From assembly GCF_027942865.1 (NCBI RefSeq), contig NC_134516.1, forward strand, positions 25,379,322-25,443,321: 64,000 bases of DNA. The letters run 5' to 3'. Position numbers and translations under genes: made by a program. Positions 1 through 64,000 of this stretch are shown here, piece by piece; the stretch's first letter is position 1, and every line of letters begins with the position of its first letter. This DNA is from Odontesthes bonariensis (taxonomy: Eukaryota > Chordata > Actinopteri > Atheriniformes > Atherinopsidae). Below the pieces are notes generated by a model, which made no database searches, was not told the DNA's origin, and worked only from the letters and a program-made list of their open reading frames with translations.

Positions 1-735
1 CTCCATAAATGCAGTGTCCCGCTCAGTTTTACTGACAGTACTTCACAGCCACTGAGAGGACACATTTAAATCAGTAACATACAAAGAAATGATTTCTATA
101 TTTGAGCCAGGCTTCCATCTCCATATAAGACACACACTGTGTCCTCATACAACAAGCAGCTCTCCTGTCTGAGCTTCACATCTTTACAGTTAGCATCAGC
201 ACACACAGCATGTTGATGAAGATTCTCACTCATCCAGGTCATGGTAATCCTAAGAGCTCACATCCTCTGGCCTAAAAGGCCTCTAGCAAAGAGCCAGATA
301 AGACCAGAGTCACCCACTCTCCAGATAAAGGGCCTTACGAGCTGCTGAAGTTCTTCAGGTAAATAAGTTTATATTAGTTTCTCTTTTGGTCAGAGGCTCT
401 GGTGCTCTGGAGTTACACCAAGTGTTTCTGAATGTTAGCTGCAACACCTTTAAAACCTGTTTTATCTCCATGCAAACAACAGCTAATCCTAACTGTCCTG
501 TAGTTCGTAATGTGTCAGATCTCCATTTATTCCATCTCTTTCGCTGCAGTTTTAAAACTTCATTACATTTGTTTTGTTGTTGAACCACCAAACCAGCTCA
601 GAAGACACAGTATTTAATGGCTATCAGGTTGAGTGAAGGATGTAAATGAACAAGTAGTTCACTTCAAGGAAAGTAAGAACATTCATCTTGAAAATCAACA
701 GATATCAGCTTGCTGCACTTTTGCATGAAAGGATA
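1..735. other. Unassigned sequence, no gene seen
   Basis: I find no convincing coding region, RNA gene or complete mobile element here. Open frames are short and overlap on both strands without recognisable domains. It is probably decayed repeat sequence next to the LINE fragment that follows. Confidence 0.4.
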
Positions 736-739
736 ACAA

Positions 740-1590
740 ATCCAAGCCTGCAATTGTTATTAGGTTTTAAACAAGAGGCACAAGACTGAAGCGTTGGAAC
801 AGACAATTATAGCAGATAATAAAACACTTGTGATCTGTGGTGATTTCAACATGGACCTCTTAAAGGTACATACTCCTAAACAAACTTGTGATTTCTTGGC
901 TGCGTTATACGGTAGAGGCTTGTATCCACTGATCACAAAGCCGAGCAGAGCAGCCACAGATAGTGCAACATTAACTGACAACATTTTTACACATTCCTTG
1001 GACACTGGTATAAATAGTGGTTTGGTAATAAGTGATGTAAGTGATCATTTAGCTGTATTTGCAACATTTAATGATCAGCTACAGAGGAAGAAAACAAAAA
1101 AGCGTAGATATGAAAGGGTAAGGACTGTTAAAGCAATTAATGCTTCAGAAATGAGCTTTAAAACAAGAGTGGAATGAGTTTCATACAGATGAAGTAAACA
1201 CTGCAGACAATTCATTCTTCAACTGTTATTTATCTCTCTATGATAAACACGGTCCAACAGTTTTATGTTCACATAAGCATAGTTATGCTGAGAAACCTCG
1301 GATAACAAAGGGATTAAAAAATGCATGTAAGAAGAAAAATAAACTTTATGGAGACTTCATCAAAACTAGAACAGAGGTTGCTGAAAAACGCTGAGATGCA
1401 CAAAAACAGGCTGAGCAACATGTTGAGGTAAGCAAAGAAGCAACATTATGATAAAATGTTACAAATAAATCAAAATAACATGAAGCGCACATGGAACATC
1501 CTAAATAATGTAATGGTGAATAAGCCTTGATCACCAGATCAACCTAAGTGTTTCATAAAGGACAATAAGGTGTTTGGCCATCTGACTGAA
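740..1590 (+). mobile_element. LINE ORF2 fragment (endonuclease to start of RT linker)
   Basis: The open stretch 794-1177 reads as part of an APE-type endonuclease. It has a GDFNMDLL motif (about residue 17), a TDNIFTH block and an ISDVSDHLAVF motif that matches the catalytic SDH region. Downstream to about 1,520 the three frames still show the linker typical of these proteins (KPRITKGLKNACKKKNKLY), but stop codons and frame changes break it. No reverse transcriptase domain follows. The motif style resembles the jockey/CR1/L2 group of fish LINEs; the exact clade is a guess. It is a dead 5'- and 3'-truncated copy. Confidence 0.6.
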
Positions 1591-1608
1591 GCGGCTGATG
1601 AATGTAAC

Positions 1609-2213
1609 TCAGTACAGCGGCTCGTGAATCCTCTGGTGCACGTTGAGCATCGTCATGCTCTTGAATTCCTTCCCGCAGTCGTCACATTTCATGAGGTCCC
1701 TCATTTCCACGAGGTTCTCCTGGTGCTCCTTCAGGGCGGACGCGTACTGGAAGTGTTTGCCGCAGTTTGAGCACCACACGGGTATCTTCAGCGACGACCC
1801 CTGTTGGTGGTCGGTGCCGCTCACTTCTGCTCTTGACTCTTTTCTCCAAAAGAAACGGGTGCTCTTCTTCTGGCAAATGGCGTAAATCTGGTGTCTTTTC
1901 AGCCGTGCATGTGTTTAAAATGCTTGTTGCAGTGGATGCAGTGATAGGGCCGATCGTCCGTGCGGCACTGTGTGTGTCTGTTCAGTGTTCTGACACAATC
2001 AAATGCTTTAGAGCTAACGGGGCACACTTTGAGGGCTTTCTTTGCCACGTTTTGAACAGGTGCAGATGGGCTCTCCTCAGACGTCCCAGGAGGTGTTTCT
2101 AAATGAGCTTCCTTTGTGTCGCTGTCACAGTTCTGAGCGTCAGCGCCTGCCAGAATCTGCTCCAGCCTCTTGCTCTGCAGTGTGTCCTTAAAACATCTGA
2201 GGAAACTGGACAA
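1609..2213 (-). pseudogene. C2H2 zinc-finger gene remnant
   Basis: Two minus-strand stretches encode C2H2 fingers. At 1609-1824 there are two finger-like units, one with CSNCGKHFQYASALKEHQ and one with CDDCGKEFKSMTMLNVHQRIH. At 1899-2213 there is a CPVSSKAFDCVRTLNRH unit and a CIHCNKHFKHMHG unit. The second cysteine of one finger is replaced by serine, and the stretches lie in different frames with a stop between them. This looks like the finger exon of a KRAB-less fish zinc-finger gene that has decayed. The Tc1 fragment begins where the zinc-finger homology ends. Confidence 0.6.
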
Positions 2214-2455
2214 GTGGAGGACAAAAGAAGAAGTGTCAGACCTAAAAAACTATCTACAGAAGATGAACAATATCTGAAAGTGATGTCCTTAAGAAAGAGG
2301 GAAAAATCCAGCAAAGACCTGACACAGGAGCTGAGAGATGCATCTGGACCTTCAGCTGATCCATCGGCTGTTGGCCCGAGCCTCATCAGAGATGGGCTCC
2401 ATGGAAGGGTGGCTGTCAGGTAGCCGTTCTTAAGGAAGGGAAACAGTAAGCGTTG
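2205..2455 (+). mobile_element. Tc1-like DNA transposon fragment
   Basis: The frame contains KLSTEDEQYLKVMSLRKRE and SSKDLTQELRDASG, followed by a SLIRDGLHGRVAVR block. These match the N-terminal paired-like helix-turn-helix DNA-binding half of fish Tc1 transposases. A stop interrupts the frame just before the PFLRKGN block, and the catalytic DDE half is absent. I see no terminal inverted repeats nearby, so this is an internal piece of a dead copy. It abuts the decayed zinc-finger exon. Confidence 0.7.
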
Positions 2456-2865
2456 TTTCTAAGTGCTTTTTAAAATGACTATTTAAGATAGTAATTATTG
2501 TTTTTTAGGCGATGTGAAAACCGTTTGCTGTGACTTTCAAATCTGCTTCAAAAACTGGACGTGTTTCTTCAGATAAACTCCTGACCAGCTGTGAAAAAGC
2601 AGTGAAAATGTCTGGCCTGTAGAAACTTTGTGATGTCAAACAAGATCAGAGATGACATGGATTGTGATGTCACTACAGTGATGACATCACAGCTTTGTGA
2701 AGGCTTCTGTTCTGTCTCTTCTGGTCTGTGGTTCCAACCACAGATTCTGGATGGAAGTGAAGTCCGGATTCCAGAATGTTGATTTGTGTTCTCTGTTAAT
2801 CTCTGGACGACTTCAGCTGATTACTTCCTGTCACTGTCACGTTGGAAGGTCCACTTCTGCCAGTT
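2456..2865. other. Intergenic stretch, no gene seen
   Basis: No open frame with a recognisable domain. A short cluster of TGACATCA-like words lies near 2,650-2,695 and may be simple local duplication. Nothing else can be supported. Confidence 0.35.
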
Positions 2866-3733
2866 ATTCAGCAGCCAGTATCATGTTTTCCACCAGCAGT
2901 GTTTCCCAAGACAGAATAATGTCAGTTATTTTTTAAAATCTGACAGGTAACCAGGGAAGGAAGGACAAGAGGCAGGGAGGTGGGCAGCCACTGTGTGGCC
3001 TGGTGTGGGAATAATCACCTCAGCTGCTGATTTTAGGAGGAGCACCAATAAGCCAAACAGCGTCTCCATCCCAGGAGAAGAGGTGGCTGAGGAACACCTG
3101 GGAGTTTACCTGCTGCATATCTCTTATAAGTCTGTGGTGCAGAGTGCATCTTTCTTCAGCAGCATCTGCTGTGGCAGCAGCATCAGAGCCAGCGACTCAA
3201 AGAAACTGAGCAAACTGCTAAAGAAGGCTGGCTCTGACCTGGGGACTGCTTTGGAGCTGTGTTTGATGAGCACTCACTTCTTTTTTTTTTTTTTTTTTCC
3301 TTGTCCTGTCCAGCATTATGGCAGCAGAATTGTAATCTGAATACCGTTTATGCCAAACACATTTGCTATACCAAGGGAAGCTTTATGAATGTAAAGCTCC
3401 CCTTGATGTCCATCAACTCCTTATTTTTATTGATTTATTTTTGTTACAATACTTAACATGATGTGATAGTGTGATAGTGCCGAACCGGACCGGGGGACAG
3501 AGAGAGAGGGAGAGCGAAGAAGGGAAAAAAAGAACAGAAATATGAAGAAACAAACATAGAAAACAATGAAAAATCAGTAAAACCAGCTGTTACACCTGTA
3601 AAAACAAAACTGAAGACAATCCAAGGCTTTTGTGGGGAATCCAGCCTTAGAGGCACCAGGAGCACCTGTAAGCAGACAAGCAGAGAACAAACACACAAAC
3701 AAAAAAGCACAAGCAGCAGCAATCACATGGCAA
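2866..3733. repeat. Segmental duplication, copy 1
   Basis: This segment recurs almost unchanged at 5605-6401, including a T-tract, the purine-rich stretch near 3,480-3,540 and the run up to the Asp-like tRNA. Copy 1 holds about 80 bp (near 2,950-3,030) that copy 2 lacks. No coding function is supported; open frames here are products of low-complexity sequence. Confidence 0.8.
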
Positions 3734-3804
3734 CCTTCTGTCAAGGAATCGAACCCTGTTCCTCCGCTTGACAGGTGGATTCTGACCTTTGACCATTGAA
3801 GAAG
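3734..3804 (-). tRNA. tRNA-Asp(GTC)-like, degenerate, copy 1
   Basis: On the minus strand a cloverleaf can be drawn with anticodon loop CTGTCAA (GTC, Asp), a good anticodon stem and a T arm with loop TTCGATT. The acceptor stem has two mismatches. The D arm (TGGTCAAAGGTTAGAA) looks more like tRNA-Glu than tRNA-Asp. It recurs in each 923-bp unit with few changes. It is either a diverged tRNA or a pseudogene. Confidence 0.5.
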
Positions 3805-3955
3805 ATACAGAATGTGTTGCTTGACTGTCGTGCCAATTCTGAGAATACAAGCTGTAAGAGTATCACTGAAAAATTGACCAAAAAAAAACACGTTGTTAAA
3901 ACCCTTTCATTGTCGAGCATTTGCATGACTGAGAGCGTAACTTGACTGTGGAAGG

Positions 3956-4027
3956 GGTTCCATGGTGTAAAGGTCAGCACTCTGGACTCTGAATCCAGTG
4001 ATCAGAGTTCAAATCTCGGTGGAACCT
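3956..4027 (+). tRNA. tRNA-Gln(CTG), copy 1
   Basis: 72 nt with acceptor GGTTCCA/TGGAACC, anticodon loop centred on CTG and T loop TTCAAAT. The T stem carries one change (CAGAG opposite CTCGG) that breaks a pair, so this copy may be weak or inactive. Confidence 0.85.
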
Positions 4028-4363
4028 TCAGGTGTGTGCTGTCATGGTTGTGTTCTGGAAAGAAGATGAGTCGAGTAGGCTAGTCAGTTGTGAAATGACA
4101 CCAGAGTGCTCAATTCCAGCTGAGAAGATCTGTGGTATGTGACATCACACCTCTGTGTTGCTAGTTGAATCTTTTTTGGTTTCCTCTTGCATATTCATTT
4201 ACGATGCTTCTATTTATCCATGCTCTCCCAGAGGAGTGTGTTACAATCCCACTTCTGACTCAATTTGTTGCGACTTCACAAACTCTTTCCGCTAGCAACA
4301 AAATTTGGGAAAACTTACCTCATTCTTTGGCGTGCGGAACACTAGTGAATAGGCATGGTTCCA

Positions 4364-4436
4364 GTTTCCGTAGTGTAGTGGTTATCACGTTCGCCTAACA
4401 CGCGAAAGGTCCTCAGTTCGAAACTGGGCGGAAACA
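4364..4436 (+). tRNA. tRNA-Val(AAC), copy 1
   Basis: 73 nt with acceptor GTTTCCG/CGGAAAC, anticodon loop CTAACAC (AAC) and T loop TTCGAAA. All stems pair, allowing one G-T in the T stem. It lies 336 bp after tRNA-Gln in the same unit. No run of four T follows closely. Confidence 0.92.
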
Positions 4437-4656
4437 TTACTTGCTCCTCCTTTATTTATTTCATCCTTGTGTGAAGATGTATGACTGCACGTTAATGATA
4501 GCAACATCAACATATTCATAATTATGGATAGGAGGGGAGCCTCATCTGCTATTCTTGACATGTAAAGTCAATTTTTTCAGGTTTTAAAAAGATTTTCCGA
4601 AGCTGTTGTTTGAAACGGACTTTGACAAACCCCTAGCTGCTGAGCGAAAATGGCAA

Positions 4657-4727
4657 CCTTCCATCAAGGAATCGAACCCTGTTCCTCCGCTTGACAGGCG
4701 GATTATAACCTTTGACCATTGAAGAAG
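4657..4727 (-). tRNA. tRNA-Asp(GTC)-like, degenerate, copy 2
   Basis: Same fold as copy 1, with anticodon GTC and an intact T arm. Two substitutions relative to the other copies lie in the D-arm and acceptor region. Confidence 0.5.
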
Positions 4728-4878
4728 ATACAGAATGTGTTGCTTGACTGTCGTGCCAATTCTGAGAATACAAGCTGTAAGAGTATCACTGAAAAATTGA
4801 CAAAAAAAAATCACGTTGCTAAAATCCTTCCATTGTCGAGCATTTGCATGACTGAGAGCGTAAATTGACTGTGGAAGG

Positions 4879-4950
4879 GGTTCCATGGTGTAAAGGTTAG
4901 CACTCTGGACTCTGAATCCAGTGATCCGAGTTCAAATCTCGGTGGAACCT
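4879..4950 (+). tRNA. tRNA-Gln(CTG), copy 2
   Basis: 72 nt and the best-preserved Gln copy in the window. D loop, anticodon stem and T stem (CCGAG/CTCGG) all match the vertebrate consensus. Likely functional. Confidence 0.93.
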
Positions 4951-5286
4951 TCAGGTGTGTGCTGTCATGGTTGTGTTCTGGAAAGAAGATGAGTTGAGTA
5001 GGCTAGTCAGTTGTGAAAGGACACCAGAGTGCACGATTCCAGCTGAGAGGATCTGTGGTATGTGACGTCACACCTCTGTGTTGCTAGTTGAATCTTTTTT
5101 GGTTTCTTCTTGCATATTCATTTACGATGCTTCTATTTATCCATGCTCTCACACAGGAGAGTGTTACAATCCCACTTCTGACTCAATTTGTTGCGACTCC
5201 ACAAACTCTTTCCGCGAGCAACAAAATTTGGGAAAACTTACCTCATTCTTTGGTTTCCGGAACACTAGTGAATAGGCATGGCTTCA

Positions 5287-5359
5287 GTTTCAGTAGTGTA
5301 GTGGTTATCACATTCGCCTAACACGCGAAAGGTCCTCAGTTCAAAACTGGGCGGAAACA
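5287..5359 (+). tRNA. tRNA-Val(AAC), copy 2
   Basis: 73 nt. It has one acceptor change (GTTTCAG opposite CGGAAAC, breaking a pair) and T loop TTCAAAA instead of TTCGAAA. Probably a weakened copy. Confidence 0.82.
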
Positions 5360-5579
5360 TTACTTGCTCTTCCATTATTTATTTCATCCTTGTGTGAAAA
5401 TGTATGACTGCACGTTAATGATAGCAACATCAACATATTCATAATTATGGATAGGAGGGGAGCCTCATCTGCTATTCTTGACATGTAAAGTCAATTTTTG
5501 CAGGTTTTCAAAAGATTTTCTCATGCTATGGTGTGAAACGGACTTTGGCGAATCCCTAGCTGCTGAGCGAAAATGGCAA

Positions 5580-5604
5580 CCTTCCGTCAAGGAATCGAAC
5601 CCTG
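5580..5604 (-). pseudogene. tRNA-Asp-like, 3' third only
   Basis: Only the acceptor 3' strand and T arm of the Asp-like gene remain. The sequence then switches directly to the start of segmental-duplication copy 2, marking a recombination breakpoint inside the tRNA. Confidence 0.6.
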
Positions 5605-6401
5605 TTTTTCAGCAGCCAGTATCACGTTTTCCACCAGCAGTGTTTCCCAAGACAGAATAATGTCAGTTATTTTTTAAAATCTGACAGGTTGATTTTAGGA
5701 GGAGCACGAATAAGCCAAACAGCGTCTCCATCCCAGGAGAAGAGGTGGCTGAGGAACACCTGGGAGTTTACCTGTTGCATATCTCTTATAAGTCTGTGGT
5801 GCAGAGTGCCATCTTTCTTCAGCACCATCTGCTGTGGCAGCAGCATCAGAGCCAGCGACTCAAAGAAACTGAGCAAACTGCTAAAGAAGGCTGGCTCTGA
5901 CCTGGGGACTGCTTTGGAGCTGTGTTTGATGAGCACTCACTTCTTTTTTTTTTTTTTTTTTTTTTTCCTTGTCCTGTCCAGCATTATGGCAGCAGAATTG
6001 TAATCTGAATACCGTTTATGCCAAACACATTTGTTATACCAAGGGAAGCTTTATGAATGTAAAGCTCCCCTTGATGCCCATCAACTCCTTATTTTTATTG
6101 ATTTATTTTTGTTACAATACTTAACATGATGTGATAGTGTGATAGTGCCGAACCGGACCGGGGGACAGAGAGAGAGGGAGAGCGAAGAAGGGAAAAAAAG
6201 GAACAGAAATATGAAGAGACAAACATAGAAAACAATGAAAAATCAGACAACCAGCTGCTACACCTGTAAAAACAAAACTGAAGACAATCCAATAACTTTG
6301 TGGGGAATCCAGCCTTAGAGGAACCAGGAGCACCTGTAAGCAGACAAGCAGAGAACAAACACACAAACAAAAAAGCACAAGCAGCAGCAATCACATGGCA
6401 A
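5605..6401. repeat. Segmental duplication, copy 2
   Basis: Near-identical to 2866-3733 except for a deletion of roughly 80 bp near 5,690 and a longer T-tract near 5,943. It restores the original left flank of the tRNA unit, so the duplicated block included both this flank and the tRNA repeats. Confidence 0.8.
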
Positions 6402-6472
6402 CCTTCCATCAAGGAATCGAACCCTGTTCCTCCGCTTGACAGGCGGATTCTAACCTTTGACCATTGAAGAAG
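6402..6472 (-). tRNA. tRNA-Asp(GTC)-like, degenerate, copy 3
   Basis: Same arrangement as copies 1 and 2, with anticodon GTC and intact T arm. It is followed 149 bp later by tRNA-Gln copy 3. Confidence 0.5.
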
Positions 6473-6620
6473 ATACAGAATGTGTTGCTTGACTGTCGTG
6501 CCAATTTTGAGAATACAAGCTGTAAGAGTATCACTGAAAAATTGACAAAAAAACACGTTGCTAAAACCCTTTCATTGTCAAGCATTTGCATGACTGAGAG
6601 CGTAAACTGGCTGTGGAAGG

Positions 6621-6692
6621 GGTTCCATGGTGTAAAGGTCAGCACTCTGGACTCTGAATCCAGTGATCCGAGTTCAAATCTCGGTGGAACCT
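6621..6692 (+). tRNA. tRNA-Gln(CTG), copy 3
   Basis: 72 nt. All stems pair; one D-loop T-to-C change relative to copy 2. Likely functional. Confidence 0.92.
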
Positions 6693-6786
6693 TCAGGTGT
6701 GTGCTGTCATGGTTGTGTTCTGGAAAGAAAATGAATTGAGTAGGCTAGTTAGTTGTGAAATGACACCAGATTGCACGATTGATCAA

Positions 6787-7176
6787 GGCTGCACGAAAAC
6801 AAAACAAAACAAGGTTTTTTTTGAAAACGGGTACGAAAATTCTTGCGACCACACGGAAACGCGCTGCTGTCCAGACGAAAACGGATGAAAATGATGAAAC
6901 GATGCAGTACACACACCACTGTGTCACGCCACGCTGTGAGACAATAGAGAAGTGTTAAAATTGGCTCACAGCGTCAACGTGTGACTGACGCAAAAACGTT
7001 TTAGCTGTAACAATGGAAACGAAACGAGGCCGTTTTCAAACTTTCCCACTCTGGAACCCGTTCTCAAAAACTATCGTTTTGGGGTAGTGGGAACGCCGGC
7101 TCCGTGTGGCCGCGACAGCGAAACGATAAGAAAAAGTATTGTTTACAGTGAAAAATGTTTCCGTGTAGCCGCAGCC
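6787..7176. mobile_element. Nonautonomous inverted-repeat DNA element (MITE-like)
   Basis: This 390-bp block interrupts the tRNA repeat between Gln and Val; the sibling units join directly across this point. The ends are related in inverted orientation: GGCTGC..ACG.AAAC on the left and the complement of GTTTCCGTGTAGCCGCAGCC on the right. The inside has no open frame. A few extra bases flank each end, so the target-site duplication is unclear and I do not name a superfamily. Confidence 0.65.
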
Positions 7177-7429
7177 CAAGTCCAGCTGAGAGGATCTGTG
7201 GTATGTGACGTCACACCTCTGTGTTACTAGTTGAATCTTTTTTGGTTTCTTCTTGCATATTCATTTACGATGCTTCTATTTATCCATGCTCTCCCAGAGG
7301 AGTGTGTTACAATCCCACTTCTGACTCAATTTGTTGCGACTCCACAAACTCTTTCTGCGAGCAACAAAATTTGGGAAAACTTACCTCATTCTTTGGCTTC
7401 CGTAACACTAGTGAGTAGGCATGGTGCCA

Positions 7430-7502
7430 GTTTCCGTAGTGTAGTGGTTATCACATTCGCCTAACACGCGAAAGGTCCTCAGTTCGAAACTGGGCGGAAA
7501 CA
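7430..7502 (+). tRNA. tRNA-Val(AAC), copy 3
   Basis: 73 nt, acceptor GTTTCCG, anticodon AAC, T loop TTCGAAA. All stems pair. It lies after the 390-bp insert but otherwise keeps its repeat context. Confidence 0.92.
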
Positions 7503-7722
7503 TTACTTGCTCCTCCATTATTTATTTCACCCTTGTGTGAAGATGTATGACTGCACGTTAATGATAGCAACATCAACATATTCATAATTATGGATAGGAG
7601 GGGAGCCTCATCTGCTATTCTTGACATGTAAAGTCAATTTTTGCAAGTTTTCAAAAGATTTTCTCATGCTATGGTGTGAAACGGACTTTGGCGAATCCCT
7701 TGCTGCTGAGCGAAAATGGCAG

Positions 7723-7793
7723 CCTTCGGTGAAGGAATCGAACCCTGTTCCTCCGCTCGACAGGCGGATTCTAACCTTTGACCATTGAAGAAG
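7723..7793 (-). tRNA. tRNA-Asp(GTC)-like, degenerate, copy 4
   Basis: Anticodon loop CTGTCGA still reads GTC. Several further substitutions lie in the acceptor 3' strand. Most diverged of the four. Confidence 0.45.
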
Positions 7794-7941
7794 ATACAGA
7801 ATGTGTTGCTTGACTGTCGTGCCAATTCTGAGAATACAAGCTGTAAGAGTATCACTGAAAAATTGACAAAAAAACACGTTGCTAAAACCCTTTCATTGTC
7901 AAGCATTTGCATGACTGAGAGAGTAAACTGACTGTGGAAGG

Positions 7942-8013
7942 GGTTCCATGGAGTAAAGGTCAGCACTCTGGACTCTGAATCCAGTGATCGGAGTTCACAT
8001 CTCGGTGGAACCT
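7942..8013 (+). tRNA. tRNA-Gln(CTG), copy 4, degenerate
   Basis: 72 nt with a T-stem mismatch (CGGAG), T loop TTCACAT and a D-arm change (GGAGTAAA). The repeat ends about 50 bp further on, so this is an edge copy under weak constraint. Confidence 0.75.
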
Positions 8014-8061
8014 TCAGGTGTGTGCTGTCATGGTTGTGTTCTGGAAAGAAGATGAGTTGAG

Positions 8062-8960
8062 TAAAAACCTCTGTAAAACAAAGCACATGGTCAATTAGCT
8101 TTTTAAAATTGTTTATTTTCAAGAAAACGATCAAAACAAGAGTTTTTCTGGAAGAGATTTAAAGAAGTTCTGAATATGCATTGTAGAGAGGTTACATGTG
8201 AGTCTATTTTCTTTGTTTAAAACTTAAAACAAAAACCTGAAGTCTGCACACTGAGGAAAACTGTTTTTTAGGATATTTATGAAATTTCCTCCTAATAACC
8301 AACTTGGGTCGGTGTCCCCAGTGGAACATTTTATGTGTAGTCTGCAGGTTTCATGTTTTCAGCTGGAGATGGATGCTTTTTGTTCTGTATGTTACATATT
8401 TTTATCTTGATCAGGACATTCAGAACGCTTGCATGCACAGGTAATTCCAGCTTCAGTTCCAGGTGGGCTCGTCCATTTAACTGGACCACCATGTTGTCCC
8501 AGCGTACATGCACGGGATAGACTGTGTAGGAAACCTTCATGACATTCTGCTGCCTCTAACTTTCTAGGTGGGACTATTAATCTGAGGGTCCAGGGTTCAA
8601 GTCCCTGTTCAGGTGTAGAAATGTAATCTACCACTTAACCTGTACTTCCCTCTATGCCTGCACTCTGTTTCTACTCTGTCACCTCTGACAGAGCCTGGCT
8701 GATGCTTTTCCTTCTATGTAGCTTATTGTTAGCTTTGCTGTTAGCTGCATCGTTATATCCTCATTTGTAAGTTATATAAACTATGGAAATCACCTTAAAT
8801 ACACTAGCTGCAGAGTGTTGATCACATTCACTGAATCTACAACAGGTTAAGAGCATTTATCATGAATAGTTCTGCTTTATATTAGGGCTTCTTTTCACTT
8901 AGATTTCACTATTTGGACAATCTGTAATGAATGAACACCCACAACAGAACACAACACAAA
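8062..8960. other. Unique-looking spacer between tRNA and 5S arrays
   Basis: Outside the tRNA-Lys half-gene I see no RNA gene, coding region or repeat that I can name. It separates two Pol III arrays. Confidence 0.4.
8572..8615 (+). pseudogene. tRNA-Lys 3' half
   Basis: The stretch matches the anticodon arm and T arm of vertebrate tRNA-Lys(TTT), including the AATCTGAGGGTCCAGGG word and B box GGTTCAAGTCC. The 5' half is absent and the anticodon reads ATT rather than TTT. It is a tRNA fragment or the head of a dead tRNA-derived SINE. Confidence 0.55.
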
Positions 8961-8964
8961 GATA

Positions 8965-8997
8965 CAAGTACTAACCAGGCCAGACCTTGCTTGGCTT
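8965..8997 (-). pseudogene. 5S rRNA fragment at array edge
   Basis: Only an internal piece of a minus-strand 5S gene remains (about positions 48-80), joined directly to the minus-type upstream spacer. It marks the left edge of the 5S array. Confidence 0.7.
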
Positions 8998-9323
8998 CAC
9001 AGTCCCTGTGACAAATATATGTTATATAGGTGCTGGAACCATACGTTTCCCCTATTTTACCACAGAGCTGGCTTGAGAGGCTGCTGTTGAGCCTGCACGT
9101 TGACTTCCCTGATGTGATTGTTCTCTGCAGCTGAAAATGGGACTCTCAGATAACTTAGTGTCTGTCAAAAGCCTCTGTTCCCTGTGTGTAGTTTTGTGTC
9201 CGTTGTCATATAGAGAAACCAGAGAAGCTCAATCCCACGGCATGCTCATAAACTGCGTCTTCTCTAAACACTATCGTTCTATTTTAGAAGTCAGAATGCA
9301 ATAACAGAGTCTGTATCAGAATC

Positions 9324-9330
9324 TATAAAA
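9324..9330 (+). promoter_or_regulatory. TATA-like element of plus-strand 5S gene
   Basis: TATAAAA lies at about -31 to -25 of the 5S start at 9355. It is conserved in nearly all plus-strand copies (changed to TATAAAG before the copies at 14282 and 35258). Animal 5S genes often carry such a -30 element in addition to the internal control region. Confidence 0.7.
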
Positions 9331-9354
9331 AGCTGGTTTGTGATTCCTTTGCTG

Positions 9355-9473
9355 GCTTACGGCCACACCGCCCTGAGCACGCCTGATCTCGTCCGATCTC
9401 AGAAGCCAAGCAGAGTCGGGCCTGCTTAGTACTTGGATGGGAGACCGCCTGGGAATACCAGGTGCTGTAAGCC
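9355..9473 (+). rRNA. 5S rRNA, plus-strand variant, copy F1
   Basis: 119 nt, starting GCTTACGGCC and ending GTGCTGTAAGCC, followed at once by a T4 terminator. The box C region (GATGGGAGACCGCCTGGG) is canonical. The variant differs from the usual vertebrate sequence in the A-box region (AGAAGCCAAGCAGAG where GGAAGCTAAGCAGGG is usual). This weakens helix II pairing with CCCTG near position 18. It is a second 5S type, either a minor expressed variant or a decaying lineage. It faces a canonical-type gene 298 bp downstream. Confidence 0.88.
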
Positions 9474-9477
9474 TTTT
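9474..9477 (+). terminator. Pol III T-run of 5S copy F1
   Basis: TTTT directly after the 5S 3' end, kept in the sibling plus-strand copies F2-F5. Confidence 0.75.
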
Positions 9478-9766
9478 GGCTTCTCCAGGCGCATGCAGTT
9501 TGGCTACGTCAAATGCAAAAGTAGTCCCTGTTTGACTTTTTGGAACTTGTCCTTTCTCAGGACAAAGTTAAATGTATGAGGATCAAAGCCAACAATGGCC
9601 TGGGACATCTCAGCAAATCCAGGATCAGCAACATGGAGACTGAGAGCCAAAACCAAACAGAGGTGTGTGCCAACCAATCAGCAGCAGCCAAAGCTGGTTA
9701 ACTTCCTGGTGTCTGTGTGGCACACGGTGATGGTCAGATGTTACATGCAGGCCGCAGAGAGAAGAG

Positions 9767-9772
9767 AAAAAA
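9767..9772 (-). terminator. Pol III T-run of minus-strand 5S copy R1
   Basis: Six T on the minus strand immediately after GTAAGC. It is stronger than the T4 of the plus-strand type and is present in all full minus copies. Confidence 0.8.
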
Positions 9773-9890
9773 GCTTACTGCACCTGGTATTCCCAAGCGG
9801 TCTCCCATCCAAGTACTAACCAGGCCCGACCCTGCTTGGCTTCCGAGATCGGACGAGATCAGGCGTGTTCAGGGCGGTGTGGCCGTAAGC
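9772..9890 (-). rRNA. 5S rRNA, near-canonical type, copy R1
   Basis: 119 nt on the minus strand. It reads GATCTCGGAAGCCAAGCAG followed by GGTCGGGCC, very close to the vertebrate consensus, with helix II intact. One local change, GCCTGATCTCG in place of GCCCGATCTCG, is shared with the plus type. A TATA-like ATATAACATA lies about 20-30 bp upstream (9909-9920). This type is the more likely source of functional 5S RNA. Confidence 0.92.
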
Positions 9891-9908
9891 CTCAGTCCGT
9901 GTGACAAA

Positions 9909-9920
9909 TATATGTTATAT
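9909..9920 (-). promoter_or_regulatory. TATA-like element of minus-strand 5S gene
   Basis: AT-rich ATATGTTATAT-type sequence lies about 20-30 bp before the start of R1 and is conserved before every minus copy. Its spacing fits a Pol III -30 element. Confidence 0.55.
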
Positions 9921-10247
9921 GGGTGCTGGAACCATACGTTTCCCCTATTTCACCAGAGAGTTGGCTTGAGAGGCTGCTGTTGAGCCTGCACGTTGACTTC
10001 CCTGATGTGATTGTTCTCTGTAGCTGAAAATGGGACTCTCAGATAACTTAGTGTCTGTCAAAAGCCTCTGTTCCCTGTGTGTAGTTTTGTGTCCGTTGTC
10101 ATATAGAGAAACCAGGGAAGCTCAATCCCACGACATGCTCATAAACTGCGTCTTCTCTAAACACTATTGTTCTATTTTAGAAGTCAGAATACAATAACAG
10201 AGTCTGTTTCAGAATCTATAAAAAGCTGGTTTGTGATTCCTTTGCTG

Positions 10248-10366
10248 GCTTACGGCCACACCACCCTGAACACGCCTGATCTCGTCAGATCTCAGAAGCC
10301 AAGCAGAGTCGGGCCTGGTTAGTACTTGGATGGGAGACCGCCTGGGAATACCAGGTGCTGTAAGCC
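10248..10366 (+). rRNA. 5S rRNA, plus-strand variant, copy F2
   Basis: 119 nt with T4 terminator and TATAAAA upstream. It carries the AGAAGCCAAGCAGAG variant block and CACCCTGAACACGCC at the 5' side. Confidence 0.87.
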
Positions 10367-10491
10367 TTTTGGCTTCTCCAGGTGCATGCAGTTTGGCTAC
10401 GTCAAATGCAAAAGCAGTCCCTGTTTGACTTTTTGGAACTTGTCCTTTCTTGGAACAAAGTTAAATGTATGAGGATCAAAGCCAACAATGG

Positions 10492-10946
10492 TGTTATGGA
10501 ATTTCTGTCTTAACTCCATATTAAGATTTTGCTTACCATCCTATTACATCTGATGAGAAGTGAAATATAGACTTTCAATGTTTGTGCCGGCCGGCCACGT
10601 GTTTATTTTCTTCTGCAAAAGAGGTCAATCCTCACCAGTCAGCGTTCGTGGTGAGAAGAGACCCAGAACAAAGGAAATAAGAAGCATTTATACAGAAAGA
10701 GGAGGGTTTGGACTTTCAGGTGACACCTGAAAGAACACACCGTGTTTATTCTCCAACTGTCTCCTTGCCACACCCCCTGGGGGAAAGTCTCGCACTTTGG
10801 GGAGATGCAGAATCCGGAGACAATGGTCATTTGAATGATTATTGTCAATGTGTTAATCAACAGACACATGGTCTGCAGACATTGGGTCTACAACAAGGTG
10901 TCTTTTAAGAGACAAAAGGTTAGCAGACATCGAATTTACCATAACA
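10492..10946. mobile_element. Solo LTR (fossil)
   Basis: A 455-bp block inserted in the 5S spacer begins TGTTATGG and ends CCATAACA, an 8-bp perfect inverted end of the TG...CA kind. It is flanked by a 4-bp duplication ATGG. No internal protein region is present, so it is a solo LTR left by recombination. Family not determined; the clean ends and duplication suggest modest age. Confidence 0.75.
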
Positions 10947-11123
10947 ATGGCCTGGGACATCTCAGCAAATCCAGGATCAGCAACATGGAGACTGAGAGCC
11001 AAAACCAAACAGAGGTGTGTGCCAACCAATCAGCAGCGGCCCAAGCTGGTTAACTTCCTGGTGTCTCTGTGGCACAGGTTGATGGTCAGATGTTACATGC
11101 AGGCCGCAGAGAGAAGAGAAAAA

Positions 11124-11242
11124 AGCTTACAGTACCTGGTATTCCCAAGCGGTCTCCCATCCAAGTACTAACCAGGCCCGACCCTGCTTGGCTTCCGAGA
11201 TCGGACGAGATCGGGCGTGTTCAGGGCGGTGTGGCCGTAAGC
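11124..11242 (-). rRNA. 5S rRNA, near-canonical type, copy R2
   Basis: 119 nt with GCCCGATCTCGTCCGATCTC and a canonical A box. One change near the 3' end (GTACTGTAAGC). T6 terminator present. Confidence 0.92.
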
Positions 11243-11600
11243 CACAGTCCCTGTGACAAATATATGTTATATAGGTGCTGGAACCATACGTGTCCCCTAT
11301 TTTTACCAGAGAGCTGGCTTGAGAGGCTGCTGTTGAGCCTGCACGTTGACTTCCCTGATGTGATTGTTCTCTGCAGCTGAAAATGGGACTCTCAGATAAC
11401 TTAGTGTCTGTCAAGCTCCTCTGTTCCCTGTGTGTAGTTTTGTGTCCGTTGTCATACAGAGAAACCAGGGAAGCTCAATCCCACGACATGCTCATAAACT
11501 GCGTCTTCTCTAAACAGTATAGTTCTATTTTAGAAGTCGGAATACAATAACAGATTCTGTTTCAGAATCTATAAAAAGCTGGTTTGGGATTCCATTGCTG

Positions 11601-11719
11601 GCTTACGGCCACACCACCCTGAAGACGCCTGATCTCGTCAGATCTCAGAAGCCAAGCAGAGTCGGGCCTGGTTAGTACTTGGATGGGAGACAGCCTGGGA
11701 ATACCAGGTGCTGTAAGCC
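11601..11719 (+). rRNA. 5S rRNA, plus-strand variant, copy F3
   Basis: 119 nt; carries extra changes CTGAAGACGCC and GAGACAGCCTGGG (the second in box C), so this copy is probably weakened. Confidence 0.82.
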
Positions 11720-12017
11720 TTTTGGCTTCTCCAGGCGCATGCAGTTTGGCTACGTCAAATGCAAAAGTAGTCCCTGTTTGACTTTTTGGAACTTGTCCTT
11801 TCTCAAGACAAAGTTAAATGTATGAGGATCAAAGCCAACAATGGCCTGGGACATCTCAGCAGATCCAGGATCAGCAACATGGAGAATGAGAGCCAAACAG
11901 AAACAGAGGTGTCTGCCAACCAATCAGCAGCAGCCCAAGCTGGTTAACTTCCTGGTGTCTGTGTGGCACACGGTGATGGTCAGATGTTACATGCAGGCCG
12001 CAGAGAGAAGAGAAAAA

Positions 12018-12136
12018 AGCTTACAGCACCTGGTATTCCCAAGCGGTCTCCCATCCAAGTACTAACCAGGCCCGACCCTGCTTGGCTTCCGAGATCGGAT
12101 GAGATCGGGCGTGTTCAGGGCGGTGTGGCCGTAAGC
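12018..12136 (-). rRNA. 5S rRNA, near-canonical type, copy R3
   Basis: 119 nt. One G-to-A class change in GATCTCATCCGATCTC; otherwise canonical with T6 terminator. Confidence 0.92.
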
Positions 12137-12494
12137 CACAGTCCCTGTGACAAATATATGTTATATGGGTGCTGGAACCATACGTTTCCCCTATTTTTAC
12201 CAGAGAGCTGGCTTGAGAGGCTGCTGTTGAGCCTGCACGTTGACTTCCCTGATGTGATTGTTCTCTGCAGCTGAAAATGGGACTCTCAGATAACTTAGTG
12301 TCTGTCAAGCTCCTCTGTTCCCTGTGTGTAGTTTTGTGTCCGTTGTCATATAGAGAAACCAGGGAAGCTCAATCCCACGACATGCTCATAAACTGCGTCT
12401 TCTCTAAACAGTATAGTTCTATTTTAGAAGTCGGAATACAATAACAGATTCTGTTTCAGAATCTATAAAAAGCTGGTTTGGGATTCCATTGCTG

Positions 12495-12613
12495 GCTTAC
12501 GGCCACACCACCCTGAACACGCCTGATCTCGTCAGATCTCAGAAGCCAAGCAGAGTCGGGCCTGGTTAGTACTTGGATGGGAGACCGCCTGGGAATACCA
12601 GGTGCTGTAAGCC
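12495..12613 (+). rRNA. 5S rRNA, plus-strand variant, copy F4
   Basis: 119 nt, same variant block as F2, box C intact, T4 terminator. Confidence 0.87.
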
Positions 12614-12911
12614 TTTTGGCTTCTCCAGGCGCATGCAGTTTGGCTACGTCAAATGCAAAACTAGTCCCTGTTTGACTTTTTGGAACTTGTCCTTTCTCAG
12701 GACAAAGTTAAATGTATGAGGATCAAAGCCAACAATGGCCTGGGACATCTCAGCAGATCCAGGATCAGCAACATGGAGACTGAGAGCCAAACAGAAACAG
12801 AGGTGTCTGCCAACCAATCAGCAGCAGCCCAAGCTGGTTAACTTCCTGGTGTCTGTGTGGCACACGGTGATGGTCAGATGTTACATGCAGGCCACAGAGA
12901 GAAGAGAAAAA

Positions 12912-13030
12912 AGCTTACAGCACCTGGTATTCCCAAGCGGTCTCCCATCCAAGTACTAACCAGGCCCTACCCTGCTTGGCTTCCGAGATCGGACGAGATC
13001 GGGCGTGTTCAGGGCGGTGTGGCCGTAAGC
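12912..13030 (-). rRNA. 5S rRNA, near-canonical type, copy R4
   Basis: 119 nt. Differs at AGGGTAGGGCC, where GGGTCGGGCC is usual; the same change recurs in R6 and R7, marking a sub-lineage. Confidence 0.9.
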
Positions 13031-13387
13031 CACAGTTCCTGTGACAAATATATGTTATATGGGTGCTGGAACCATACGTTTCCCCTATTTCACCAGAGAG
13101 CTGGCTTGAGAGGCTGCTGTTGAGCCTGCACGTTGACTTCCCTGATGTGATTGTTCTCTGCAGCTGAAAATGGGACTCTCAGATAACTTAGTGTCTGTTA
13201 AGCTCCTCTGTTCCCTGTGTGTAGTTTTGTGTCCGTTGTCATATAGAGAAACCAGGGAAGCTCAATCCCACGACATGCTCATAAACTGCGTCTTCTCTAA
13301 ACAGTATAGTTCTATTTCAGAAGTCGGAATACAATAACAGATTCTGTTTCAGAATCTATAAAAAGCTGGTTTGGGATTCCATTGCTG

Positions 13388-13506
13388 GCTTACGGCCACA
13401 CCACCCTGAACACGCCTGATCTCGTCAGATCTCAGAAGCCAAGCAGAGTTGGGCCTGGTTAGTACTTGGATGGGAGACCGCCTGGGAATACCAGGTGCTG
13501 TTAGCC
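13388..13506 (+). rRNA. 5S rRNA, plus-strand variant, copy F5
   Basis: 119 nt with AGAGTTGGGCC and 3' end GCTGTTAGCC, which breaks one terminal helix I pair. Confidence 0.83.
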
Positions 13507-13804
13507 TTTTGGCTTCTCCAGGCGCATGCAGTTTGGCTACGTCAAATGCAAAAGTAGTCCCTGTTTGACTTTTTGGAACTTGTCCTTTCTCAGGACAAAG
13601 TTAAATGTATGAGGATCAAAGCCAACAATGGCCTGGGACATCTCAGCAGATCCAGGATCAGCAACATGGAGACAGAGAGCCAAACAGAAACAGAGGTGTC
13701 TGCCAACCAATCAGCAGCAGCCCAAGCTGGTTAACTTCCTGGTGTCTGTGTGGCACACGGTGATGGTCAGATGTTACATGCAGGCCGCAGAGAGAAGAGA
13801 AAAA

Positions 13805-13923
13805 AGCTTACAGCACCTGGTATTCCCAAGCGGTCTCCCATCCAAGAACTAAACAGGCCGGACCTTGCTTGGCTTCCGAGATCGGACGAGATCGGGCGTG
13901 TTCAGGGCGGTGTGGCCGTAAGC
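13805..13923 (-). rRNA. 5S rRNA, minus strand, copy R5, diverged
   Basis: 119 nt. Several changes in the middle (CAAGGTCCGGCCTGTTTAG and a box C flank change) make this the most decayed full-length minus copy. Confidence 0.82.
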
Positions 13924-14281
13924 CACAATCCCTGTCACAAATATATGTTATATAGGTGCTGGAACCATACGTTTCCCCTATTTTTACCAGAGAGCTGGCT
14001 TGAGAGGCTGCTGTTGAGCCTGCACGTTGACTTCCCTGATGTGATTGTTCTCTGCAGCTGAAAATGGGACTCTCAGATAACTTAGTGTCTGTCAAAAGCC
14101 TCTGTTCCCTGTGTGTAGTTTTGTGTCCGTTGTCATATAGAGAAACCAGGGAAGCTCAATCCCACGACATGCTCATAAACTGCGTCTTCTCTAAACAGTA
14201 TAGTTCTATTTTACAAGTCGGAATACAATAACAGATTCTGTTTCAGAATCTATAAAGAGCTGGTTTGTGATTCCTTTGCTG

Positions 14282-14395
14282 GCTTACGGCCACACCACCC
14301 TGAATACGCCTGATCTCGTCAGATCTCAGAAGCCAAGCAGAGTCGGGCCTGGTTAGTACTTGGATGGGAGGCAACCTGGGAATACCAGGTGCTGT
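14282..14395 (+). pseudogene. 5S rRNA copy F6 lacking its normal 3' end
   Basis: Starts like the other plus-strand genes with TATAAAG upstream. It carries GATGGGAGGCAACCTGGG in box C and ends GTGCTGT without AAGCC. The usual spacer is replaced by the poly(A)-tailed insert. Confidence 0.75.
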
Positions 14396-14698
14396 GGGTG
14401 TTTTTTTAACCAACAGGGGGCGCTGTTCCATCAAACTTCACATTAAGAACACTGAGATGTACAAGTAAACAGATACAATCCCACAGACAGCGACTTATTT
14501 TGAACTATTCAAGACCGGATATGTATATTGAACACCTGTTGCTTTCCTTAGCCTGGAAAATCTCTTGGAATTGGCTTTGTATGTATGACTTGGACTCATT
14601 TTCATTTTAATGAATTGGATTTGATTGCTTATGCACCTGTTGCTCATCTTTTCTAGAAAAAAAAAAAAAAAAAAAAATAAAAAAAAAAAAAAAAAAAA
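14396..14698 (+). mobile_element. Poly(A)-tailed retro-insert joined to 5S position +24
   Basis: About 260 bp of sequence foreign to the local spacer ends in a run of about 40 A (one T inside). It then enters a 5S gene exactly at CACGCCTGATCTCG. The poly(A) tail and same-strand junction indicate reverse transcription. It begins just after a 5S 3' end with a CAACAGGGGGCGCTG-type word. It could be a 5S-headed SINE or the 3' end of a 5'-truncated LINE. No protein is encoded. Confidence 0.7.
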
Positions 14699-14795
14699 CA
14701 CGCCTGATCTCGTCAGATCTCAGAAGCCAAGCAGAGTTGGGCCTGGTTAGTACTTGGATGGGAGACCGCCTGGGAATACCAGGTGCTGTAAGCCT
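14699..14795 (+). pseudogene. 5S rRNA copy F7, 3' part (from +24)
   Basis: Begins at CACGCCTGATCTCG immediately after the poly(A) tail and runs to GTAAGCC with a T4 terminator. The first 23 nt are absent, although the internal control region is kept. Confidence 0.82.
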
Positions 14796-15092
14796 TTTGG
14801 CTTCTCCAGGCGCATGCAGTTTGGCTACGTCAAATGCAAAACTAGTCCCTGTTTGACTTTTTGGAACTTGTCCTTTCTGAGGACAAAGTTGAATGTATGA
14901 GGATCAAAGCCAACAATGGCCTGGGACATCTCAGCAGATCCAGGATCAGCAACATGGAGACTGAGAGCCAAACAGAAACAGAGGTGTCTGCCAACCAATC
15001 AGCAGCAGCCCAAGCTGGTTAACTTCCTGGTGTCTGTGTGGCACACGGTGATGGTCAGATGTTACATGCAGGCCGCAGAGAGAAGAGAAAAA

Positions 15093-15211
15093 AGCTTACA
15101 GCACCTGGTATTCCCAAGCGGTCTCCCATCCAAGTACTAACCAGGCCCTACCCTGCTTGGCTTCCGAGATCGGACGAGATCGGGCGTGTTCAGGGCGGTG
15201 TGGCCGTAAGC
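15093..15211 (-). rRNA. 5S rRNA, near-canonical type, copy R6
   Basis: 119 nt with the AGGGTAGGGCC change shared with R4 and R7. T6 terminator present. Confidence 0.9.
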
Positions 15212-15569
15212 CACAGTCCCTGTGACAAATATATGTTATATGGGTGCTGGAACCATACGTTTCCCCTATTTTTACCAGAGAGCTGGCTTGAGAGGCTGCT
15301 GTTGAGCCTGCACGTTGACTTCCCTGATGTGATTGTTCTCTGCAGCTGAAAATGGGACTCTCAGATAACTTAGTGTCTGTCAAGCTCCTCTGTTCCCTGT
15401 GTGTAGTTTTGTGTCCGTTGTCATATAGAGAAACCAGGGAAGCTCAATCCCACGACATGCTCATAAACTGCGTCTTCTCTAAACAGTATAGTTCTATTTC
15501 AGAAGTCGGAATACAATAACAGATTCTGTTTCAGAATCTATAAAAAGCTGGTTTGGGATTCCATTGCTG

Positions 15570-15671
15570 GCTTACGGCCACACCACCCTGAACACGCCTG
15601 ATCTTGTCAGATCTCAGAAGCCAAGCAGAGTTGGGCCTGGTTAGTACTTGGATGGGAGACCGCCTGGGAAT
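15570..15671 (+). pseudogene. 5S rRNA copy F8, truncated by insertion
   Basis: The first 102 nt are present, up to CGCCTGGGAAT. Foreign sequence then begins. A matching 3' piece resumes at about 18190. Confidence 0.8.
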
Positions 15672-15862
15672 GGCTCATGACCCCCCCAAGTACATATTGC
15701 TCAACCCTGGGATCGATCGAAAATGATCAAAACGGATGGTGCCATCTGGTGGTCAAAATCCTGAAGTGTTATTTACGGAAATTGTTATGTACAAAGCCTG
15801 ATTTCCTTTCTAATTTCTTGAATTTCCCCATGGGGATCAATAAAGTATCTATCTATCTATCT
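15672..15862 (+). mobile_element. 5'-truncated LINE 3' end with (ATCT)n tail
   Basis: The block ends CCCCATGGGGATCAATAAAG followed by ATCT repeats, a tail style common in fish CR1/L2-group LINEs and the SINEs that share their tails. No coding part remains. It begins exactly where the 5S gene is broken. Confidence 0.55.
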
Positions 15863-16585
15863 ATTGAAATCCACTAGTCTGCTGAATGTTTTGTGTATTA
15901 TTTTCATAGTTTCAGTTGATGAGATTCATATAGTCAAGTGGAAACGTGTGTAACTGTTACATTTTTGGGCTGAATTAAGAAAGGGTGTAATGTATCAGTG
16001 AATTGATGTGTTATCTTACACTATCCCAACCCTTCTGAAACCCAAGCATACAGAGACTCCAAAATACTTGAAATACTTTTACAACTTTTAATTTTCATCC
16101 AGAATGTGTTTCATTTAAAAGGCAATGCATGAAAACACAAGTATACAAGATCTGTTTGGTTTAAAGCTCGCTCACCACGACAAGGTACAGATCTACGAGC
16201 GAGAACACGAGACAAGACGAGAGACAAACATGTACTACCATTTGCAATCATACAGTTAAACATGGAGCTGACAGACATACAAACATCACAAAGACATGAA
16301 GCTGACAAAGACAAACAAACAACACGCATGACAAAAACACAGATTATCTGAACATGAACAACCACTAAAGGGTATGTAAACTAATTGTGTTAGATCAGAA
16401 CTGATTACGGTTAAAATGATTGAGGTTAGATTGGCCTTGATACTGAACATAGCCCAGAACATGTTTGTATAAAAAGATAATAAAGTGCATTTTAACAGCA
16501 ACATAAATAAAAAAACAAACACAAGAACTGTAAAGTGCATTATTTGTAACTTTTGAACTATATAAATAATAGATTATACTTTGAA
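15863..16585. other. AT-rich insert sequence, no gene seen
   Basis: No domain-bearing frame or RNA gene recognised. It may be the 3' flank or 3' UTR of the minus-strand unit ending near 16,690. Confidence 0.35.
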
Positions 16586-16595
16586 ACACAAACAC

Positions 16596-16658
<63 letters not shown>
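16586..16658. repeat. (CA)n microsatellite
   Basis: About 73 bp of nearly pure CA dinucleotides, which also produces spurious frames on both strands. Confidence 0.97.
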
Positions 16659-16662
<4 letters not shown>

Positions 16663-16691
16663 AAGTTATTTACACAATTATTTACAGTTAT

Positions 16692-17223
16692 TTACACAGT
16701 TCCCCTCTTTTCCAACTCTGCATCCACCACACATTTAAAGTGTATGAAGCTGTCGTACACCACACTGTCAAACCCAGAGGTGGTGGATTTCCTAGTGGTT
16801 GGACAGTAGGAAAAAATTTTCTGGGTGCTTCCAGCCACTTTGTCCTTGGGAGGTGTGTACCTCTTCCGCTGTCCACCACAATTAGGCACGTGGCAAGCCC
16901 CACATGGCCGCAAGGACTTGTTCGGCATGAGTGCCGAGACTGTTGGTGCAGGAGGTACAAAGCTCTGGCTGCACGATGGCCCACGAAACAGGACGGAGGG
17001 AGCCTGTGGCTGTGAGGGGAGAACCAGCAGTATGGGTGCTGCCGACACAGGGGGTGGTCCATAGGTGGATGCAGCAGGCTTTGGCTGGAGGTGGGTGGAT
17101 GCAGCAGGCCCTGGCAGAATGGGGGTGGGCGCAGCAGGCTTTGGACGAGTGGAGGAGGACGACGCTGTGGGCTGAACGGGCCGTCTCACAGAAGGCACAG
17201 GCTCTGGCTCTTCAACAAATATT
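16692..17223 (-). CDS. Terminal exon of an unrecognised spliced gene (proline-rich, Cys-rich C terminus)
   Basis: An open frame runs on the minus strand from a good splice acceptor (TTATATTTCCAG before 17223) to a stop at 16692, about 176 codons. The N-terminal half is Pro/Ala/Ser-rich with imprecise repeats of a KPAAST-like word. The C-terminal part has CGACHVPNCGGQRKRYTPPK and then a compact SGFDSVVYDSFIHFKCVVD segment. The Cys/His spacing could bind zinc. I do not recognise the family. Similar small proteins accompany DNA transposons in fish, but that is only a suspicion. It may be the coding exon of the transcript whose first exon ends at 17947. Confidence 0.5.
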
Positions 17224-17650
17224 CTGGAAATATAAAATATACATGTAATGAGTATCGATATGACGTATGTGCTATTTGCTTTCCACAGCCAACAGGTGAA
17301 ACAAAGTGCTTATGATCTGGTACAGTAAAAAGTGAATAAATGAGTAAAACTAAAAGCAGATGAGGGCTTAAATACATTTTTAGAGACCCTACAGCCCTCA
17401 TAAAAGTAGTAACCAAAAACAGCCCATTCATTCATCACTTTGTTTGTAGCATACAAATCGTTGACATGTTTACACTTCTAAAGCATATTTCCACATCGAA
17501 TTTCAAATCCAAATTGTTGTAACACCATCTCTATGATCTTAAGAAGCGAGGTAGAGTGTCTGATCACGTTTTTAAAGTATTTCCAGGGATCGTCAGGTTA
17601 CATTACAGGTAGGTCATTCATTTTCACAGCAGGATGCTAATCGTTTTTGC

Positions 17651-17985
17651 CAGTTTTAAGAGAATCATTCAACACAGCAAAAGTGACATCTAGCTGGCTA
17701 AATGCACCACCGATTTACCAACAGAAAGAGCTAAGAATGAAGAATATTGAACTTAGTTGAGAGAAACGGGAGCGTCAAATGTGTACTGTAGGCTATCGCT
17801 GGATTCGCCGGTTCAGCTGTTAACAGTCGCGTTAATCTGCCGGTTTTCAAAGAAACATTCAACACAGCAAAAGTGACACCTAGCTGGCTAAATGCACCAC
17901 CAAATTCCAAACAGAAAGAGCTAAGAATGAAGAAAATTGAACTTACCTGAGGGAAACGAGAGCGTCAAATGTGTATCGCTAGATT
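17651..17985. repeat. Tandem duplication of a first-exon/splice-donor region
   Basis: Two copies of about 135 bp lie roughly 190 bp apart. They share an ATTCAACACAGCAAAAGTGA start and a CTAGCTGGCTAAATGCACCA word. The right copy keeps a perfect minus-strand splice donor CTCAG/GTAAGT at 17947/17946. The left copy has the equivalent site changed. Confidence 0.8.
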
Positions 17986-18030
17986 TGACAGTTACCGGCG
18001 ACCGCCATCTTGGTTTGAAATGCAGACGAC
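17947..18030 (-). other. Probable first exon of the minus-strand gene
   Basis: The exon would end at 17947 before a consensus GTAAGT donor. It contains AAGATGGCGG (18002-18011, minus strand), a YY1-type motif that also supplies an ATG. That ATG opens a frame of only nine codons, so the exon is likely mostly 5' UTR or carries a short upstream frame. The true 5' end is not defined. Confidence 0.45.
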
Positions 18031-18035
18031 CCCAG

Positions 18036-18174
18036 TGTGACGTCACACACATGCGTGAGCCTGCGTGAGCCTGTTCGCTCAATGATTGGTCTGTTGAGCG
18101 CTCAGCTCTGCTCAGCATTGCTCAACCATTGGCTGATCGCTGCTCAGCTCTGCTCAGCATTGCTCAACCATTGG
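18036..18174 (-). promoter_or_regulatory. CCAAT/CRE promoter of the minus-strand gene
   Basis: Upstream of the presumed first exon there is a consensus CRE, TGACGTCA (18038-18045). Beyond it are three CCAAT boxes on the minus strand (ATTGG at 18085-18089, 18128-18132 and 18170-18174). Two CCAAT boxes lie in a 33-bp word repeated with a 42-bp period. With the YY1-like motif just downstream this forms a TATA-less Pol II promoter. Confidence 0.55.
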
Positions 18175-18189
18175 ACGGCTGACGATCGC

Positions 18190-18238
18190 TTTAGTACTTG
18201 GAGGAGAATTCGCCTGGGAATACCAGGTGCTGTAAGCC
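18190..18238 (+). pseudogene. 5S rRNA 3' end resuming after the insert
   Basis: Matches the last 49 nt of the plus-strand 5S type with a few changes (GGAGGAGAATTCGCCTGGG) and the normal downstream spacer. About 30 bp overlap with the end of F8, like a long, diverged target duplication. Confidence 0.65.
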
Positions 18239-18536
18239 TTTTGGCTTCTCCAGGCGCATGCAGTTTGGCTACGTCAAATGCAAAACTAGTCCCTGTTTGA
18301 CTTTTTGGAACTTGTCCTTTCTGAGGACAAAGTTAAATGTATGAGGATCAAAGCCAACAATGGCCTGGGACATCTCAGCAGATCCAGGATCAGCAACATG
18401 GAGACTGAGAGCCAAACAGAAACAGAGGTGTCTGCCAACCAATCAGCAGCAGCCCAAGCTGGTTAACTTCCTGGTGTCTGTGTGGCACACGGTGATGGTC
18501 AGATGTTACATGCAGGCCGCAGAGAGAAGAGAAAAA

Positions 18537-18655
18537 AGCTTACAGCACCTGGTATTCCCAAGCGGTCTCCCATCCAAGTACTAACCAGGCCCTACCCTGC
18601 TTGGCTTCCGAGATCGGACGAGATCGGGCGTGTTCAGGGCGGTGTGGCCGTAAGC
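18537..18655 (-). rRNA. 5S rRNA, near-canonical type, copy R7
   Basis: 119 nt, identical in type to R4 and R6 (AGGGTAGGGCC). T6 terminator and upstream TATA-like element present. Confidence 0.9.
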
Positions 18656-18790
18656 CACAGTCCCTGTGACAAATATATGTTATATGGGTGCTGGAACCAT
18701 ACGTTTCCCCTATTTTTACCAGAGAGCTGGCTTGAGAGGCTGCTGTTGAGCCTGCACGTTGACTTCCCTGATGTGATTGTTCTCTGCAGC

Positions 18791-19225
18791 TACTAACCAG
18801 GCCCCACTGCATGAAAAGAAGGATTTGTGGATGTATGTGGCCCCTTACATGTCCGCATACGTTGAGCCCCTGCATTTGCGGTGGTAAAAGTGAAAACTTG
18901 GCCCAAATTGTCGCAAATTGACCTGGCAACTGCTCCCCCATGCCCCCCTCCCCTCCCCTACTTAGGAGAGCCTTTAATATGTAAATGCCAGTGATCAGGT
19001 CAGGAGGTGCCACAGTCATTTTCAAGTGGGGTGGGGTGAGGTGAGGTGGGGGGTGGGCAGGCCTGTTTCTACACGTTCATCACCATCACCTCCAACTCCA
19101 GCCAAGTTTGTTGCTGTGTTGTCTTGAAAAAGAAGAGGTGCACGCTGTCTGCTGGTGACAGGTGATGCATATCTGGTTTTTTTTCTCCCAAACACCTCTT
19201 TTGTAATACCGCTTTTTGTGGGCAA
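18791..19225. other. Start of second insert, no gene seen
   Basis: The 5S spacer stops at TTCTCTGCAG and a short 5S scrap (TACTAACCAGGCCC) follows, then unrelated sequence with a G-rich stretch near 19,026-19,060. No domain or RNA gene recognised. Confidence 0.4.
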
Positions 19226-19480
19226 AATTCAAGGATTCAAGGATTCAAAGGTTTATTGTCATGTGTGCAGTTAGAAACGTGTTTCCCTGAACAAAGAAAT
19301 TATTTTCTTTGTTGCCCGCACTGGATGTCCAAATGTATAATAATAAAGATAAGATAAAGATAAAATAAGCATGCAACAGCAATATTCTAAAAGGTTTCTT
19401 AAATAAAATAGAAATAAAAATATATAAATCTGGCCTGTATACATAATGTGCAGTAGTGCGCTCAGTGTTTTATTGTGTAT
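19226..19480 (-). mobile_element. Probable LINE/SINE 3' end, minus strand
   Basis: On the minus strand the block ends with repeated TTGAATCC units preceded by a GACAATAAACC word. Short octamer tails of this kind are typical of fish L2/RTE-like retroposon ends. No coding remnant is seen. Confidence 0.4.
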
Positions 19481-19864
19481 GGCTTAATTCGGTGTCACAA
19501 TGGTCACAATATCGCCGAGGTCTTTTCTTTCTCCTTGCAGAGTCCATTTTTGTGTCAACACAGTGCAAATTGCCAGCTGTGGTCAGACAACATTAAATAG
19601 CAAAAGGACGGGAGGTTGTCTCGCGAGTATTCCGTGTAATGACGTATACGCATATGAGTGGTGGAGCTTAACGGCTCGCATAAGCTCTCGTTCAATCACG
19701 TATGAGAAACATTGTGTCGTGCAGTGTAAACAAAAAGTTTAAGGAGCAGATCTGGCGGCAGAAAGGCAGACAGAAATCACTGAAAACTGCCCTGGTATGC
19801 GGAATACAATGGGCTGGAAGACTACTAGCTTTCAACTCCCCAGCAACTCTCTGCGGGTCTACAG
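19481..19864 (+). other. Possible upstream exon of plus-strand gene
   Basis: A frame from 19702 runs to a possible donor (CTACAG/GTTTGT at 19864/19865). It does not stay open if joined to the next exon at 20004, so it is at best non-coding. The upstream boundary is unknown. Confidence 0.25.
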
Positions 19865-20003
19865 GTTTGTGTGTTTTTTTCTACTTGCACATGACCATTT
19901 GATTGTTTAATTTTAGTCTTGTTGACACTGTACAGCACTTGGGACAGTTCTCGCTGATTTTAAATGTGCTGTATATTAAACTTACTCACTCACTTGCTTA
20001 CAG

Positions 20004-20221
20004 GCAGATAAAATGAAAGTCCTGTTGAATGCTATGACCGGGATGTCTCGTATGGTGGCCAGCACTGTGGCTACGGTCGTGGAGAGGGTGCTGGAGGGAA
20101 TCGACCAGAGGTTCGCTAGGTTGGAGGCAAGATGGCCGTCGAGAATGGACTGAAGTTACATTCCAGAGAAGTTGAAGAGCGCGCCCCCAAGAGAAGGCGG
20201 ATACAGAATCCGAAATTCGCG
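20004..20221 (+). CDS. Exon with start codon of an unrecognised plus-strand gene
   Basis: The exon is bounded by an acceptor (CTTGCTTACAG) and a donor (GCG/GTAAGAG). An ATG at 20132 in a good context (CAAGATGG) opens 30 codons up to the donor, with a basic APKRRRIQNPKFA segment that resembles a nuclear localisation signal. A second, earlier ATG at 20012 gives a short frame ending at 20152. Reading continues in frame into the exon at 26228 beyond the L1-filled intron. Family unknown. Confidence 0.45.
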
Positions 20222-20308
20222 GTAAGAGTAGGTTATTGACTGTGGCTTTAGGCTAAACTCAACTTAATTGTGTCCATCACGTGAAAACCAGTGTGAGTTT
20301 CTTTATTT

Positions 20309-20325
20309 AAAAAAAATGAATTTCG
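20309..20325. repeat. L1 target-site duplication, left copy
   Basis: AAAAAAAATGAATTTCG, repeated at 26195-26211 after the L1 tail. Confidence 0.85.
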
Positions 20326-20348
20326 GACTTCCGGTGGAGCGAGCATCT

Positions 20349-20358
20349 AAGATGGCCG
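20349..20358 (+). promoter_or_regulatory. YY1-like motif near L1 5' end
   Basis: AAGATGGCCG starts 24 bp inside the element. Human L1 carries a YY1 site near its +13 position that sets the transcription start; a similar role here is inference. Confidence 0.45.
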
Positions 20359-20468
20359 TGTAGGGAATCCGCTACGAAGCCGTTCACCTTACCCCCTCCT
20401 TTATTTAAGGATTGACATATCCTAAACACTGAAAATAAGCGTGCGGAGAATTACAACTTGATATTAAT

Positions 20469-21287
20469 ATGCAACAAGTCCAGAAAACCCTTACACAGTA
20501 CGGTTTGAGAAGTATAACTCGACAGACTCAGGAAGGCACAGAGGAGCACATGGCGGCTACTACAGACCCACTGCAGATGGATACTGCAGCTGAGCTAACG
20601 AACATTAAGGCGCTGCTACAGAACATCGCTTCTAGTATGAGTGGGTTAAAGTCGGGCATGGATGCAGTTCAAACAGCGGTGGAGAAACTGGGAGCTCGGG
20701 TGGCTGAAGCTGAGACTCGAATTTCAGCCCTGGAAGATAAAGACCAAAGCTTGGGTGTCGCGGTGGACACGGCTACCAAAACCATCGCTCAACTTCAGGA
20801 AAAAGTAACTTACTTGGAAGACGCCGGCCGCCGTAATAATGTCCGTATAGTTGGAATATCAGAGGGCGCCGAAGGACGAGACATGCAAAAGTTTGTACAG
20901 ACATTTCTGGAGGAAGCATTGGATATCGAAATGGGTCCGGACTTCGAAATCGAGCGCGCCCATAGAACAGGTCAGCGGGGCAACAGAGACCGACATGTCC
21001 TGGTGCGTTTCCTGAGGTTTGGAGCCAGAGAAGCAGTGCTGCGGGCGGCCCGGGAGAAGAATCGTGTGGAATGGAGAGGCAAGCGGGTATCTTTTTACCA
21101 GGATCTCTCACAGGACATCATCCAGAAGCGCAAAAAGTTTGATGGAGTGAAGAAGCAGCTGCAGGAGAAGGGGCTTCGGTACTCCATGTTATACCCAGCC
21201 GTGCTGAGAGTTGTGGATGAAAATATCCGACACACCTTCGCTTCTCCAGAGGAGGTGAGAAGCTTTATTTCTGGGAGAGCCTCATGA
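20469..21287 (+). CDS. L1 ORF1 protein
   Basis: 272 codons. Residues about 30-120 form a coiled coil (heptad-rich, ending ALEDKDQSLG.. and IAQLQEKVTYLED). An RRM-like domain follows, starting at RRNNVRIVGISEG, then the C-terminal domain with IERAHRTG and HVLVRFLRF and a terminal EEVRSFI. These are the hallmarks of L1 ORF1p, a trimeric RNA-binding chaperone that coats the L1 transcript. Length is within the usual fish range. No stops or frame shifts. Confidence 0.92.
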   Translation: MQQVQKTLTQYGLRSITRQTQEGTEEHMAATTDPLQMDTAAELTNIKALLQNIASSMSGLKSGMDAVQTAVEKLGARVAEAETRISALEDKDQSLGVAVDTATKTIAQLQEKVTYLEDAGRRNNVRIVGISEGAEGRDMQKFVQTFLEEALDIEMGPDFEIERAHRTGQRGNRDRHVLVRFLRFGAREAVLRAAREKNRVEWRGKRVSFYQDLSQDIIQKRKKFDGVKKQLQEKGLRYSMLYPAVLRVVDENIRHTFASPEEVRSFISGRAS

Positions 21288-22068
21288 AGATCCCAACGCG
21301 ACACGGAGGACATTATTGATTACTGGAGATGTCGGATGAGCCGTCTTTAGGCTCCATCTAGGTGAACTATCACGAGAGTCATCCTCTGTTCTCCAGGTAC
21401 ATATTGGGATATAATATCAGATAAGATACAGTTATGTCTATATTGTTCGAGTATGCTTGTGTTCACCATATCTAAGGGTGTAAAGAAGTTAAATCATTGC
21501 AATATTGCTGCATCTGTTACATTTCTCTTTTAAAAAAAAAAAAAAAAAAAAAAAACTGCGTAATAACAGCAGGTATATTATTTTGGAGCAGACCGGACCT
21601 TTTTTTTCCGGATTGGAATATAACTTTAAGACATTAAATTCCTGCTCTTTATATGACTTAGGTTTTGGATTTATGTGGTTGCTTGTACAAAATACAGGCT
21701 TAGTTAAGTTCTGTAGCCTATAAGATAATAGGTGTGTGTATTTGACGCGTGTGGAGGAGGAGGAGGAGGGGGGGGGGTGTGTTTGGCGGGTCAGGACTTC
21801 GAGCTCCACGGACGCACTATTCTGTTGTTTTGGTTTGGGGGGTTATGGAGAACCGTTCTGTTCTTCTCAAGGTTCTCATATGTGTCTGGGTCTGTGTGTC
21901 TTTTTCTTTTCTTTTTTTCTTTTTATGTGTGTGTTTTGTATGTGCACCTATTTAACTCAGGGAGACATAAAATTCAGGCCATTTCTCACATGGTACCACT
22001 TTCACTGGCATTTATCTCAGAAATTGACAGGATGCTTGAGGGTAAAATAGCGGAAGGGTTATATTAAT
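21288..22068 (+). other. L1 inter-ORF region
   Basis: 781 bp without a conserved frame, long for an L1. It includes an A-tract (about 21,533-21,556) and a GGAGGA/G-run near 21,750-21,777. Overlapping open frames in it are low-complexity. Confidence 0.6.
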
Positions 22069-25000
22069 ATGGCAGATATGCTTAAGGTCATATCATGGAA
22101 TATTAAAGGGGCAAATCTTGCTATTAAAAGGAAGAAACTTCTTCTATATCTAAAACAAAAAAAAGTAGACATCTGCTTTTTGCAGGAGACTCATTTAAAT
22201 AATGAGGAATCAACTAAGTTACAAAGGGATTGGGTTGGTAAAATATTTTATAGTGCCTATTCATCAAGCCAACGAGGCGTCTGTATACTAATTCGTAAAA
22301 ATTTAAACATCACTATCCACAAACAACTCTCGGACGGGGAAGGTAGGTGGGTTGCTATCAGTGTAGACCTATGTGGCAGCAGATGCTCTCTTATCAATGT
22401 CTATGCACCAAATATAGACTCTCCAGATTTTTTTGTTGACATTTGCAATGTTGTGAAACAAATGGGGAATACATACGTTATTATTGGGGGAGATTTTAAT
22501 CAGGTAAGGGACCCGACCCTAGATAAGTCAAAGGTTGCCAATACAAGATTAGTACATAAATCCCAAGTAGCTATTGATGTTTTAGAAGAGGAGCTGGGTC
22601 TAGTTGACATTTGGAGGACTCTGCACCCCCAAGATAGGGAATACACCTTCTACTCAAACCCACATTCTTCATATTCACGGATAGACTATTTCCTAATATC
22701 CAAACAATTAGTGAGTACAACTATCACTACCTCAATTGGTAATATTGTATTATCAGACCACGCTCCAGTTGAAGTGGTGTTAGGTTTGGGGTCTTTATCT
22801 GATAACCCTAGAAGCCGTTGGAGACTCAACACCTCTCTACTTCAAAATGAAAAATCCTGTAATTTTATTAGAAAGGAAATTCTTGAGTATTGGGAATTTA
22901 ATGAAGGATCAACTACCAACCCAGGCCTAGAATGGGATGCATTCAAAGCCTGTTTGAGGGGCCGCTTAATTCAACACAGTTCTTATTTGAAAAAACAAAA
23001 TACTATGCGATTACTTGAATTGGAGAAAAAAATTAAAGATCTTGAAAAAATATATGCATCCCAATTAGATCCAGCGGTGTTTACACAGCTAAACAAAATG
23101 AAACTTGAATTAAACTGTATTCTACAGAAGAAGGCAGAGTATGCATTGTTTCAATGTAGACAAAAATACTACGAGCAAGGTGAAGCGGCAGGGAGATTTC
23201 TGGCCCAGAGAGTAAAACAACAGTATAATCGCACTTTAATAACTTCTGTGGAGAATGAAAAAGGGACCTTAATGACAGACAGGGGGGAGATCAATGAAAC
23301 ATTTAGGGTATTTTACCAAAAATTGTATTCATCCCAGGGTACAATTGACCAGGAGGATATAGATAAGTTCTTGTCACAGGCACACCTGCCGACCCTGTCC
23401 GAGGAAAAACAAAAAAAAATAGGGGGAGATGTCACATTAGAAGAGGTTCAGCAAGCTATTAAAAAAATGAGCTCTGGGAAGTCCCCTGGGGATGATGGAC
23501 TACCGACAGATTTTTATAAGGAATTTGTGGACCTAATAGCACCAAGGTTAGTGATAGTATTCAGGGATGCAATTGAAAGGGGCAAAATGCCAGAAAGTAT
23601 GCAATCGGCAGTAATTACTCTGATACATAAAAAAGGTAAGAATGCGCAGCAATGTGGAAGCTATCGCCCGGTGTCTCTAATTAATGTAGATGCAAAGATA
23701 TTGGCCAAGATATTAGCTATAAGGCTAGAGGCGCACCTGCCCAGTCTTATTCATCCAGACCAAGTTGGTTTTATTAGAGGAAGGTCATCTGCAGATAATG
23801 TTAGGAGATTACTTCATTTAATTTGGCAAGTAAGAAATAGCCCTGAAGCTGTGGTCGCTTTCTCTCTCGACGCTGAGAAGGCGTTTGATAGAGTGGAGTG
23901 GGGATATTTGTTTAGGACACTATTTAGGTTCGGATTAGGCTCCTCATTTATAAAATGGATTAGACTTCTATACTGTAACCCCAAGGCCTCAGTGTTAACA
24001 AATGGAAGAATGTCCCCACACTTCCTCCTTCACCGGGGCACAAGGCAGGGTTGTCCGCTGAGCCCCCTAATTTTTGCTTTAGCGTTGGAACCCTTAGCAG
24101 CTGCCATTAGAAATAACACAAATATCAAAGGTATCCAAGCTGGAAAGATGGAACACAAATTACTTTTGTATGCGGATGACATTTTGTTACTGACCACAAA
24201 TCCGGAAACAGCTGTCCCTCAGATTCTGTCTGTGATTGATACCTTCTCTCATATCTCAGGTTACAAAATAAATTGGGGAAAATCAGAAGCAATGCCCCTC
24301 TCTAGACTGTGTCCACCAAGTATTAGACAGAATTGGCAGTTTAAATGGCTTCCTTCAGGTCTAATGTATTTAGGGATAAAGCTTACACCAGGTTTAAAAG
24401 ATATAGTAACAGAAAACATTCTCCCCCTGCTTTTGAAAATCGAGAGCACCCTACAAAACTGGGCTAAATTAGGGTTATCTCTGCTGGGAAAAATAAACAT
24501 TCTTAAAATGATGGTTGTTCCACAGATTAACTATATCATACACCTACTACCCATGAGCTTCCCTCCTGCACTACTTAAAAAATTCAATACAGCAGTAGAT
24601 GCTTTTTTATGGGGAGGTAAAAGACCTCGTTTAAATCGAATTAAAATGTGTGCTGCAAAGGAGGACGGAGGTCTTAACCTGCCAAGAGTGGACTGGTACC
24701 ACTATGCCTTTTCTCTTAATCAGATGGCCAAAATATATACTGCAGAGGACCAAGCTCCGGGTTGGGTCTTGATTGAAAAAGAACTTACTGAGCCAATCCC
24801 GTTACAGGCTTTTATTTCACAAACTGAGGGAGAAATTCCATATAGAAACCCACTGTTGTTGTTTGCAAGGGAAACCTGGCAAGCATCACATCGTCTTATT
24901 AGACTAAACCCTTTTTTTACTAGAAGGTCATCCCTTTGGCATAACAAACTATTGAAAGTTGGAAAAAAAACTATCTATTGGAAGTCCTGGATTGAAGCAG

Positions 25001-25839
25001 GGATTAGCTATATTGGGGATGTTTTTGAGGGGGACAATTTTATGTCCTTTACACAAATTGCAACTAAATACAGAATCCCAAAACGAGACTTTTGGAAATA
25101 TCTGCAATTAAGAAGCTGTATAATGTCTGCACAACGAAAACTCCCCTTGTTACCTCAAACTGAGTTACAAAAACTAGTCCAGAGCAACCAGGGGACTAGG
25201 GGTGGGGCATCTAGATATTACAGTTTTATGAGACAATCCCACCCACCAAAACTTGAGGGTCTCAAGAGAGCATGGGATGAGGATCTACGGGGTGAGATAA
25301 CTATGGAGAAGTGGAAGGAAATAACCGGATCCTGGTATAAGACATCTAGAGAAATACAGACCCGCTTAATTACATATAAAATCATACATAGGCTTTATTG
25401 GACTCCTTGTAAGATGGCGAGACTAAAGCTCTGTGAATCTGACTTGTGCTGGAGATGTGAGAGGAGTAAGGGAACACTTTTACACATGTTGTATGAGTGT
25501 GAAATGACACAAAACCTTTGGGAAAATGCAATATTTTTCATTAACAAAGTGTTCAAGACAAATTTATCTCAGAGCCCTGCCCTATGTATTTTGGGCATAA
25601 TAACAGAGGGAATAGACTTATCATTCCAGCAGACTTTATGGTGTAGATTGGCCCTTACTACAGGGTGCAAGGTTGTTTTAAGACACTGGAAAACCAAAAA
25701 TTTCATACCATTTAAAGAGTGGTTAGGAGAAATGAACAAAATAGCGAGCTACGAGCAACTGATTTTCAGGCTGAACAATAAGGAGGAGATATTCATGAAA
25801 CTATGGGGTCCCTTCATAAGGGTGGTGCGAGATGGTTGA
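22069..25839 (+). CDS. L1 ORF2 protein: endonuclease and reverse transcriptase
   Basis: 1,256 codons. The N-terminal APE endonuclease shows CFLQETH (about residue 36), GGDFNQ (about 141) and SDHAPVEV (about 228). The reverse transcriptase has SPGDDGLPTDFY, YRPVSLINVDAKILAKILA, SLDAEKAFDRVEW, RQGCPLSPLIFALALEPLA and the catalytic YADD at residues 701-704. A Cys-rich segment CWRCERSKGTLLHMLYECE begins near residue 1127. The protein nicks the target DNA and primes reverse transcription of its own RNA. It is complete, and all key residues seen are intact. Confidence 0.95.
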   Translation: MADMLKVISWNIKGANLAIKRKKLLLYLKQKKVDICFLQETHLNNEESTKLQRDWVGKIFYSAYSSSQRGVCILIRKNLNITIHKQLSDGEGRWVAISVDLCGSRCSLINVYAPNIDSPDFFVDICNVVKQMGNTYVIIGGDFNQVRDPTLDKSKVANTRLVHKSQVAIDVLEEELGLVDIWRTLHPQDREYTFYSNPHSSYSRIDYFLISKQLVSTTITTSIGNIVLSDHAPVEVVLGLGSLSDNPRSRWRLNTSLLQNEKSCNFIRKEILEYWEFNEGSTTNPGLEWDAFKACLRGRLIQHSSYLKKQNTMRLLELEKKIKDLEKIYASQLDPAVFTQLNKMKLELNCILQKKAEYALFQCRQKYYEQGEAAGRFLAQRVKQQYNRTLITSVENEKGTLMTDRGEINETFRVFYQKLYSSQGTIDQEDIDKFLSQAHLPTLSEEKQKKIGGDVTLEEVQQAIKKMSSGKSPGDDGLPTDFYKEFVDLIAPRLVIVFRDAIERGKMPESMQSAVITLIHKKGKNAQQCGSYRPVSLINVDAKILAKILAIRLEAHLPSLIHPDQVGFIRGRSSADNVRRLLHLIWQVRNSPEAVVAFSLDAEKAFDRVEWGYLFRTLFRFGLGSSFIKWIRLLYCNPKASVLTNGRMSPHFLLHRGTRQGCPLSPLIFALALEPLAAAIRNNTNIKGIQAGKMEHKLLLYADDILLLTTNPETAVPQILSVIDTFSHISGYKINWGKSEAMPLSRLCPPSIRQNWQFKWLPSGLMYLGIKLTPGLKDIVTENILPLLLKIESTLQNWAKLGLSLLGKINILKMMVVPQINYIIHLLPMSFPPALLKKFNTAVDAFLWGGKRPRLNRIKMCAAKEDGGLNLPRVDWYHYAFSLNQMAKIYTAEDQAPGWVLIEKELTEPIPLQAFISQTEGEIPYRNPLLLFARETWQASHRLIRLNPFFTRRSSLWHNKLLKVGKKTIYWKSWIEAGISYIGDVFEGDNFMSFTQIATKYRIPKRDFWKYLQLRSCIMSAQRKLPLLPQTELQKLVQSNQGTRGGASRYYSFMRQSHPPKLEGLKRAWDEDLRGEITMEKWKEITGSWYKTSREIQTRLITYKIIHRLYWTPCKMARLKLCESDLCWRCERSKGTLLHMLYECEMTQNLWENAIFFINKVFKTNLSQSPALCILGIITEGIDLSFQQTLWCRLALTTGCKVVLRHWKTKNFIPFKEWLGEMNKIASYEQLIFRLNNKEEIFMKLWGPFIRVVRDG

Positions 25840-26194
25840 TTGGTGGGGAAATGTTGATGAATCTTTATGTGGATGGCGAGATGTGTCCTAACTGTGACAA
25901 AAGTCTAATTTGTTGTTGGACGTGAGTGACGAAGCCAGGTGAGATGCTGGAGATGTTAACCCTGTGTATGTAGATGTATGTAATTATTTTTATGTTTGGA
26001 TTAGTTTAGTTTATGTAAGCATTTTTTAGCGAGTAATGTTTTGTGTGTGGGTTTTTCTTTTTCTGTTTTTTTTTTTTTTCTTTTTTCCTGTTTTTTCTTT
26101 TTTTTTCTCATGCTATGTTGTTCTATTCTTGTCATTGTTCATATGTTGTTCCTTTTGTCGTACTGTTGAAAAGCAATAAAAAAGTGAATTACAA

Positions 26195-26211
26195 AAAAAA
26201 AATGAATTTCG
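26195..26211. repeat. L1 target-site duplication, right copy
   Basis: Matches 20309-20325; the preceding A-run makes the exact left border uncertain by a few bases. Confidence 0.85.
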
Positions 26212-26227
26212 TGTTTTCAATTTATAG

Positions 26228-26280
26228 GAAGCGGTTCGCCGCCTGCATAACTCACCGTGGCATTATAATCCAGGTCAAGG
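26228..26280 (+). CDS. Internal exon of plus-strand gene
   Basis: Acceptor TTCAATTTATAG and donor GG/GTAAGA bound a 53-nt exon that reads EAVRRLHNSPWHYNPGQ in frame with the previous exon. The composition suggests a short globular or linker segment; no family is recognised. Confidence 0.45.
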
Positions 26281-26379
26281 GTAAGAATAAGTGAATGTTC
26301 TCCCAATATCTAGTTGAGTTGGACCCGATGTTACGTTAATGCAGTTTTTTTATTAACCATAGGCCTGTTGTTTTTACAG

Positions 26380-26477
26380 GCTACTGTCACCTCACAATAT
26401 GGATGTAACGAGTCGCTTGAAGGAGGCGGTGGCAAACAGTCCGAACTTCAGAGAGGCAGACGGGGACACTATCGAGG
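26380..26477 (+). CDS. Internal exon of plus-strand gene
   Basis: 98 nt between a TTGTTTTTACAG acceptor and a G/GTGAGC donor. It stays open in the continuing frame (HNMDVTSRLKEAVANSPNF and following acidic residues). Confidence 0.45.
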
Positions 26478-26567
26478 GTGAGCGGCGCTGACTTTTACCA
26501 CGGCTCTGGCACTGACACTTTTAAGCACTGGTCATTTTATTCATTCCTCTTGTTTGTTTGTTTTTAG

Positions 26568-26656
26568 CTGCGTGACGGACCTGTGTGCTGTGCTACAGGC
26601 GCGTCTTGAAGCCAACCCGAAATACTCACAGTCTCACAACAGAAGAGTGAAAGAGA
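26568..26656 (+). CDS. Internal exon of plus-strand gene, frame uncertain
   Basis: 89 nt between a TTTGTTTTTAG acceptor and an A/GTAAGA donor. One frame is open throughout (CVTDLCAVLQARLEANPKY and following basic residues). It is not the frame predicted from the preceding exon. Either the splice site differs, or an indel has occurred, or the gene is decaying. Confidence 0.38.
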
Positions 26657-26750
26657 GTAAGAACATATATGCTGTCAATATGACTTTCGTTACTTTATAG
26701 ACAAGTTGTCAATATGCTGTGCATGGATTATTTATTGGTTATTCCAACAG

Positions 26751-26976
26751 CTCCCAGAAGCCAGCCTCTGATCCAGGATGAGGACGTCTGACAACTCCCG
26801 CAGACCCTGCAGGGACCGGAGGAATGCGAAGAATGCGGATTCCAAACGGCGGCGTTTAGGCTTATTGTGTATATTGTAGGCTACAGCAGTGTATGTATAT
26901 AGTTTTCAATTCTTTATTATCGACATGGTTCTTATTACAATGTAAGCTATGTACATTGTGTGGTGTGGCAATAAAA
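26751..26976 (+). other. Last exon and poly(A) signal of plus-strand gene
   Basis: After a TTATTCCAACAG acceptor the frame reads TPRSQPLIQDEDV and stops near 26,791. An AATAAA at 26970-26975 followed by an A-run closes the unit. The short acidic terminus and nearby polyadenylation signal support a genuine Pol II transcript. Confidence 0.4.
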
Positions 26977-26989
26977 GCGCTTTAAAAAA

Positions 26990-27270
26990 AAAAAGTTTCC
27001 TTTTTCATTCTCAATAGATTCACGTCATTCATGCCTGCATTAGCCTAGTCATAGTGCAGCTTATAAGAATGACGTGAATATATGAAGTACACAAACATCC
27101 CAGGAATATTAGTAATCATAATCACAATTATTAATCATAATTGCTGAGTGATATGCCCATATAAAGTATGCATATATTAACCTTATTGGCCAATGGGCGG
27201 ACAGCTTTACAGGAGCTTTTTTATGTAATCACGTGCCTTTTTTGTCCAATACCAGCAAGGCCAGTGAGAG
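26990..27270. other. Intergenic AT-rich stretch
   Basis: No gene seen. It contains short TAAT/ATTATTAAT repeats (27,105-27,145). Confidence 0.35.
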
Positions 27271-27279
27271 GTCCAGGCA

Positions 27280-27330
27280 CTCTCACAGCGGGGTGCTAAT
27301 CGCTGGGCCATTAGCACCCCGCTGTGAGAG
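27280..27330. repeat. Perfect 21-bp inverted repeat with 9-bp loop
   Basis: Arms 27280-27300 and 27310-27330 are exact reverse complements (CTCTCACAGCGGGGTGCTAA and partner). GC content is high for its surroundings. It could form a cruciform or, if transcribed, a stable hairpin. Confidence 0.85.
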
Positions 27331-27482
27331 CCCGCCGTGAGTCGGGTTCGTTTCCGACGATTTTGTCGCTCAACAAACTTAAAGTTTGTCTGCCTGCAAG
27401 CGCCCAGGTGCGTCCGAAAATTAGGCAAATTCGCGGAAGTTCACTGCCGTCCACAGTGACACAAATCCCTCTTTTCGTGCAG

Positions 27483-27550
27483 TGCCCGACCCTGCTTGGC
27501 TTCCGAGATCAGACGAGATCGGGCGTGTTCAGGGCGGTGTGGCCGTAAGC
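27483..27550 (-). pseudogene. 5S rRNA copy R8, 5' part only
   Basis: The first 68 nt of a near-canonical minus-strand 5S gene with its normal upstream spacer. The 3' half, including box C, is replaced by the unrelated insert to its left. Confidence 0.8.
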
Positions 27551-27901
27551 CGCAGTCCCTGTGACAAATATATGTTATATAGGTGCTGGAACCATACGTT
27601 TCCCCTATTTTTACCAGAGAGCTGGCTTTAGAGGCTGCTGTTGAGCCTGCACGTTGACTTCCCTGATGTGATTGTTCTCTGCAGCTAAAAATGGGACTCT
27701 CAGATGACTGTCTGTCAAGCTCCTCTATTCCCTGTGTGTTTTGTGTCCGTTGTCATATAGAGAAACCAGAGAAGCTCAATCCCACGACATGCTCATAAAC
27801 TGCGTCTTCTCTAAACAGTATAGTTCTATTTTACAAGTCGGAATACAATAACAGATTCTGTTTCAGAATCTATAAAAAGCTGGTTTGGGATTCCTTTGCT
27901 G

Positions 27902-27927
27902 GCTTAGGGCCACACCCCCATGATCAC
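27902..27927 (+). pseudogene. 5S rRNA copy F9, first ~26 nt before LINE
   Basis: GCTTAGGGCCACACC and a diverged continuation, with TATAAAA at the usual upstream distance. The gene is cut here by the 5S-targeting LINE. Confidence 0.7.
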
Positions 27928-28149
27928 TTGTGACAGTCGGTGCCCTGCAGCAATTTGATTGAGAGAGAGCGCATGCGTTTGAAAGAGTGAGTGAAAGTGT
28001 TTGGTGAGTGTTTTGACTGACCGTGTGTGAGTTAGATTTGTTTGTATAGTTGTGTGTTTTGTTTTATTCCCCCAGCAGCTTCGCTGTTCGGGGGAACGTC
28101 CTCGTTTCGTGTGTTTTTGTAACCGGACGGATAACATGGCAAACGAAAA

Positions 28150-29487
28150 ATGGAACGGAAAATGACAACGATACTGAACAATGGAGAATGGCTGACGGAT
28201 GACAGGCGAGGGAATGATGGTGGGAAAGAAAGCGAGATTAGGAGAGTAAATGAAGGTATGAATAAAGGAGAAAATGAAAATGGAGGAGAGAAAGTGAGAA
28301 ATAATGGAGAAGTGAATGCAGCAATTTGGAATGGAGAAAGCAGAAGTGCGAGTTTGAATGAAGAGAATATGAAGAATGACAGAGAAAATGTGAAAGATGG
28401 TGGCTTCAAAAAGGAGCTGACCGTGATTGTGGAGCTAGCAGGGCCAGACAAAGTGACTTTGATGGAGTTGCTGAGAGGCATAAAAGAAAGCTGCGGTATA
28501 GTTCTTGCCTGCAGAATGAAGGCAAAGAGCACATTTGAGATCACCATGCAGGACGGGAAAGGCAAGGCGCGCCTCATGGACGGCTTCTTATTGAAGGGAG
28601 TGCGGATTATGACAAAGGAAGTTCGAAGCAATGAACTGGTTGTATCCTTCCTTAACTTGCCCCCGTACATAACGGACGAGGAAATATGCCAAAAATTAGC
28701 AACTTGGGGGGTGAAGGCAACTTCGCCGATTAAAAGGAGGAAATGGCCAGGAACAGACGTGGCCGACGGCACGCGATTTTGCAAAGTTCAATTCAACGAC
28801 AAAGTGCAATCGCTGCCGTATTCGACCAAATTTGAAACCCTGGAGGGGGGAGAATACTTTCGCGTAATACATGACAGACAAGTTAAAGTATGCCGGCTAT
28901 GCATCCAGCCGGGACATATTCTAAGAGAATGTCCGGAATTCAAGTGCCATAAGTGCGCAAAACAGGGGCATTACGCACGAGAGTGCAATAATGGGACAGA
29001 CAAAGAGCAGCACAACGGAGAACAGGAGGAGCAGAGCGGAGGTGGAGGAGCGAGCCAGGAGATTGTTGGCGGAGAGGAGGAGCAGAACGGAGGTGGAGCA
29101 GTGAGCTTGGGGCTCGTTGGTGGAGAGGAGGTACAGAGCGGAGGTGGAGCAGAGAGCCTGGAGCTGGTTGACGGAGAGGAGGAGCAGAACGGAGGTGGAG
29201 CAATGAGCTTGGAGCTCGCTGGTGGAGAGGAGGAGCAGAGCGGATGTGAAGGAGAGAACCTGGAGCTCGTTGACGGAGAGGTGGAGCAGATGGAGGAGGG
29301 AGGCGAGCGAGACGGAGAGGAGGAGGACCTGACGGTGGTGGAGGAGACACCAACGCAGATGAGAGGGGAGAAGGAGAGAGATGGCCACAACGGCAGCGAG
29401 CAAGGAGAGGACAGAGGAGAGGAGAGGAGAGGAGAGCCATGGTGGAGAGAAGAAGACGGCAGACGAGTGGAGCAAGCAGAGGACTGA
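28150..29487 (+). CDS. LINE ORF1 protein with two CCHC zinc knuckles
   Basis: 445 codons. The first 80 residues are charged and low in complexity. An RRM-like stretch follows (TVIVELAGPDKVTLMELL, VVSFLNLPPYITDEEICQKL). Two knuckles lie near residues 245-280 (CRLCIQPGHILREC and CHKCAKQGHYAREC). The C-terminal third is built of about five acidic repeats of roughly 22 residues of the type GGEEEQNGGGA..LELV. ORF1p of this group binds element RNA. The frame ends in a GAGAGG-rich slippery tract, while another frame stays open from there to 29677, suggesting a one-base slip. Confidence 0.85.
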   Translation: MERKMTTILNNGEWLTDDRRGNDGGKESEIRRVNEGMNKGENENGGEKVRNNGEVNAAIWNGESRSASLNEENMKNDRENVKDGGFKKELTVIVELAGPDKVTLMELLRGIKESCGIVLACRMKAKSTFEITMQDGKGKARLMDGFLLKGVRIMTKEVRSNELVVSFLNLPPYITDEEICQKLATWGVKATSPIKRRKWPGTDVADGTRFCKVQFNDKVQSLPYSTKFETLEGGEYFRVIHDRQVKVCRLCIQPGHILRECPEFKCHKCAKQGHYARECNNGTDKEQHNGEQEEQSGGGGASQEIVGGEEEQNGGGAVSLGLVGGEEVQSGGGAESLELVDGEEEQNGGGAMSLELAGGEEEQSGCEGENLELVDGEVEQMEEGGERDGEEEDLTVVEETPTQMRGEKERDGHNGSEQGEDRGEERRGEPWWREEDGRRVEQAED

Positions 29488-29677
29488 GGAGGCAGCAGGG
29501 AGGGGGGTAGGGGGGTCAAGGGAGGACTTGCGGGCAGGGCAGGAATGTGAATGGGCAATGGGTGAAGTAACAGACAGCAGCGGGGATAACATGGAGGAGG
29601 TGATGGCAACTAGAAAAAGGCCTCTGGGGAAAAGAGAAGTGAAAAGGATTGGGAAGGTGAAAAAGAGTTTAAAATGA
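29381..29677 (+). other. Frame-shifted C-terminal continuation of LINE ORF1
   Basis: This frame stays open after ORF1 stops and ends in a basic KREVKRIGKVKKSLK tail. Its stop codon overlaps the ORF2 start as ATGA (29674-29677). Such an overlap fits translation of ORF2 by termination-reinitiation. That the ancestral ORF1 ran through here is inference. Confidence 0.45.
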
Positions 29678-32600
29678 AGAGAAAAATAATTGTGTATATA
29701 CTACTATTTATGTTAAAAATTACATCGTTTAATGTAAATGGGATGCGTGACAAAAACAGAAGGCAACAAGCCTGGCAGGTGTGTGACGGGGATATCATGT
29801 GTGTGCAAGAGACACATTGGGATGAGGAGTGCATGAGAGAAGTTAAGAAGGAATGGATGGGAGAAATGTATGTGAATAATAGTGGGGCAAAGTCCAGAGG
29901 GGTGGCTATTTTAGTGAAGAGGGGAGTAGTCGGCAATATAAAGAAGTGTATGGATGATGGGGAGGGGCGAGTGATAGGGATCACGTTCGATTATGTGGGG
30001 AAAGAATACAGACTAATAAATGTGTATGCACCAAATGAGGAGAAGGAGAGAAAGATCTTTTTTGAGGGAATAGGAGGAATGTGTGGGGAGAACTGCATGG
30101 TGGTGGGAGACTTTAACGTATGGTGTGGGAGACAGGATGCATCTGCGAGTGTGTGCTTTAAGAGCGACTCTACAAGAGGTGTGTTGAAAGAGGTAATGAG
30201 AGTGAACGGATTGATAGATGTATGGAGGGAGAGGAATCCAGAGAAGAGGGAGTTCACAAGGAGGCAAGTGGTGAGAGGGGTGTTAAAGCAGAGCCGGATA
30301 GATTTAGTGCTCAGTACGAGGGACATAGAGAATAAGATAGGTAAGATAGAATATAGGGTAACTGCACTGAGCGACCACATGATGGTAGGGTTTAGTTTAG
30401 GACAAGGCATAGAGAGGAGGGGGGGAGGAGTGTGGTGTTTGAATGGTGAGATGCTGAAAGAAAGAAAGTATAAGGAGAAAGTGAGAGAATGTATTGCAAG
30501 GAGAATAAATGAAAACATGTATGAGGATGACATTGGGAGGTGTTGGGAAAGCTTTAAAGAGGAGATAAAGGATCTGAGCATAGCTTATAGTAGAAACAGG
30601 AGTAGGGAAGAGAAGGAAAGAGAACAGAGGTTAAAGCGAGAATTAGACAGAGAAGCAGAGAGAGCAGATAGGGAAGCAGGACATGATTTAGCGAGGTATA
30701 TAGGAATTAAGGAGGAGCTGAAAGGGATAGAGCAGAAGAAGTGTATGGGAGCGATAGTTAGAAGCAGGGCCAGATACGCCATTGAGGGAGAGAAGTGCAC
30801 AGGATATTTTTTAGGGTTAGAGAAGACAAAGCAGAAGAGGAATTTCTTAGAACAGGTAGAAGGGAAGAAGGGAGAGAAGATAAAAGATTTTGTAGGGATA
30901 GCGGATAGAGTAGAAGAGTTTTATAGGGATTTATTTAGGAAAGAAGAGGTAGATGAGGAGAGCATAGGGCAGGTAATAGCAAAGGTGAGGGCTAGGCTAA
31001 CAGAGGAGGGCAGGGACATGTGTGAGGGTGAGATAGGGACGGGAGAAATAGAGAAAGCGATAGGGGGGTTAGGGAGGAATAAGAGTCCAGGGTTAGATGG
31101 GTTGACAGGGGAATTCTACAGAGAGTTTAGAGAGGATTTAGTGCCTGTGTTAGATAAACTATTTAAATGGATAGAAGAAAAGGGAGAGATGCCAGTTAGT
31201 ATGATGACAGGATTAGTTAGTATAATACACAAGAAAGGGGATAGGGACAGATTAGAAAACTACAGACCACTGAGCATGTTAAATGGAGATTATAAAGTAT
31301 TAGCACGGGTGCTAGCAAACAGGATCAAAAGAGTAATAGGGACGGTGGTGGGAAGCACACAGGCTTACAGCATACCAGGTAGGGACATAGCAGACACAAT
31401 AAGTAGCATCAGGGACACGATAGATTACATGAAGGGAGGAACAGGAGGGTTAGTGGTTAGTTTAGATCTGAACAAAGCATTTGACAGAGTAGACCACACA
31501 TACTTGTACAGGGTGTTAGAAAAGGTAGGGTTTGGGGAGAGGTTAGTGGGATGGATTAAGAGGTTATATGATAGGGCAGTTAGTTGTGTTAAAATAAATG
31601 GGATAATCACAGACACGTTTAGATTAGAGAGGTCAGTTAGGCAAGGGTGTCCGCTATCGGCTCTGCTGTACTCGATATCTGCAGAGCCTTTAGCGGCGAT
31701 GCTGGAGAACAACGACAGGATCAGAGGCATAGAGTTGCCAGGGGGGCACAGAAGCTTAGTTTATCAGTATGCAGATGACACGACAGTTACGGTTAGGGAC
31801 AGGGAGAGCGTAGCTGAGGTCTTAGAGAGTGTAGAGCTGTATGATAGGGCATCAGGGGCAAAATTGAACAAAGAAAAGTCAGAGGTCATGTATATAGGGG
31901 CAGGTAGAGCAGGGCAAACAGAACTAGGGTTGAAGGAGAAGAAGGATTATTTTAAAGTGTTAGGTGTAAACTTAGGGATAGAGGCCAGAGAAGGGAGAGA
32001 TATGCAGTATGAAGGGCTAATGAATAGCATCAAAAAAACACTGGAGTTTTGGAAGAAGAGAGGGCTTACACTGAGGGGGAAGGTGGTGGTGGTGAATGCG
32101 TTAATAGTGAGTAAGATTGGTTATGTGATGAATGTGTTGGATGTGCCTGAGAGAGTGTTGAAGGAGATGGAGAGAACGGTGAATGAGTTTTTATGGGATG
32201 GGAAAGGAGTGAGGATAGCTAGGGAGGTGTTGGAGAATGAGTACGAGGATGGTGGGTTAAAACTAATAAATCTAGAAAGGAAAAAGAAAGCAATGAGAGT
32301 GAAAATGATGGTAAGATATTAAAAAAATAAAAAAGATCAAGTGTGGAAGGTGTTTCTAGGGAGGGCAATAGATGAATGTGGTGGATGTGGTGGGAGTGCG
32401 GTGTACATGGATTTGAAGGAAGGTATGTTAAGCGGAGTGTCTGAGTTTCATAAGGAGGTGCTGGGAGCGTGGGGGGAGTTTGTGAAAAATGTGGAGTATG
32501 AATGTAAGAATGTGAGGCAGGTGTGGGAGCAGCCAGTGTTTTTAAACCCAAAAATCACGTGTGGGGGGAGCACAATATATAATAGGCTGATGTGGAGGGC

Positions 32601-33513
32601 AGGGATCAGGAAAGTGGGGGATATAGTGTATGAATATGTACCAGGATTTATGAGGGCACAGGTGATGGTGGACGAGGTGAGAGAAAGGGGGGATGAGATG
32701 GCGCTGAGAACGGCAGAAGGAGTATTGGGGAAAATAAGGGAAGGAATGCCGAGTGAATGGGTGAAAATGATTGAGGGTGAGGTGGGGGAAAATGAAAATG
32801 AAGCTGGAGAAATGGGAATGTATGTGGGGGAAGGGGAGGGGAGGATGAATGTAATGAGTGTGAAAGCAAGGGTGATATACAGAAGTCTGAGAAGGAAAGA
32901 AATAAAGAGACCGGCAGCGGAGAAAGTGTGGGAGAGGGTGATGGAGGACATGGATGAAAAAGGAATATGGAAAAACCTAAGGGTTAAATTTAACACCCCT
33001 GAATGCGAGAACTTTGATTTTATGTTGAGGCACAACAGGATTTTTAATATTTTATTAATAAGTAGATTTGATGTGAATGTAAAGAAAGAATGTGATGTGT
33101 GCAGTGTGGGGGTGGAAACGTGTATGCATGAGTTTGTTGAATGTGGGGAACTGGTAGAGTATTTTAAGAAAATGAGAAAATTCATAAATAGATGTTGGGA
33201 TAAAGAAGTGTGGGGGGAAACGGGCTGGAGAGAGGTGTGGTTGTTTGGAGTGAGTGGAAGGATGGAAGGGAAGAATGCAAATTTGATAAATTATGTTTTA
33301 AGTCACGCCAGGTATGCTGTTAAAATGAGGAGGGACATAGCACATTATGAAAGAAAGAAAGTGGAGGTGTGGAGTATTTTTAAAAGCATCACGAAAAGGG
33401 ACGTGCACAGGGTTTTAACACACTTGGGGGCAGAAGAGTTCACCGAGGGTTTTGTGGAGGGGAGCACGTTCATACAGATTGGGGAAGGGGATGTGAAGTT
33501 AGACTTTGGGTAG
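29674..33513 (+). CDS. LINE ORF2: APE endonuclease and reverse transcriptase, one internal stop
   Basis: An 882-codon open part (29674-32322) and a 390-codon part (32341-33513) lie in the same frame, separated by a single TAA at 32320-32322 in an A-rich tract. Endonuclease motifs are VQETHWDE (about residue 47), VVGDFNVW (about 145) and LSDHMMVG (about 230). Reverse transcriptase motifs include SPGLDGLTGEFYREF, NYRPLSMLNGDYKVLARVLA, SLDLNKAFDRVDHTYLY and RQGCPLSALLYSISAEPLA, with YADD starting at residue 699. The C-terminal part has a CDVCSVGVETCMHEFVECG knuckle, as in L1-like proteins. The stop lies after the polymerase domain. Confidence 0.88.
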
Positions 33514-33543
33514 AGCAAGGGTGGATTTTAATGTTTTTATTTA

Positions 33544-33870
33544 TTTCAATGGTTTGGTGAGGGGGCCTGTGGGCGAGAGGAGAAGGAGGAGACCTGCAGG
33601 CTGTCTCACTTGTTTTAGTTTTAGTTTTAGTTTTGTCAAGTTGTTTTTTCTGTTAATAGTTATAGTTTTATTTTTTAAATTTTATTTTTATTTCTATGGT
33701 TTGGTGAGGGGGCCTGTGGGCGAGAGGGAAGTGAAGAACCACGGGCTGTCTCACTAATTTTTTGTTCTGTCATAATGGATTTCTGTCTTTTGGTTCCATT
33801 TATATGGTTTCGTGAGAAGGTCTGTGGGATGGAAGAGAGGGAGAAGACCCAATGATAGCCTCACAAATTT
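33544..33870 (+). repeat. Triplicated motif in LINE 3' UTR
   Basis: Three imperfect copies start near 33544, 33690 and 33798. Each has a T-rich lead, ATGGTTTGGTGAGGG or a variant, CTGTGGG, a purine run and a closing CTCAC. GTGAG and CTCAC could pair in all three, including the most diverged third copy, which hints at a conserved RNA hairpin. Confidence 0.75.
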
Positions 33871-33991
33871 GTGTTTTTGCTTTGACTGTATTGTAAATAA
33901 TATATGTGTATATAAGGTTCAAATGAGTATACATGTAAATATGTGATTTGTTGTATGGTGAAATTTGTACTTAAAAAAAAAAAAAAAAAAA

Positions 33992-34086
33992 CCTGCACGA
34001 TCTCGTCCGATCTCGGAAGCTAAGCAGGGTCGGGCCTGGTTAGTACTTGGATGGGAGACCGCCTGGGAATACCAGGTGCTGTAAGC
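33992..34086 (+). pseudogene. 5S rRNA 3' part after LINE, canonical type
   Basis: Runs from about +20 to the end (GTAAGC then TTTTT). It reads GGAAGCTAAGCAGGGTCGGG, the standard vertebrate A-box region, unlike the local plus-strand variant. Its downstream sequence is also different from the local spacer. Confidence 0.78.
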
Positions 34087-34386
34087 TTTTTCAATTCCCT
34101 CTACAACCTGCAGGGGGTAATGCTGCTCAGTCAGTAAGAAACGTTCTCTTTTACTTTTCATTTAACAGTAGATCAGAACAACTTCCTCTCTTATACTGGG
34201 AACACACTAAATGAACACCTCCTGTCTGTGCTCAAGGCTTTCACGCTTGTCACTATCTTTGTCAAAAAACTGGATGCAGAGTTTACAAGTAGTTGCATTT
34301 TCAGTTACGTGGGTACTGAGTGATTCATGACATGTGACCTAATGGGCTTACAAACTTTATAAAAAAAAAAAAAAAAAAAAAAAAAA
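34087..34386 (+). mobile_element. Second poly(A)-tailed insert joined to 5S position +24
   Basis: About 275 bp of non-local sequence, starting right after a 5S 3' end with a CAACCTGCAGGGGG word, ends in about 26 A. It then enters a 5S gene at CACGCCTGATCTCG. This is the same junction as at 14698/14699. The body differs from the 14.4-kb insert beyond the first ~40 bp. Together with the preceding 5S head it could be a 5S-derived SINE. Confidence 0.65.
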
Positions 34387-34482
34387 CACGCCTGATCTCG
34401 TCAGATCTCAGAAGCCAAGCAGAGTCGGGCCTGGTTAGTACTTGGATGGGAGACCGCCTGGGAATACCAGGTGCTGTAAGCC
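34387..34482 (+). pseudogene. 5S rRNA copy F10, 3' part (from +24)
   Basis: Plus-strand variant type (AGAAGCCAAGCAGAG) from position 24 to GTAAGCC with a T4 run and the local spacer. The first 23 nt are cut off by the poly(A)-tailed insert. Confidence 0.82.
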
Positions 34483-34780
34483 TTTTGGCTTCTCCAGGCG
34501 CATGCAGTTCGGCTACGTCAAATGCAAAAGTAGTCCCTGTTTGACTTTTTGGAACTTGTTCTTTCTGAGGACAAAGTTAAATGTATGAGGATCAAAGCCA
34601 ACAATGGCCTGGGACATCTCAGCAGATCCAGGATCAGCAACATGGAGACTGAGAGCCAAACAGAAACAGAGGTGTCTGCCAACCAATCAGCAGCAGCCCA
34701 AGCTGGTTAACTTCCTGGTGTCTGTGTGGCACACGGTGATGGTCAGATGTTACATGCAGGCCACAGAGAGAAGAGAAAAA

Positions 34781-34899
34781 AGCTTACAGCACCTGGTATT
34801 CCCAAGCGGTCTCCCATCCAAGTACTAACCAGGCCCGACCCTGCTTGGCTTCCGAGATCGGACGAGATCGGGCGTGTTCAGGGCGGTGTGGCCGTAAGC
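34781..34899 (-). rRNA. 5S rRNA, near-canonical type, copy R9
   Basis: 119 nt with consensus A-box region (GGGTCGGGCC), T6 terminator and TATA-like upstream element. Among the best-preserved copies. Confidence 0.92.
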
Positions 34900-35257
34900 C
34901 ACAGTCCCTGTGACAAATATATGTTATATAGGTGCTGGAACCATACGTTTCCCCTATTTTTACCAGAGAGCTGGCTTGAGAGGCTGCTGTTGAGCCTGCA
35001 CGTTGACTTCCCTGATGTGATTGTTCTCTGCAGCTGAAAATGGGACTTTCAGATAACTTAGTGTCTGTCAAAAGCCTCTGTTTCCTGTGTGTAGTTTTGT
35101 GTCCGTTGTCATATAGAGAAACCAGGGAAGCTCAATCCCACGACATGCTCATAAACTGCGTCTTCTCTAAACAGTATAGTTCTATTTTACAAGTCGGAAT
35201 ACAATAACAGATTCTGTTTCAGAATCTATAAAGAGCTGGTTTGTGATTCCATTGCTG

Positions 35258-35304
35258 GCTTACGGCCACACCACCCTGAACACGCCTGATCTCGTGAGAT
35301 CTCA
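35258..35304 (+). pseudogene. 5S rRNA copy F11, first 47 nt
   Basis: Starts normally with TATAAAG upstream, then breaks at GATCTCA and continues into inverted spacer. Confidence 0.75.
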
Positions 35305-35543
35305 GGCGTGGCTTTGATCCTCATACATTTAACTTTGTTCTGAGAAAGGACAAGTTCCAAAAAGTCAAACAGGGACTGCTTTTGCATTTGACGTAGCCAA
35401 ACTGCATGTGCCTAGAGAAGCCAAAAGGCTTACAGCACCTGGTATTCCCAGGCGGTCTCCCATCCAAGTACTAACCAGGCCCGACTCTGCTTGGCTTCTG
35501 AGATCAGATGGCCACACCGCCCTGAGCACGCCTGATCTCGTCC
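35305..35543. repeat. Inverted and scrambled 5S pieces at array boundary
   Basis: The plus-type downstream spacer appears in reverse orientation (35305-35426). It is followed by the 3' part of a plus-type 5S gene on the minus strand (35427-35505) and then a plus-orientation 5S scrap (35510-35543). The tRNA array begins at the next base. At least three breakpoints lie within 5S sequence. Confidence 0.78.
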
Positions 35544-36175
35544 ACTGGTATAATTTTGATCTCAAAATTGGAGCCTCATTAGAAACAATGGCCTCGCGTG
35601 AAGAGGATATGAATTTATCCTCCTTTCAGAAAAAGAGAATCATTATCATCTAAATGTGGTACCATGTAGGGATGTTTGAGGTTGTTTGATTTAAAATTGG
35701 GCGAAAAAAAAGCAATTGCACTTAGGATAAGTCAAATTTAAGGTTGGGGTTATTACAATCTCTTCAGAATATACCCAAATATGGAAGAAAAACTTTGTCA
35801 AATTATAAAGGGCTTGCTTTCCAGGCAAAATGTGGCAGGATTGATGTCCGCACTCCTCAGAAATCTTTTAGGTGCTCTTCTGGTGAGAGGCCTTAATGAT
35901 CATCTTATAAAGACAAACCAACTTATGTGCAAATTCAAATTTGTTTAAAATCGGTAAGAAAAAAGAATCTGCCAAACCATGAAACACTACGGATTTTCCA
36001 TGTCTCACTGATCGAACGCAAGACTCTACTTGATACATTCAACCACTCTGAAAAACACTGATAAAAACCAACAAGCTTCAGTTGTGAGATCTATTCCTTT
36101 TTATGTATCAAGGAATGGATCGTTTGGTCAGAAATGGTTCGTTAATTTGGAAGCGCTAATAATACATCAATTGAA

Positions 36176-36248
36176 GGGGAATTAGCTCAAATGGTAGAGC
36201 GCTCGCTTTGCATGTGAGAGGTAGCGGGATCGACGCCCGCATTCTCCA
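36176..36248 (+). tRNA. tRNA-Ala(TGC), unit 1
   Basis: 73 nt. Acceptor GGGGAAT/ATTCTCC, anticodon loop TTTGCAT, T stem GCGGG/CCCGC and box B GGGATCGACGCCC. All stems pair. No T4 run follows for about 200 bp. Confidence 0.93.
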
Positions 36249-36495
36249 GTTGTCTTAAATTTGTCCTATTTCGAGGAAATTGTTAACAGCTGGATGTGGC
36301 AAACTGAAAGAAAGACAGCTCTTTCACATTAGCCTGAAGTTAAACTCAAAATTCTTCATGATAGATTCAAACGCCCAAATGTACTTCGTGTAGGCAAATA
36401 AAAATTCTGCGACAGAAGCATTATTTGAAAAGCCTACTTGTAAGTAGTTGAATGAGAAATTTTAGCAAACCAGAACAGAAGTTGACATGCAAAGC

Positions 36496-36577
36496 CGACG
36501 AGAATGGGATTCGAACCCATGCGTGCAAAGCACAATGGATTAGCAGTCCATCGCCTTAACCGCTCGGCCACCTCGTC
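36496..36577 (-). tRNA. tRNA-Ser(GCT), unit 1, standard class
   Basis: 82 nt with the long variable arm of tRNA-Ser. Anticodon GCT, D loop with GG (GCGGTTAA), T loop TTCGAAT. All stems pair, with one G-T in the acceptor. Confidence 0.93.
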
Positions 36578-37255
36578 CTCTCTCTTGTAAGTTTGACCAT
36601 AAAAAATTCCGTCTTAAACTACAGCTGGTATAATTTTGATCTCAAAATTGGAGCCTCATTAGATACAATGGTCTTGCGTTCAGAGGATATGAATTTATCC
36701 TCCTTTCACAAAAATAGAATCATGATTATCTAAATGTGGTACCATGTAGGGATGTTTGAGGTTGTTTGATTTAAAATTGGGCGAAACAAAAGCAATTGCA
36801 CTTAGGATAAGTCAAATTTAAGGTTGGGGTTATTACAATCTCTTCAGAATATACCAAGATATGAAAAACAAACTTTGTCAAATTATAAAGGGCTTGCTTT
36901 CCAGGCAAAATGTGGCAGGATTGATGTCCGCACTCCTCAGAAATCTTTTAGGTGCTCTTCTGGTGAGAGGCCTTAATGATCATCTTATAAAGACAAACCA
37001 ACTTATGTGCAAATTCAAATTTGTTTAAAATCGGTAAGAAAAAAGAATCTGCCAAACCATGAAACACTACGGATTTTCCATGTCTCACTGATCGAACGCA
37101 AGACTCTACTTGATACATTCAACCACTCTGAAAAACACTGATAAAAACCAACAAGCTTCAGTTGTGAGATCTATTCCTTTTTATGTATCAAGGAATGGAT
37201 CGTTTGGTCAGAAATGGTTCGTTAATTTGGAAGCTCTAATAATACATCAACCGAA

Positions 37256-37328
37256 GGGGAATTAGCTCAAATGGTAGAGCGCTCGCTTAGCATGTGAGAA
37301 GTAGCGGGATCAACGCCCACATTCTCCA
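37256..37328 (+). tRNA. tRNA-Ala(AGC), unit 2
   Basis: Anticodon AGC. T loop changed to ATCAACG and one T-stem pair lost; variable loop AAGTA. Probably impaired. Confidence 0.82.
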
Positions 37329-37587
37329 GTTGTATTTCCTTTGTCCTCTGTGGAGGAAATGATTAACAGCTGGATGTGGCAAAGGTGGATGCAAACTGAA
37401 AGAAAGACAGCTCTTTCACATTAGCCTCAAGTCACACTCAAAATTCTTCATGATAGATTCAATCGCCCAAATGAACTTCGTGTAGGCATATAAAAACTTT
37501 GCGACAAAACCATTGTTTGAAAAGCCTGCTTGTAAGAAGTGTAATGAGAAATTTTAACAAACCAGAACAGAACTTGACATGCAAAGC

Positions 37588-37669
37588 CGACGAGAATGGG
37601 ATTCGGACCCATGCGTGCAAAGCACAATGTTTTAGCAGTCCATCGCCTTAACAGCTGGGCCACCTCGTC
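37588..37669 (-). tRNA. tRNA-Ser(GCT), unit 2, most degraded
   Basis: D arm altered (CCCAGCTGTTAAGG), anticodon stem disrupted by CTAAAACA, T loop TCCGAAT. Likely pseudogene. Confidence 0.75.
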
Positions 37670-38347
37670 CTCTCTCTTGTAAGTTTGACCATAAAAATTT
37701 CCGTCTTAAACTACAGCTGGTATAATTTTGATCTCAAAATTGGAGCCTCATTAGAAACAATGGCCTCGCGTGAAGAGGATATGAATTTATCCTCCTTTCA
37801 CAAAAATAGAATCATTATTATCTAAATGTGGTACCATGTAGGGATGTTTGAGGTTGTTTGATTTAAAATTGGGCGAAACAAAAGCAATTGCACTTAGGAT
37901 AAGTCAAATTTAAGGTTGGGGTTATTACAATCTCTTCAGAATATACCCAAATATGGAAGAAAAACTATGTCAAATTATAAAGGGCTTGCTTTCCAGGCAA
38001 AATGTGGTGGGATTGATGTCCGCACTCCTCAGAAATCTTTTAGGTGCTCTTCTGGTGAGAGGCTTTAATGATCATCTTATAAAGACAAACCAACTAATGT
38101 GCAAGTTCAAATTTGTTTAAAATCGGAAAGAAAAAAGAATCTGCCAAACCATGAAACACTACGGATTTTCCATGTCTCACTGATCGAACGCAAGACTCTA
38201 CTTGATACATTCAACCACTCTGAAAAACACTGATAAAAACCAACAAGCTTCAGTTGTGAGATCTATTCCTTTTTATGTATCAAGGAATGGATCGTTTGGT
38301 CAGAAATGGTTCGTTAATTTGGAAGCGCTAATAATACATCAATTGAA

Positions 38348-38420
38348 GGGGAATTAGCTCAAATGGTAGAGCGCTCGCTTTGCATGTGAGAGGTAGCGGG
38401 ATCGACGCCCGCATTCTCCA
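38348..38420 (+). tRNA. tRNA-Ala(TGC), unit 3
   Basis: Identical in the mature region to unit 1; all stems pair. Confidence 0.93.
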
Positions 38421-38667
38421 GTTGTCTTAAATTTGTCCTATTTCGAGGAAATTGTTAACAGCTGGATGTGGCAAACTGAAAGAAAGACAGCTCTTTCACA
38501 TTAGCCTGAAGTTAAACTCAAAATTCTTCATGATAGATTCAAACGCCCAAATGTACTCCGTGTAGGCAAATAAAAATTCTGCGACAGAAGCATTATTTGA
38601 AAAGCCTACTTGTAAGTAGTTGAATGAGAAATTTTAGCAAACCAGAACAGAACTTGACATGCAAAGC

Positions 38668-38749
38668 CGACGAGAATGGGATTCGAACCCATGCGTGCAA
38701 AGCACAATGGATTAGCAGTCCATCGCCTTAACCGCTCGGCCACCTCGTC
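38668..38749 (-). tRNA. tRNA-Ser(GCT), unit 3, standard class
   Basis: Standard D loop GG and T loop TTCGAAT; all stems pair. Confidence 0.93.
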
Positions 38750-39427
38750 CTCTCTCTTGTAAGTTTGACCATAAAAAATTCCGTCTTAAACTACAGCTGG
38801 TATAATTTTGATCTCAAAATTGGAGCCTCATTAGATACAATGGTCTTGCGTTCAGAGGATATGAATTTATCCTCCTTTCACAAAAATAGAATCATTATTA
38901 TCTAAATGTGGTACCATGTAGGGATGTTTGAGGTTGTTTGATTTAAAATTGGGCGAAACAAAAGCAATTGCACTTAGGATAAGTCAAATTTTAGGTTGGG
39001 GTTATTACAATCTCTTCAGAATATACCAAGATATGGAAAACAAACTTTGTCAAATTATAAAGGGCTTGCTTTCCAGGCAAAATGTAGCAGGATTAATGTC
39101 CGCACTCCTCAGAAATCTTTTAGGTGCTCTTCTGGTGAGAGGCTTTAATGATCATCTTATAAAGACAAACCAACTTATGTGCAAATTCAAATTTGTTTAA
39201 AATCGGAAAGAAAAAAGAATCTGCCAAACCATGAAACACTACGGATTTTCCATGTCTCACTGATCGAACGCAAGACTCTACTTGATACATTCAACCACTC
39301 TGAAAAACACTGATAAAAACCAACAAGCTTCAGTTGTGAGATCTATTCCTTTTTATGTATCAAGGAATGGATCGTTTGGTCAGAAATGGTTCGTTAATTT
39401 GGAAGCGCTAATAATACATCAATTGAA

Positions 39428-39500
39428 GGGTAATTAGCTCAAATGGTAGAGCGCTCGCTTTGCATGTGAGAGGTAGCGGGATCGACGCCCGCATTCTCCA
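39428..39500 (+). tRNA. tRNA-Ala(TGC), unit 4
   Basis: Fourth acceptor base is T (GGGTAAT), breaking one acceptor pair; the rest is as in unit 1. Confidence 0.88.
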
Positions 39501-39759
39501 GTTGTCTTAAATTTGTCCTATTTCGAGGAAATTGTTAACAGCTGGATGTGGCAAAGGTGGATGCAAACTGAAAGAAAGACAGTTCTTTCACATTAGCCTG
39601 AAGTTAAATTCAAAATTCTTCATGATAGATTCAATCGCCCAAATGTACTTCGTGTAGGCAAATAAAAATTCTGCGACAGAAGCATTATTTGAAAAGCCTA
39701 CTTGTAAGTAGTTGAATGAGAAATTTTAGCAAACCAGAACAGAAGTTGACATGCAAAGC

Positions 39760-39841
39760 CGACGAGAATGGGATTCGAACCCATGCGTGCAAAGCACAAT
39801 GGATTAGCAGTCCATCGCCTTAACCGCTCGGCCACCTCGTC
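39760..39841 (-). tRNA. tRNA-Ser(GCT), unit 4, standard class
   Basis: Standard loops and stems. Confidence 0.93.
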
Positions 39842-40519
39842 CTCTCTCTTGTAAGTTTGACCATAAAAAATTCCGTCTTAAACTACAGCTGGTATAATTT
39901 TGATCTCAAAATTGGAGCCTCATTAGATACAATGGTCTTGCGTTCAGAGGATATGAATTTATCCTCCTTTCACAAAAATAGAATCATGATTATCTAAATG
40001 TGGTACCATGTAGGGATGTTTGAGGTTGTTTGATTTAAAATTGGGCGAAACAAAAGCAATTGCACTTAGGATAAGTCAAATTTAAGGTTGGGGTTATTAC
40101 AATCTCTTCAGAATATACCAAGATATGAAAAACAAACTTTGTCAAATTATAAAGGGCTTGCTTTCCAGGCAAAATGTGGCAGGATTGATGTCCGCACTCC
40201 TCAGAAATCTTTTAGGTGCTCTTCTGGTGAGAGGCCTTAATGATCATCTTATAAAGACAAACCAACTTATGTGCAAATTCAAATTTGTTTAAAATCGGTA
40301 AGAAAAAAGAATCTGCCAAACCATGAAACACTACGGATTTTCCATGTCTCACTGATCGAACGCAAGACTCTACTTGATACATTCAACCACTCTGAAAAAC
40401 ACTGATAAAAACCAACAAGCTTCAGTTGTGAGATCTATTCCTTTTTATGTATCAAGGAATGGATCGTTTGGTCAGAAATGGTTCGTTAATTTGGAAGCTC
40501 TAATAATACATCAAGCGAA

Positions 40520-40592
40520 GGGGAATTAGCTCAAATGGTAGAGCGCTCGCTTAGCATGTGAGAGGTAGCGGGATCAACGCGCACATTCTCCA
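40520..40592 (+). tRNA. tRNA-Ala(AGC), unit 5
   Basis: Anticodon AGC. T loop ATCAACG and T stem GCGGG/CGCAC with two mismatches; probably impaired. First unit of the 15.2-kb higher-order repeat. Confidence 0.82.
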
Positions 40593-40851
40593 GTTGTATT
40601 TCCTTTGTCCTCTGTGGAGGAAATGATTAACAGCTGGATGTGGCAAAGGTGGATGCAAACTGAAAGAAAGACAGCTCTTTCACATTAGCCTGAAGTCACA
40701 CTCAAAAATCTTCATGATAGATTCAATCGCCCAAATGAACTTCGTGTAGGCAAATAAAAACTTTGCGACAAAACCATTGTTTGAAAAGCCTGCTTGTAAG
40801 AAGTGGAATGAGAAATTTTAACAAACCAGAACAGAACTTGACATGCAAAGC

Positions 40852-40933
40852 CGACGAGAATGGGATTCGGACCCATGCGTGCAAAGCACAATGGATTAGC
40901 AGTCCATCGCCTTAAGCGCTCGGCCACCTCGTC
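40852..40933 (-). tRNA. tRNA-Ser(GCT), unit 5, altered class
   Basis: D loop GCGCTTAA (second conserved G lost) and T loop TCCGAAT (position 55 changed); anticodon stem intact. Confidence 0.82.
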
Positions 40934-41611
40934 CTCTCTCTTGTAAGTTTGACCATAAAAAATTCCGTCTTAAACGACAGCTGGTATAATTTTGATCTCA
41001 AAATTGGAGCCTCATTAGATACAATGGTCTTGCGTTCAGAGGATATGAATTTATCCTCCTTTCACAAAAATAGAATCATTATTATCTAAATGTGGTACCA
41101 TGTAGGGATGTTTGAGGTTGTTTGATTTAAAATTGGGCGAAACAAAAGCAATTGCACTTAGGATAAGTCAAATTTAAGGTTGGGGTTATTACAATCTCTT
41201 CAGAATATACCCAAATATGGAAGAAAAACTATGTCAAATTATAAAGGGCTTGCTTTCCAGGCAAAATGTGGTGGGATTGATGTCCGCACTCCTCAGAAAT
41301 CTTTTAGGTGCTCTTCTGGTGAGAGGCTTTAATGATCATCTTATAAAGACAAACCAACTAATGTGCAAGTTCAAATTTGTTTAAAATCGGAAAGAAAAAA
41401 GAATCTGCCAAACCATGAAACACTACGGATTTTCCATGTCTCACTGATCGAACGCAAGACTCTACTTGATACATTCAACCACTCTGAAAAACACTGATAA
41501 AAACCAACAAGCTTCAGTTGTGAGATCTATTCCTTTTTATGTATCAAGGAATGGATCGTTTGGTCAGAAATGGTTCGTTAATTTGGAAGCGCTAATAATA
41601 CATCAATTGAA

Positions 41612-41684
41612 GGGGAATTAGCTCAAATGGTAGAGCGCTCGCTTAGCATGTGAGAGGTAGCGGGATCAACGCGCACATTCTCCA
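41612..41684 (+). tRNA. tRNA-Ala(AGC), unit 6
   Basis: Same mature sequence as unit 5 (CGCAC T-stem side), 1,092 bp after it. Confidence 0.82.
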
Positions 41685-41943
41685 GTTGTATTTCCTTTGT
41701 CCTCTGTGGAGGAAATGATTAACAGCTGGATGTGGCAAAGGTGGATGCAAACTGAAAGAAAGACAGCTCTTTCACATTAGCCTGAAGTCACACTCAAAAA
41801 TCTTCATGATAGATTCAATCGCCCAAATGAACTTCGTGTAGGCAAATAAAAACTTTGCGACAAAACCATTGTTTGAAAAGCCTGCTTGTAAGAAGTGGAA
41901 TGAGAAATTTTAACAAACCAGAACAGAACTTGACATGCAAAGC

Positions 41944-42025
41944 CGACGAGAATGGGATTCGGACCCATGCGTGCAAAGCACAATGGATTAGCAGTCCATC
42001 GCCTTAAGCGCTCGGCCACCTCGTC
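41944..42025 (-). tRNA. tRNA-Ser(GCT), unit 6, altered class
   Basis: Same as unit 5: GCGCTT D loop, TCCGAAT T loop, intact anticodon stem. Confidence 0.82.
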
Positions 42026-42703
42026 CTCTCTCTTGTAAGTTTGACCATAAAAAATTCCGTCTTAAACGACAGCTGGTATAATTTTGATCTCAAAATTGGA
42101 GCCTCATTAGATACAATGGTCTTGCGTTCAGAGGATATGAATTTATCCTCCTTTCACAAAAATAGAATCATTATTATCTAAATGTGGTACCATGTAGGGA
42201 TGTTTGAGGTTGTTTGATTTAAAATTGGGCGAAACAAAAGCAATTGCACTTAGGATAAGTCAAATTTAAGGTTGGGGTTATTACAATCTCTTCAGAATAT
42301 ACCCAAATATGGAAGAAAAACTATGTCAAATTATAAAGGGCTTGCTTTCCAGGCAAAATGTGGTGGGATTGATGTCCGCACTCCTCAGAAATCTTTTAGG
42401 TGCTCTTCTGGTGAGAGGCTTTAATGATCATCTTATAAAGACAAACCAACTAATGTGCAAGTTCAAATTTGTTTAAAATCGGAAAGAAAAAAGAATCTGC
42501 CAAACCATGAAACACTACGGATTTTCCATGTCTCACTGATCGAACGCAAGACTCTACTTGATACATTCAACCACTCTGAAAAACACTGATAAAAACCAAC
42601 AAGCTTCAGTTGTGAGATCTATTCCTTTTTATGTATCAAGGAATGGATCGTTTGGTCAGAAATGGTTCGTTAATTTGGAAGCGCTAATAATACATCAATT
42701 GAA

Positions 42704-42776
42704 GGGGAATTAGCTCAAATGGTAGAGCGCTCGCTTTGCATGTGAGAGGTAGCGGGATCGACGCCCGCATTCTCCA
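42704..42776 (+). tRNA. tRNA-Ala(TGC), unit 7
   Basis: As unit 1; all stems pair. Confidence 0.93.
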
Positions 42777-43023
42777 GTTGTCTTAAATTTGTCCTATTTT
42801 GAGGAAATTGTTAACAGCTGGATGTGGCAAACTGAAAGAAAGACAGCTCTTTCACATTAGCCTGAAGTTAAACTCAAAATTCTTCATGATAGATTCAAAC
42901 GCCCAAATGTACTTCGTGTAGGCAAATAAAAATTCTGCGACAGAAGCATTATTTGAAAAGCCTACTTGTAAGTAGTTGAATGAGAAATTTTAGCAAACCA
43001 GAACAGAACTTGACATGCAAAGC

Positions 43024-43105
43024 CGACGAGAATGGGATTCGAACCCATGCGTGCAAAGCACAATGGATTAGCAGTCCATCGCCTTAACCGCTCAGCCACC
43101 TCGTC
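43024..43105 (-). tRNA. tRNA-Ser(GCT), unit 7, standard class
   Basis: Standard loops; one C-to-T in the D arm (GGCTGAGCGG), shared with units 9, 21 and 23. Confidence 0.91.
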
Positions 43106-43783
43106 CTCTCTCTTGTAAGTTTGACCATAAAAAATTCCGTCTTAAACGACAGCTGGTATAATTTTGATCTCAAAATTGGAGCCTCATTAGATACAATGGT
43201 CTTGCGTTCAGAGGATATGAATTTATCCTCCTTTCACAAAAATAGAATCATTATTATCTAAATGTGGTACCATGTAGGGATGTTTGAGGTTGTTTGATTT
43301 AAAATTGGGCGAAACAAAAGCAATTGCACTTAGGATAAGTCAAATTTTAGGTTGGGGTTATTACAATCTCTTCAGAATATACCAAGATATGGAAAACAAA
43401 CTTTGTCAAATTATAAAGGGCTTGCTTTCCAGGCAAAATGTAGCAGGATTGATGTCCGCACTCCTCAGAAATCTTTTAGGTGCTCTTCTGGTGAGAGGCC
43501 TTAATGATCATCTTATAAAGACAAACCAACTTATGTGCAAATTCAAATTTGTTTAAAATCGGTAAGAAAAAAGAATCTGCCAAACCATGAAACACTACGG
43601 ATTTTCCATGTCTCACTGATCGAACGCAAGACTCTACTTGATACATTCAACCACTCTGAAAAAAACAGATAAAAACCAACAAGCTTCAGTTGTGAGATCT
43701 ATTCCTTTTTATGTATCAAGGAATGGATCGTTTGGTCAGAAATGGTTCGTTAATTTGGAAGCTCTAAGAATACATCAACCGAA

Positions 43784-43856
43784 GGGGAATTAGCTCAAAT
43801 GGTAGAGCGCTCGCTTCGCATGTGAGAGGTAGTGGGATCGACGCCCACATTCTCCA
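43784..43856 (+). tRNA. tRNA-Ala(CGC), unit 8
   Basis: Anticodon CGC. T stem GTGGG/CCCAC is fully paired by a compensated change, acceptor intact. Likely functional. Confidence 0.92.
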
Positions 43857-44115
43857 GTTGTCTTTCCTTTGTCCTCTGTGGAGGAAATGATTAACAGCTG
43901 GATGTGGCAAAGGTGGATGCAAACTGAAAGAAAGACAGCTCTTTCACATTAGCCTGAAGTCACACTCAAAATTCTTCATGATAGATTCAATCGCCCAAAA
44001 GAACTTCGTGTAGGCATATAAACACTTTGCGACAAAACCATTGTTTGAAAAGCCTGCTTGTAAGAAGTGTAATGAGAAATTTTAACAAACCAGAACAGAA
44101 CTTGACATGCAAAGC

Positions 44116-44197
44116 CGACGAGAATGGGATTCGGACCCATGCGTGCAAAGCACAATGGTTTAGCAGTCCATCGCCTTAAGCGCTCGGCCACCTCGTC
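44116..44197 (-). tRNA. tRNA-Ser(GCT), unit 8, altered class
   Basis: GCGCTT D loop, TCCGAAT T loop and an A-A mismatch closing the anticodon loop (GCTAAACCA). Confidence 0.78.
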
Positions 44198-44875
44198 CTC
44201 TCTCTTGTAAGTTTGACCATAAAAATTTCCGTCTTAAACTACAGCTGGTATAATTTTGATCTCAAAATTGGAGCCTCATTAGAAACAATGGCCTCGCGTG
44301 AAGAGGATATGAATTTATCCTCCTTTCACAAAAATAGAATCATTATTATCTAAATGTGGTACCATGTAGGGATGTTTGAGGTTGTTTGATTTAAAATTGG
44401 GCGAAACAAAAGCAATTGCACTTAGGATAAGTCAAATTTTAGGTTGGGGTTATTACAATCTCTTCAGAATATACCAAGATATGGAAAACAAACTTTGTCA
44501 AATTATAAAGGGCTTGCTTTCCAGGCAAAATGTAGCAGGATTGATGTCCGCACTCCTCAGAAATCTTTTAGGTGCTCTTCTGGTGAGAGGCCTTAATGAT
44601 CATCTTATAAAGACAAACCAACTTATGTGCAAATTCAAATTTGTTTAAAATCGGTAAGAAAAAAGAATCTGCCAAACCATGAAACACTACGGATTTTCCA
44701 TGTCTCACTGATCGAACGCAAGACTCTACTTGATACATTCAACCACTCTGAAAAACACTGATAAAAACCAACAAGCTTCAGTTGTGAGATCTATTCCTTT
44801 TTATGTATCAAGGAATGGATCGTTTGGTCAGAAATGGTTCGTTAATTTGGAAGCGCTAATAACACATCAATTGAA

Positions 44876-44948
44876 GGGGAATTAGCTCAAATGGTAGAGC
44901 GCTCGCTTTGCATGTGAGAGGTAGCGGGATCGACGCCCGCATTCTCCA
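44876..44948 (+). tRNA. tRNA-Ala(TGC), unit 9
   Basis: As unit 1. Upstream flank has AACACATCAA, a marker shared with unit 23. Confidence 0.93.
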
Positions 44949-45195
44949 GTTGTCTTAAATTTGTCCTATTTCGAGGAAATTGTTAACAGCTGGATGTGGC
45001 AAACTGAAAGAAAGACAGCTCTTTCACATTAGCCTGAAGTTAAACTCAAAATTCTTCATGATAGATTCAAACGCCCAAATGTACTTCGTGTAGGCAAATA
45101 AAAATTCTGCGACAGAAGCATTATTTGAAAAGCCTACTTGTAAGTAGTTGAATGAGAAATTTTATTAAACCATAACAGAACTTGACATGCAAAGC

Positions 45196-45277
45196 CGACG
45201 AGAATGGGATTCGAACCCATGCGTGCAAAGCACAATGGATTAGCAGTCCATCGCCTTAACCGCTCAGCCACCTCGTC
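45196..45277 (-). tRNA. tRNA-Ser(GCT), unit 9, standard class
   Basis: Standard loops with GGCTGAG D arm. Confidence 0.91.
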
Positions 45278-45955
45278 CTCTCTCTTGTAAGTTTGACCAT
45301 AAAAAATTCCGTCTTAAACGACAGCTGGTATAATTTTGATCTCAAAATTGGAGCCTCATTAGATACAATGGTCTTGCGTTCAGAGGATATGAATTTATCC
45401 TCCTTTCACAAAAATAGAATCATTATTATCTAAATGTGGTACCATGTAGGGATGTTTGAGGTTGTTTGATTTAAAATTGGGCGAAACAAAAGCAATTGCA
45501 CTTAGGATAAGTCAAATTTTAGGTTGGGGTTATTACAATCTCTTCAGAATATACCAAGATATGGAAAACAAACTTTGTCAAATTATAAAGGGCTTGCTTT
45601 CCAGGCAAAATGTAGCAGGATTGATGTCCGCACTCCTCAGAAATCTTTTAGGTGCTCTTCTGGTGAGAGGCCTTAATGATCATCTTATAAAGACAAACCA
45701 ACTTATGTGCAAATTCAAATTTGTTTAAAATCGGTAAGAAAAAAGAATCTGCCAAACCATGAAACACTACGGATTTTCCATGTCTCACTGATCGAACGCA
45801 AGACTCTACTTGATACATTCAACCACTCTGAAAAAAACAGATAAAAACCAACAAGCTTCAGTTGTGAGATCTATTCCTTTTTATGTATCAAGGAATGGAT
45901 CGTTTGGTCAGAAATGGTTCGTTAATTTGGAAGCTCTAAGAATACATCAACCGAA

Positions 45956-46028
45956 GAGGAATTAGCTCAAATGGTAGAGCGCTCGCTTCGCATGTGAGAG
46001 GTAGTGGGATCGACGCCCACATTCTCCA
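45956..46028 (+). tRNA. tRNA-Ala(CGC), unit 10
   Basis: Anticodon CGC, paired T stem; acceptor GAGGAAT has one A-C mismatch. Confidence 0.87.
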
Positions 46029-46287
46029 GTTGTCTTTCCTTTGTCCTCTGTGGAGGAAATGATTAACAGCTGGATGTGGCAAAGGTGGATGCAAACTGAA
46101 AGAAAGACAGCTCTTTCACATTAGCCTGAAGTCACACTCAAAATTCTTCATGATAGATTCAATCGCCCAAAAGAACTTCGTGTAGGCATATAAACACTTT
46201 GCGACAAAACCATTGTTTGAAAAGCCTGCTTGTAAGAAGTGTAATGAGAAATTTTAACAAACCAGAACAGAACTTGACATGCAAAGC

Positions 46288-46369
46288 CGACGAGAATGGG
46301 ATTCGGACCCATGCGTGCAAAGCACAATGGTTTAGCAGTCCATCGCCTTAAGCGCTCGGCCACCTCGTC
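46288..46369 (-). tRNA. tRNA-Ser(GCT), unit 10, altered class
   Basis: Same changes as unit 8. Confidence 0.78.
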
Positions 46370-47047
46370 CTCTCTCTTGTAAGTTTGACCATAAAAATTT
46401 CCGTCTTAAACTACAGCTGGTATAATTTTGATCTCAAAATTGGAGCCTCATTAGAAACAATGGCCTCGCGTGAAGAGGATATGAATTTATCCTCCTTTCA
46501 CAAAAATAGAATCATTATTATCTAAATGTGGTACCATGTAGGGATGTTTGAGGTTGTTTGATTTAAAATTGGGCGAAACAAAAGCAATTGCACTTAGGAT
46601 AAGTCAAATTTAAGGTTGGGGTTATTACAATCTCTTCAGAATATACCCAAATATGGAAGAAAAACTATGTCAAATTATAAAGGGCTTGCTTTCCAGGCAA
46701 AATGTGGCGGGATTGATGTCCGCACTCCTCAGAAATCTTTCAGGTGCTCTTCCGGTGAGAGGCTTTAATGATCATCTTATAAAGACAAACCAACTAATGT
46801 GCAAATTCAAATTTGTTTAAAATCGGAAAGAAAAAAGAATCTGCCAAACCATGAAACACTACGGATTTTCCATGTCTCACTGATCGAACGCAAGACTCTA
46901 CTTGATACATTCAACCACTCTGAAAAACACTGATAAAAACCAACAAGCTTCAGTTGTGAGATCTATTCCTTTTTATGTATCAAGGAATGAATCGTTTGGT
47001 CAGAAATGGTTCGTTAATTTGGAAGCGCTAATAATACATCAATTGAA

Positions 47048-47120
47048 GGGGAATTAGCTCAAATGGTAGAGCGCTCGCTTTGCATGTGAGAGGTAGCGGG
47101 ATCGACGCCCGCATTCTCCA
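47048..47120 (+). tRNA. tRNA-Ala(TGC), unit 11
   Basis: As unit 1; all stems pair. Confidence 0.93.
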
Positions 47121-47367
47121 GTTGTCTTAAATTTGTCCTATTTCGAGGAAATTGTTAACAGCTGGATGTGGCAAACTGAAAGAAAGACAGCTCTTTCACA
47201 TTAGCCTGAAGTTAAACTCAAAATTCTTCATGATAGATTCAAACGCCCAAATGTACTTCGTGTAGGCAAATAAAAATTCTGCGACAGAAGCATTATTTGA
47301 AAAGCCTACTTGTAAGTAGTTGAATGAGAAATTTTAGCAAACCAGAACAGAACTTGACATGCAAAGC

Positions 47368-47449
47368 CGACGAGAATGGGATTCGAACCCATGCGTGCAA
47401 AGCACAATGGATTAGCAGTCCATCGCCTTAACCGCTCGGCCACCTCGTC
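47368..47449 (-). tRNA. tRNA-Ser(GCT), unit 11, standard class
   Basis: Standard loops and stems. Confidence 0.93.
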
Positions 47450-48127
47450 CTCTCTCTTGTAAGTTTGACCATAAAAAATTCCGTCTTAAACGACAGCTGG
47501 TATAATTTTGATCTCAAAATTGGAGCCTCATTAGATAAAATGGTCTTGCGTTCAGAGGATATGAATTTATCCTCCTTTCACAAAAATAGAATCATTATTA
47601 TCTAAATGTGGTACCATGTAGGGATGTTTGAGGTTGTTTGATTTAAAATTGGGCGAAACAAAAGCAATTGCACTTAGGATAAGTCAAATTTTAGGTTGGG
47701 GTTATTACAATCTCTTCAGAATATACCAAGATATGGAAAACAAACTTTGTCAAATTATAAAGGGCTTGCTTTCCAGGCAAAATGTAGCAGGATTGATGTC
47801 CGCACTCCTCAGAAATCTTTTAGGTGCTCTTCTGGTGAGAGGCCTTAATGATCATCTTATAAAGACAAACCAACTTATGTGCAAATTCAAATTTGTTTAA
47901 AATCGGAAAGAAAAAAGAATCTGCCAAACCATGAAACACTACGGATTTTCCATGTCTCACTGATCGAACGCAAGACTCTACTTGATACATTCAACCACTC
48001 TGAAAAACACTGATAAAAACCAATAAGCTTCTGTTGTGAAATCTATTCCTTTTTATGTATCAAGGAATGGATAGTTTGGTAAGAAATTGTTCGTTAATTT
48101 GGAAGCTCTAAGAATATATCAACCGAA

Positions 48128-48200
48128 GCGGAATTAGCTCAAATGGTAGAGCGCTCGCTTCGCATGTGAGAGGTAGCGGGATCGACGCCCACATTCTCCA
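48128..48200 (+). tRNA. tRNA-Ala(CGC), unit 12
   Basis: Anticodon CGC. Acceptor GCGGAAT mismatched at position 2 and one T-stem pair lost (GCGGG/CCCAC). Confidence 0.82.
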
Positions 48201-48459
48201 GTTGTCGTTCCTTTGTCCTCTGTGGAGGAAATGATTAACAGCTGGATGTGGCAAAGGTGGATGCAAACTGAAAGAAAGACAGCTCTTTCACATTAGCCTG
48301 AAGTCACACTCAAAATTCTTCATGATAGATTCAATCGCCCAAATGAACTTCGTGTAGGCATATAAAAACTTTGCGACAAAACCATTGTTTGAAAAGCCTG
48401 CTTGTAAGAAGTGTAATGAGAAATTTTAACAAACCAGAACAGAACTTGACATGCAAAGC

Positions 48460-48541
48460 CGACGAGAATGGGATTCGGACCCATGCGTGCAAAGCACAAT
48501 GGTTTAGCAGTCCATCGCCTTAAGCGCTCGGCCACCTCGTC
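48460..48541 (-). tRNA. tRNA-Ser(GCT), unit 12, altered class
   Basis: Same changes as unit 8. Confidence 0.78.
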
Positions 48542-49219
48542 CTTTCTCTTGTAAGTTTGACCATAAAAATTTCCGTCTTAAACTACAGCTGGTATAATTT
48601 TGATCTCAAAATTGGAGCCTCATTAGAAACAATGGCCTCGCGTGAAGAGGATATGAATTTATCCTCCTTTCACAAAAATAGAATCATTATTATCTAAATG
48701 TGGTACCATGTAGGGATGTTTGAGGTTGTTTGATTTAAAATTGGGCGAAACAAAAGCAATTGCACTTAGGATAAGTCAAATTTAAGGTTGGGGTTATTAC
48801 AATCTCTTCAGAATATACCCAAATATGGAAGAAAAACTATGTCAAATTATAAAGGGCTTGCTTTCCAGGCAAAATGTGGCGGGATTGATGTCCGCACTCC
48901 TCAGGAATCTTTCAGGTGCTCTTCTGGTGAGAGGCTTTAATGATCATCTTATAAAGACAAACCAACTAATGTGCAAATTCAAATTTGTTTAAAATCGGAA
49001 AGAAAAAAGAATCTGCCAAACCATGAAACACTACGGATTTTCCATGTCTCACTGATCGAACGCAAGACTCTACTTGATACATTCAACCACTCTGAAAAAC
49101 ACTGATAAAAACCAACAAGCTTCAGTTGTGAGATCTATTCCTTTTTATGTATCAAGGAATGGATCGTTTGGTCAGAAATGGTTCGTTAATTTGGAAGCGC
49201 TAATAATACATCAATTGAA

Positions 49220-49292
49220 GGGGAATTAGCTCAAATGGTAGAGCGCTCGCTTTGCATGTGAGAGGTAGCGGGATCGACGCCCGCATTCTCCA
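49220..49292 (+). tRNA. tRNA-Ala(TGC), unit 13
   Basis: Mature region as unit 1, but the unit switches to the other flank class about 60-95 bp downstream. Confidence 0.93.
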
Positions 49293-49539
49293 GTTGTCTT
49301 AAATTTGTCCTATTTCGAGGAAATTGTTAACAGCTGGATGTGGCAAACTGAAAGAAAGACAGCTCTTTCACATTAGCCTGAAGTCACACTCAAAATTCTT
49401 CATGATAGATTCAATCGCCCAAATGAACTTCGTGTAGGCATATAAAAACTTTGCGACAAAACCATTGTTTGAAAAGCCTGCTTGTAAGAAGTGGAATGAG
49501 AAATTTTAACAAACCAGAACAGAACTTGACATGCAAAGC

Positions 49540-49621
49540 CGACGAGAATGGGATTCGGACCCATGCGTGCAAAGCACAATGGATTAGCAGTCCATCGCCT
49601 TAAGCGCTCGGCCACCTCGTC
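49540..49621 (-). tRNA. tRNA-Ser(GCT), unit 13, altered class
   Basis: Altered D and T loops with intact anticodon stem, paired here with an Ala(TGC) gene: a recombinant unit. Confidence 0.82.
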
Positions 49622-50299
49622 CTCTCTCTTGTAAGTTTGACCATAAAAAATTCCGTCTTAAACGACAGCTGGTATAATTTTGATCTCAAAATTGGAGCCT
49701 CATTAGATACAATGGTCTTGCGTTCAGAGGATATGAATTTATCCTCCTTTCACAAAAATAGAATCATTATTATCTAAATGTGGTACCATGTAGGGATGTT
49801 TGAGGTTGTTTGATTTAAAATTGGGCGAAACAAAAGCAATTGCACTTAGGATAAGTCAAATTTAAGGTTGGGGTTATTACAATCTCTTCAGAATATACCC
49901 AAATATGGAAGACAAACTATGTCAAATTATAAAGGGCTTGCTTTCCAGGAAAAATGTGGTGGGATTGATGTCCGCACTCCTCAGAAATCTTTTAGGTGCT
50001 CTTCTGGTGAGAGGCTTTAATGATCATCTTATAAAGACAAACCAACTAATGTGCAAGTTCAAATTTGTTTAAAATCGGAAAGAAAAAAGAATCTGCCAAA
50101 CCATGAAACACTACGGATTTTCCATGTCTCACTGATCGAACGCAAGACTCTACTTGATACATTCAACCACTCTGAAAAACACTGATAAAAACCAACAAGC
50201 TTCAGTTGTGAGATCTATTCCTTTTTATGTATCAAGGAATGGATAGTTTGGTCAGAAATGGTTCGTTAATTTGGAAGCGCTAATAATACATCAATTGAA

Positions 50300-50372
50300 G
50301 GGGAATTAGCTCAAATGGTAGAGCGCTCGCTTTGCATGTGAGAGGTAGCGGGATCGACGCCCGCATTCTCCA
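50300..50372 (+). tRNA. tRNA-Ala(TGC), unit 14
   Basis: As unit 1; 3,252 bp after unit 11. Confidence 0.93.
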
Positions 50373-50619
50373 GTTGTCTTAAATTTGTCCTATTTCGAGG
50401 AAATTGTTAACAGCTGGATGTGGCAAACTGAAAGAAAGACAGCTCTTTCACATTAGCCTGAAGTTAAACTCAAAATTCTTCATGATAGATTCAAACGCCC
50501 AAATGTACTTCGTGTAGGCAAATAAAAATTCTGCGACAGAAGCATTATTTGAAAAGCCTACTTGTAAGTAGTTGAATGAGAAATTTTAGCAAACCAGAAC
50601 AGAACTTGACATGCAAAGC

Positions 50620-50701
50620 CGACGAGAATGGGATTCGAACCCATGCGTGCAAAGCACAATGGATTAGCAGTCCATCGCCTTAACCGCTCGGCCACCTCGT
50701 C
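50620..50701 (-). tRNA. tRNA-Ser(GCT), unit 14, standard class
   Basis: Standard loops and stems. Confidence 0.93.
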
Positions 50702-51379
50702 CTCTCTCTTGTAAGTTTGACCATAAAAAATTCCGTCTTAAACGACAGCTGGTATAATTTTGATCTCAAAATTGGAGCCTCATTAGATAAAATGGTCTTG
50801 CGTTCAGAGGATATGAATTTATCCTCCTTTCACAAAAATAGAATCATTATTATCTAAATGTGGTACCATGTAGGGATGTTTGAGGTTGTTTGATTTAAAA
50901 TTGGGCGAAACAAAAGCAATTGCACTTAGGATAAGTCAAATTTTAGGTTGGGGTTATTACAATCTCTTCAGAATATACCAAGATATGGAAAACAAACTTT
51001 GTCAAATTATAAAGGGCTTGCTTTCCAGGCAAAATGTAGCAGGATTGATGTCCGCACTCCTCAGAAATCTTTTAGGTGCTCTTCTGGTGAGAGGCCTTAA
51101 TGATCATCTTATAAAGACAAACCAACTTATGTGCAAATTCAAATTTGTTTAAAATCGGAAAGAAAAAAGAATCTGCCAAACCATGAAACACTACGGATTT
51201 TCCATGTCTCACTGATCGAACGCAAGACTCTACTTGATACATTCAACCACTCTGAAAAACACTGATAAAAACCAATAAGCTTCTGTTGTGAAATCTATTC
51301 CTTTTTATGTATCAAGGAATGGATAGTTTGGTAAGAAATTGTTCGTTAATTTGGAAGCTCTAAGAATATATCAACCGAA

Positions 51380-51452
51380 GCGGAATTAGCTCAAATGGTA
51401 GAGCGCTCGCTTCGCATGTGAGAGGTAGCGGGATCGACGCCCACATTCTCCA
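51380..51452 (+). tRNA. tRNA-Ala(CGC), unit 15
   Basis: Same mature sequence as unit 12, 3,252 bp after it. Confidence 0.82.
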
Positions 51453-51711
51453 GTTGTCGTTCCTTTGTCCTCTGTGGAGGAAATGATTAACAGCTGGATG
51501 TGGCAAAGGTGGATGCAAACTGAAAGAAAGACAGCTCTTTCACATTAGCCTGAAGTCACACTCAAAATTCTTCATGATAGATTCAATCGCCCAAATGAAC
51601 TTCGTGTAGGCATATAAAAACTTTGCGACAAAACCATTGTTTGAAAAGCCTGCTTGTAAGAAGTGTAATGAGAAATTTTAACAAACCAGAACAGAACTTG
51701 ACATGCAAAGC

Positions 51712-51793
51712 CGACGAGAATGGGATTCGGACCCATGCGTGCAAAGCACAATGGTTTAGCAGTCCATCGCCTTAAGCGCTCGGCCACCTCGTC
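51712..51793 (-). tRNA. tRNA-Ser(GCT), unit 15, altered class
   Basis: Same changes as unit 8. Confidence 0.78.
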
Positions 51794-52471
51794 CTTTCTC
51801 TTGTAAGTTTGACCATAAAAATTTCCGTCTTAAACTACAGCTGGTATAATTTTGATCTCAAAATTGGAGCCTCATTAGAAACAATGGCCTCGCGTGAAGA
51901 GGATATGAATTTATCCTCCTTTCACAAAAATAGAATCATTATTATCTAAATGTGGTACCATGTAGGGATGTTTGAGGTTGTTTGATTTAAAATTGGGCGA
52001 AACAAAAGCAATTGCACTTAGGATAAGTCAAATTTAAGGTTGGGGTTATTACAATCTCTTCAGAATATACCCAAATATGGAAGAAAAACTATGTCAAATT
52101 ATAAAGGGCTTGCTTTCCAGGCAAAATGTGGCGGGATTGATGTCCGCACTCCTCAGGAATCTTTCAGGTGCTCTTCTGGTGAGAGGCTTTAATGATCATC
52201 TTATAAAGACAAACCAACTAATGTGCAAATTCAAATTTGTTTAAAATCGGAAAGAAAAAAGAATCTGCCAAACCATGAAACACTACGGATTTTCCATGTC
52301 TCACTGATCGAACGCAAGACTCTACTTGATACATTCAACCACTCTGAAAAACACTGATAAAAACCAACAAGCTTCAGTTGTGAGATCTATTCCTTTTTAT
52401 GTATCAAGGAATGGATCGTTTGGTCAGAAATGGTTCGTTAATTTGGAAGCGCTAATAATACATCAATTGAA

Positions 52472-52544
52472 GGGGAATTAGCTCAAATGGTAGAGCGCTC
52501 GCTTTGCATGTGAGAGGTAGCGGGATCGACGCCCGCATTCTCCA
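52472..52544 (+). tRNA. tRNA-Ala(TGC), unit 16
   Basis: As unit 13, 3,252 bp after it; same recombinant context. Confidence 0.93.
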
Positions 52545-52791
52545 GTTGTCTTAAATTTGTCCTATTTCGAGGAAATTGTTAACAGCTGGATGTGGCAAAC
52601 TGAAAGAAAGACAGCTCTTTCACATTAGCCTGAAGTCACACTCAAAATTCTTCATGATAGATTCAATCGCCCAAATGAACTTCGTGTAGGCATATAAAAA
52701 CTTTGCGACAAAACCATTGTTTGAAAAGCCTGCTTGTAAGAAGTGGAATGAGAAATTTTAACAAACCAGAACAGAACTTGACATGCAAAGC

Positions 52792-52873
52792 CGACGAGAA
52801 TGGGATTCGGACCCATGCGTGCAAAGCACAATGGATTAGCAGTCCATCGCCTTAAGCGCTCGGCCACCTCGTC
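52792..52873 (-). tRNA. tRNA-Ser(GCT), unit 16, altered class
   Basis: Same as unit 13. Confidence 0.82.
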
Positions 52874-53551
52874 CTCTCTCTTGTAAGTTTGACCATAAAA
52901 AATTCCGTCTTAAACGACAGCTGGTATAATTTTGATCTCAAAATTGGAGCCTCATTAGATACAATGGTCTTGCGTTCAGAGGATATGAATTTATCCTCCT
53001 TTCACAAAAATAGAATCATTATTATCTAAATGTGGTACCATGTAGGGATGTTTGAGGTTGTTTGATTTAAAATTGGGCGAAACAAAAGCAATTGCACTTA
53101 GGATAAGTCAAATTTAAGGTTGGGGTTATTACAATCTCTTCAGAATATACCCAAATATGGAAGACAAACTATGTCAAATTATAAAGGGCTTGCTTTCCAG
53201 GAAAAATGTGGTGGGATTGATGTCCGCACTCCTCAGAAATCTTTTAGGTGCTCTTCTGGTGAGAGGCTTTAATGATCATCTTATAAAGACAAACCAACTA
53301 ATGTGCAAGTTCAAATTTGTTTAAAATCGGAAAGAAAAAAGAATCTGCCAAACCATGAAACACTACGGATTTTCCATGTCTCACTGATCGAACGCAAGAC
53401 TCTACTTGATACATTCAACCACTCTGAAAAACACTGATAAAAACCAACAAGCTTCAGTTGTGAGATCTATTCCTTTTTATGTATCAAGGAATGGATAGTT
53501 TGGTCAGAAATGGTTCGTTAATTTGGAAGCGCTAATAATACATCAATTGAA

Positions 53552-53624
53552 GGGGAATTAGCTCAAATGGTAGAGCGCTCGCTTTGCATGTGAGAGGTAG
53601 CGGGATCGACGCCCGCATTCTCCA
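53552..53624 (+). tRNA. tRNA-Ala(TGC), unit 17
   Basis: As unit 1; all stems pair. Confidence 0.93.
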
Positions 53625-53871
53625 GTTGTCTTAAATTTGTCCTATTTCGAGGAAATTGTTAACAGCTGGATGTGGCAAACTGAAAGAAAGACAGCTCTTT
53701 CACATTAGCCTGAAGTTAAATTCAAAATTCTTCATGATAGATTCAATCGCCCAAATGTACTTCGTGTAGGCAAATAAAAATTCTGCGACAGAAGCATTAT
53801 TTGAAAAGCCTACTTGTAAGTACTTGAATGAGAAATTTTAGCAAACCAGAACAGAAGTTGACATGCAAAGC

Positions 53872-53953
53872 CGACGAGAATGGGATTCGAACCCATGCGT
53901 GCAAAGCACAATGGATTAGCAGTCCATCGCCTTAACCGCTCGGCCACCTCGTC
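53872..53953 (-). tRNA. tRNA-Ser(GCT), unit 17, standard class
   Basis: Standard loops and stems. Confidence 0.93.
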
Positions 53954-54632
53954 CTCTCTCTTGTAAGTTTGACCATAAAAAATTCCGTCTTAAACTACAG
54001 CTGGTATAATTTTGATCTCAAAATTGGAGCCTCATTAGATACAATGGTCTTGCGTTCAGAGGATATGAATTTATCCTCCTTTCACAAAAATAGAATCATG
54101 ATTATCTAAATGTGGTACCATGTAGGGATGTTTGAGGTTGTTTGATTTAAAATTGGGCGAAACAAAAGCAATTGCACTTAGGATAAGTCAAATTTAAGGT
54201 TGGGGTTATTACAATCTCTTCAGAATATACCAAGACATGAAAAACAAACTTTGTCAAATTATAAAGGGCTTGCTTTCCAGGAAAAATGTGGTGGGATTGA
54301 TGTCCGCACTCCTCAGAAATCTTTTAGGTGCTCTTCTGGTGAGAGGCTTTAATGATCATCGTATAAAGACAAACCAACTAATGTGCAAATTCAAATTTGT
54401 TTTAAAATCGGAAAGAAAAAAGAATCTGCCAAACCATGAAACACTACGGATTTTCCATGTCTCACTGATCGAACGCAAGACTCTACTTGATACATTCAAC
54501 CACTCTGAAAAACACTGATAAAAACCAATAAGCTTCTGTTGTGAAATCTATTCCTTTTTATGTATCAAGGAATGGATAGTTTGGTCAGAAATTGTTCGTT
54601 AATTTGGAAGCTCTAAGAATACATCAACCGAA

Positions 54633-54705
54633 GGGGAATTAGCTCAAATGGTAGAGCGCTCGCTTAGCATGTGAGAGGTAGCGGGATCGACGCCCACATT
54701 CTCCA
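54633..54705 (+). tRNA. tRNA-Ala(AGC), unit 18
   Basis: Anticodon AGC with standard T loop ATCGACG and only one T-stem mismatch (GCGGG/CCCAC). Best AGC copy in the window. Confidence 0.87.
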
Positions 54706-54964
54706 GTTGTATTTCCTTTGTCCTCTGTGGAGGAAATGATTAACAGCTGGATGTGGCAAAGGTGGATGCAAACTGAAAGAAAGACAGCTCTTTCACATTA
54801 GCCTGAAGTCACACTCAAAATTCTTCATGATAGATTCAATCGCCCAAATGAACTTCGTGTAGGCATATAAAAACTTTGCGACAAAACCATTGTTTGAAAA
54901 GCCTGCTTTTAAGAAGTGGAATGAGAAATTTTAACAAACCAGAACAGAACTTGACATGCAAAGC

Positions 54965-55046
54965 CGACGAGAATGGGATTCGGACCCATGCGTGCAAAGC
55001 ACAATGGTTTAGCAGTCCATCGCCTTAAGCGCTCGGCCACCTCGTC
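54965..55046 (-). tRNA. tRNA-Ser(GCT), unit 18, altered class
   Basis: Same changes as unit 8. Confidence 0.78.
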
Positions 55047-55724
55047 CTCTCTCTTGTAAGTTTGACCATAAAAATTTCCGTCTTAAACTACAGCTGGTAT
55101 AATTTTGATCTCAAAATTGGAGCCTCATTAGAAACAATGGCCTCGCGTGAAGAGGATATGAATTTATCCTCCTTTCACAAAAATAGAATCATTATTATCT
55201 AAATGTGGTACCATGTAGGGATGTTTGAGGTTGTTTGATTTAAAATTGGGCGAAACAAAAGCAATTGCACTTAGGATAAGTCAAATTTAAGGTTGGGGTT
55301 ATTACAATCTCTTCAGAATATACCCAAATATGGAAGAAAAACTATGTCAAATTATAAAGGGCTTGCTTTCCAGGCAAAATGTGGCGGGATTGATGTCCGC
55401 ACTCCTCAGAAATCTTTCAGGTGCTCTTCTGGTGAGAGGCTTTAATGATCATCTTATAAAGACAAACCAACTTATGTGCAAATTCAAATTTGTTTAAAAT
55501 CGGTAAGAAAAAAGAATCTGCCAAACCATGAAACACTACGGATTTTCCATGTCTCACTGATCGAACGCAAGACTCTACTTGATACATTCAACCACTCTGA
55601 AAAACACTGATAAAAACCAACAAGCTTCAGTTGTGAGATCTATTCCTTTTTATGTATCAAGGAATGGATCGTTTGGTCAGAAATGGTTCGTTAATTTGGA
55701 AGCTCTAATAATACATCAAGCGAA

Positions 55725-55797
55725 GGGGAATTAGCTCAAATGGTAGAGCGCTCGCTTAGCATGTGAGAGGTAGCGGGATCAACGCGCACATTCTCCA
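55725..55797 (+). tRNA. tRNA-Ala(AGC), unit 19
   Basis: Copy of unit 5 in the second higher-order repeat (offset 15,205 bp). Confidence 0.82.
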
Positions 55798-56056
55798 GTT
55801 GTATTTCCTTTGTCCTCTGTGGAGGAAATGATTAACAGCTGGATGTGGCAAAGGTGGATGCAAACTGAAAGAAAGACAGCTCTTTCACATTAGCCTGAAG
55901 TCACACTCAAAAATCTTCATGATAGATTCAATCGCCCAAATGAACTTCGTGTAGGCAAATAAAAACTTTGCGACAAAACCATTGTTTGAAAAGCCTGCTT
56001 GTAAGAAGTGGAATGAGAAATTTTAACAAACCAGAACAGAACTTGACATGCAAAGC

Positions 56057-56138
56057 CGACGAGAATGGGATTCGGACCCATGCGTGCAAAGCACAATGGA
56101 TTAGCAGTCCATCGCCTTAAGCGCTCGGCCACCTCGTC
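56057..56138 (-). tRNA. tRNA-Ser(GCT), unit 19, altered class
   Basis: Copy of unit 5 Ser. Confidence 0.82.
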
Positions 56139-56816
56139 CTCTCTCTTGTAAGTTTGACCATAAAAAATTCCGTCTTAAACGACAGCTGGTATAATTTTGA
56201 TCTCAAAATTGGAGCCTCATTAGATACAATGGTCTTGCGTTCAGAGGATATGAATTTATCCTCCTTTCACAAAAATAGAATCATTATTATCTAAATGTGG
56301 TACCATGTAGGGATGTTTGAGGTTGTTTGATTTAAAATTGGGCGAAACAAAAGCAATTGCACTTAGGATAAGTCAAATTTAAGGTTGGGGTTATTACAAT
56401 CTCTTCAGAATATACCCAAATATGGAAGAAAAACTATGTCAAATTATAAAGGGCTTGCTTTCCAGGCAAAATGTGGTGGGATTGATGTCCGCACTCCTCA
56501 GAAATCTTTTAGGTGCTCTTCTGGTGAGAGGCTTTAATGATCATCTTATAAAGACAAACCAACTAATGTGCAAGTTCAAATTTGTTTAAAATCGGAAAGA
56601 AAAAAGAATCTGCCAAACCATGAAACACTACGGATTTTCCATGTCTCACTGATCGAACGCAAGACTCTACTTGATACATTCAACCACTCTGAAAAACACT
56701 GATAAAAACCAACAAGCTTCAGTTGTGAGATCTATTCCTTTTTATGTATCAAGGAATGGATCGTTTGGTCAGAAATGGTTCGTTAATTTGGAAGCGCTAA
56801 TAATACATCAATTGAA

Positions 56817-56889
56817 GGGGAATTAGCTCAAATGGTAGAGCGCTCGCTTAGCATGTGAGAGGTAGCGGGATCAACGCGCACATTCTCCA
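56817..56889 (+). tRNA. tRNA-Ala(AGC), unit 20
   Basis: Copy of unit 6. Confidence 0.82.
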
Positions 56890-57148
56890 GTTGTATTTCC
56901 TTTGTCCTCTGTGGAGGAAATGATTAACAGCTGGATGTGGCAAAGGTGGATGCAAACTGAAAGAAAGACAGCTCTTTCACATTAGCCTGAAGTCACACTC
57001 AAAAATCTTCATGATAGATTCAATCGCCCAAATGAACTTCGTGTAGGCAAATAAAAACTTTGCGACAAAACCATTGTTTGAAAAGCCTGCTTGTAAGAAG
57101 TGGAATGAGAAATTTTAACAAACCAGAACAGAACTTGACATGCAAAGC

Positions 57149-57230
57149 CGACGAGAATGGGATTCGGACCCATGCGTGCAAAGCACAATGGATTAGCAGT
57201 CCATCGCCTTAAGCGCTCGGCCACCTCGTC
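57149..57230 (-). tRNA. tRNA-Ser(GCT), unit 20, altered class
   Basis: Copy of unit 6 Ser. A flank base just upstream differs (57259 versus 42054). Confidence 0.82.
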
Positions 57231-57908
57231 CTCTCTCTTGTAAGTTTGACCATAAAAATTTCCGTCTTAAACGACAGCTGGTATAATTTTGATCTCAAAA
57301 TTGGAGCCTCATTAGATACAATGGTCTTGCGTTCAGAGGATATGAATTTATCCTCCTTTCACAAAAATAGAATCATTATTATCTAAATGTGGTACCATGT
57401 AGGGATGTTTGAGGTTGTTTGATTTAAAATTGGGCGAAACAAAAGCAATTGCACTTAGGATAAGTCAAATTTAAGGTTGGGGTTATTACAATCTCTTCAG
57501 AATATACCCAAATATGGAAGAAAAACTATGTCAAATTATAAAGGGCTTGCTTTCCAGGCAAAATGTGGTGGGATTGATGTCCGCACTCCTCAGAAATCTT
57601 TTAGGTGCTCTTCTGGTGAGAGGCTTTAATGATCATCTTATAAAGACAAACCAACTAATGTGCAAGTTCAAATTTGTTTAAAATCGGAAAGAAAAAAGAA
57701 TCTGCCAAACCATGAAACACTACGGATTTTCCATGTCTCACTGATCGAACGCAAGACTCTACTTGATACATTCAACCACTCTGAAAAACACTGATAAAAA
57801 CCAACAAGCTTCAGTTGTGAGATCTATTCCTTTTTATGTATCAAGGAATGGATCGTTTGGTCAGAAATGGTTCGTTAATTTGGAAGCGCTAATAATACAT
57901 CAATTGAA

Positions 57909-57981
57909 GGGGAATTAGCTCAAATGGTAGAGCGCTCGCTTTGCATGTGAGAGGTAGCGGGATCGACGCCCGCATTCTCCA
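57909..57981 (+). tRNA. tRNA-Ala(TGC), unit 21
   Basis: Copy of unit 7; all stems pair. Confidence 0.93.
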
Positions 57982-58228
57982 GTTGTCTTAAATTTGTCCT
58001 ATTTTGAGGAAATTGTTAACAGCTGGATGTGGCAAACTGAAAGAAAGACAGCTCTTTCACATTAGCCTGAAGTTAAACTCAAAATTCTTCATGATAGATT
58101 CAAACGCCCAAATGTACTTCGTGTAGGCAAATAAAAATTCTGCGACAGAAGCATTATTTGAAAAGCCTACTTGTAAGTAGTTGAATGAGAAATTTTAGCA
58201 AACCAGAACAGAACTTGACATGCAAAGC

Positions 58229-58310
58229 CGACGAGAATGGGATTCGAACCCATGCGTGCAAAGCACAATGGATTAGCAGTCCATCGCCTTAACCGCTCAG
58301 CCACCTCGTC
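58229..58310 (-). tRNA. tRNA-Ser(GCT), unit 21, standard class
   Basis: Copy of unit 7 Ser, with GGCTGAG D arm. Confidence 0.91.
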
Positions 58311-58988
58311 CTCTCTCTTGTAAGTTTGACCATAAAAAATTCCGTCTTAAACGACAGCTGGTATAATTTTGATCTCAAAATTGGAGCCTCATTAGATACA
58401 ATGGTCTTGCGTTCAGAGGATATGAATTTATCCTCCTTTCACAAAAATAGAATCATTATTATCTAAATGTGGTACCATGTAGGGATGTTTGAGGTTGTTT
58501 GATTTAAAATTGGGCGAAACAAAAGCAATTGCACTTAGGATAAGTCAAATTTTAGGTTGGGGTTATTACAATCTCTTCAGAATATACCAAGATATGGAAA
58601 ACAAACTTTGTCAAATTATAAAGGGCTTGCTTTCCAGGCAAAATGTAGCAGGATTGATGTCCGCACTCCTCAGAAATCTTTTAGGTGCTCTTCTGGTGAG
58701 AGGCCTTAATGATCATCTTATAAAGACAAACCAACTTATGTGCAAATTCAAATTTGTTTAAAATCGGTAAGAAAAAAGAATCTGCCAAACCATGAAACAC
58801 TACGGATTTTCCATGTCTCACTGATCGAACGCAAGACTCTACTTGATACATTCAACCACTCTGAAAAAAACAGATAAAAACCAACAAGCTTCAGTTGTGA
58901 GATCTATTCCTTTTTATGTATCAAGGAATGGATCGTTTGGTCAGAAATGGTTCGTTAATTTGGAAGCTCTAAGAATACATCAACCGAA

Positions 58989-59061
58989 GGGGAATTAGCT
59001 CAAATGGTAGAGCGCTCGCTTCGCATGTGAGAGGTAGTGGGATCGACGCCCACATTCTCCA
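58989..59061 (+). tRNA. tRNA-Ala(CGC), unit 22
   Basis: Copy of unit 8; fully paired stems. Confidence 0.92.
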
Positions 59062-59320
59062 GTTGTCTTTCCTTTGTCCTCTGTGGAGGAAATGATTAAC
59101 AGCTGGATGTGGCAAAGGTGGATGCAAACTGAAAGAAAGACAGCTCTTTCACATTAGCCTGAAGTCACACTCAAAATTCTTCATGATAGATTCAATCGCC
59201 CAAAAGAACTTCGTGTAGGCATATAAACACTTTGCGACAAAACCATTGTTTGAAAAGCCTGCTTGTAAGAAGTGTAATGAGAAATTTTAACAAACCAGAA
59301 CAGAACTTGACATGCAAAGC

Positions 59321-59402
59321 CGACGAGAATGGGATTCGGACCCATGCGTGCAAAGCACAATGGTTTAGCAGTCCATCGCCTTAAGCGCTCGGCCACCTCG
59401 TC
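59321..59402 (-). tRNA. tRNA-Ser(GCT), unit 22, altered class
   Basis: Copy of unit 8 Ser. Confidence 0.78.
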
Positions 59403-60080
59403 CTCTCTCTTGTAAGTTTGACCATAAAAATTTCCGTCTTAAACTACAGCTGGTATAATTTTGATCTCAAAATTGGAGCCTCATTAGAAACAATGGCCTC
59501 GCGTGAAGAGGATATGAATTTATCCTCCTTTCACAAAAATAGAATCATTATTATCTAAATGTGGTACCATGTAGGGATGTTTGAGGTTGTTTGATTTAAA
59601 ATTGGGCGAAACAAAAGCAATTGCACTTAGGATAAGTCAAATTTTAGGTTGGGGTTATTACAATCTCTTCAGAATATACCAAGATATGGAAAACAAACTT
59701 TGTCAAATTATAAAGGGCTTGCTTTCCAGGCAAAATGTAGCAGGATTGATGTCCGCACTCCTCAGAAATCTTTTAGGTGCTCTTCTGGTGAGAGGCCTTA
59801 ATGATCATCTTATAAAGACAAACCAACTTATGTGCAAATTCAAATTTGTTTAAAATCGGTAAGAAAAAAGAATCTGCCAAACCATGAAACACTACGGATT
59901 TTCCATGTCTCACTGATCGAACGCAAGACTCTACTTGATACATTCAACCACTCTGAAAAACACTGATAAAAACCAACAAGCTTCAGTTGTGAGATCTATT
60001 CCTTTTTATGTATCAAGGAATGGATCGTTTGGTCAGAAATGGTTCGTTAATTTGGAAGCGCTAATAACACATCAATTGAA

Positions 60081-60153
60081 GGGGAATTAGCTCAAATGGT
60101 AGAGCGCTCGCTTTGCATGTGAGAGGTAGCGGGATCGACGCCCGCATTCTCCA
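60081..60153 (+). tRNA. tRNA-Ala(TGC), unit 23
   Basis: Copy of unit 9. Confidence 0.93.
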
Positions 60154-60400
60154 GTTGTCTTAAATTTGTCCTATTTCGAGGAAATTGTTAACAGCTGGAT
60201 GTGGCAAACTGAAAGAAAGACAGCTCTTTCACATTAGCCTGAAGTTAAACTCAAAATTCTTCATGATAGATTCAAACGCCCAAATGTACTTCGTGTAGGC
60301 AAATAAAAATTCTGCGACAGAAGCATTATTTGAAAAGCCTACTTGTAAGTAGTTGAATGAGAAATTTTATTAAACCATAACAGAACTTGACATGCAAAGC

Positions 60401-60482
60401 CGACGAGAATGGGATTCGAACCCATGCGTGCAAAGCACAATGGATTAGCAGTCCATCGCCTTAACCGCTCAGCCACCTCGTC
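60401..60482 (-). tRNA. tRNA-Ser(GCT), unit 23, standard class
   Basis: Copy of unit 9 Ser; the rare flank TTTTATTAAACCATAAC is shared. Confidence 0.91.
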
Positions 60483-61160
60483 CTCTCTCTTGTAAGTTTG
60501 ACCATAAAAAATTCCGTCTTAAACGACAGCTGGTATAATTTTGATCTCAAAATTGGAGCCTCATTAGATACAATGGTCTTGCGTTCAGAGGATATGAATT
60601 TATCCTCCTTTCACAAAAATAGAATCATTATTATCTAAATGTGGTACCATGTAGGGATGTTTGAGGTTGTTTGATTTAAAATTGGGCGAAACAAAAGCAA
60701 TTGCACTTAGGATAAGTCAAATTTTAGGTTGGGGTTATTACAATCTCTTCAGAATATACCAAGATATGGAAAACAAACTTTGTCAAATTATAAAGGGCTT
60801 GCTTTCCAGGCAAAATGTAGCAGGATTGATGTCCGCACTCCTCAGAAATCTTTTAGGTGCTCTTCTGGTGAGAGGCCTTAATGATCATCTTATAAAGACA
60901 AACCAACTTATGTGCAAATTCAAATTTGTTTAAAATCGGTAAGAAAAAAGAATCTGCCAAACCATGAAACACTACGGATTTTCCATGTCTCACTGATCGA
61001 ACGCAAGACTCTACTTGATACATTCAACCACTCTGAAAAAAACAGATAAAAACCAACAAGCTTCAGTTGTGAGATCTATTCCTTTTTATGTATCAAGGAA
61101 TGGATCGTTTGGTCAGAAATGGTTCGTTAATTTGGAAGCTCTAAGAATACATCAACCGAA

Positions 61161-61233
61161 GAGGAATTAGCTCAAATGGTAGAGCGCTCGCTTCGCATGT
61201 GAGAGGTAGTGGGATCGACGCCCACATTCTCCA
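61161..61233 (+). tRNA. tRNA-Ala(CGC), unit 24
   Basis: Copy of unit 10, including the GAGGAAT acceptor change. Confidence 0.87.
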
Positions 61234-61492
61234 GTTGTCTTTCCTTTGTCCTCTGTGGAGGAAATGATTAACAGCTGGATGTGGCAAAGGTGGATGCAAA
61301 CTGAAAGAAAGACAGCTCTTTCACATTAGCCTGAAGTCACACTCAAAATTCTTCATGATAGATTCAATCGCCCAAAAGAACTTCGTGTAGGCATATAAAC
61401 ACTTTGCGACAAAACCATTGTTTGAAAAGCCTGCTTGTAAGAAGTGTAATGAGAAATTTTAACAAACCAGAACAGAACTTGACATGCAAAGC

Positions 61493-61574
61493 CGACGAGA
61501 ATGGGATTCGGACCCATGCGTGCAAAGCACAATGGTTTAGCAGTCCATCGCCTTAAGCGCTCGGCCACCTCGTC
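61493..61574 (-). tRNA. tRNA-Ser(GCT), unit 24, altered class
   Basis: Copy of unit 10 Ser. Confidence 0.78.
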
Positions 61575-62252
61575 CTCTCTCTTGTAAGTTTGACCATAAA
61601 AATTTCCGTCTTAAACTACAGCTGGTATAATTTTGATCTCAAAATTGGAGCCTCATTAGAAACAATGGCCTCGCGTGAAGAGGATATGAATTTATCCTCC
61701 TTTCACAAAAATAGAATCATTATTATCTAAATGTGGTACCATGTAGGGATGTTTGAGGTTGTTTGATTTAAAATTGGGCGAAACAAAAGCAATTGCACTT
61801 AGGATAAGTCAAATTTAAGGTTGGGGTTATTACAATCTCTTCAGAATATACCCAAATATGGAAGAAAAACTATGTCAAATTATAAAGGGCTTGCTTTCCA
61901 GGCAAAATGTGGCGGGATTGATGTCCGCACTCCTCAGAAATCTTTCAGGTGCTCTTCCGGTGAGAGGCTTTAATGATCATCTTATAAAGACAAACCAACT
62001 AATGTGCAAATTCAAATTTGTTTAAAATCGGAAAGAAAAAAGAATCTGCCAAACCATGAAACACTACGGATTTTCCATGTCTCACTGATCGAACGCAAGA
62101 CTCTACTTGATACATTCAACCACTCTGAAAAACACTGATAAAAACCAACAAGCTTCAGTTGTGAGATCTATTCCTTTTTATGTATCAAGGAATGAATCGT
62201 TTGGTCAGAAATGGTTCGTTAATTTGGAAGCGCTAATAATACATCAATTGAA

Positions 62253-62325
62253 GGGGAATTAGCTCAAATGGTAGAGCGCTCGCTTTGCATGTGAGAGGTA
62301 GCGGGATCGACGCCCGCATTCTCCA
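62253..62325 (+). tRNA. tRNA-Ala(TGC), unit 25
   Basis: Copy of unit 11. Confidence 0.93.
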
Positions 62326-62572
62326 GTTGTCTTAAATTTGTCCTATTTCGAGGAAATTGTTAACAGCTGGATGTGGCAAACTGAAAGAAAGACAGCTCTT
62401 TCACATTAGCCTGAAGTTAAACTCAAAATTCTTCATGATAGATTCAAACGCCCAAATGTACTTCGTGTAGGCAAATAAAAATTCTGCGACAGAAGCATTA
62501 TTTGAAAAGCCTACTTGTAAGTAGTTGAATGAGAAATTTTAGCAAACCAGAACAGAACTTGACATGCAAAGC

Positions 62573-62654
62573 CGACGAGAATGGGATTCGAACCCATGCG
62601 TGCAAAGCACAATGGATTAGCAGTCCATCGCCTTAACCGCTCGGCCACCTCGTC
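62573..62654 (-). tRNA. tRNA-Ser(GCT), unit 25, standard class
   Basis: Copy of unit 11 Ser. Confidence 0.93.
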
Positions 62655-63332
62655 CTCTCTCTTGTAAGTTTGACCATAAAAAATTCCGTCTTAAACGACA
62701 GCTGGTATAATTTTGATCTCAAAATTGGAGCCTCATTAGATAAAATGGTCTTGCGTTCAGAGGATATGAATTTATCCTCCTTTCACAAAAATAGAATCAT
62801 TATTATCTAAATGTGGTACCATGTAGGGATGTTTGAGGTTGTTTGATTTAAAATTGGGCGAAACAAAAGCAATTGCACTTAGGATAAGTCAAATTTTAGG
62901 TTGGGGTTATTACAATCTCTTCAGAATATACCAAGATATGGAAAACAAACTTTGTCAAATTATAAAGGGCTTGCTTTCCAGGCAAAATGTAGCAGGATTG
63001 ATGTCCGCACTCCTCAGAAATCTTTTAGGTGCTCTTCTGGTGAGAGGCCTTAATGATCATCTTATAAAGACAAACCAACTTATGTGCAAATTCAAATTTG
63101 TTTAAAATCGGAAAGAAAAAAGAATCTGCCAAACCATGAAACACTACGGATTTTCCATGTCTCACTGATCGAACGCAAGACTCTACTTGATACATTCAAC
63201 CACTCTGAAAAACACTGATAAAAACCAATAAGCTTCTGTTGTGAAATCTATTCCTTTTTATGTATCAAGGAATGGATAGTTTGGTAAGAAATTGTTCGTT
63301 AATTTGGAAGCTCTAAGAATATATCAACCGAA

Positions 63333-63405
63333 GCGGAATTAGCTCAAATGGTAGAGCGCTCGCTTCGCATGTGAGAGGTAGCGGGATCGACGCCCACATT
63401 CTCCA
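63333..63405 (+). tRNA. tRNA-Ala(CGC), unit 26
   Basis: Copy of unit 12, including the GCGGAAT acceptor change. Confidence 0.82.
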
Positions 63406-63664
63406 GTTGTCGTTCCTTTGTCCTCTGTGGAGGAAATGATTAACAGCTGGATGTGGCAAAGGTGGATGCAAACTGAAAGAAAGACAGCTCTTTCACATTA
63501 GCCTGAAGTCACACTCAAAATTCTTCATGATAGATTCAATCGCCCAAATGAACTTCGTGTAGGCATATAAAAACTTTGCGACAAAACCATTGTTTGAAAA
63601 GCCTGCTTGTAAGAAGTGTAATGAGAAATTTTAACAAACCAGAACAGAACTTGACATGCAAAGC

Positions 63665-63746
63665 CGACGAGAATGGGATTCGGACCCATGCGTGCAAAGC
63701 ACAATGGTTTAGCAGTCCATCGCCTTAAGCGCTCGGCCACCTCGTC
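63665..63746 (-). tRNA. tRNA-Ser(GCT), unit 26, altered class
   Basis: Copy of unit 12 Ser; last tRNA before the window ends. Confidence 0.78.
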
Positions 63747-64000
63747 CTTTCTCTTGTAAGTTTGACCATAAAAATTTCCGTCTTAAACTACAGCTGGTAT
63801 AATTTTGATCTCAAAATTGGAGCCTCATTAGAAACAATGGCCTCGCGTGAAGAGGATATGAATTTATCCTCCTTTCACAAAAATAGAATCATTATTATCT
63901 AAATGTGGTACCATGTAGGGATGTTTGAGGTTGTTTGATTTAAAATTGGGCGAAACAAAAGCAATTGCACTTAGGATAAGTCAAATTTAAGGTTGGGGTT

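Follow-up and report, generated by a model that had tools for sequence, protein, structure and literature searches.

RNA-borne traffic of 5S-array sequence, probably by a 5S-specific LINE, in the genome of Odontesthes bonariensis

1. Introduction

R1 and R2 elements insert site-specifically in tandem 28S rRNA genes and belong to other LINE clades than the element considered here. For 5S rRNA genes, Mutsu, treated by Kojima and Fujiwara in 2004 and by Locati et al. in 2017, is reportedly a gene-specific non-LTR retrotransposon of zebrafish. Human L1 provides the reference for 3′ transduction: the inserted sequence consists of the element, its own tail, donor flank, and a second tail; the element lacks a polyadenylation signal; and in the orphan form the flank travels without the element. 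Zebrafish Mutsu is described as a LINE of about 5.5 kb with two ORFs that sits in 5S genes (PMC11202950, PMC3706591), and Keno as a U2 snRNA-specific LINE of the same species (PMC3706591).

Here, we analyze a stretch of 64,000 nucleotides from Odontesthes bonariensis (the window) in which three poly(A) runs abut 5S sequence. The window probably holds the traces of two events that involve a single enzyme family and in which sequence of a 5S array travelled as RNA. The explanation that we prefer as a whole, at a probability of about 0.7, combines (A) readthrough transduction of 5S-array flank by a LINE and (B) insertion of a tailed 5S-spacer RNA, both carried out by the machinery of one LINE family.

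2. The Poly(A)/5S Junctions and the LINE

As the earlier note on this DNA had reported, three poly(A) runs abut 5S sequence in the sense direction and two share the same junction; all three were located in the letters, and their orientation is borne out (Table 1). With +1 set at the G of GCTTACGG, the junctions at 14698 and 34386 are identical, both reading CACGCCTGATCTCG, i.e., 5S position +24, while the junction at 33991 is irregular and reads CCTGCACGATCTCG. The sequences before the tails had been called unrelated; they are mutually different, but both non-LINE ones are spacers behind 5S genes of another array.

Table 1. Features of the two insertions and their 5S targets (window positions).
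Feature	Position	Strand	Remark
Ends of A-runs	14698, 33991, 34386		sense-oriented 5S directly after each
Chimaeric 5S gene	14282..14400	+	of minor-array type up to and including position 60, of larger-array type at 118
Cargo of event B: spacer belonging to the + type 5S gene of the larger array (99%)	14401..14656	+
Poly(A) tail of event B	14657..14698	+	42 bases including one T
Event B target, a 5S gene starting at position 24	14699..14794	+
5S-like 5′ terminus (positions 1–26, altered) at LINE start	27902..27927	+	common to most copies
5S-specific LINE, Mutsu-like	27928..33972	+
ORF1, open frame (stop to stop)	28135..29487	+	two CCHC motifs
ORF2, APE-type endonuclease and RT	29614..32322	+	ends at TAA 32320–32322
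ORF2 frame continuing past TAA	32323..33513	+	weak zf-RVT match, under curated cut-off
First tail, A19	33973..33991	+	follows GTACTT immediately, the AATAAAAGA of the family being absent; joint irregular
3′ part of 5S gene, larger-array type	33992..34087	+	90/90 bp identical from 33998
Transduced cargo: spacer belonging to the − type 5S gene of the larger array (96%)	34088..34360	+
Second tail, A26	34361..34386	+
Target, a 5S gene of minor-array + type starting at position 24	34387..34482	+

The LINE before the 33991 tail has the APE-type endonuclease and RT in ORF2 and the CCHC motifs in ORF1 that mark a Mutsu-type element. It had been described as having complete endonuclease and RT domains; both are present, but an in-frame TAA lies downstream of the RT. 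Its best solved relatives are human L1 ORF2p chains. Membership in the Tx1 group is hinted at, and only hinted at, by the endonuclease scores (70 bits against 2v0r ‘LTX’, which carries a Tx1L loop, 59 against LR1, and 58 against the L1 endonuclease). The same reserve applies to the ORF2 identities, which are 33%, over about 860 aa, to a second LINE family of the genome that adjoins U2 genes (listed copies on C2:32–40 Mb) versus 29.6% to an L1-like LINE of the window. A Pfam search of four ORFs of the window (three in the 15672–18190 insert, one at 18543–19076) gave no match.

The 5′ end at 27902 is the standard family end, as in 14 of 16 other fetched copies. At the 3′ end, the terminal AATAAAAGA, which holds the AATAAA signal, is present in 17/17 close copies (several of them segmental duplicates of one another) and absent from the window LINE. 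Among distant copies, AATAAA occurs in one of three, being absent from the distant-subfamily copies L104 and L105.

3. Genome-Wide Survey of Junctions

Junctions of the poly(A)-5S type were collected from the whole assembly. The pattern A9-N0..14-5S core returned 56 rows, corresponding to 14 distinct sites, with no match in the reversed control, and a relaxed +24 pattern (≤3 mismatches) returned 22 sites, again with none in the control; the junctions are, therefore, not due to chance. The 3′ UTR of the Mutsu-like LINE lies directly upstream in 20 of these 22 +24 junctions, and the remaining two are the window tails at 14698 and 34386. When poly(A) runs that end at 5S positions ~34–64 were sought across the genome by exact matching, there was no hit. 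Insertion thus occurs at one fixed 5S site, as for a Mutsu-type 5S-specific LINE. The earlier note had proposed reverse transcription into one preferred 5S site, a view that tails at scattered 5S positions would speak against; the +24 junctions across the genome support it, and within the tested positions, about 17–31 and 34–64, no such scatter is found.

A further proposal, that a wider guild of unrelated element families shares the +24 nick site, did not survive the survey. No two of the three upstream sequences are alike, as a guild would have it, but the 20 junctions with a single LINE family upstream contradict a guild of three families in this assembly, and the other two carry 5S pieces and spacers of the larger array, which leaves the idea hardly credible. 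A 5S-headed SINE (SINE3-like) was likewise rejected: the tailed end of the 14401..14656 spacer was found once in the genome rather than in many dispersed copies, and this spacer has no match to the LINE in a self-comparison of the window. The tailed spacer end before 34386 also occurs once in the genome.

4. Origin of the Tailed Spacers

A larger 5S array, 12.6 Mb off on the same contig, has a 1697-bp unit with two divergent 5S genes, whose native 3′ spacers are the sequences found before the 14698 and 34386 tails. The array has no A-run at the points matching either tail, from which we infer that both tailed spacers came through polyadenylated RNA. One row behind this comparison, L025, was disregarded because its frame was wrong. 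By eye, AATAAA is absent from both spacers shortly before the tails, which counts against the preferred explanation. The 5S sequence between the 33991 and 34386 tails is of larger-array type from about position 31 on, in a comparison that used 15 of 19 larger-array + gene cuts (the other four being empty) and 18 of 19 − gene cuts (the other one being an abnormal 5S). For the 34088..34360 spacer, 40 of 122 candidates were scored, and identity to all 39 other matches, among the matches listed, is 96%, whereas the adjoining 90 bp of 5S show no difference; the unit that served as donor was therefore atypical.

These spacers might also owe their place to DNA-level exchange between the arrays, by recombination or conversion, or to an assembly error, and 5S arrays do recombine and are hard to assemble. 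However, tails of 42 and 26 bases are absent at the donor-array points, for which reason plain DNA recombination is rejected, and in two places the tails are joined exactly at the LINE's own site; explanations of this kind are very improbable.

5. Event A: A LINE with a Probable Transduced Flank

The tails at 33991 and 34386 most likely belong to one insertion made of the LINE, a tail, a 5S 3′ part with spacer, a second tail, and the +24 joint, i.e., a 3′ transduction. Donor flank lies between the LINE's own tail and the second tail; the standard 5′ end and the +24 joint (C24) after the second tail enclose both element and cargo; and the polyadenylation signal is missing from the element. The flanks of the 27902–34386 insertion overlap by CAC only (positions 24–26). 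In the mechanism that we propose, one 5S-specific (Mutsu-like) LINE family would nick 5S genes at +24 and prime reverse transcription there. Event A would have started from a LINE copy, its 3′ end lacking AATAAA, within a − type 5S gene of the larger array. The transcript would have continued beyond its own A-tract, through what remained of that 5S gene and some 270 nt of spacer, before being polyadenylated, and would then have been reverse-transcribed into a minor-array + type 5S gene, with LINE - A19 - 5S 3′ part - spacer - A26 - target 5S as the product. The earlier count of three independent events is accordingly probably too high: a single insertion is the likely source of two of the tails, so that duplication of one event, which the earlier note had weighed against itself, holds in part, the 14698 tail being separate.

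A matching arrangement (LINE tail, 5S 3′ part, and − type spacer, with no second tail) is found within the larger array, at C16:12.544 Mb (L074), where a 1276-aa open ORF2 frame lies upstream of the LINE end. It is not the exact donor: AATAAA is present, and the joint differs from that of the window LINE. An exact donor would lack AATAAA and show the joint CCTGCACGATC; the rest of the assembly yielded no such LINE, which may be lost, polymorphic, or unassembled. The LINE ends at C16:12.530 (5′) and 12.544 Mb (3′) may represent one interrupted LINE or two partial copies; the intervening 1.3 kb (L109) does not match the window LINE.

The same layout could have arisen in nested order, with a tailed larger-array 5S-spacer RNA inserted first (34386) and the LINE later into its 5S part (33991). 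Such an order needs about as many steps as a single insertion, and event B demonstrates that LINE-less insertions occur. Yet a fresh LINE should give a standard 3′ end and a +24 joint, whereas the inner joint is irregular and AATAAA is missing, while it is the outer joint that is standard; the larger-array type of the 5S between the tails also tells against nesting, which we consider unlikely.

6. Event B: A Tailed Spacer without a LINE

The 14698 tail probably marks a further event, one that involves no LINE sequence, and the 5S gene that lies upstream is chimaeric. A polyadenylated RNA that comprised 256 nt of larger-array spacer and, before them, the 3′ part of the + type 5S gene to which this spacer belongs would have been inserted at +24 by the machinery of event A's LINE family, its LINE part either truncated away (orphan transduction) or never there, and its 5′ end would have been sealed within shared 5S homology. 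No LINE sequence was seen at event B.

Event B, and perhaps the cargo of event A, may instead derive from a LINE-free readthrough transcript that was initiated at the 5S gene, polyadenylated in the spacer, and mobilised in trans by LINE proteins. The lack of LINE sequence at event B is in keeping with this, as are the TATA-like boxes that three of the four examined gene types have 31 bp upstream of the 5S gene, and so is the fact that no LINE was seen in a larger-array + type gene. A transcript starting at +1 predicts larger-array sequence from near the nick, but the 14282 5S is minor-type through position 60, an objection weakened in that truncation or later conversion could explain the minor-type stretch. 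Mobilisation in trans is a serious possibility, if somewhat short of an even chance.

7. Implications and Comparison with Known Systems

On the reading preferred here, RNA can carry parts of one rRNA gene array into another. More tentatively, and with the odds rather against than for it, we suggest that LINEs specific for 5S genes serve as couriers for the very genes they target, carrying tailed 5S and spacer readthrough RNA into 5S genes of another array, making chimaeric 5S genes, moving spacer, and offering a recurring route for mixing and spreading 5S types and array sequence. Unequal crossing-over and gene conversion are the usual explanations for exchange between 5S arrays; if the process is recurrent, LINE activity would open a direct route through RNA for such exchange, and the suggestion, said to have been made by Locati et al. 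in 2017, that 5S-specific retrotransposons influence 5S gene copy number would become testable. The window also advises caution, as several unlike tails at one site need not stand for several element families.

Like R1 and R2, the 5S LINE targets a tandem rRNA gene, but target and LINE clade differ. For Keno and for the U2-adjoining family of this genome, the target is U2 rather than 5S. By its description, Mutsu shares two ORFs and insertion in 5S genes with the window LINE; transduction of 5S-array flank is not mentioned in the passages on Mutsu of PMC11202950 and PMC3706591. A literature search, drawn mainly from papers outside subscription, turned up no site-specific LINE described as having transported flank of a target array. 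Transduction of 3′ flank is already known in human L1, whose layout events A and B share, including the missing polyadenylation signal (A) and the element-less flank (B). Unlike in human L1, the donor flank here comes, as does the target, from an array of the gene that the element itself targets, so that what is delivered into one array is sequence of another array of that gene.

A single LINE family at the +24 site

The array around the window's poly(A)/5S junctions consists of divergent pairs of + and - type 5S genes, about 893 bp per pair; numbering within 5S takes as +1 the G that begins the count in GCTTACGG. Two of the three junctions (14698 and 34386) join at C24, reading CACGCCTGATCTCG, and that at 33991 is irregular, reading CCTGCACGATCTCG.

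Features of the window and of its 5S array
Feature	Position	Description
tRNA genes	3956-8013	
A-run, event B (LINE-less insertion)	14657-14698	one T inside run; 5S in sense directly after
Insert	15672-18190	near position 102 of a + type 5S gene
Unit with inverted repeats	18792-27483	breaks - type 5S gene near positions 62-67
L1-like ORF1 in this unit	20439-21287	Transposase_22 domain
L1-like ORF2 in this unit	22051-25839	open
5S-specific LINE with both tails	27902-34386	5S-like start at 27902-27927
TAA in LINE ORF2	32320-32322	
LINE 3' UTR repeats	33526-33755	two ~85-bp copies, 86% alike
A-run, first LINE tail	33973-33991	5S in sense directly after
A-run, second tail	34361-34386	5S in sense directly after
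tRNA tandem arrays beside 5S array	36176-63746	alternating genes, both strands, about 1.1 or 2.2 kb apart

The earlier note had taken these junctions to suggest a guild of several element families sharing one nick site; the genome-wide junction collection that it proposed, run here on the assembly (945 Mb, 187 contigs; window at G000:C16:25379322-25443321), shows a single family instead. A pattern independent of element family (nine A, then 0-14 bases, then the 5S core) yielded 14 distinct sites genome-wide and a relaxed +24 pattern 22, with none in the reversed control of the former or the control of the latter. When compared against 33 genomic matches to the 3' UTR of the window LINE, 12/14 and 20/22 sites, respectively, had this UTR directly upstream, the exceptions in both sets being the window's same two spacer tails. 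Segmental duplicates are likely among the sites (e.g., C16:28.6-28.8 and 31.4-31.6 Mb); since several resemble such duplicates, independent events number fewer than 22. An exact pattern found no tails at 5S positions about 34-64 genome-wide.

Origin of the tailed spacers

The 14657 tail is preceded by 256 bp that correspond to the spacer 3' of the + gene in the larger 5S array (1697-bp unit, C16:12.54-12.77 Mb; 99%, positions 1-254), and the 34361 tail by 273 bp that correspond to this array's spacer 3' of the - gene (96%). Among the matches listed (best 40 of 739 and best 40 of 122 candidates, respectively), all outside the window lie in this array. Its sequence continues past both tail points without an A-run, so both tails were acquired at the RNA stage. 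A genome-wide search found each tailed spacer end once.

In event B, the 5S gene at 14282 is of minor-array (the window's) type up to position 60 and of larger-array type at position 118, and the right flank begins at position 24. Thus, at least 37 bp of target stand on both sides, with one base difference over positions 24-60, so the 5' end was either sealed inside shared 5S homology or later corrected by conversion. The inserted RNA may have been a LINE transcript truncated to its 3' end, or a 5S readthrough RNA free of LINE sequence.

One insertion or two

Upstream, the window LINE borders minor-array sequence and has the standard 5' end; downstream, its second tail passes through the standard +24 joint into 5S of the minor array. 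The stretch separating the two tails, made up of 96 bp of 5S and 273 bp of spacer, is of larger-array type. In 17/17 close copies examined, ...GATAATAAAAGA precedes the poly(A); the window LINE ends in GTACTT-A19 without it, and AATAAA is present in one of three distant copies and absent from the other two. A LINE copy would have lost its polyadenylation signal, its transcript would have run on through 5S gene and spacer at the donor locus, and this RNA would have gained a second tail, which is the pattern of 3' transduction. We favor a single insertion over two by about 3 to 1, a judgement rather than a computed value. The less probable nested order requires about as many steps, and the 4% divergence of the spacer beside an unchanged 90-bp 5S part speaks against the single event; given this adjacency, a single insertion would imply an atypical donor unit. 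A LINE end of matching arrangement at C16:12.544 Mb (L074) is ruled out as the exact donor because it has AATAAA and a different joint.

The 5S-specific LINE and its relatives

A 5S-like start ending CCCCCATGATCAC, altered relative to 5S, is found in 15/17 copies whose 5' end is seen (the window's included; others L087-L102); L092 and L102 have GCCCTGATCAC and GCCCTGAACAC instead. L087 is flanked by larger-array sequence, yet its base at position 12 is C; usable larger-array genes examined have T there. Together with the common terminus, this C indicates that the beginning of the 5S gene is probably part of the LINE RNA. The altered terminus suggests that transcription starts in the host 5S gene, perhaps from a TATA-like box found 31 bp upstream of the 5S start in 3/4 gene types.

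ORF1 has two CCHC motifs; in ORF2, an endonuclease of the APE type is accompanied by an RT carrying YADD. The window's ORF2 contains a stop; other copies have stop-free frames, e.g., of 1299 aa (n = 3) and 1307 aa (n = 1), and one at 12.54 Mb, within the larger array, is open over 1276 aa. Human L1 ORF2p chains are the best solved relatives. Repeat number in the 3' UTR seems copy-variable, as locus L003 matches it in several overlapping pieces.

The next family in the genome (33% ORF2 identity) adjoins U2 snRNA genes, as does Keno in zebrafish (PMC3706591). It accounts for 26/53 matches listed, all 26 on C2:32-40 Mb and 22 listed with a 1179-aa frame. Both copies inspected, L106 (C2:39.77 Mb) and L107 (C2:35.26 Mb), adjoin U2 sequence, with U2 and 5S together within 1.4 kb, and U5 too in L107.

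Other elements in the array

Terminal inverted repeats of ~25 bp (CACTGCATGAAAAG... / ...CTTTTCGTGCAGTG) bound the unit at 18792-27483, which encloses an L1-like LINE. The insert at 15672-18190 adjoins ATTCCCAGGCGGTC, the published target sequence of Dada-5S (PMC8869645). Three of the insert's ORFs gave no Pfam match.

Comparison with known systems

Locati et al. 2017 reportedly described several Mutsu subfamilies that differ in their 5S targets, said to have been proposed to affect 5S copy number. Transduction by L1 is well known. Zebrafish has 5S-specific Mutsu LINEs (PMC11202950, PMC3706591), and about 25% of L1 insertions carry a transduction (PMC13009371). Among the papers listed by literature searches on the theme, there was no report of a site-specific LINE moving target-array flank into another target array.
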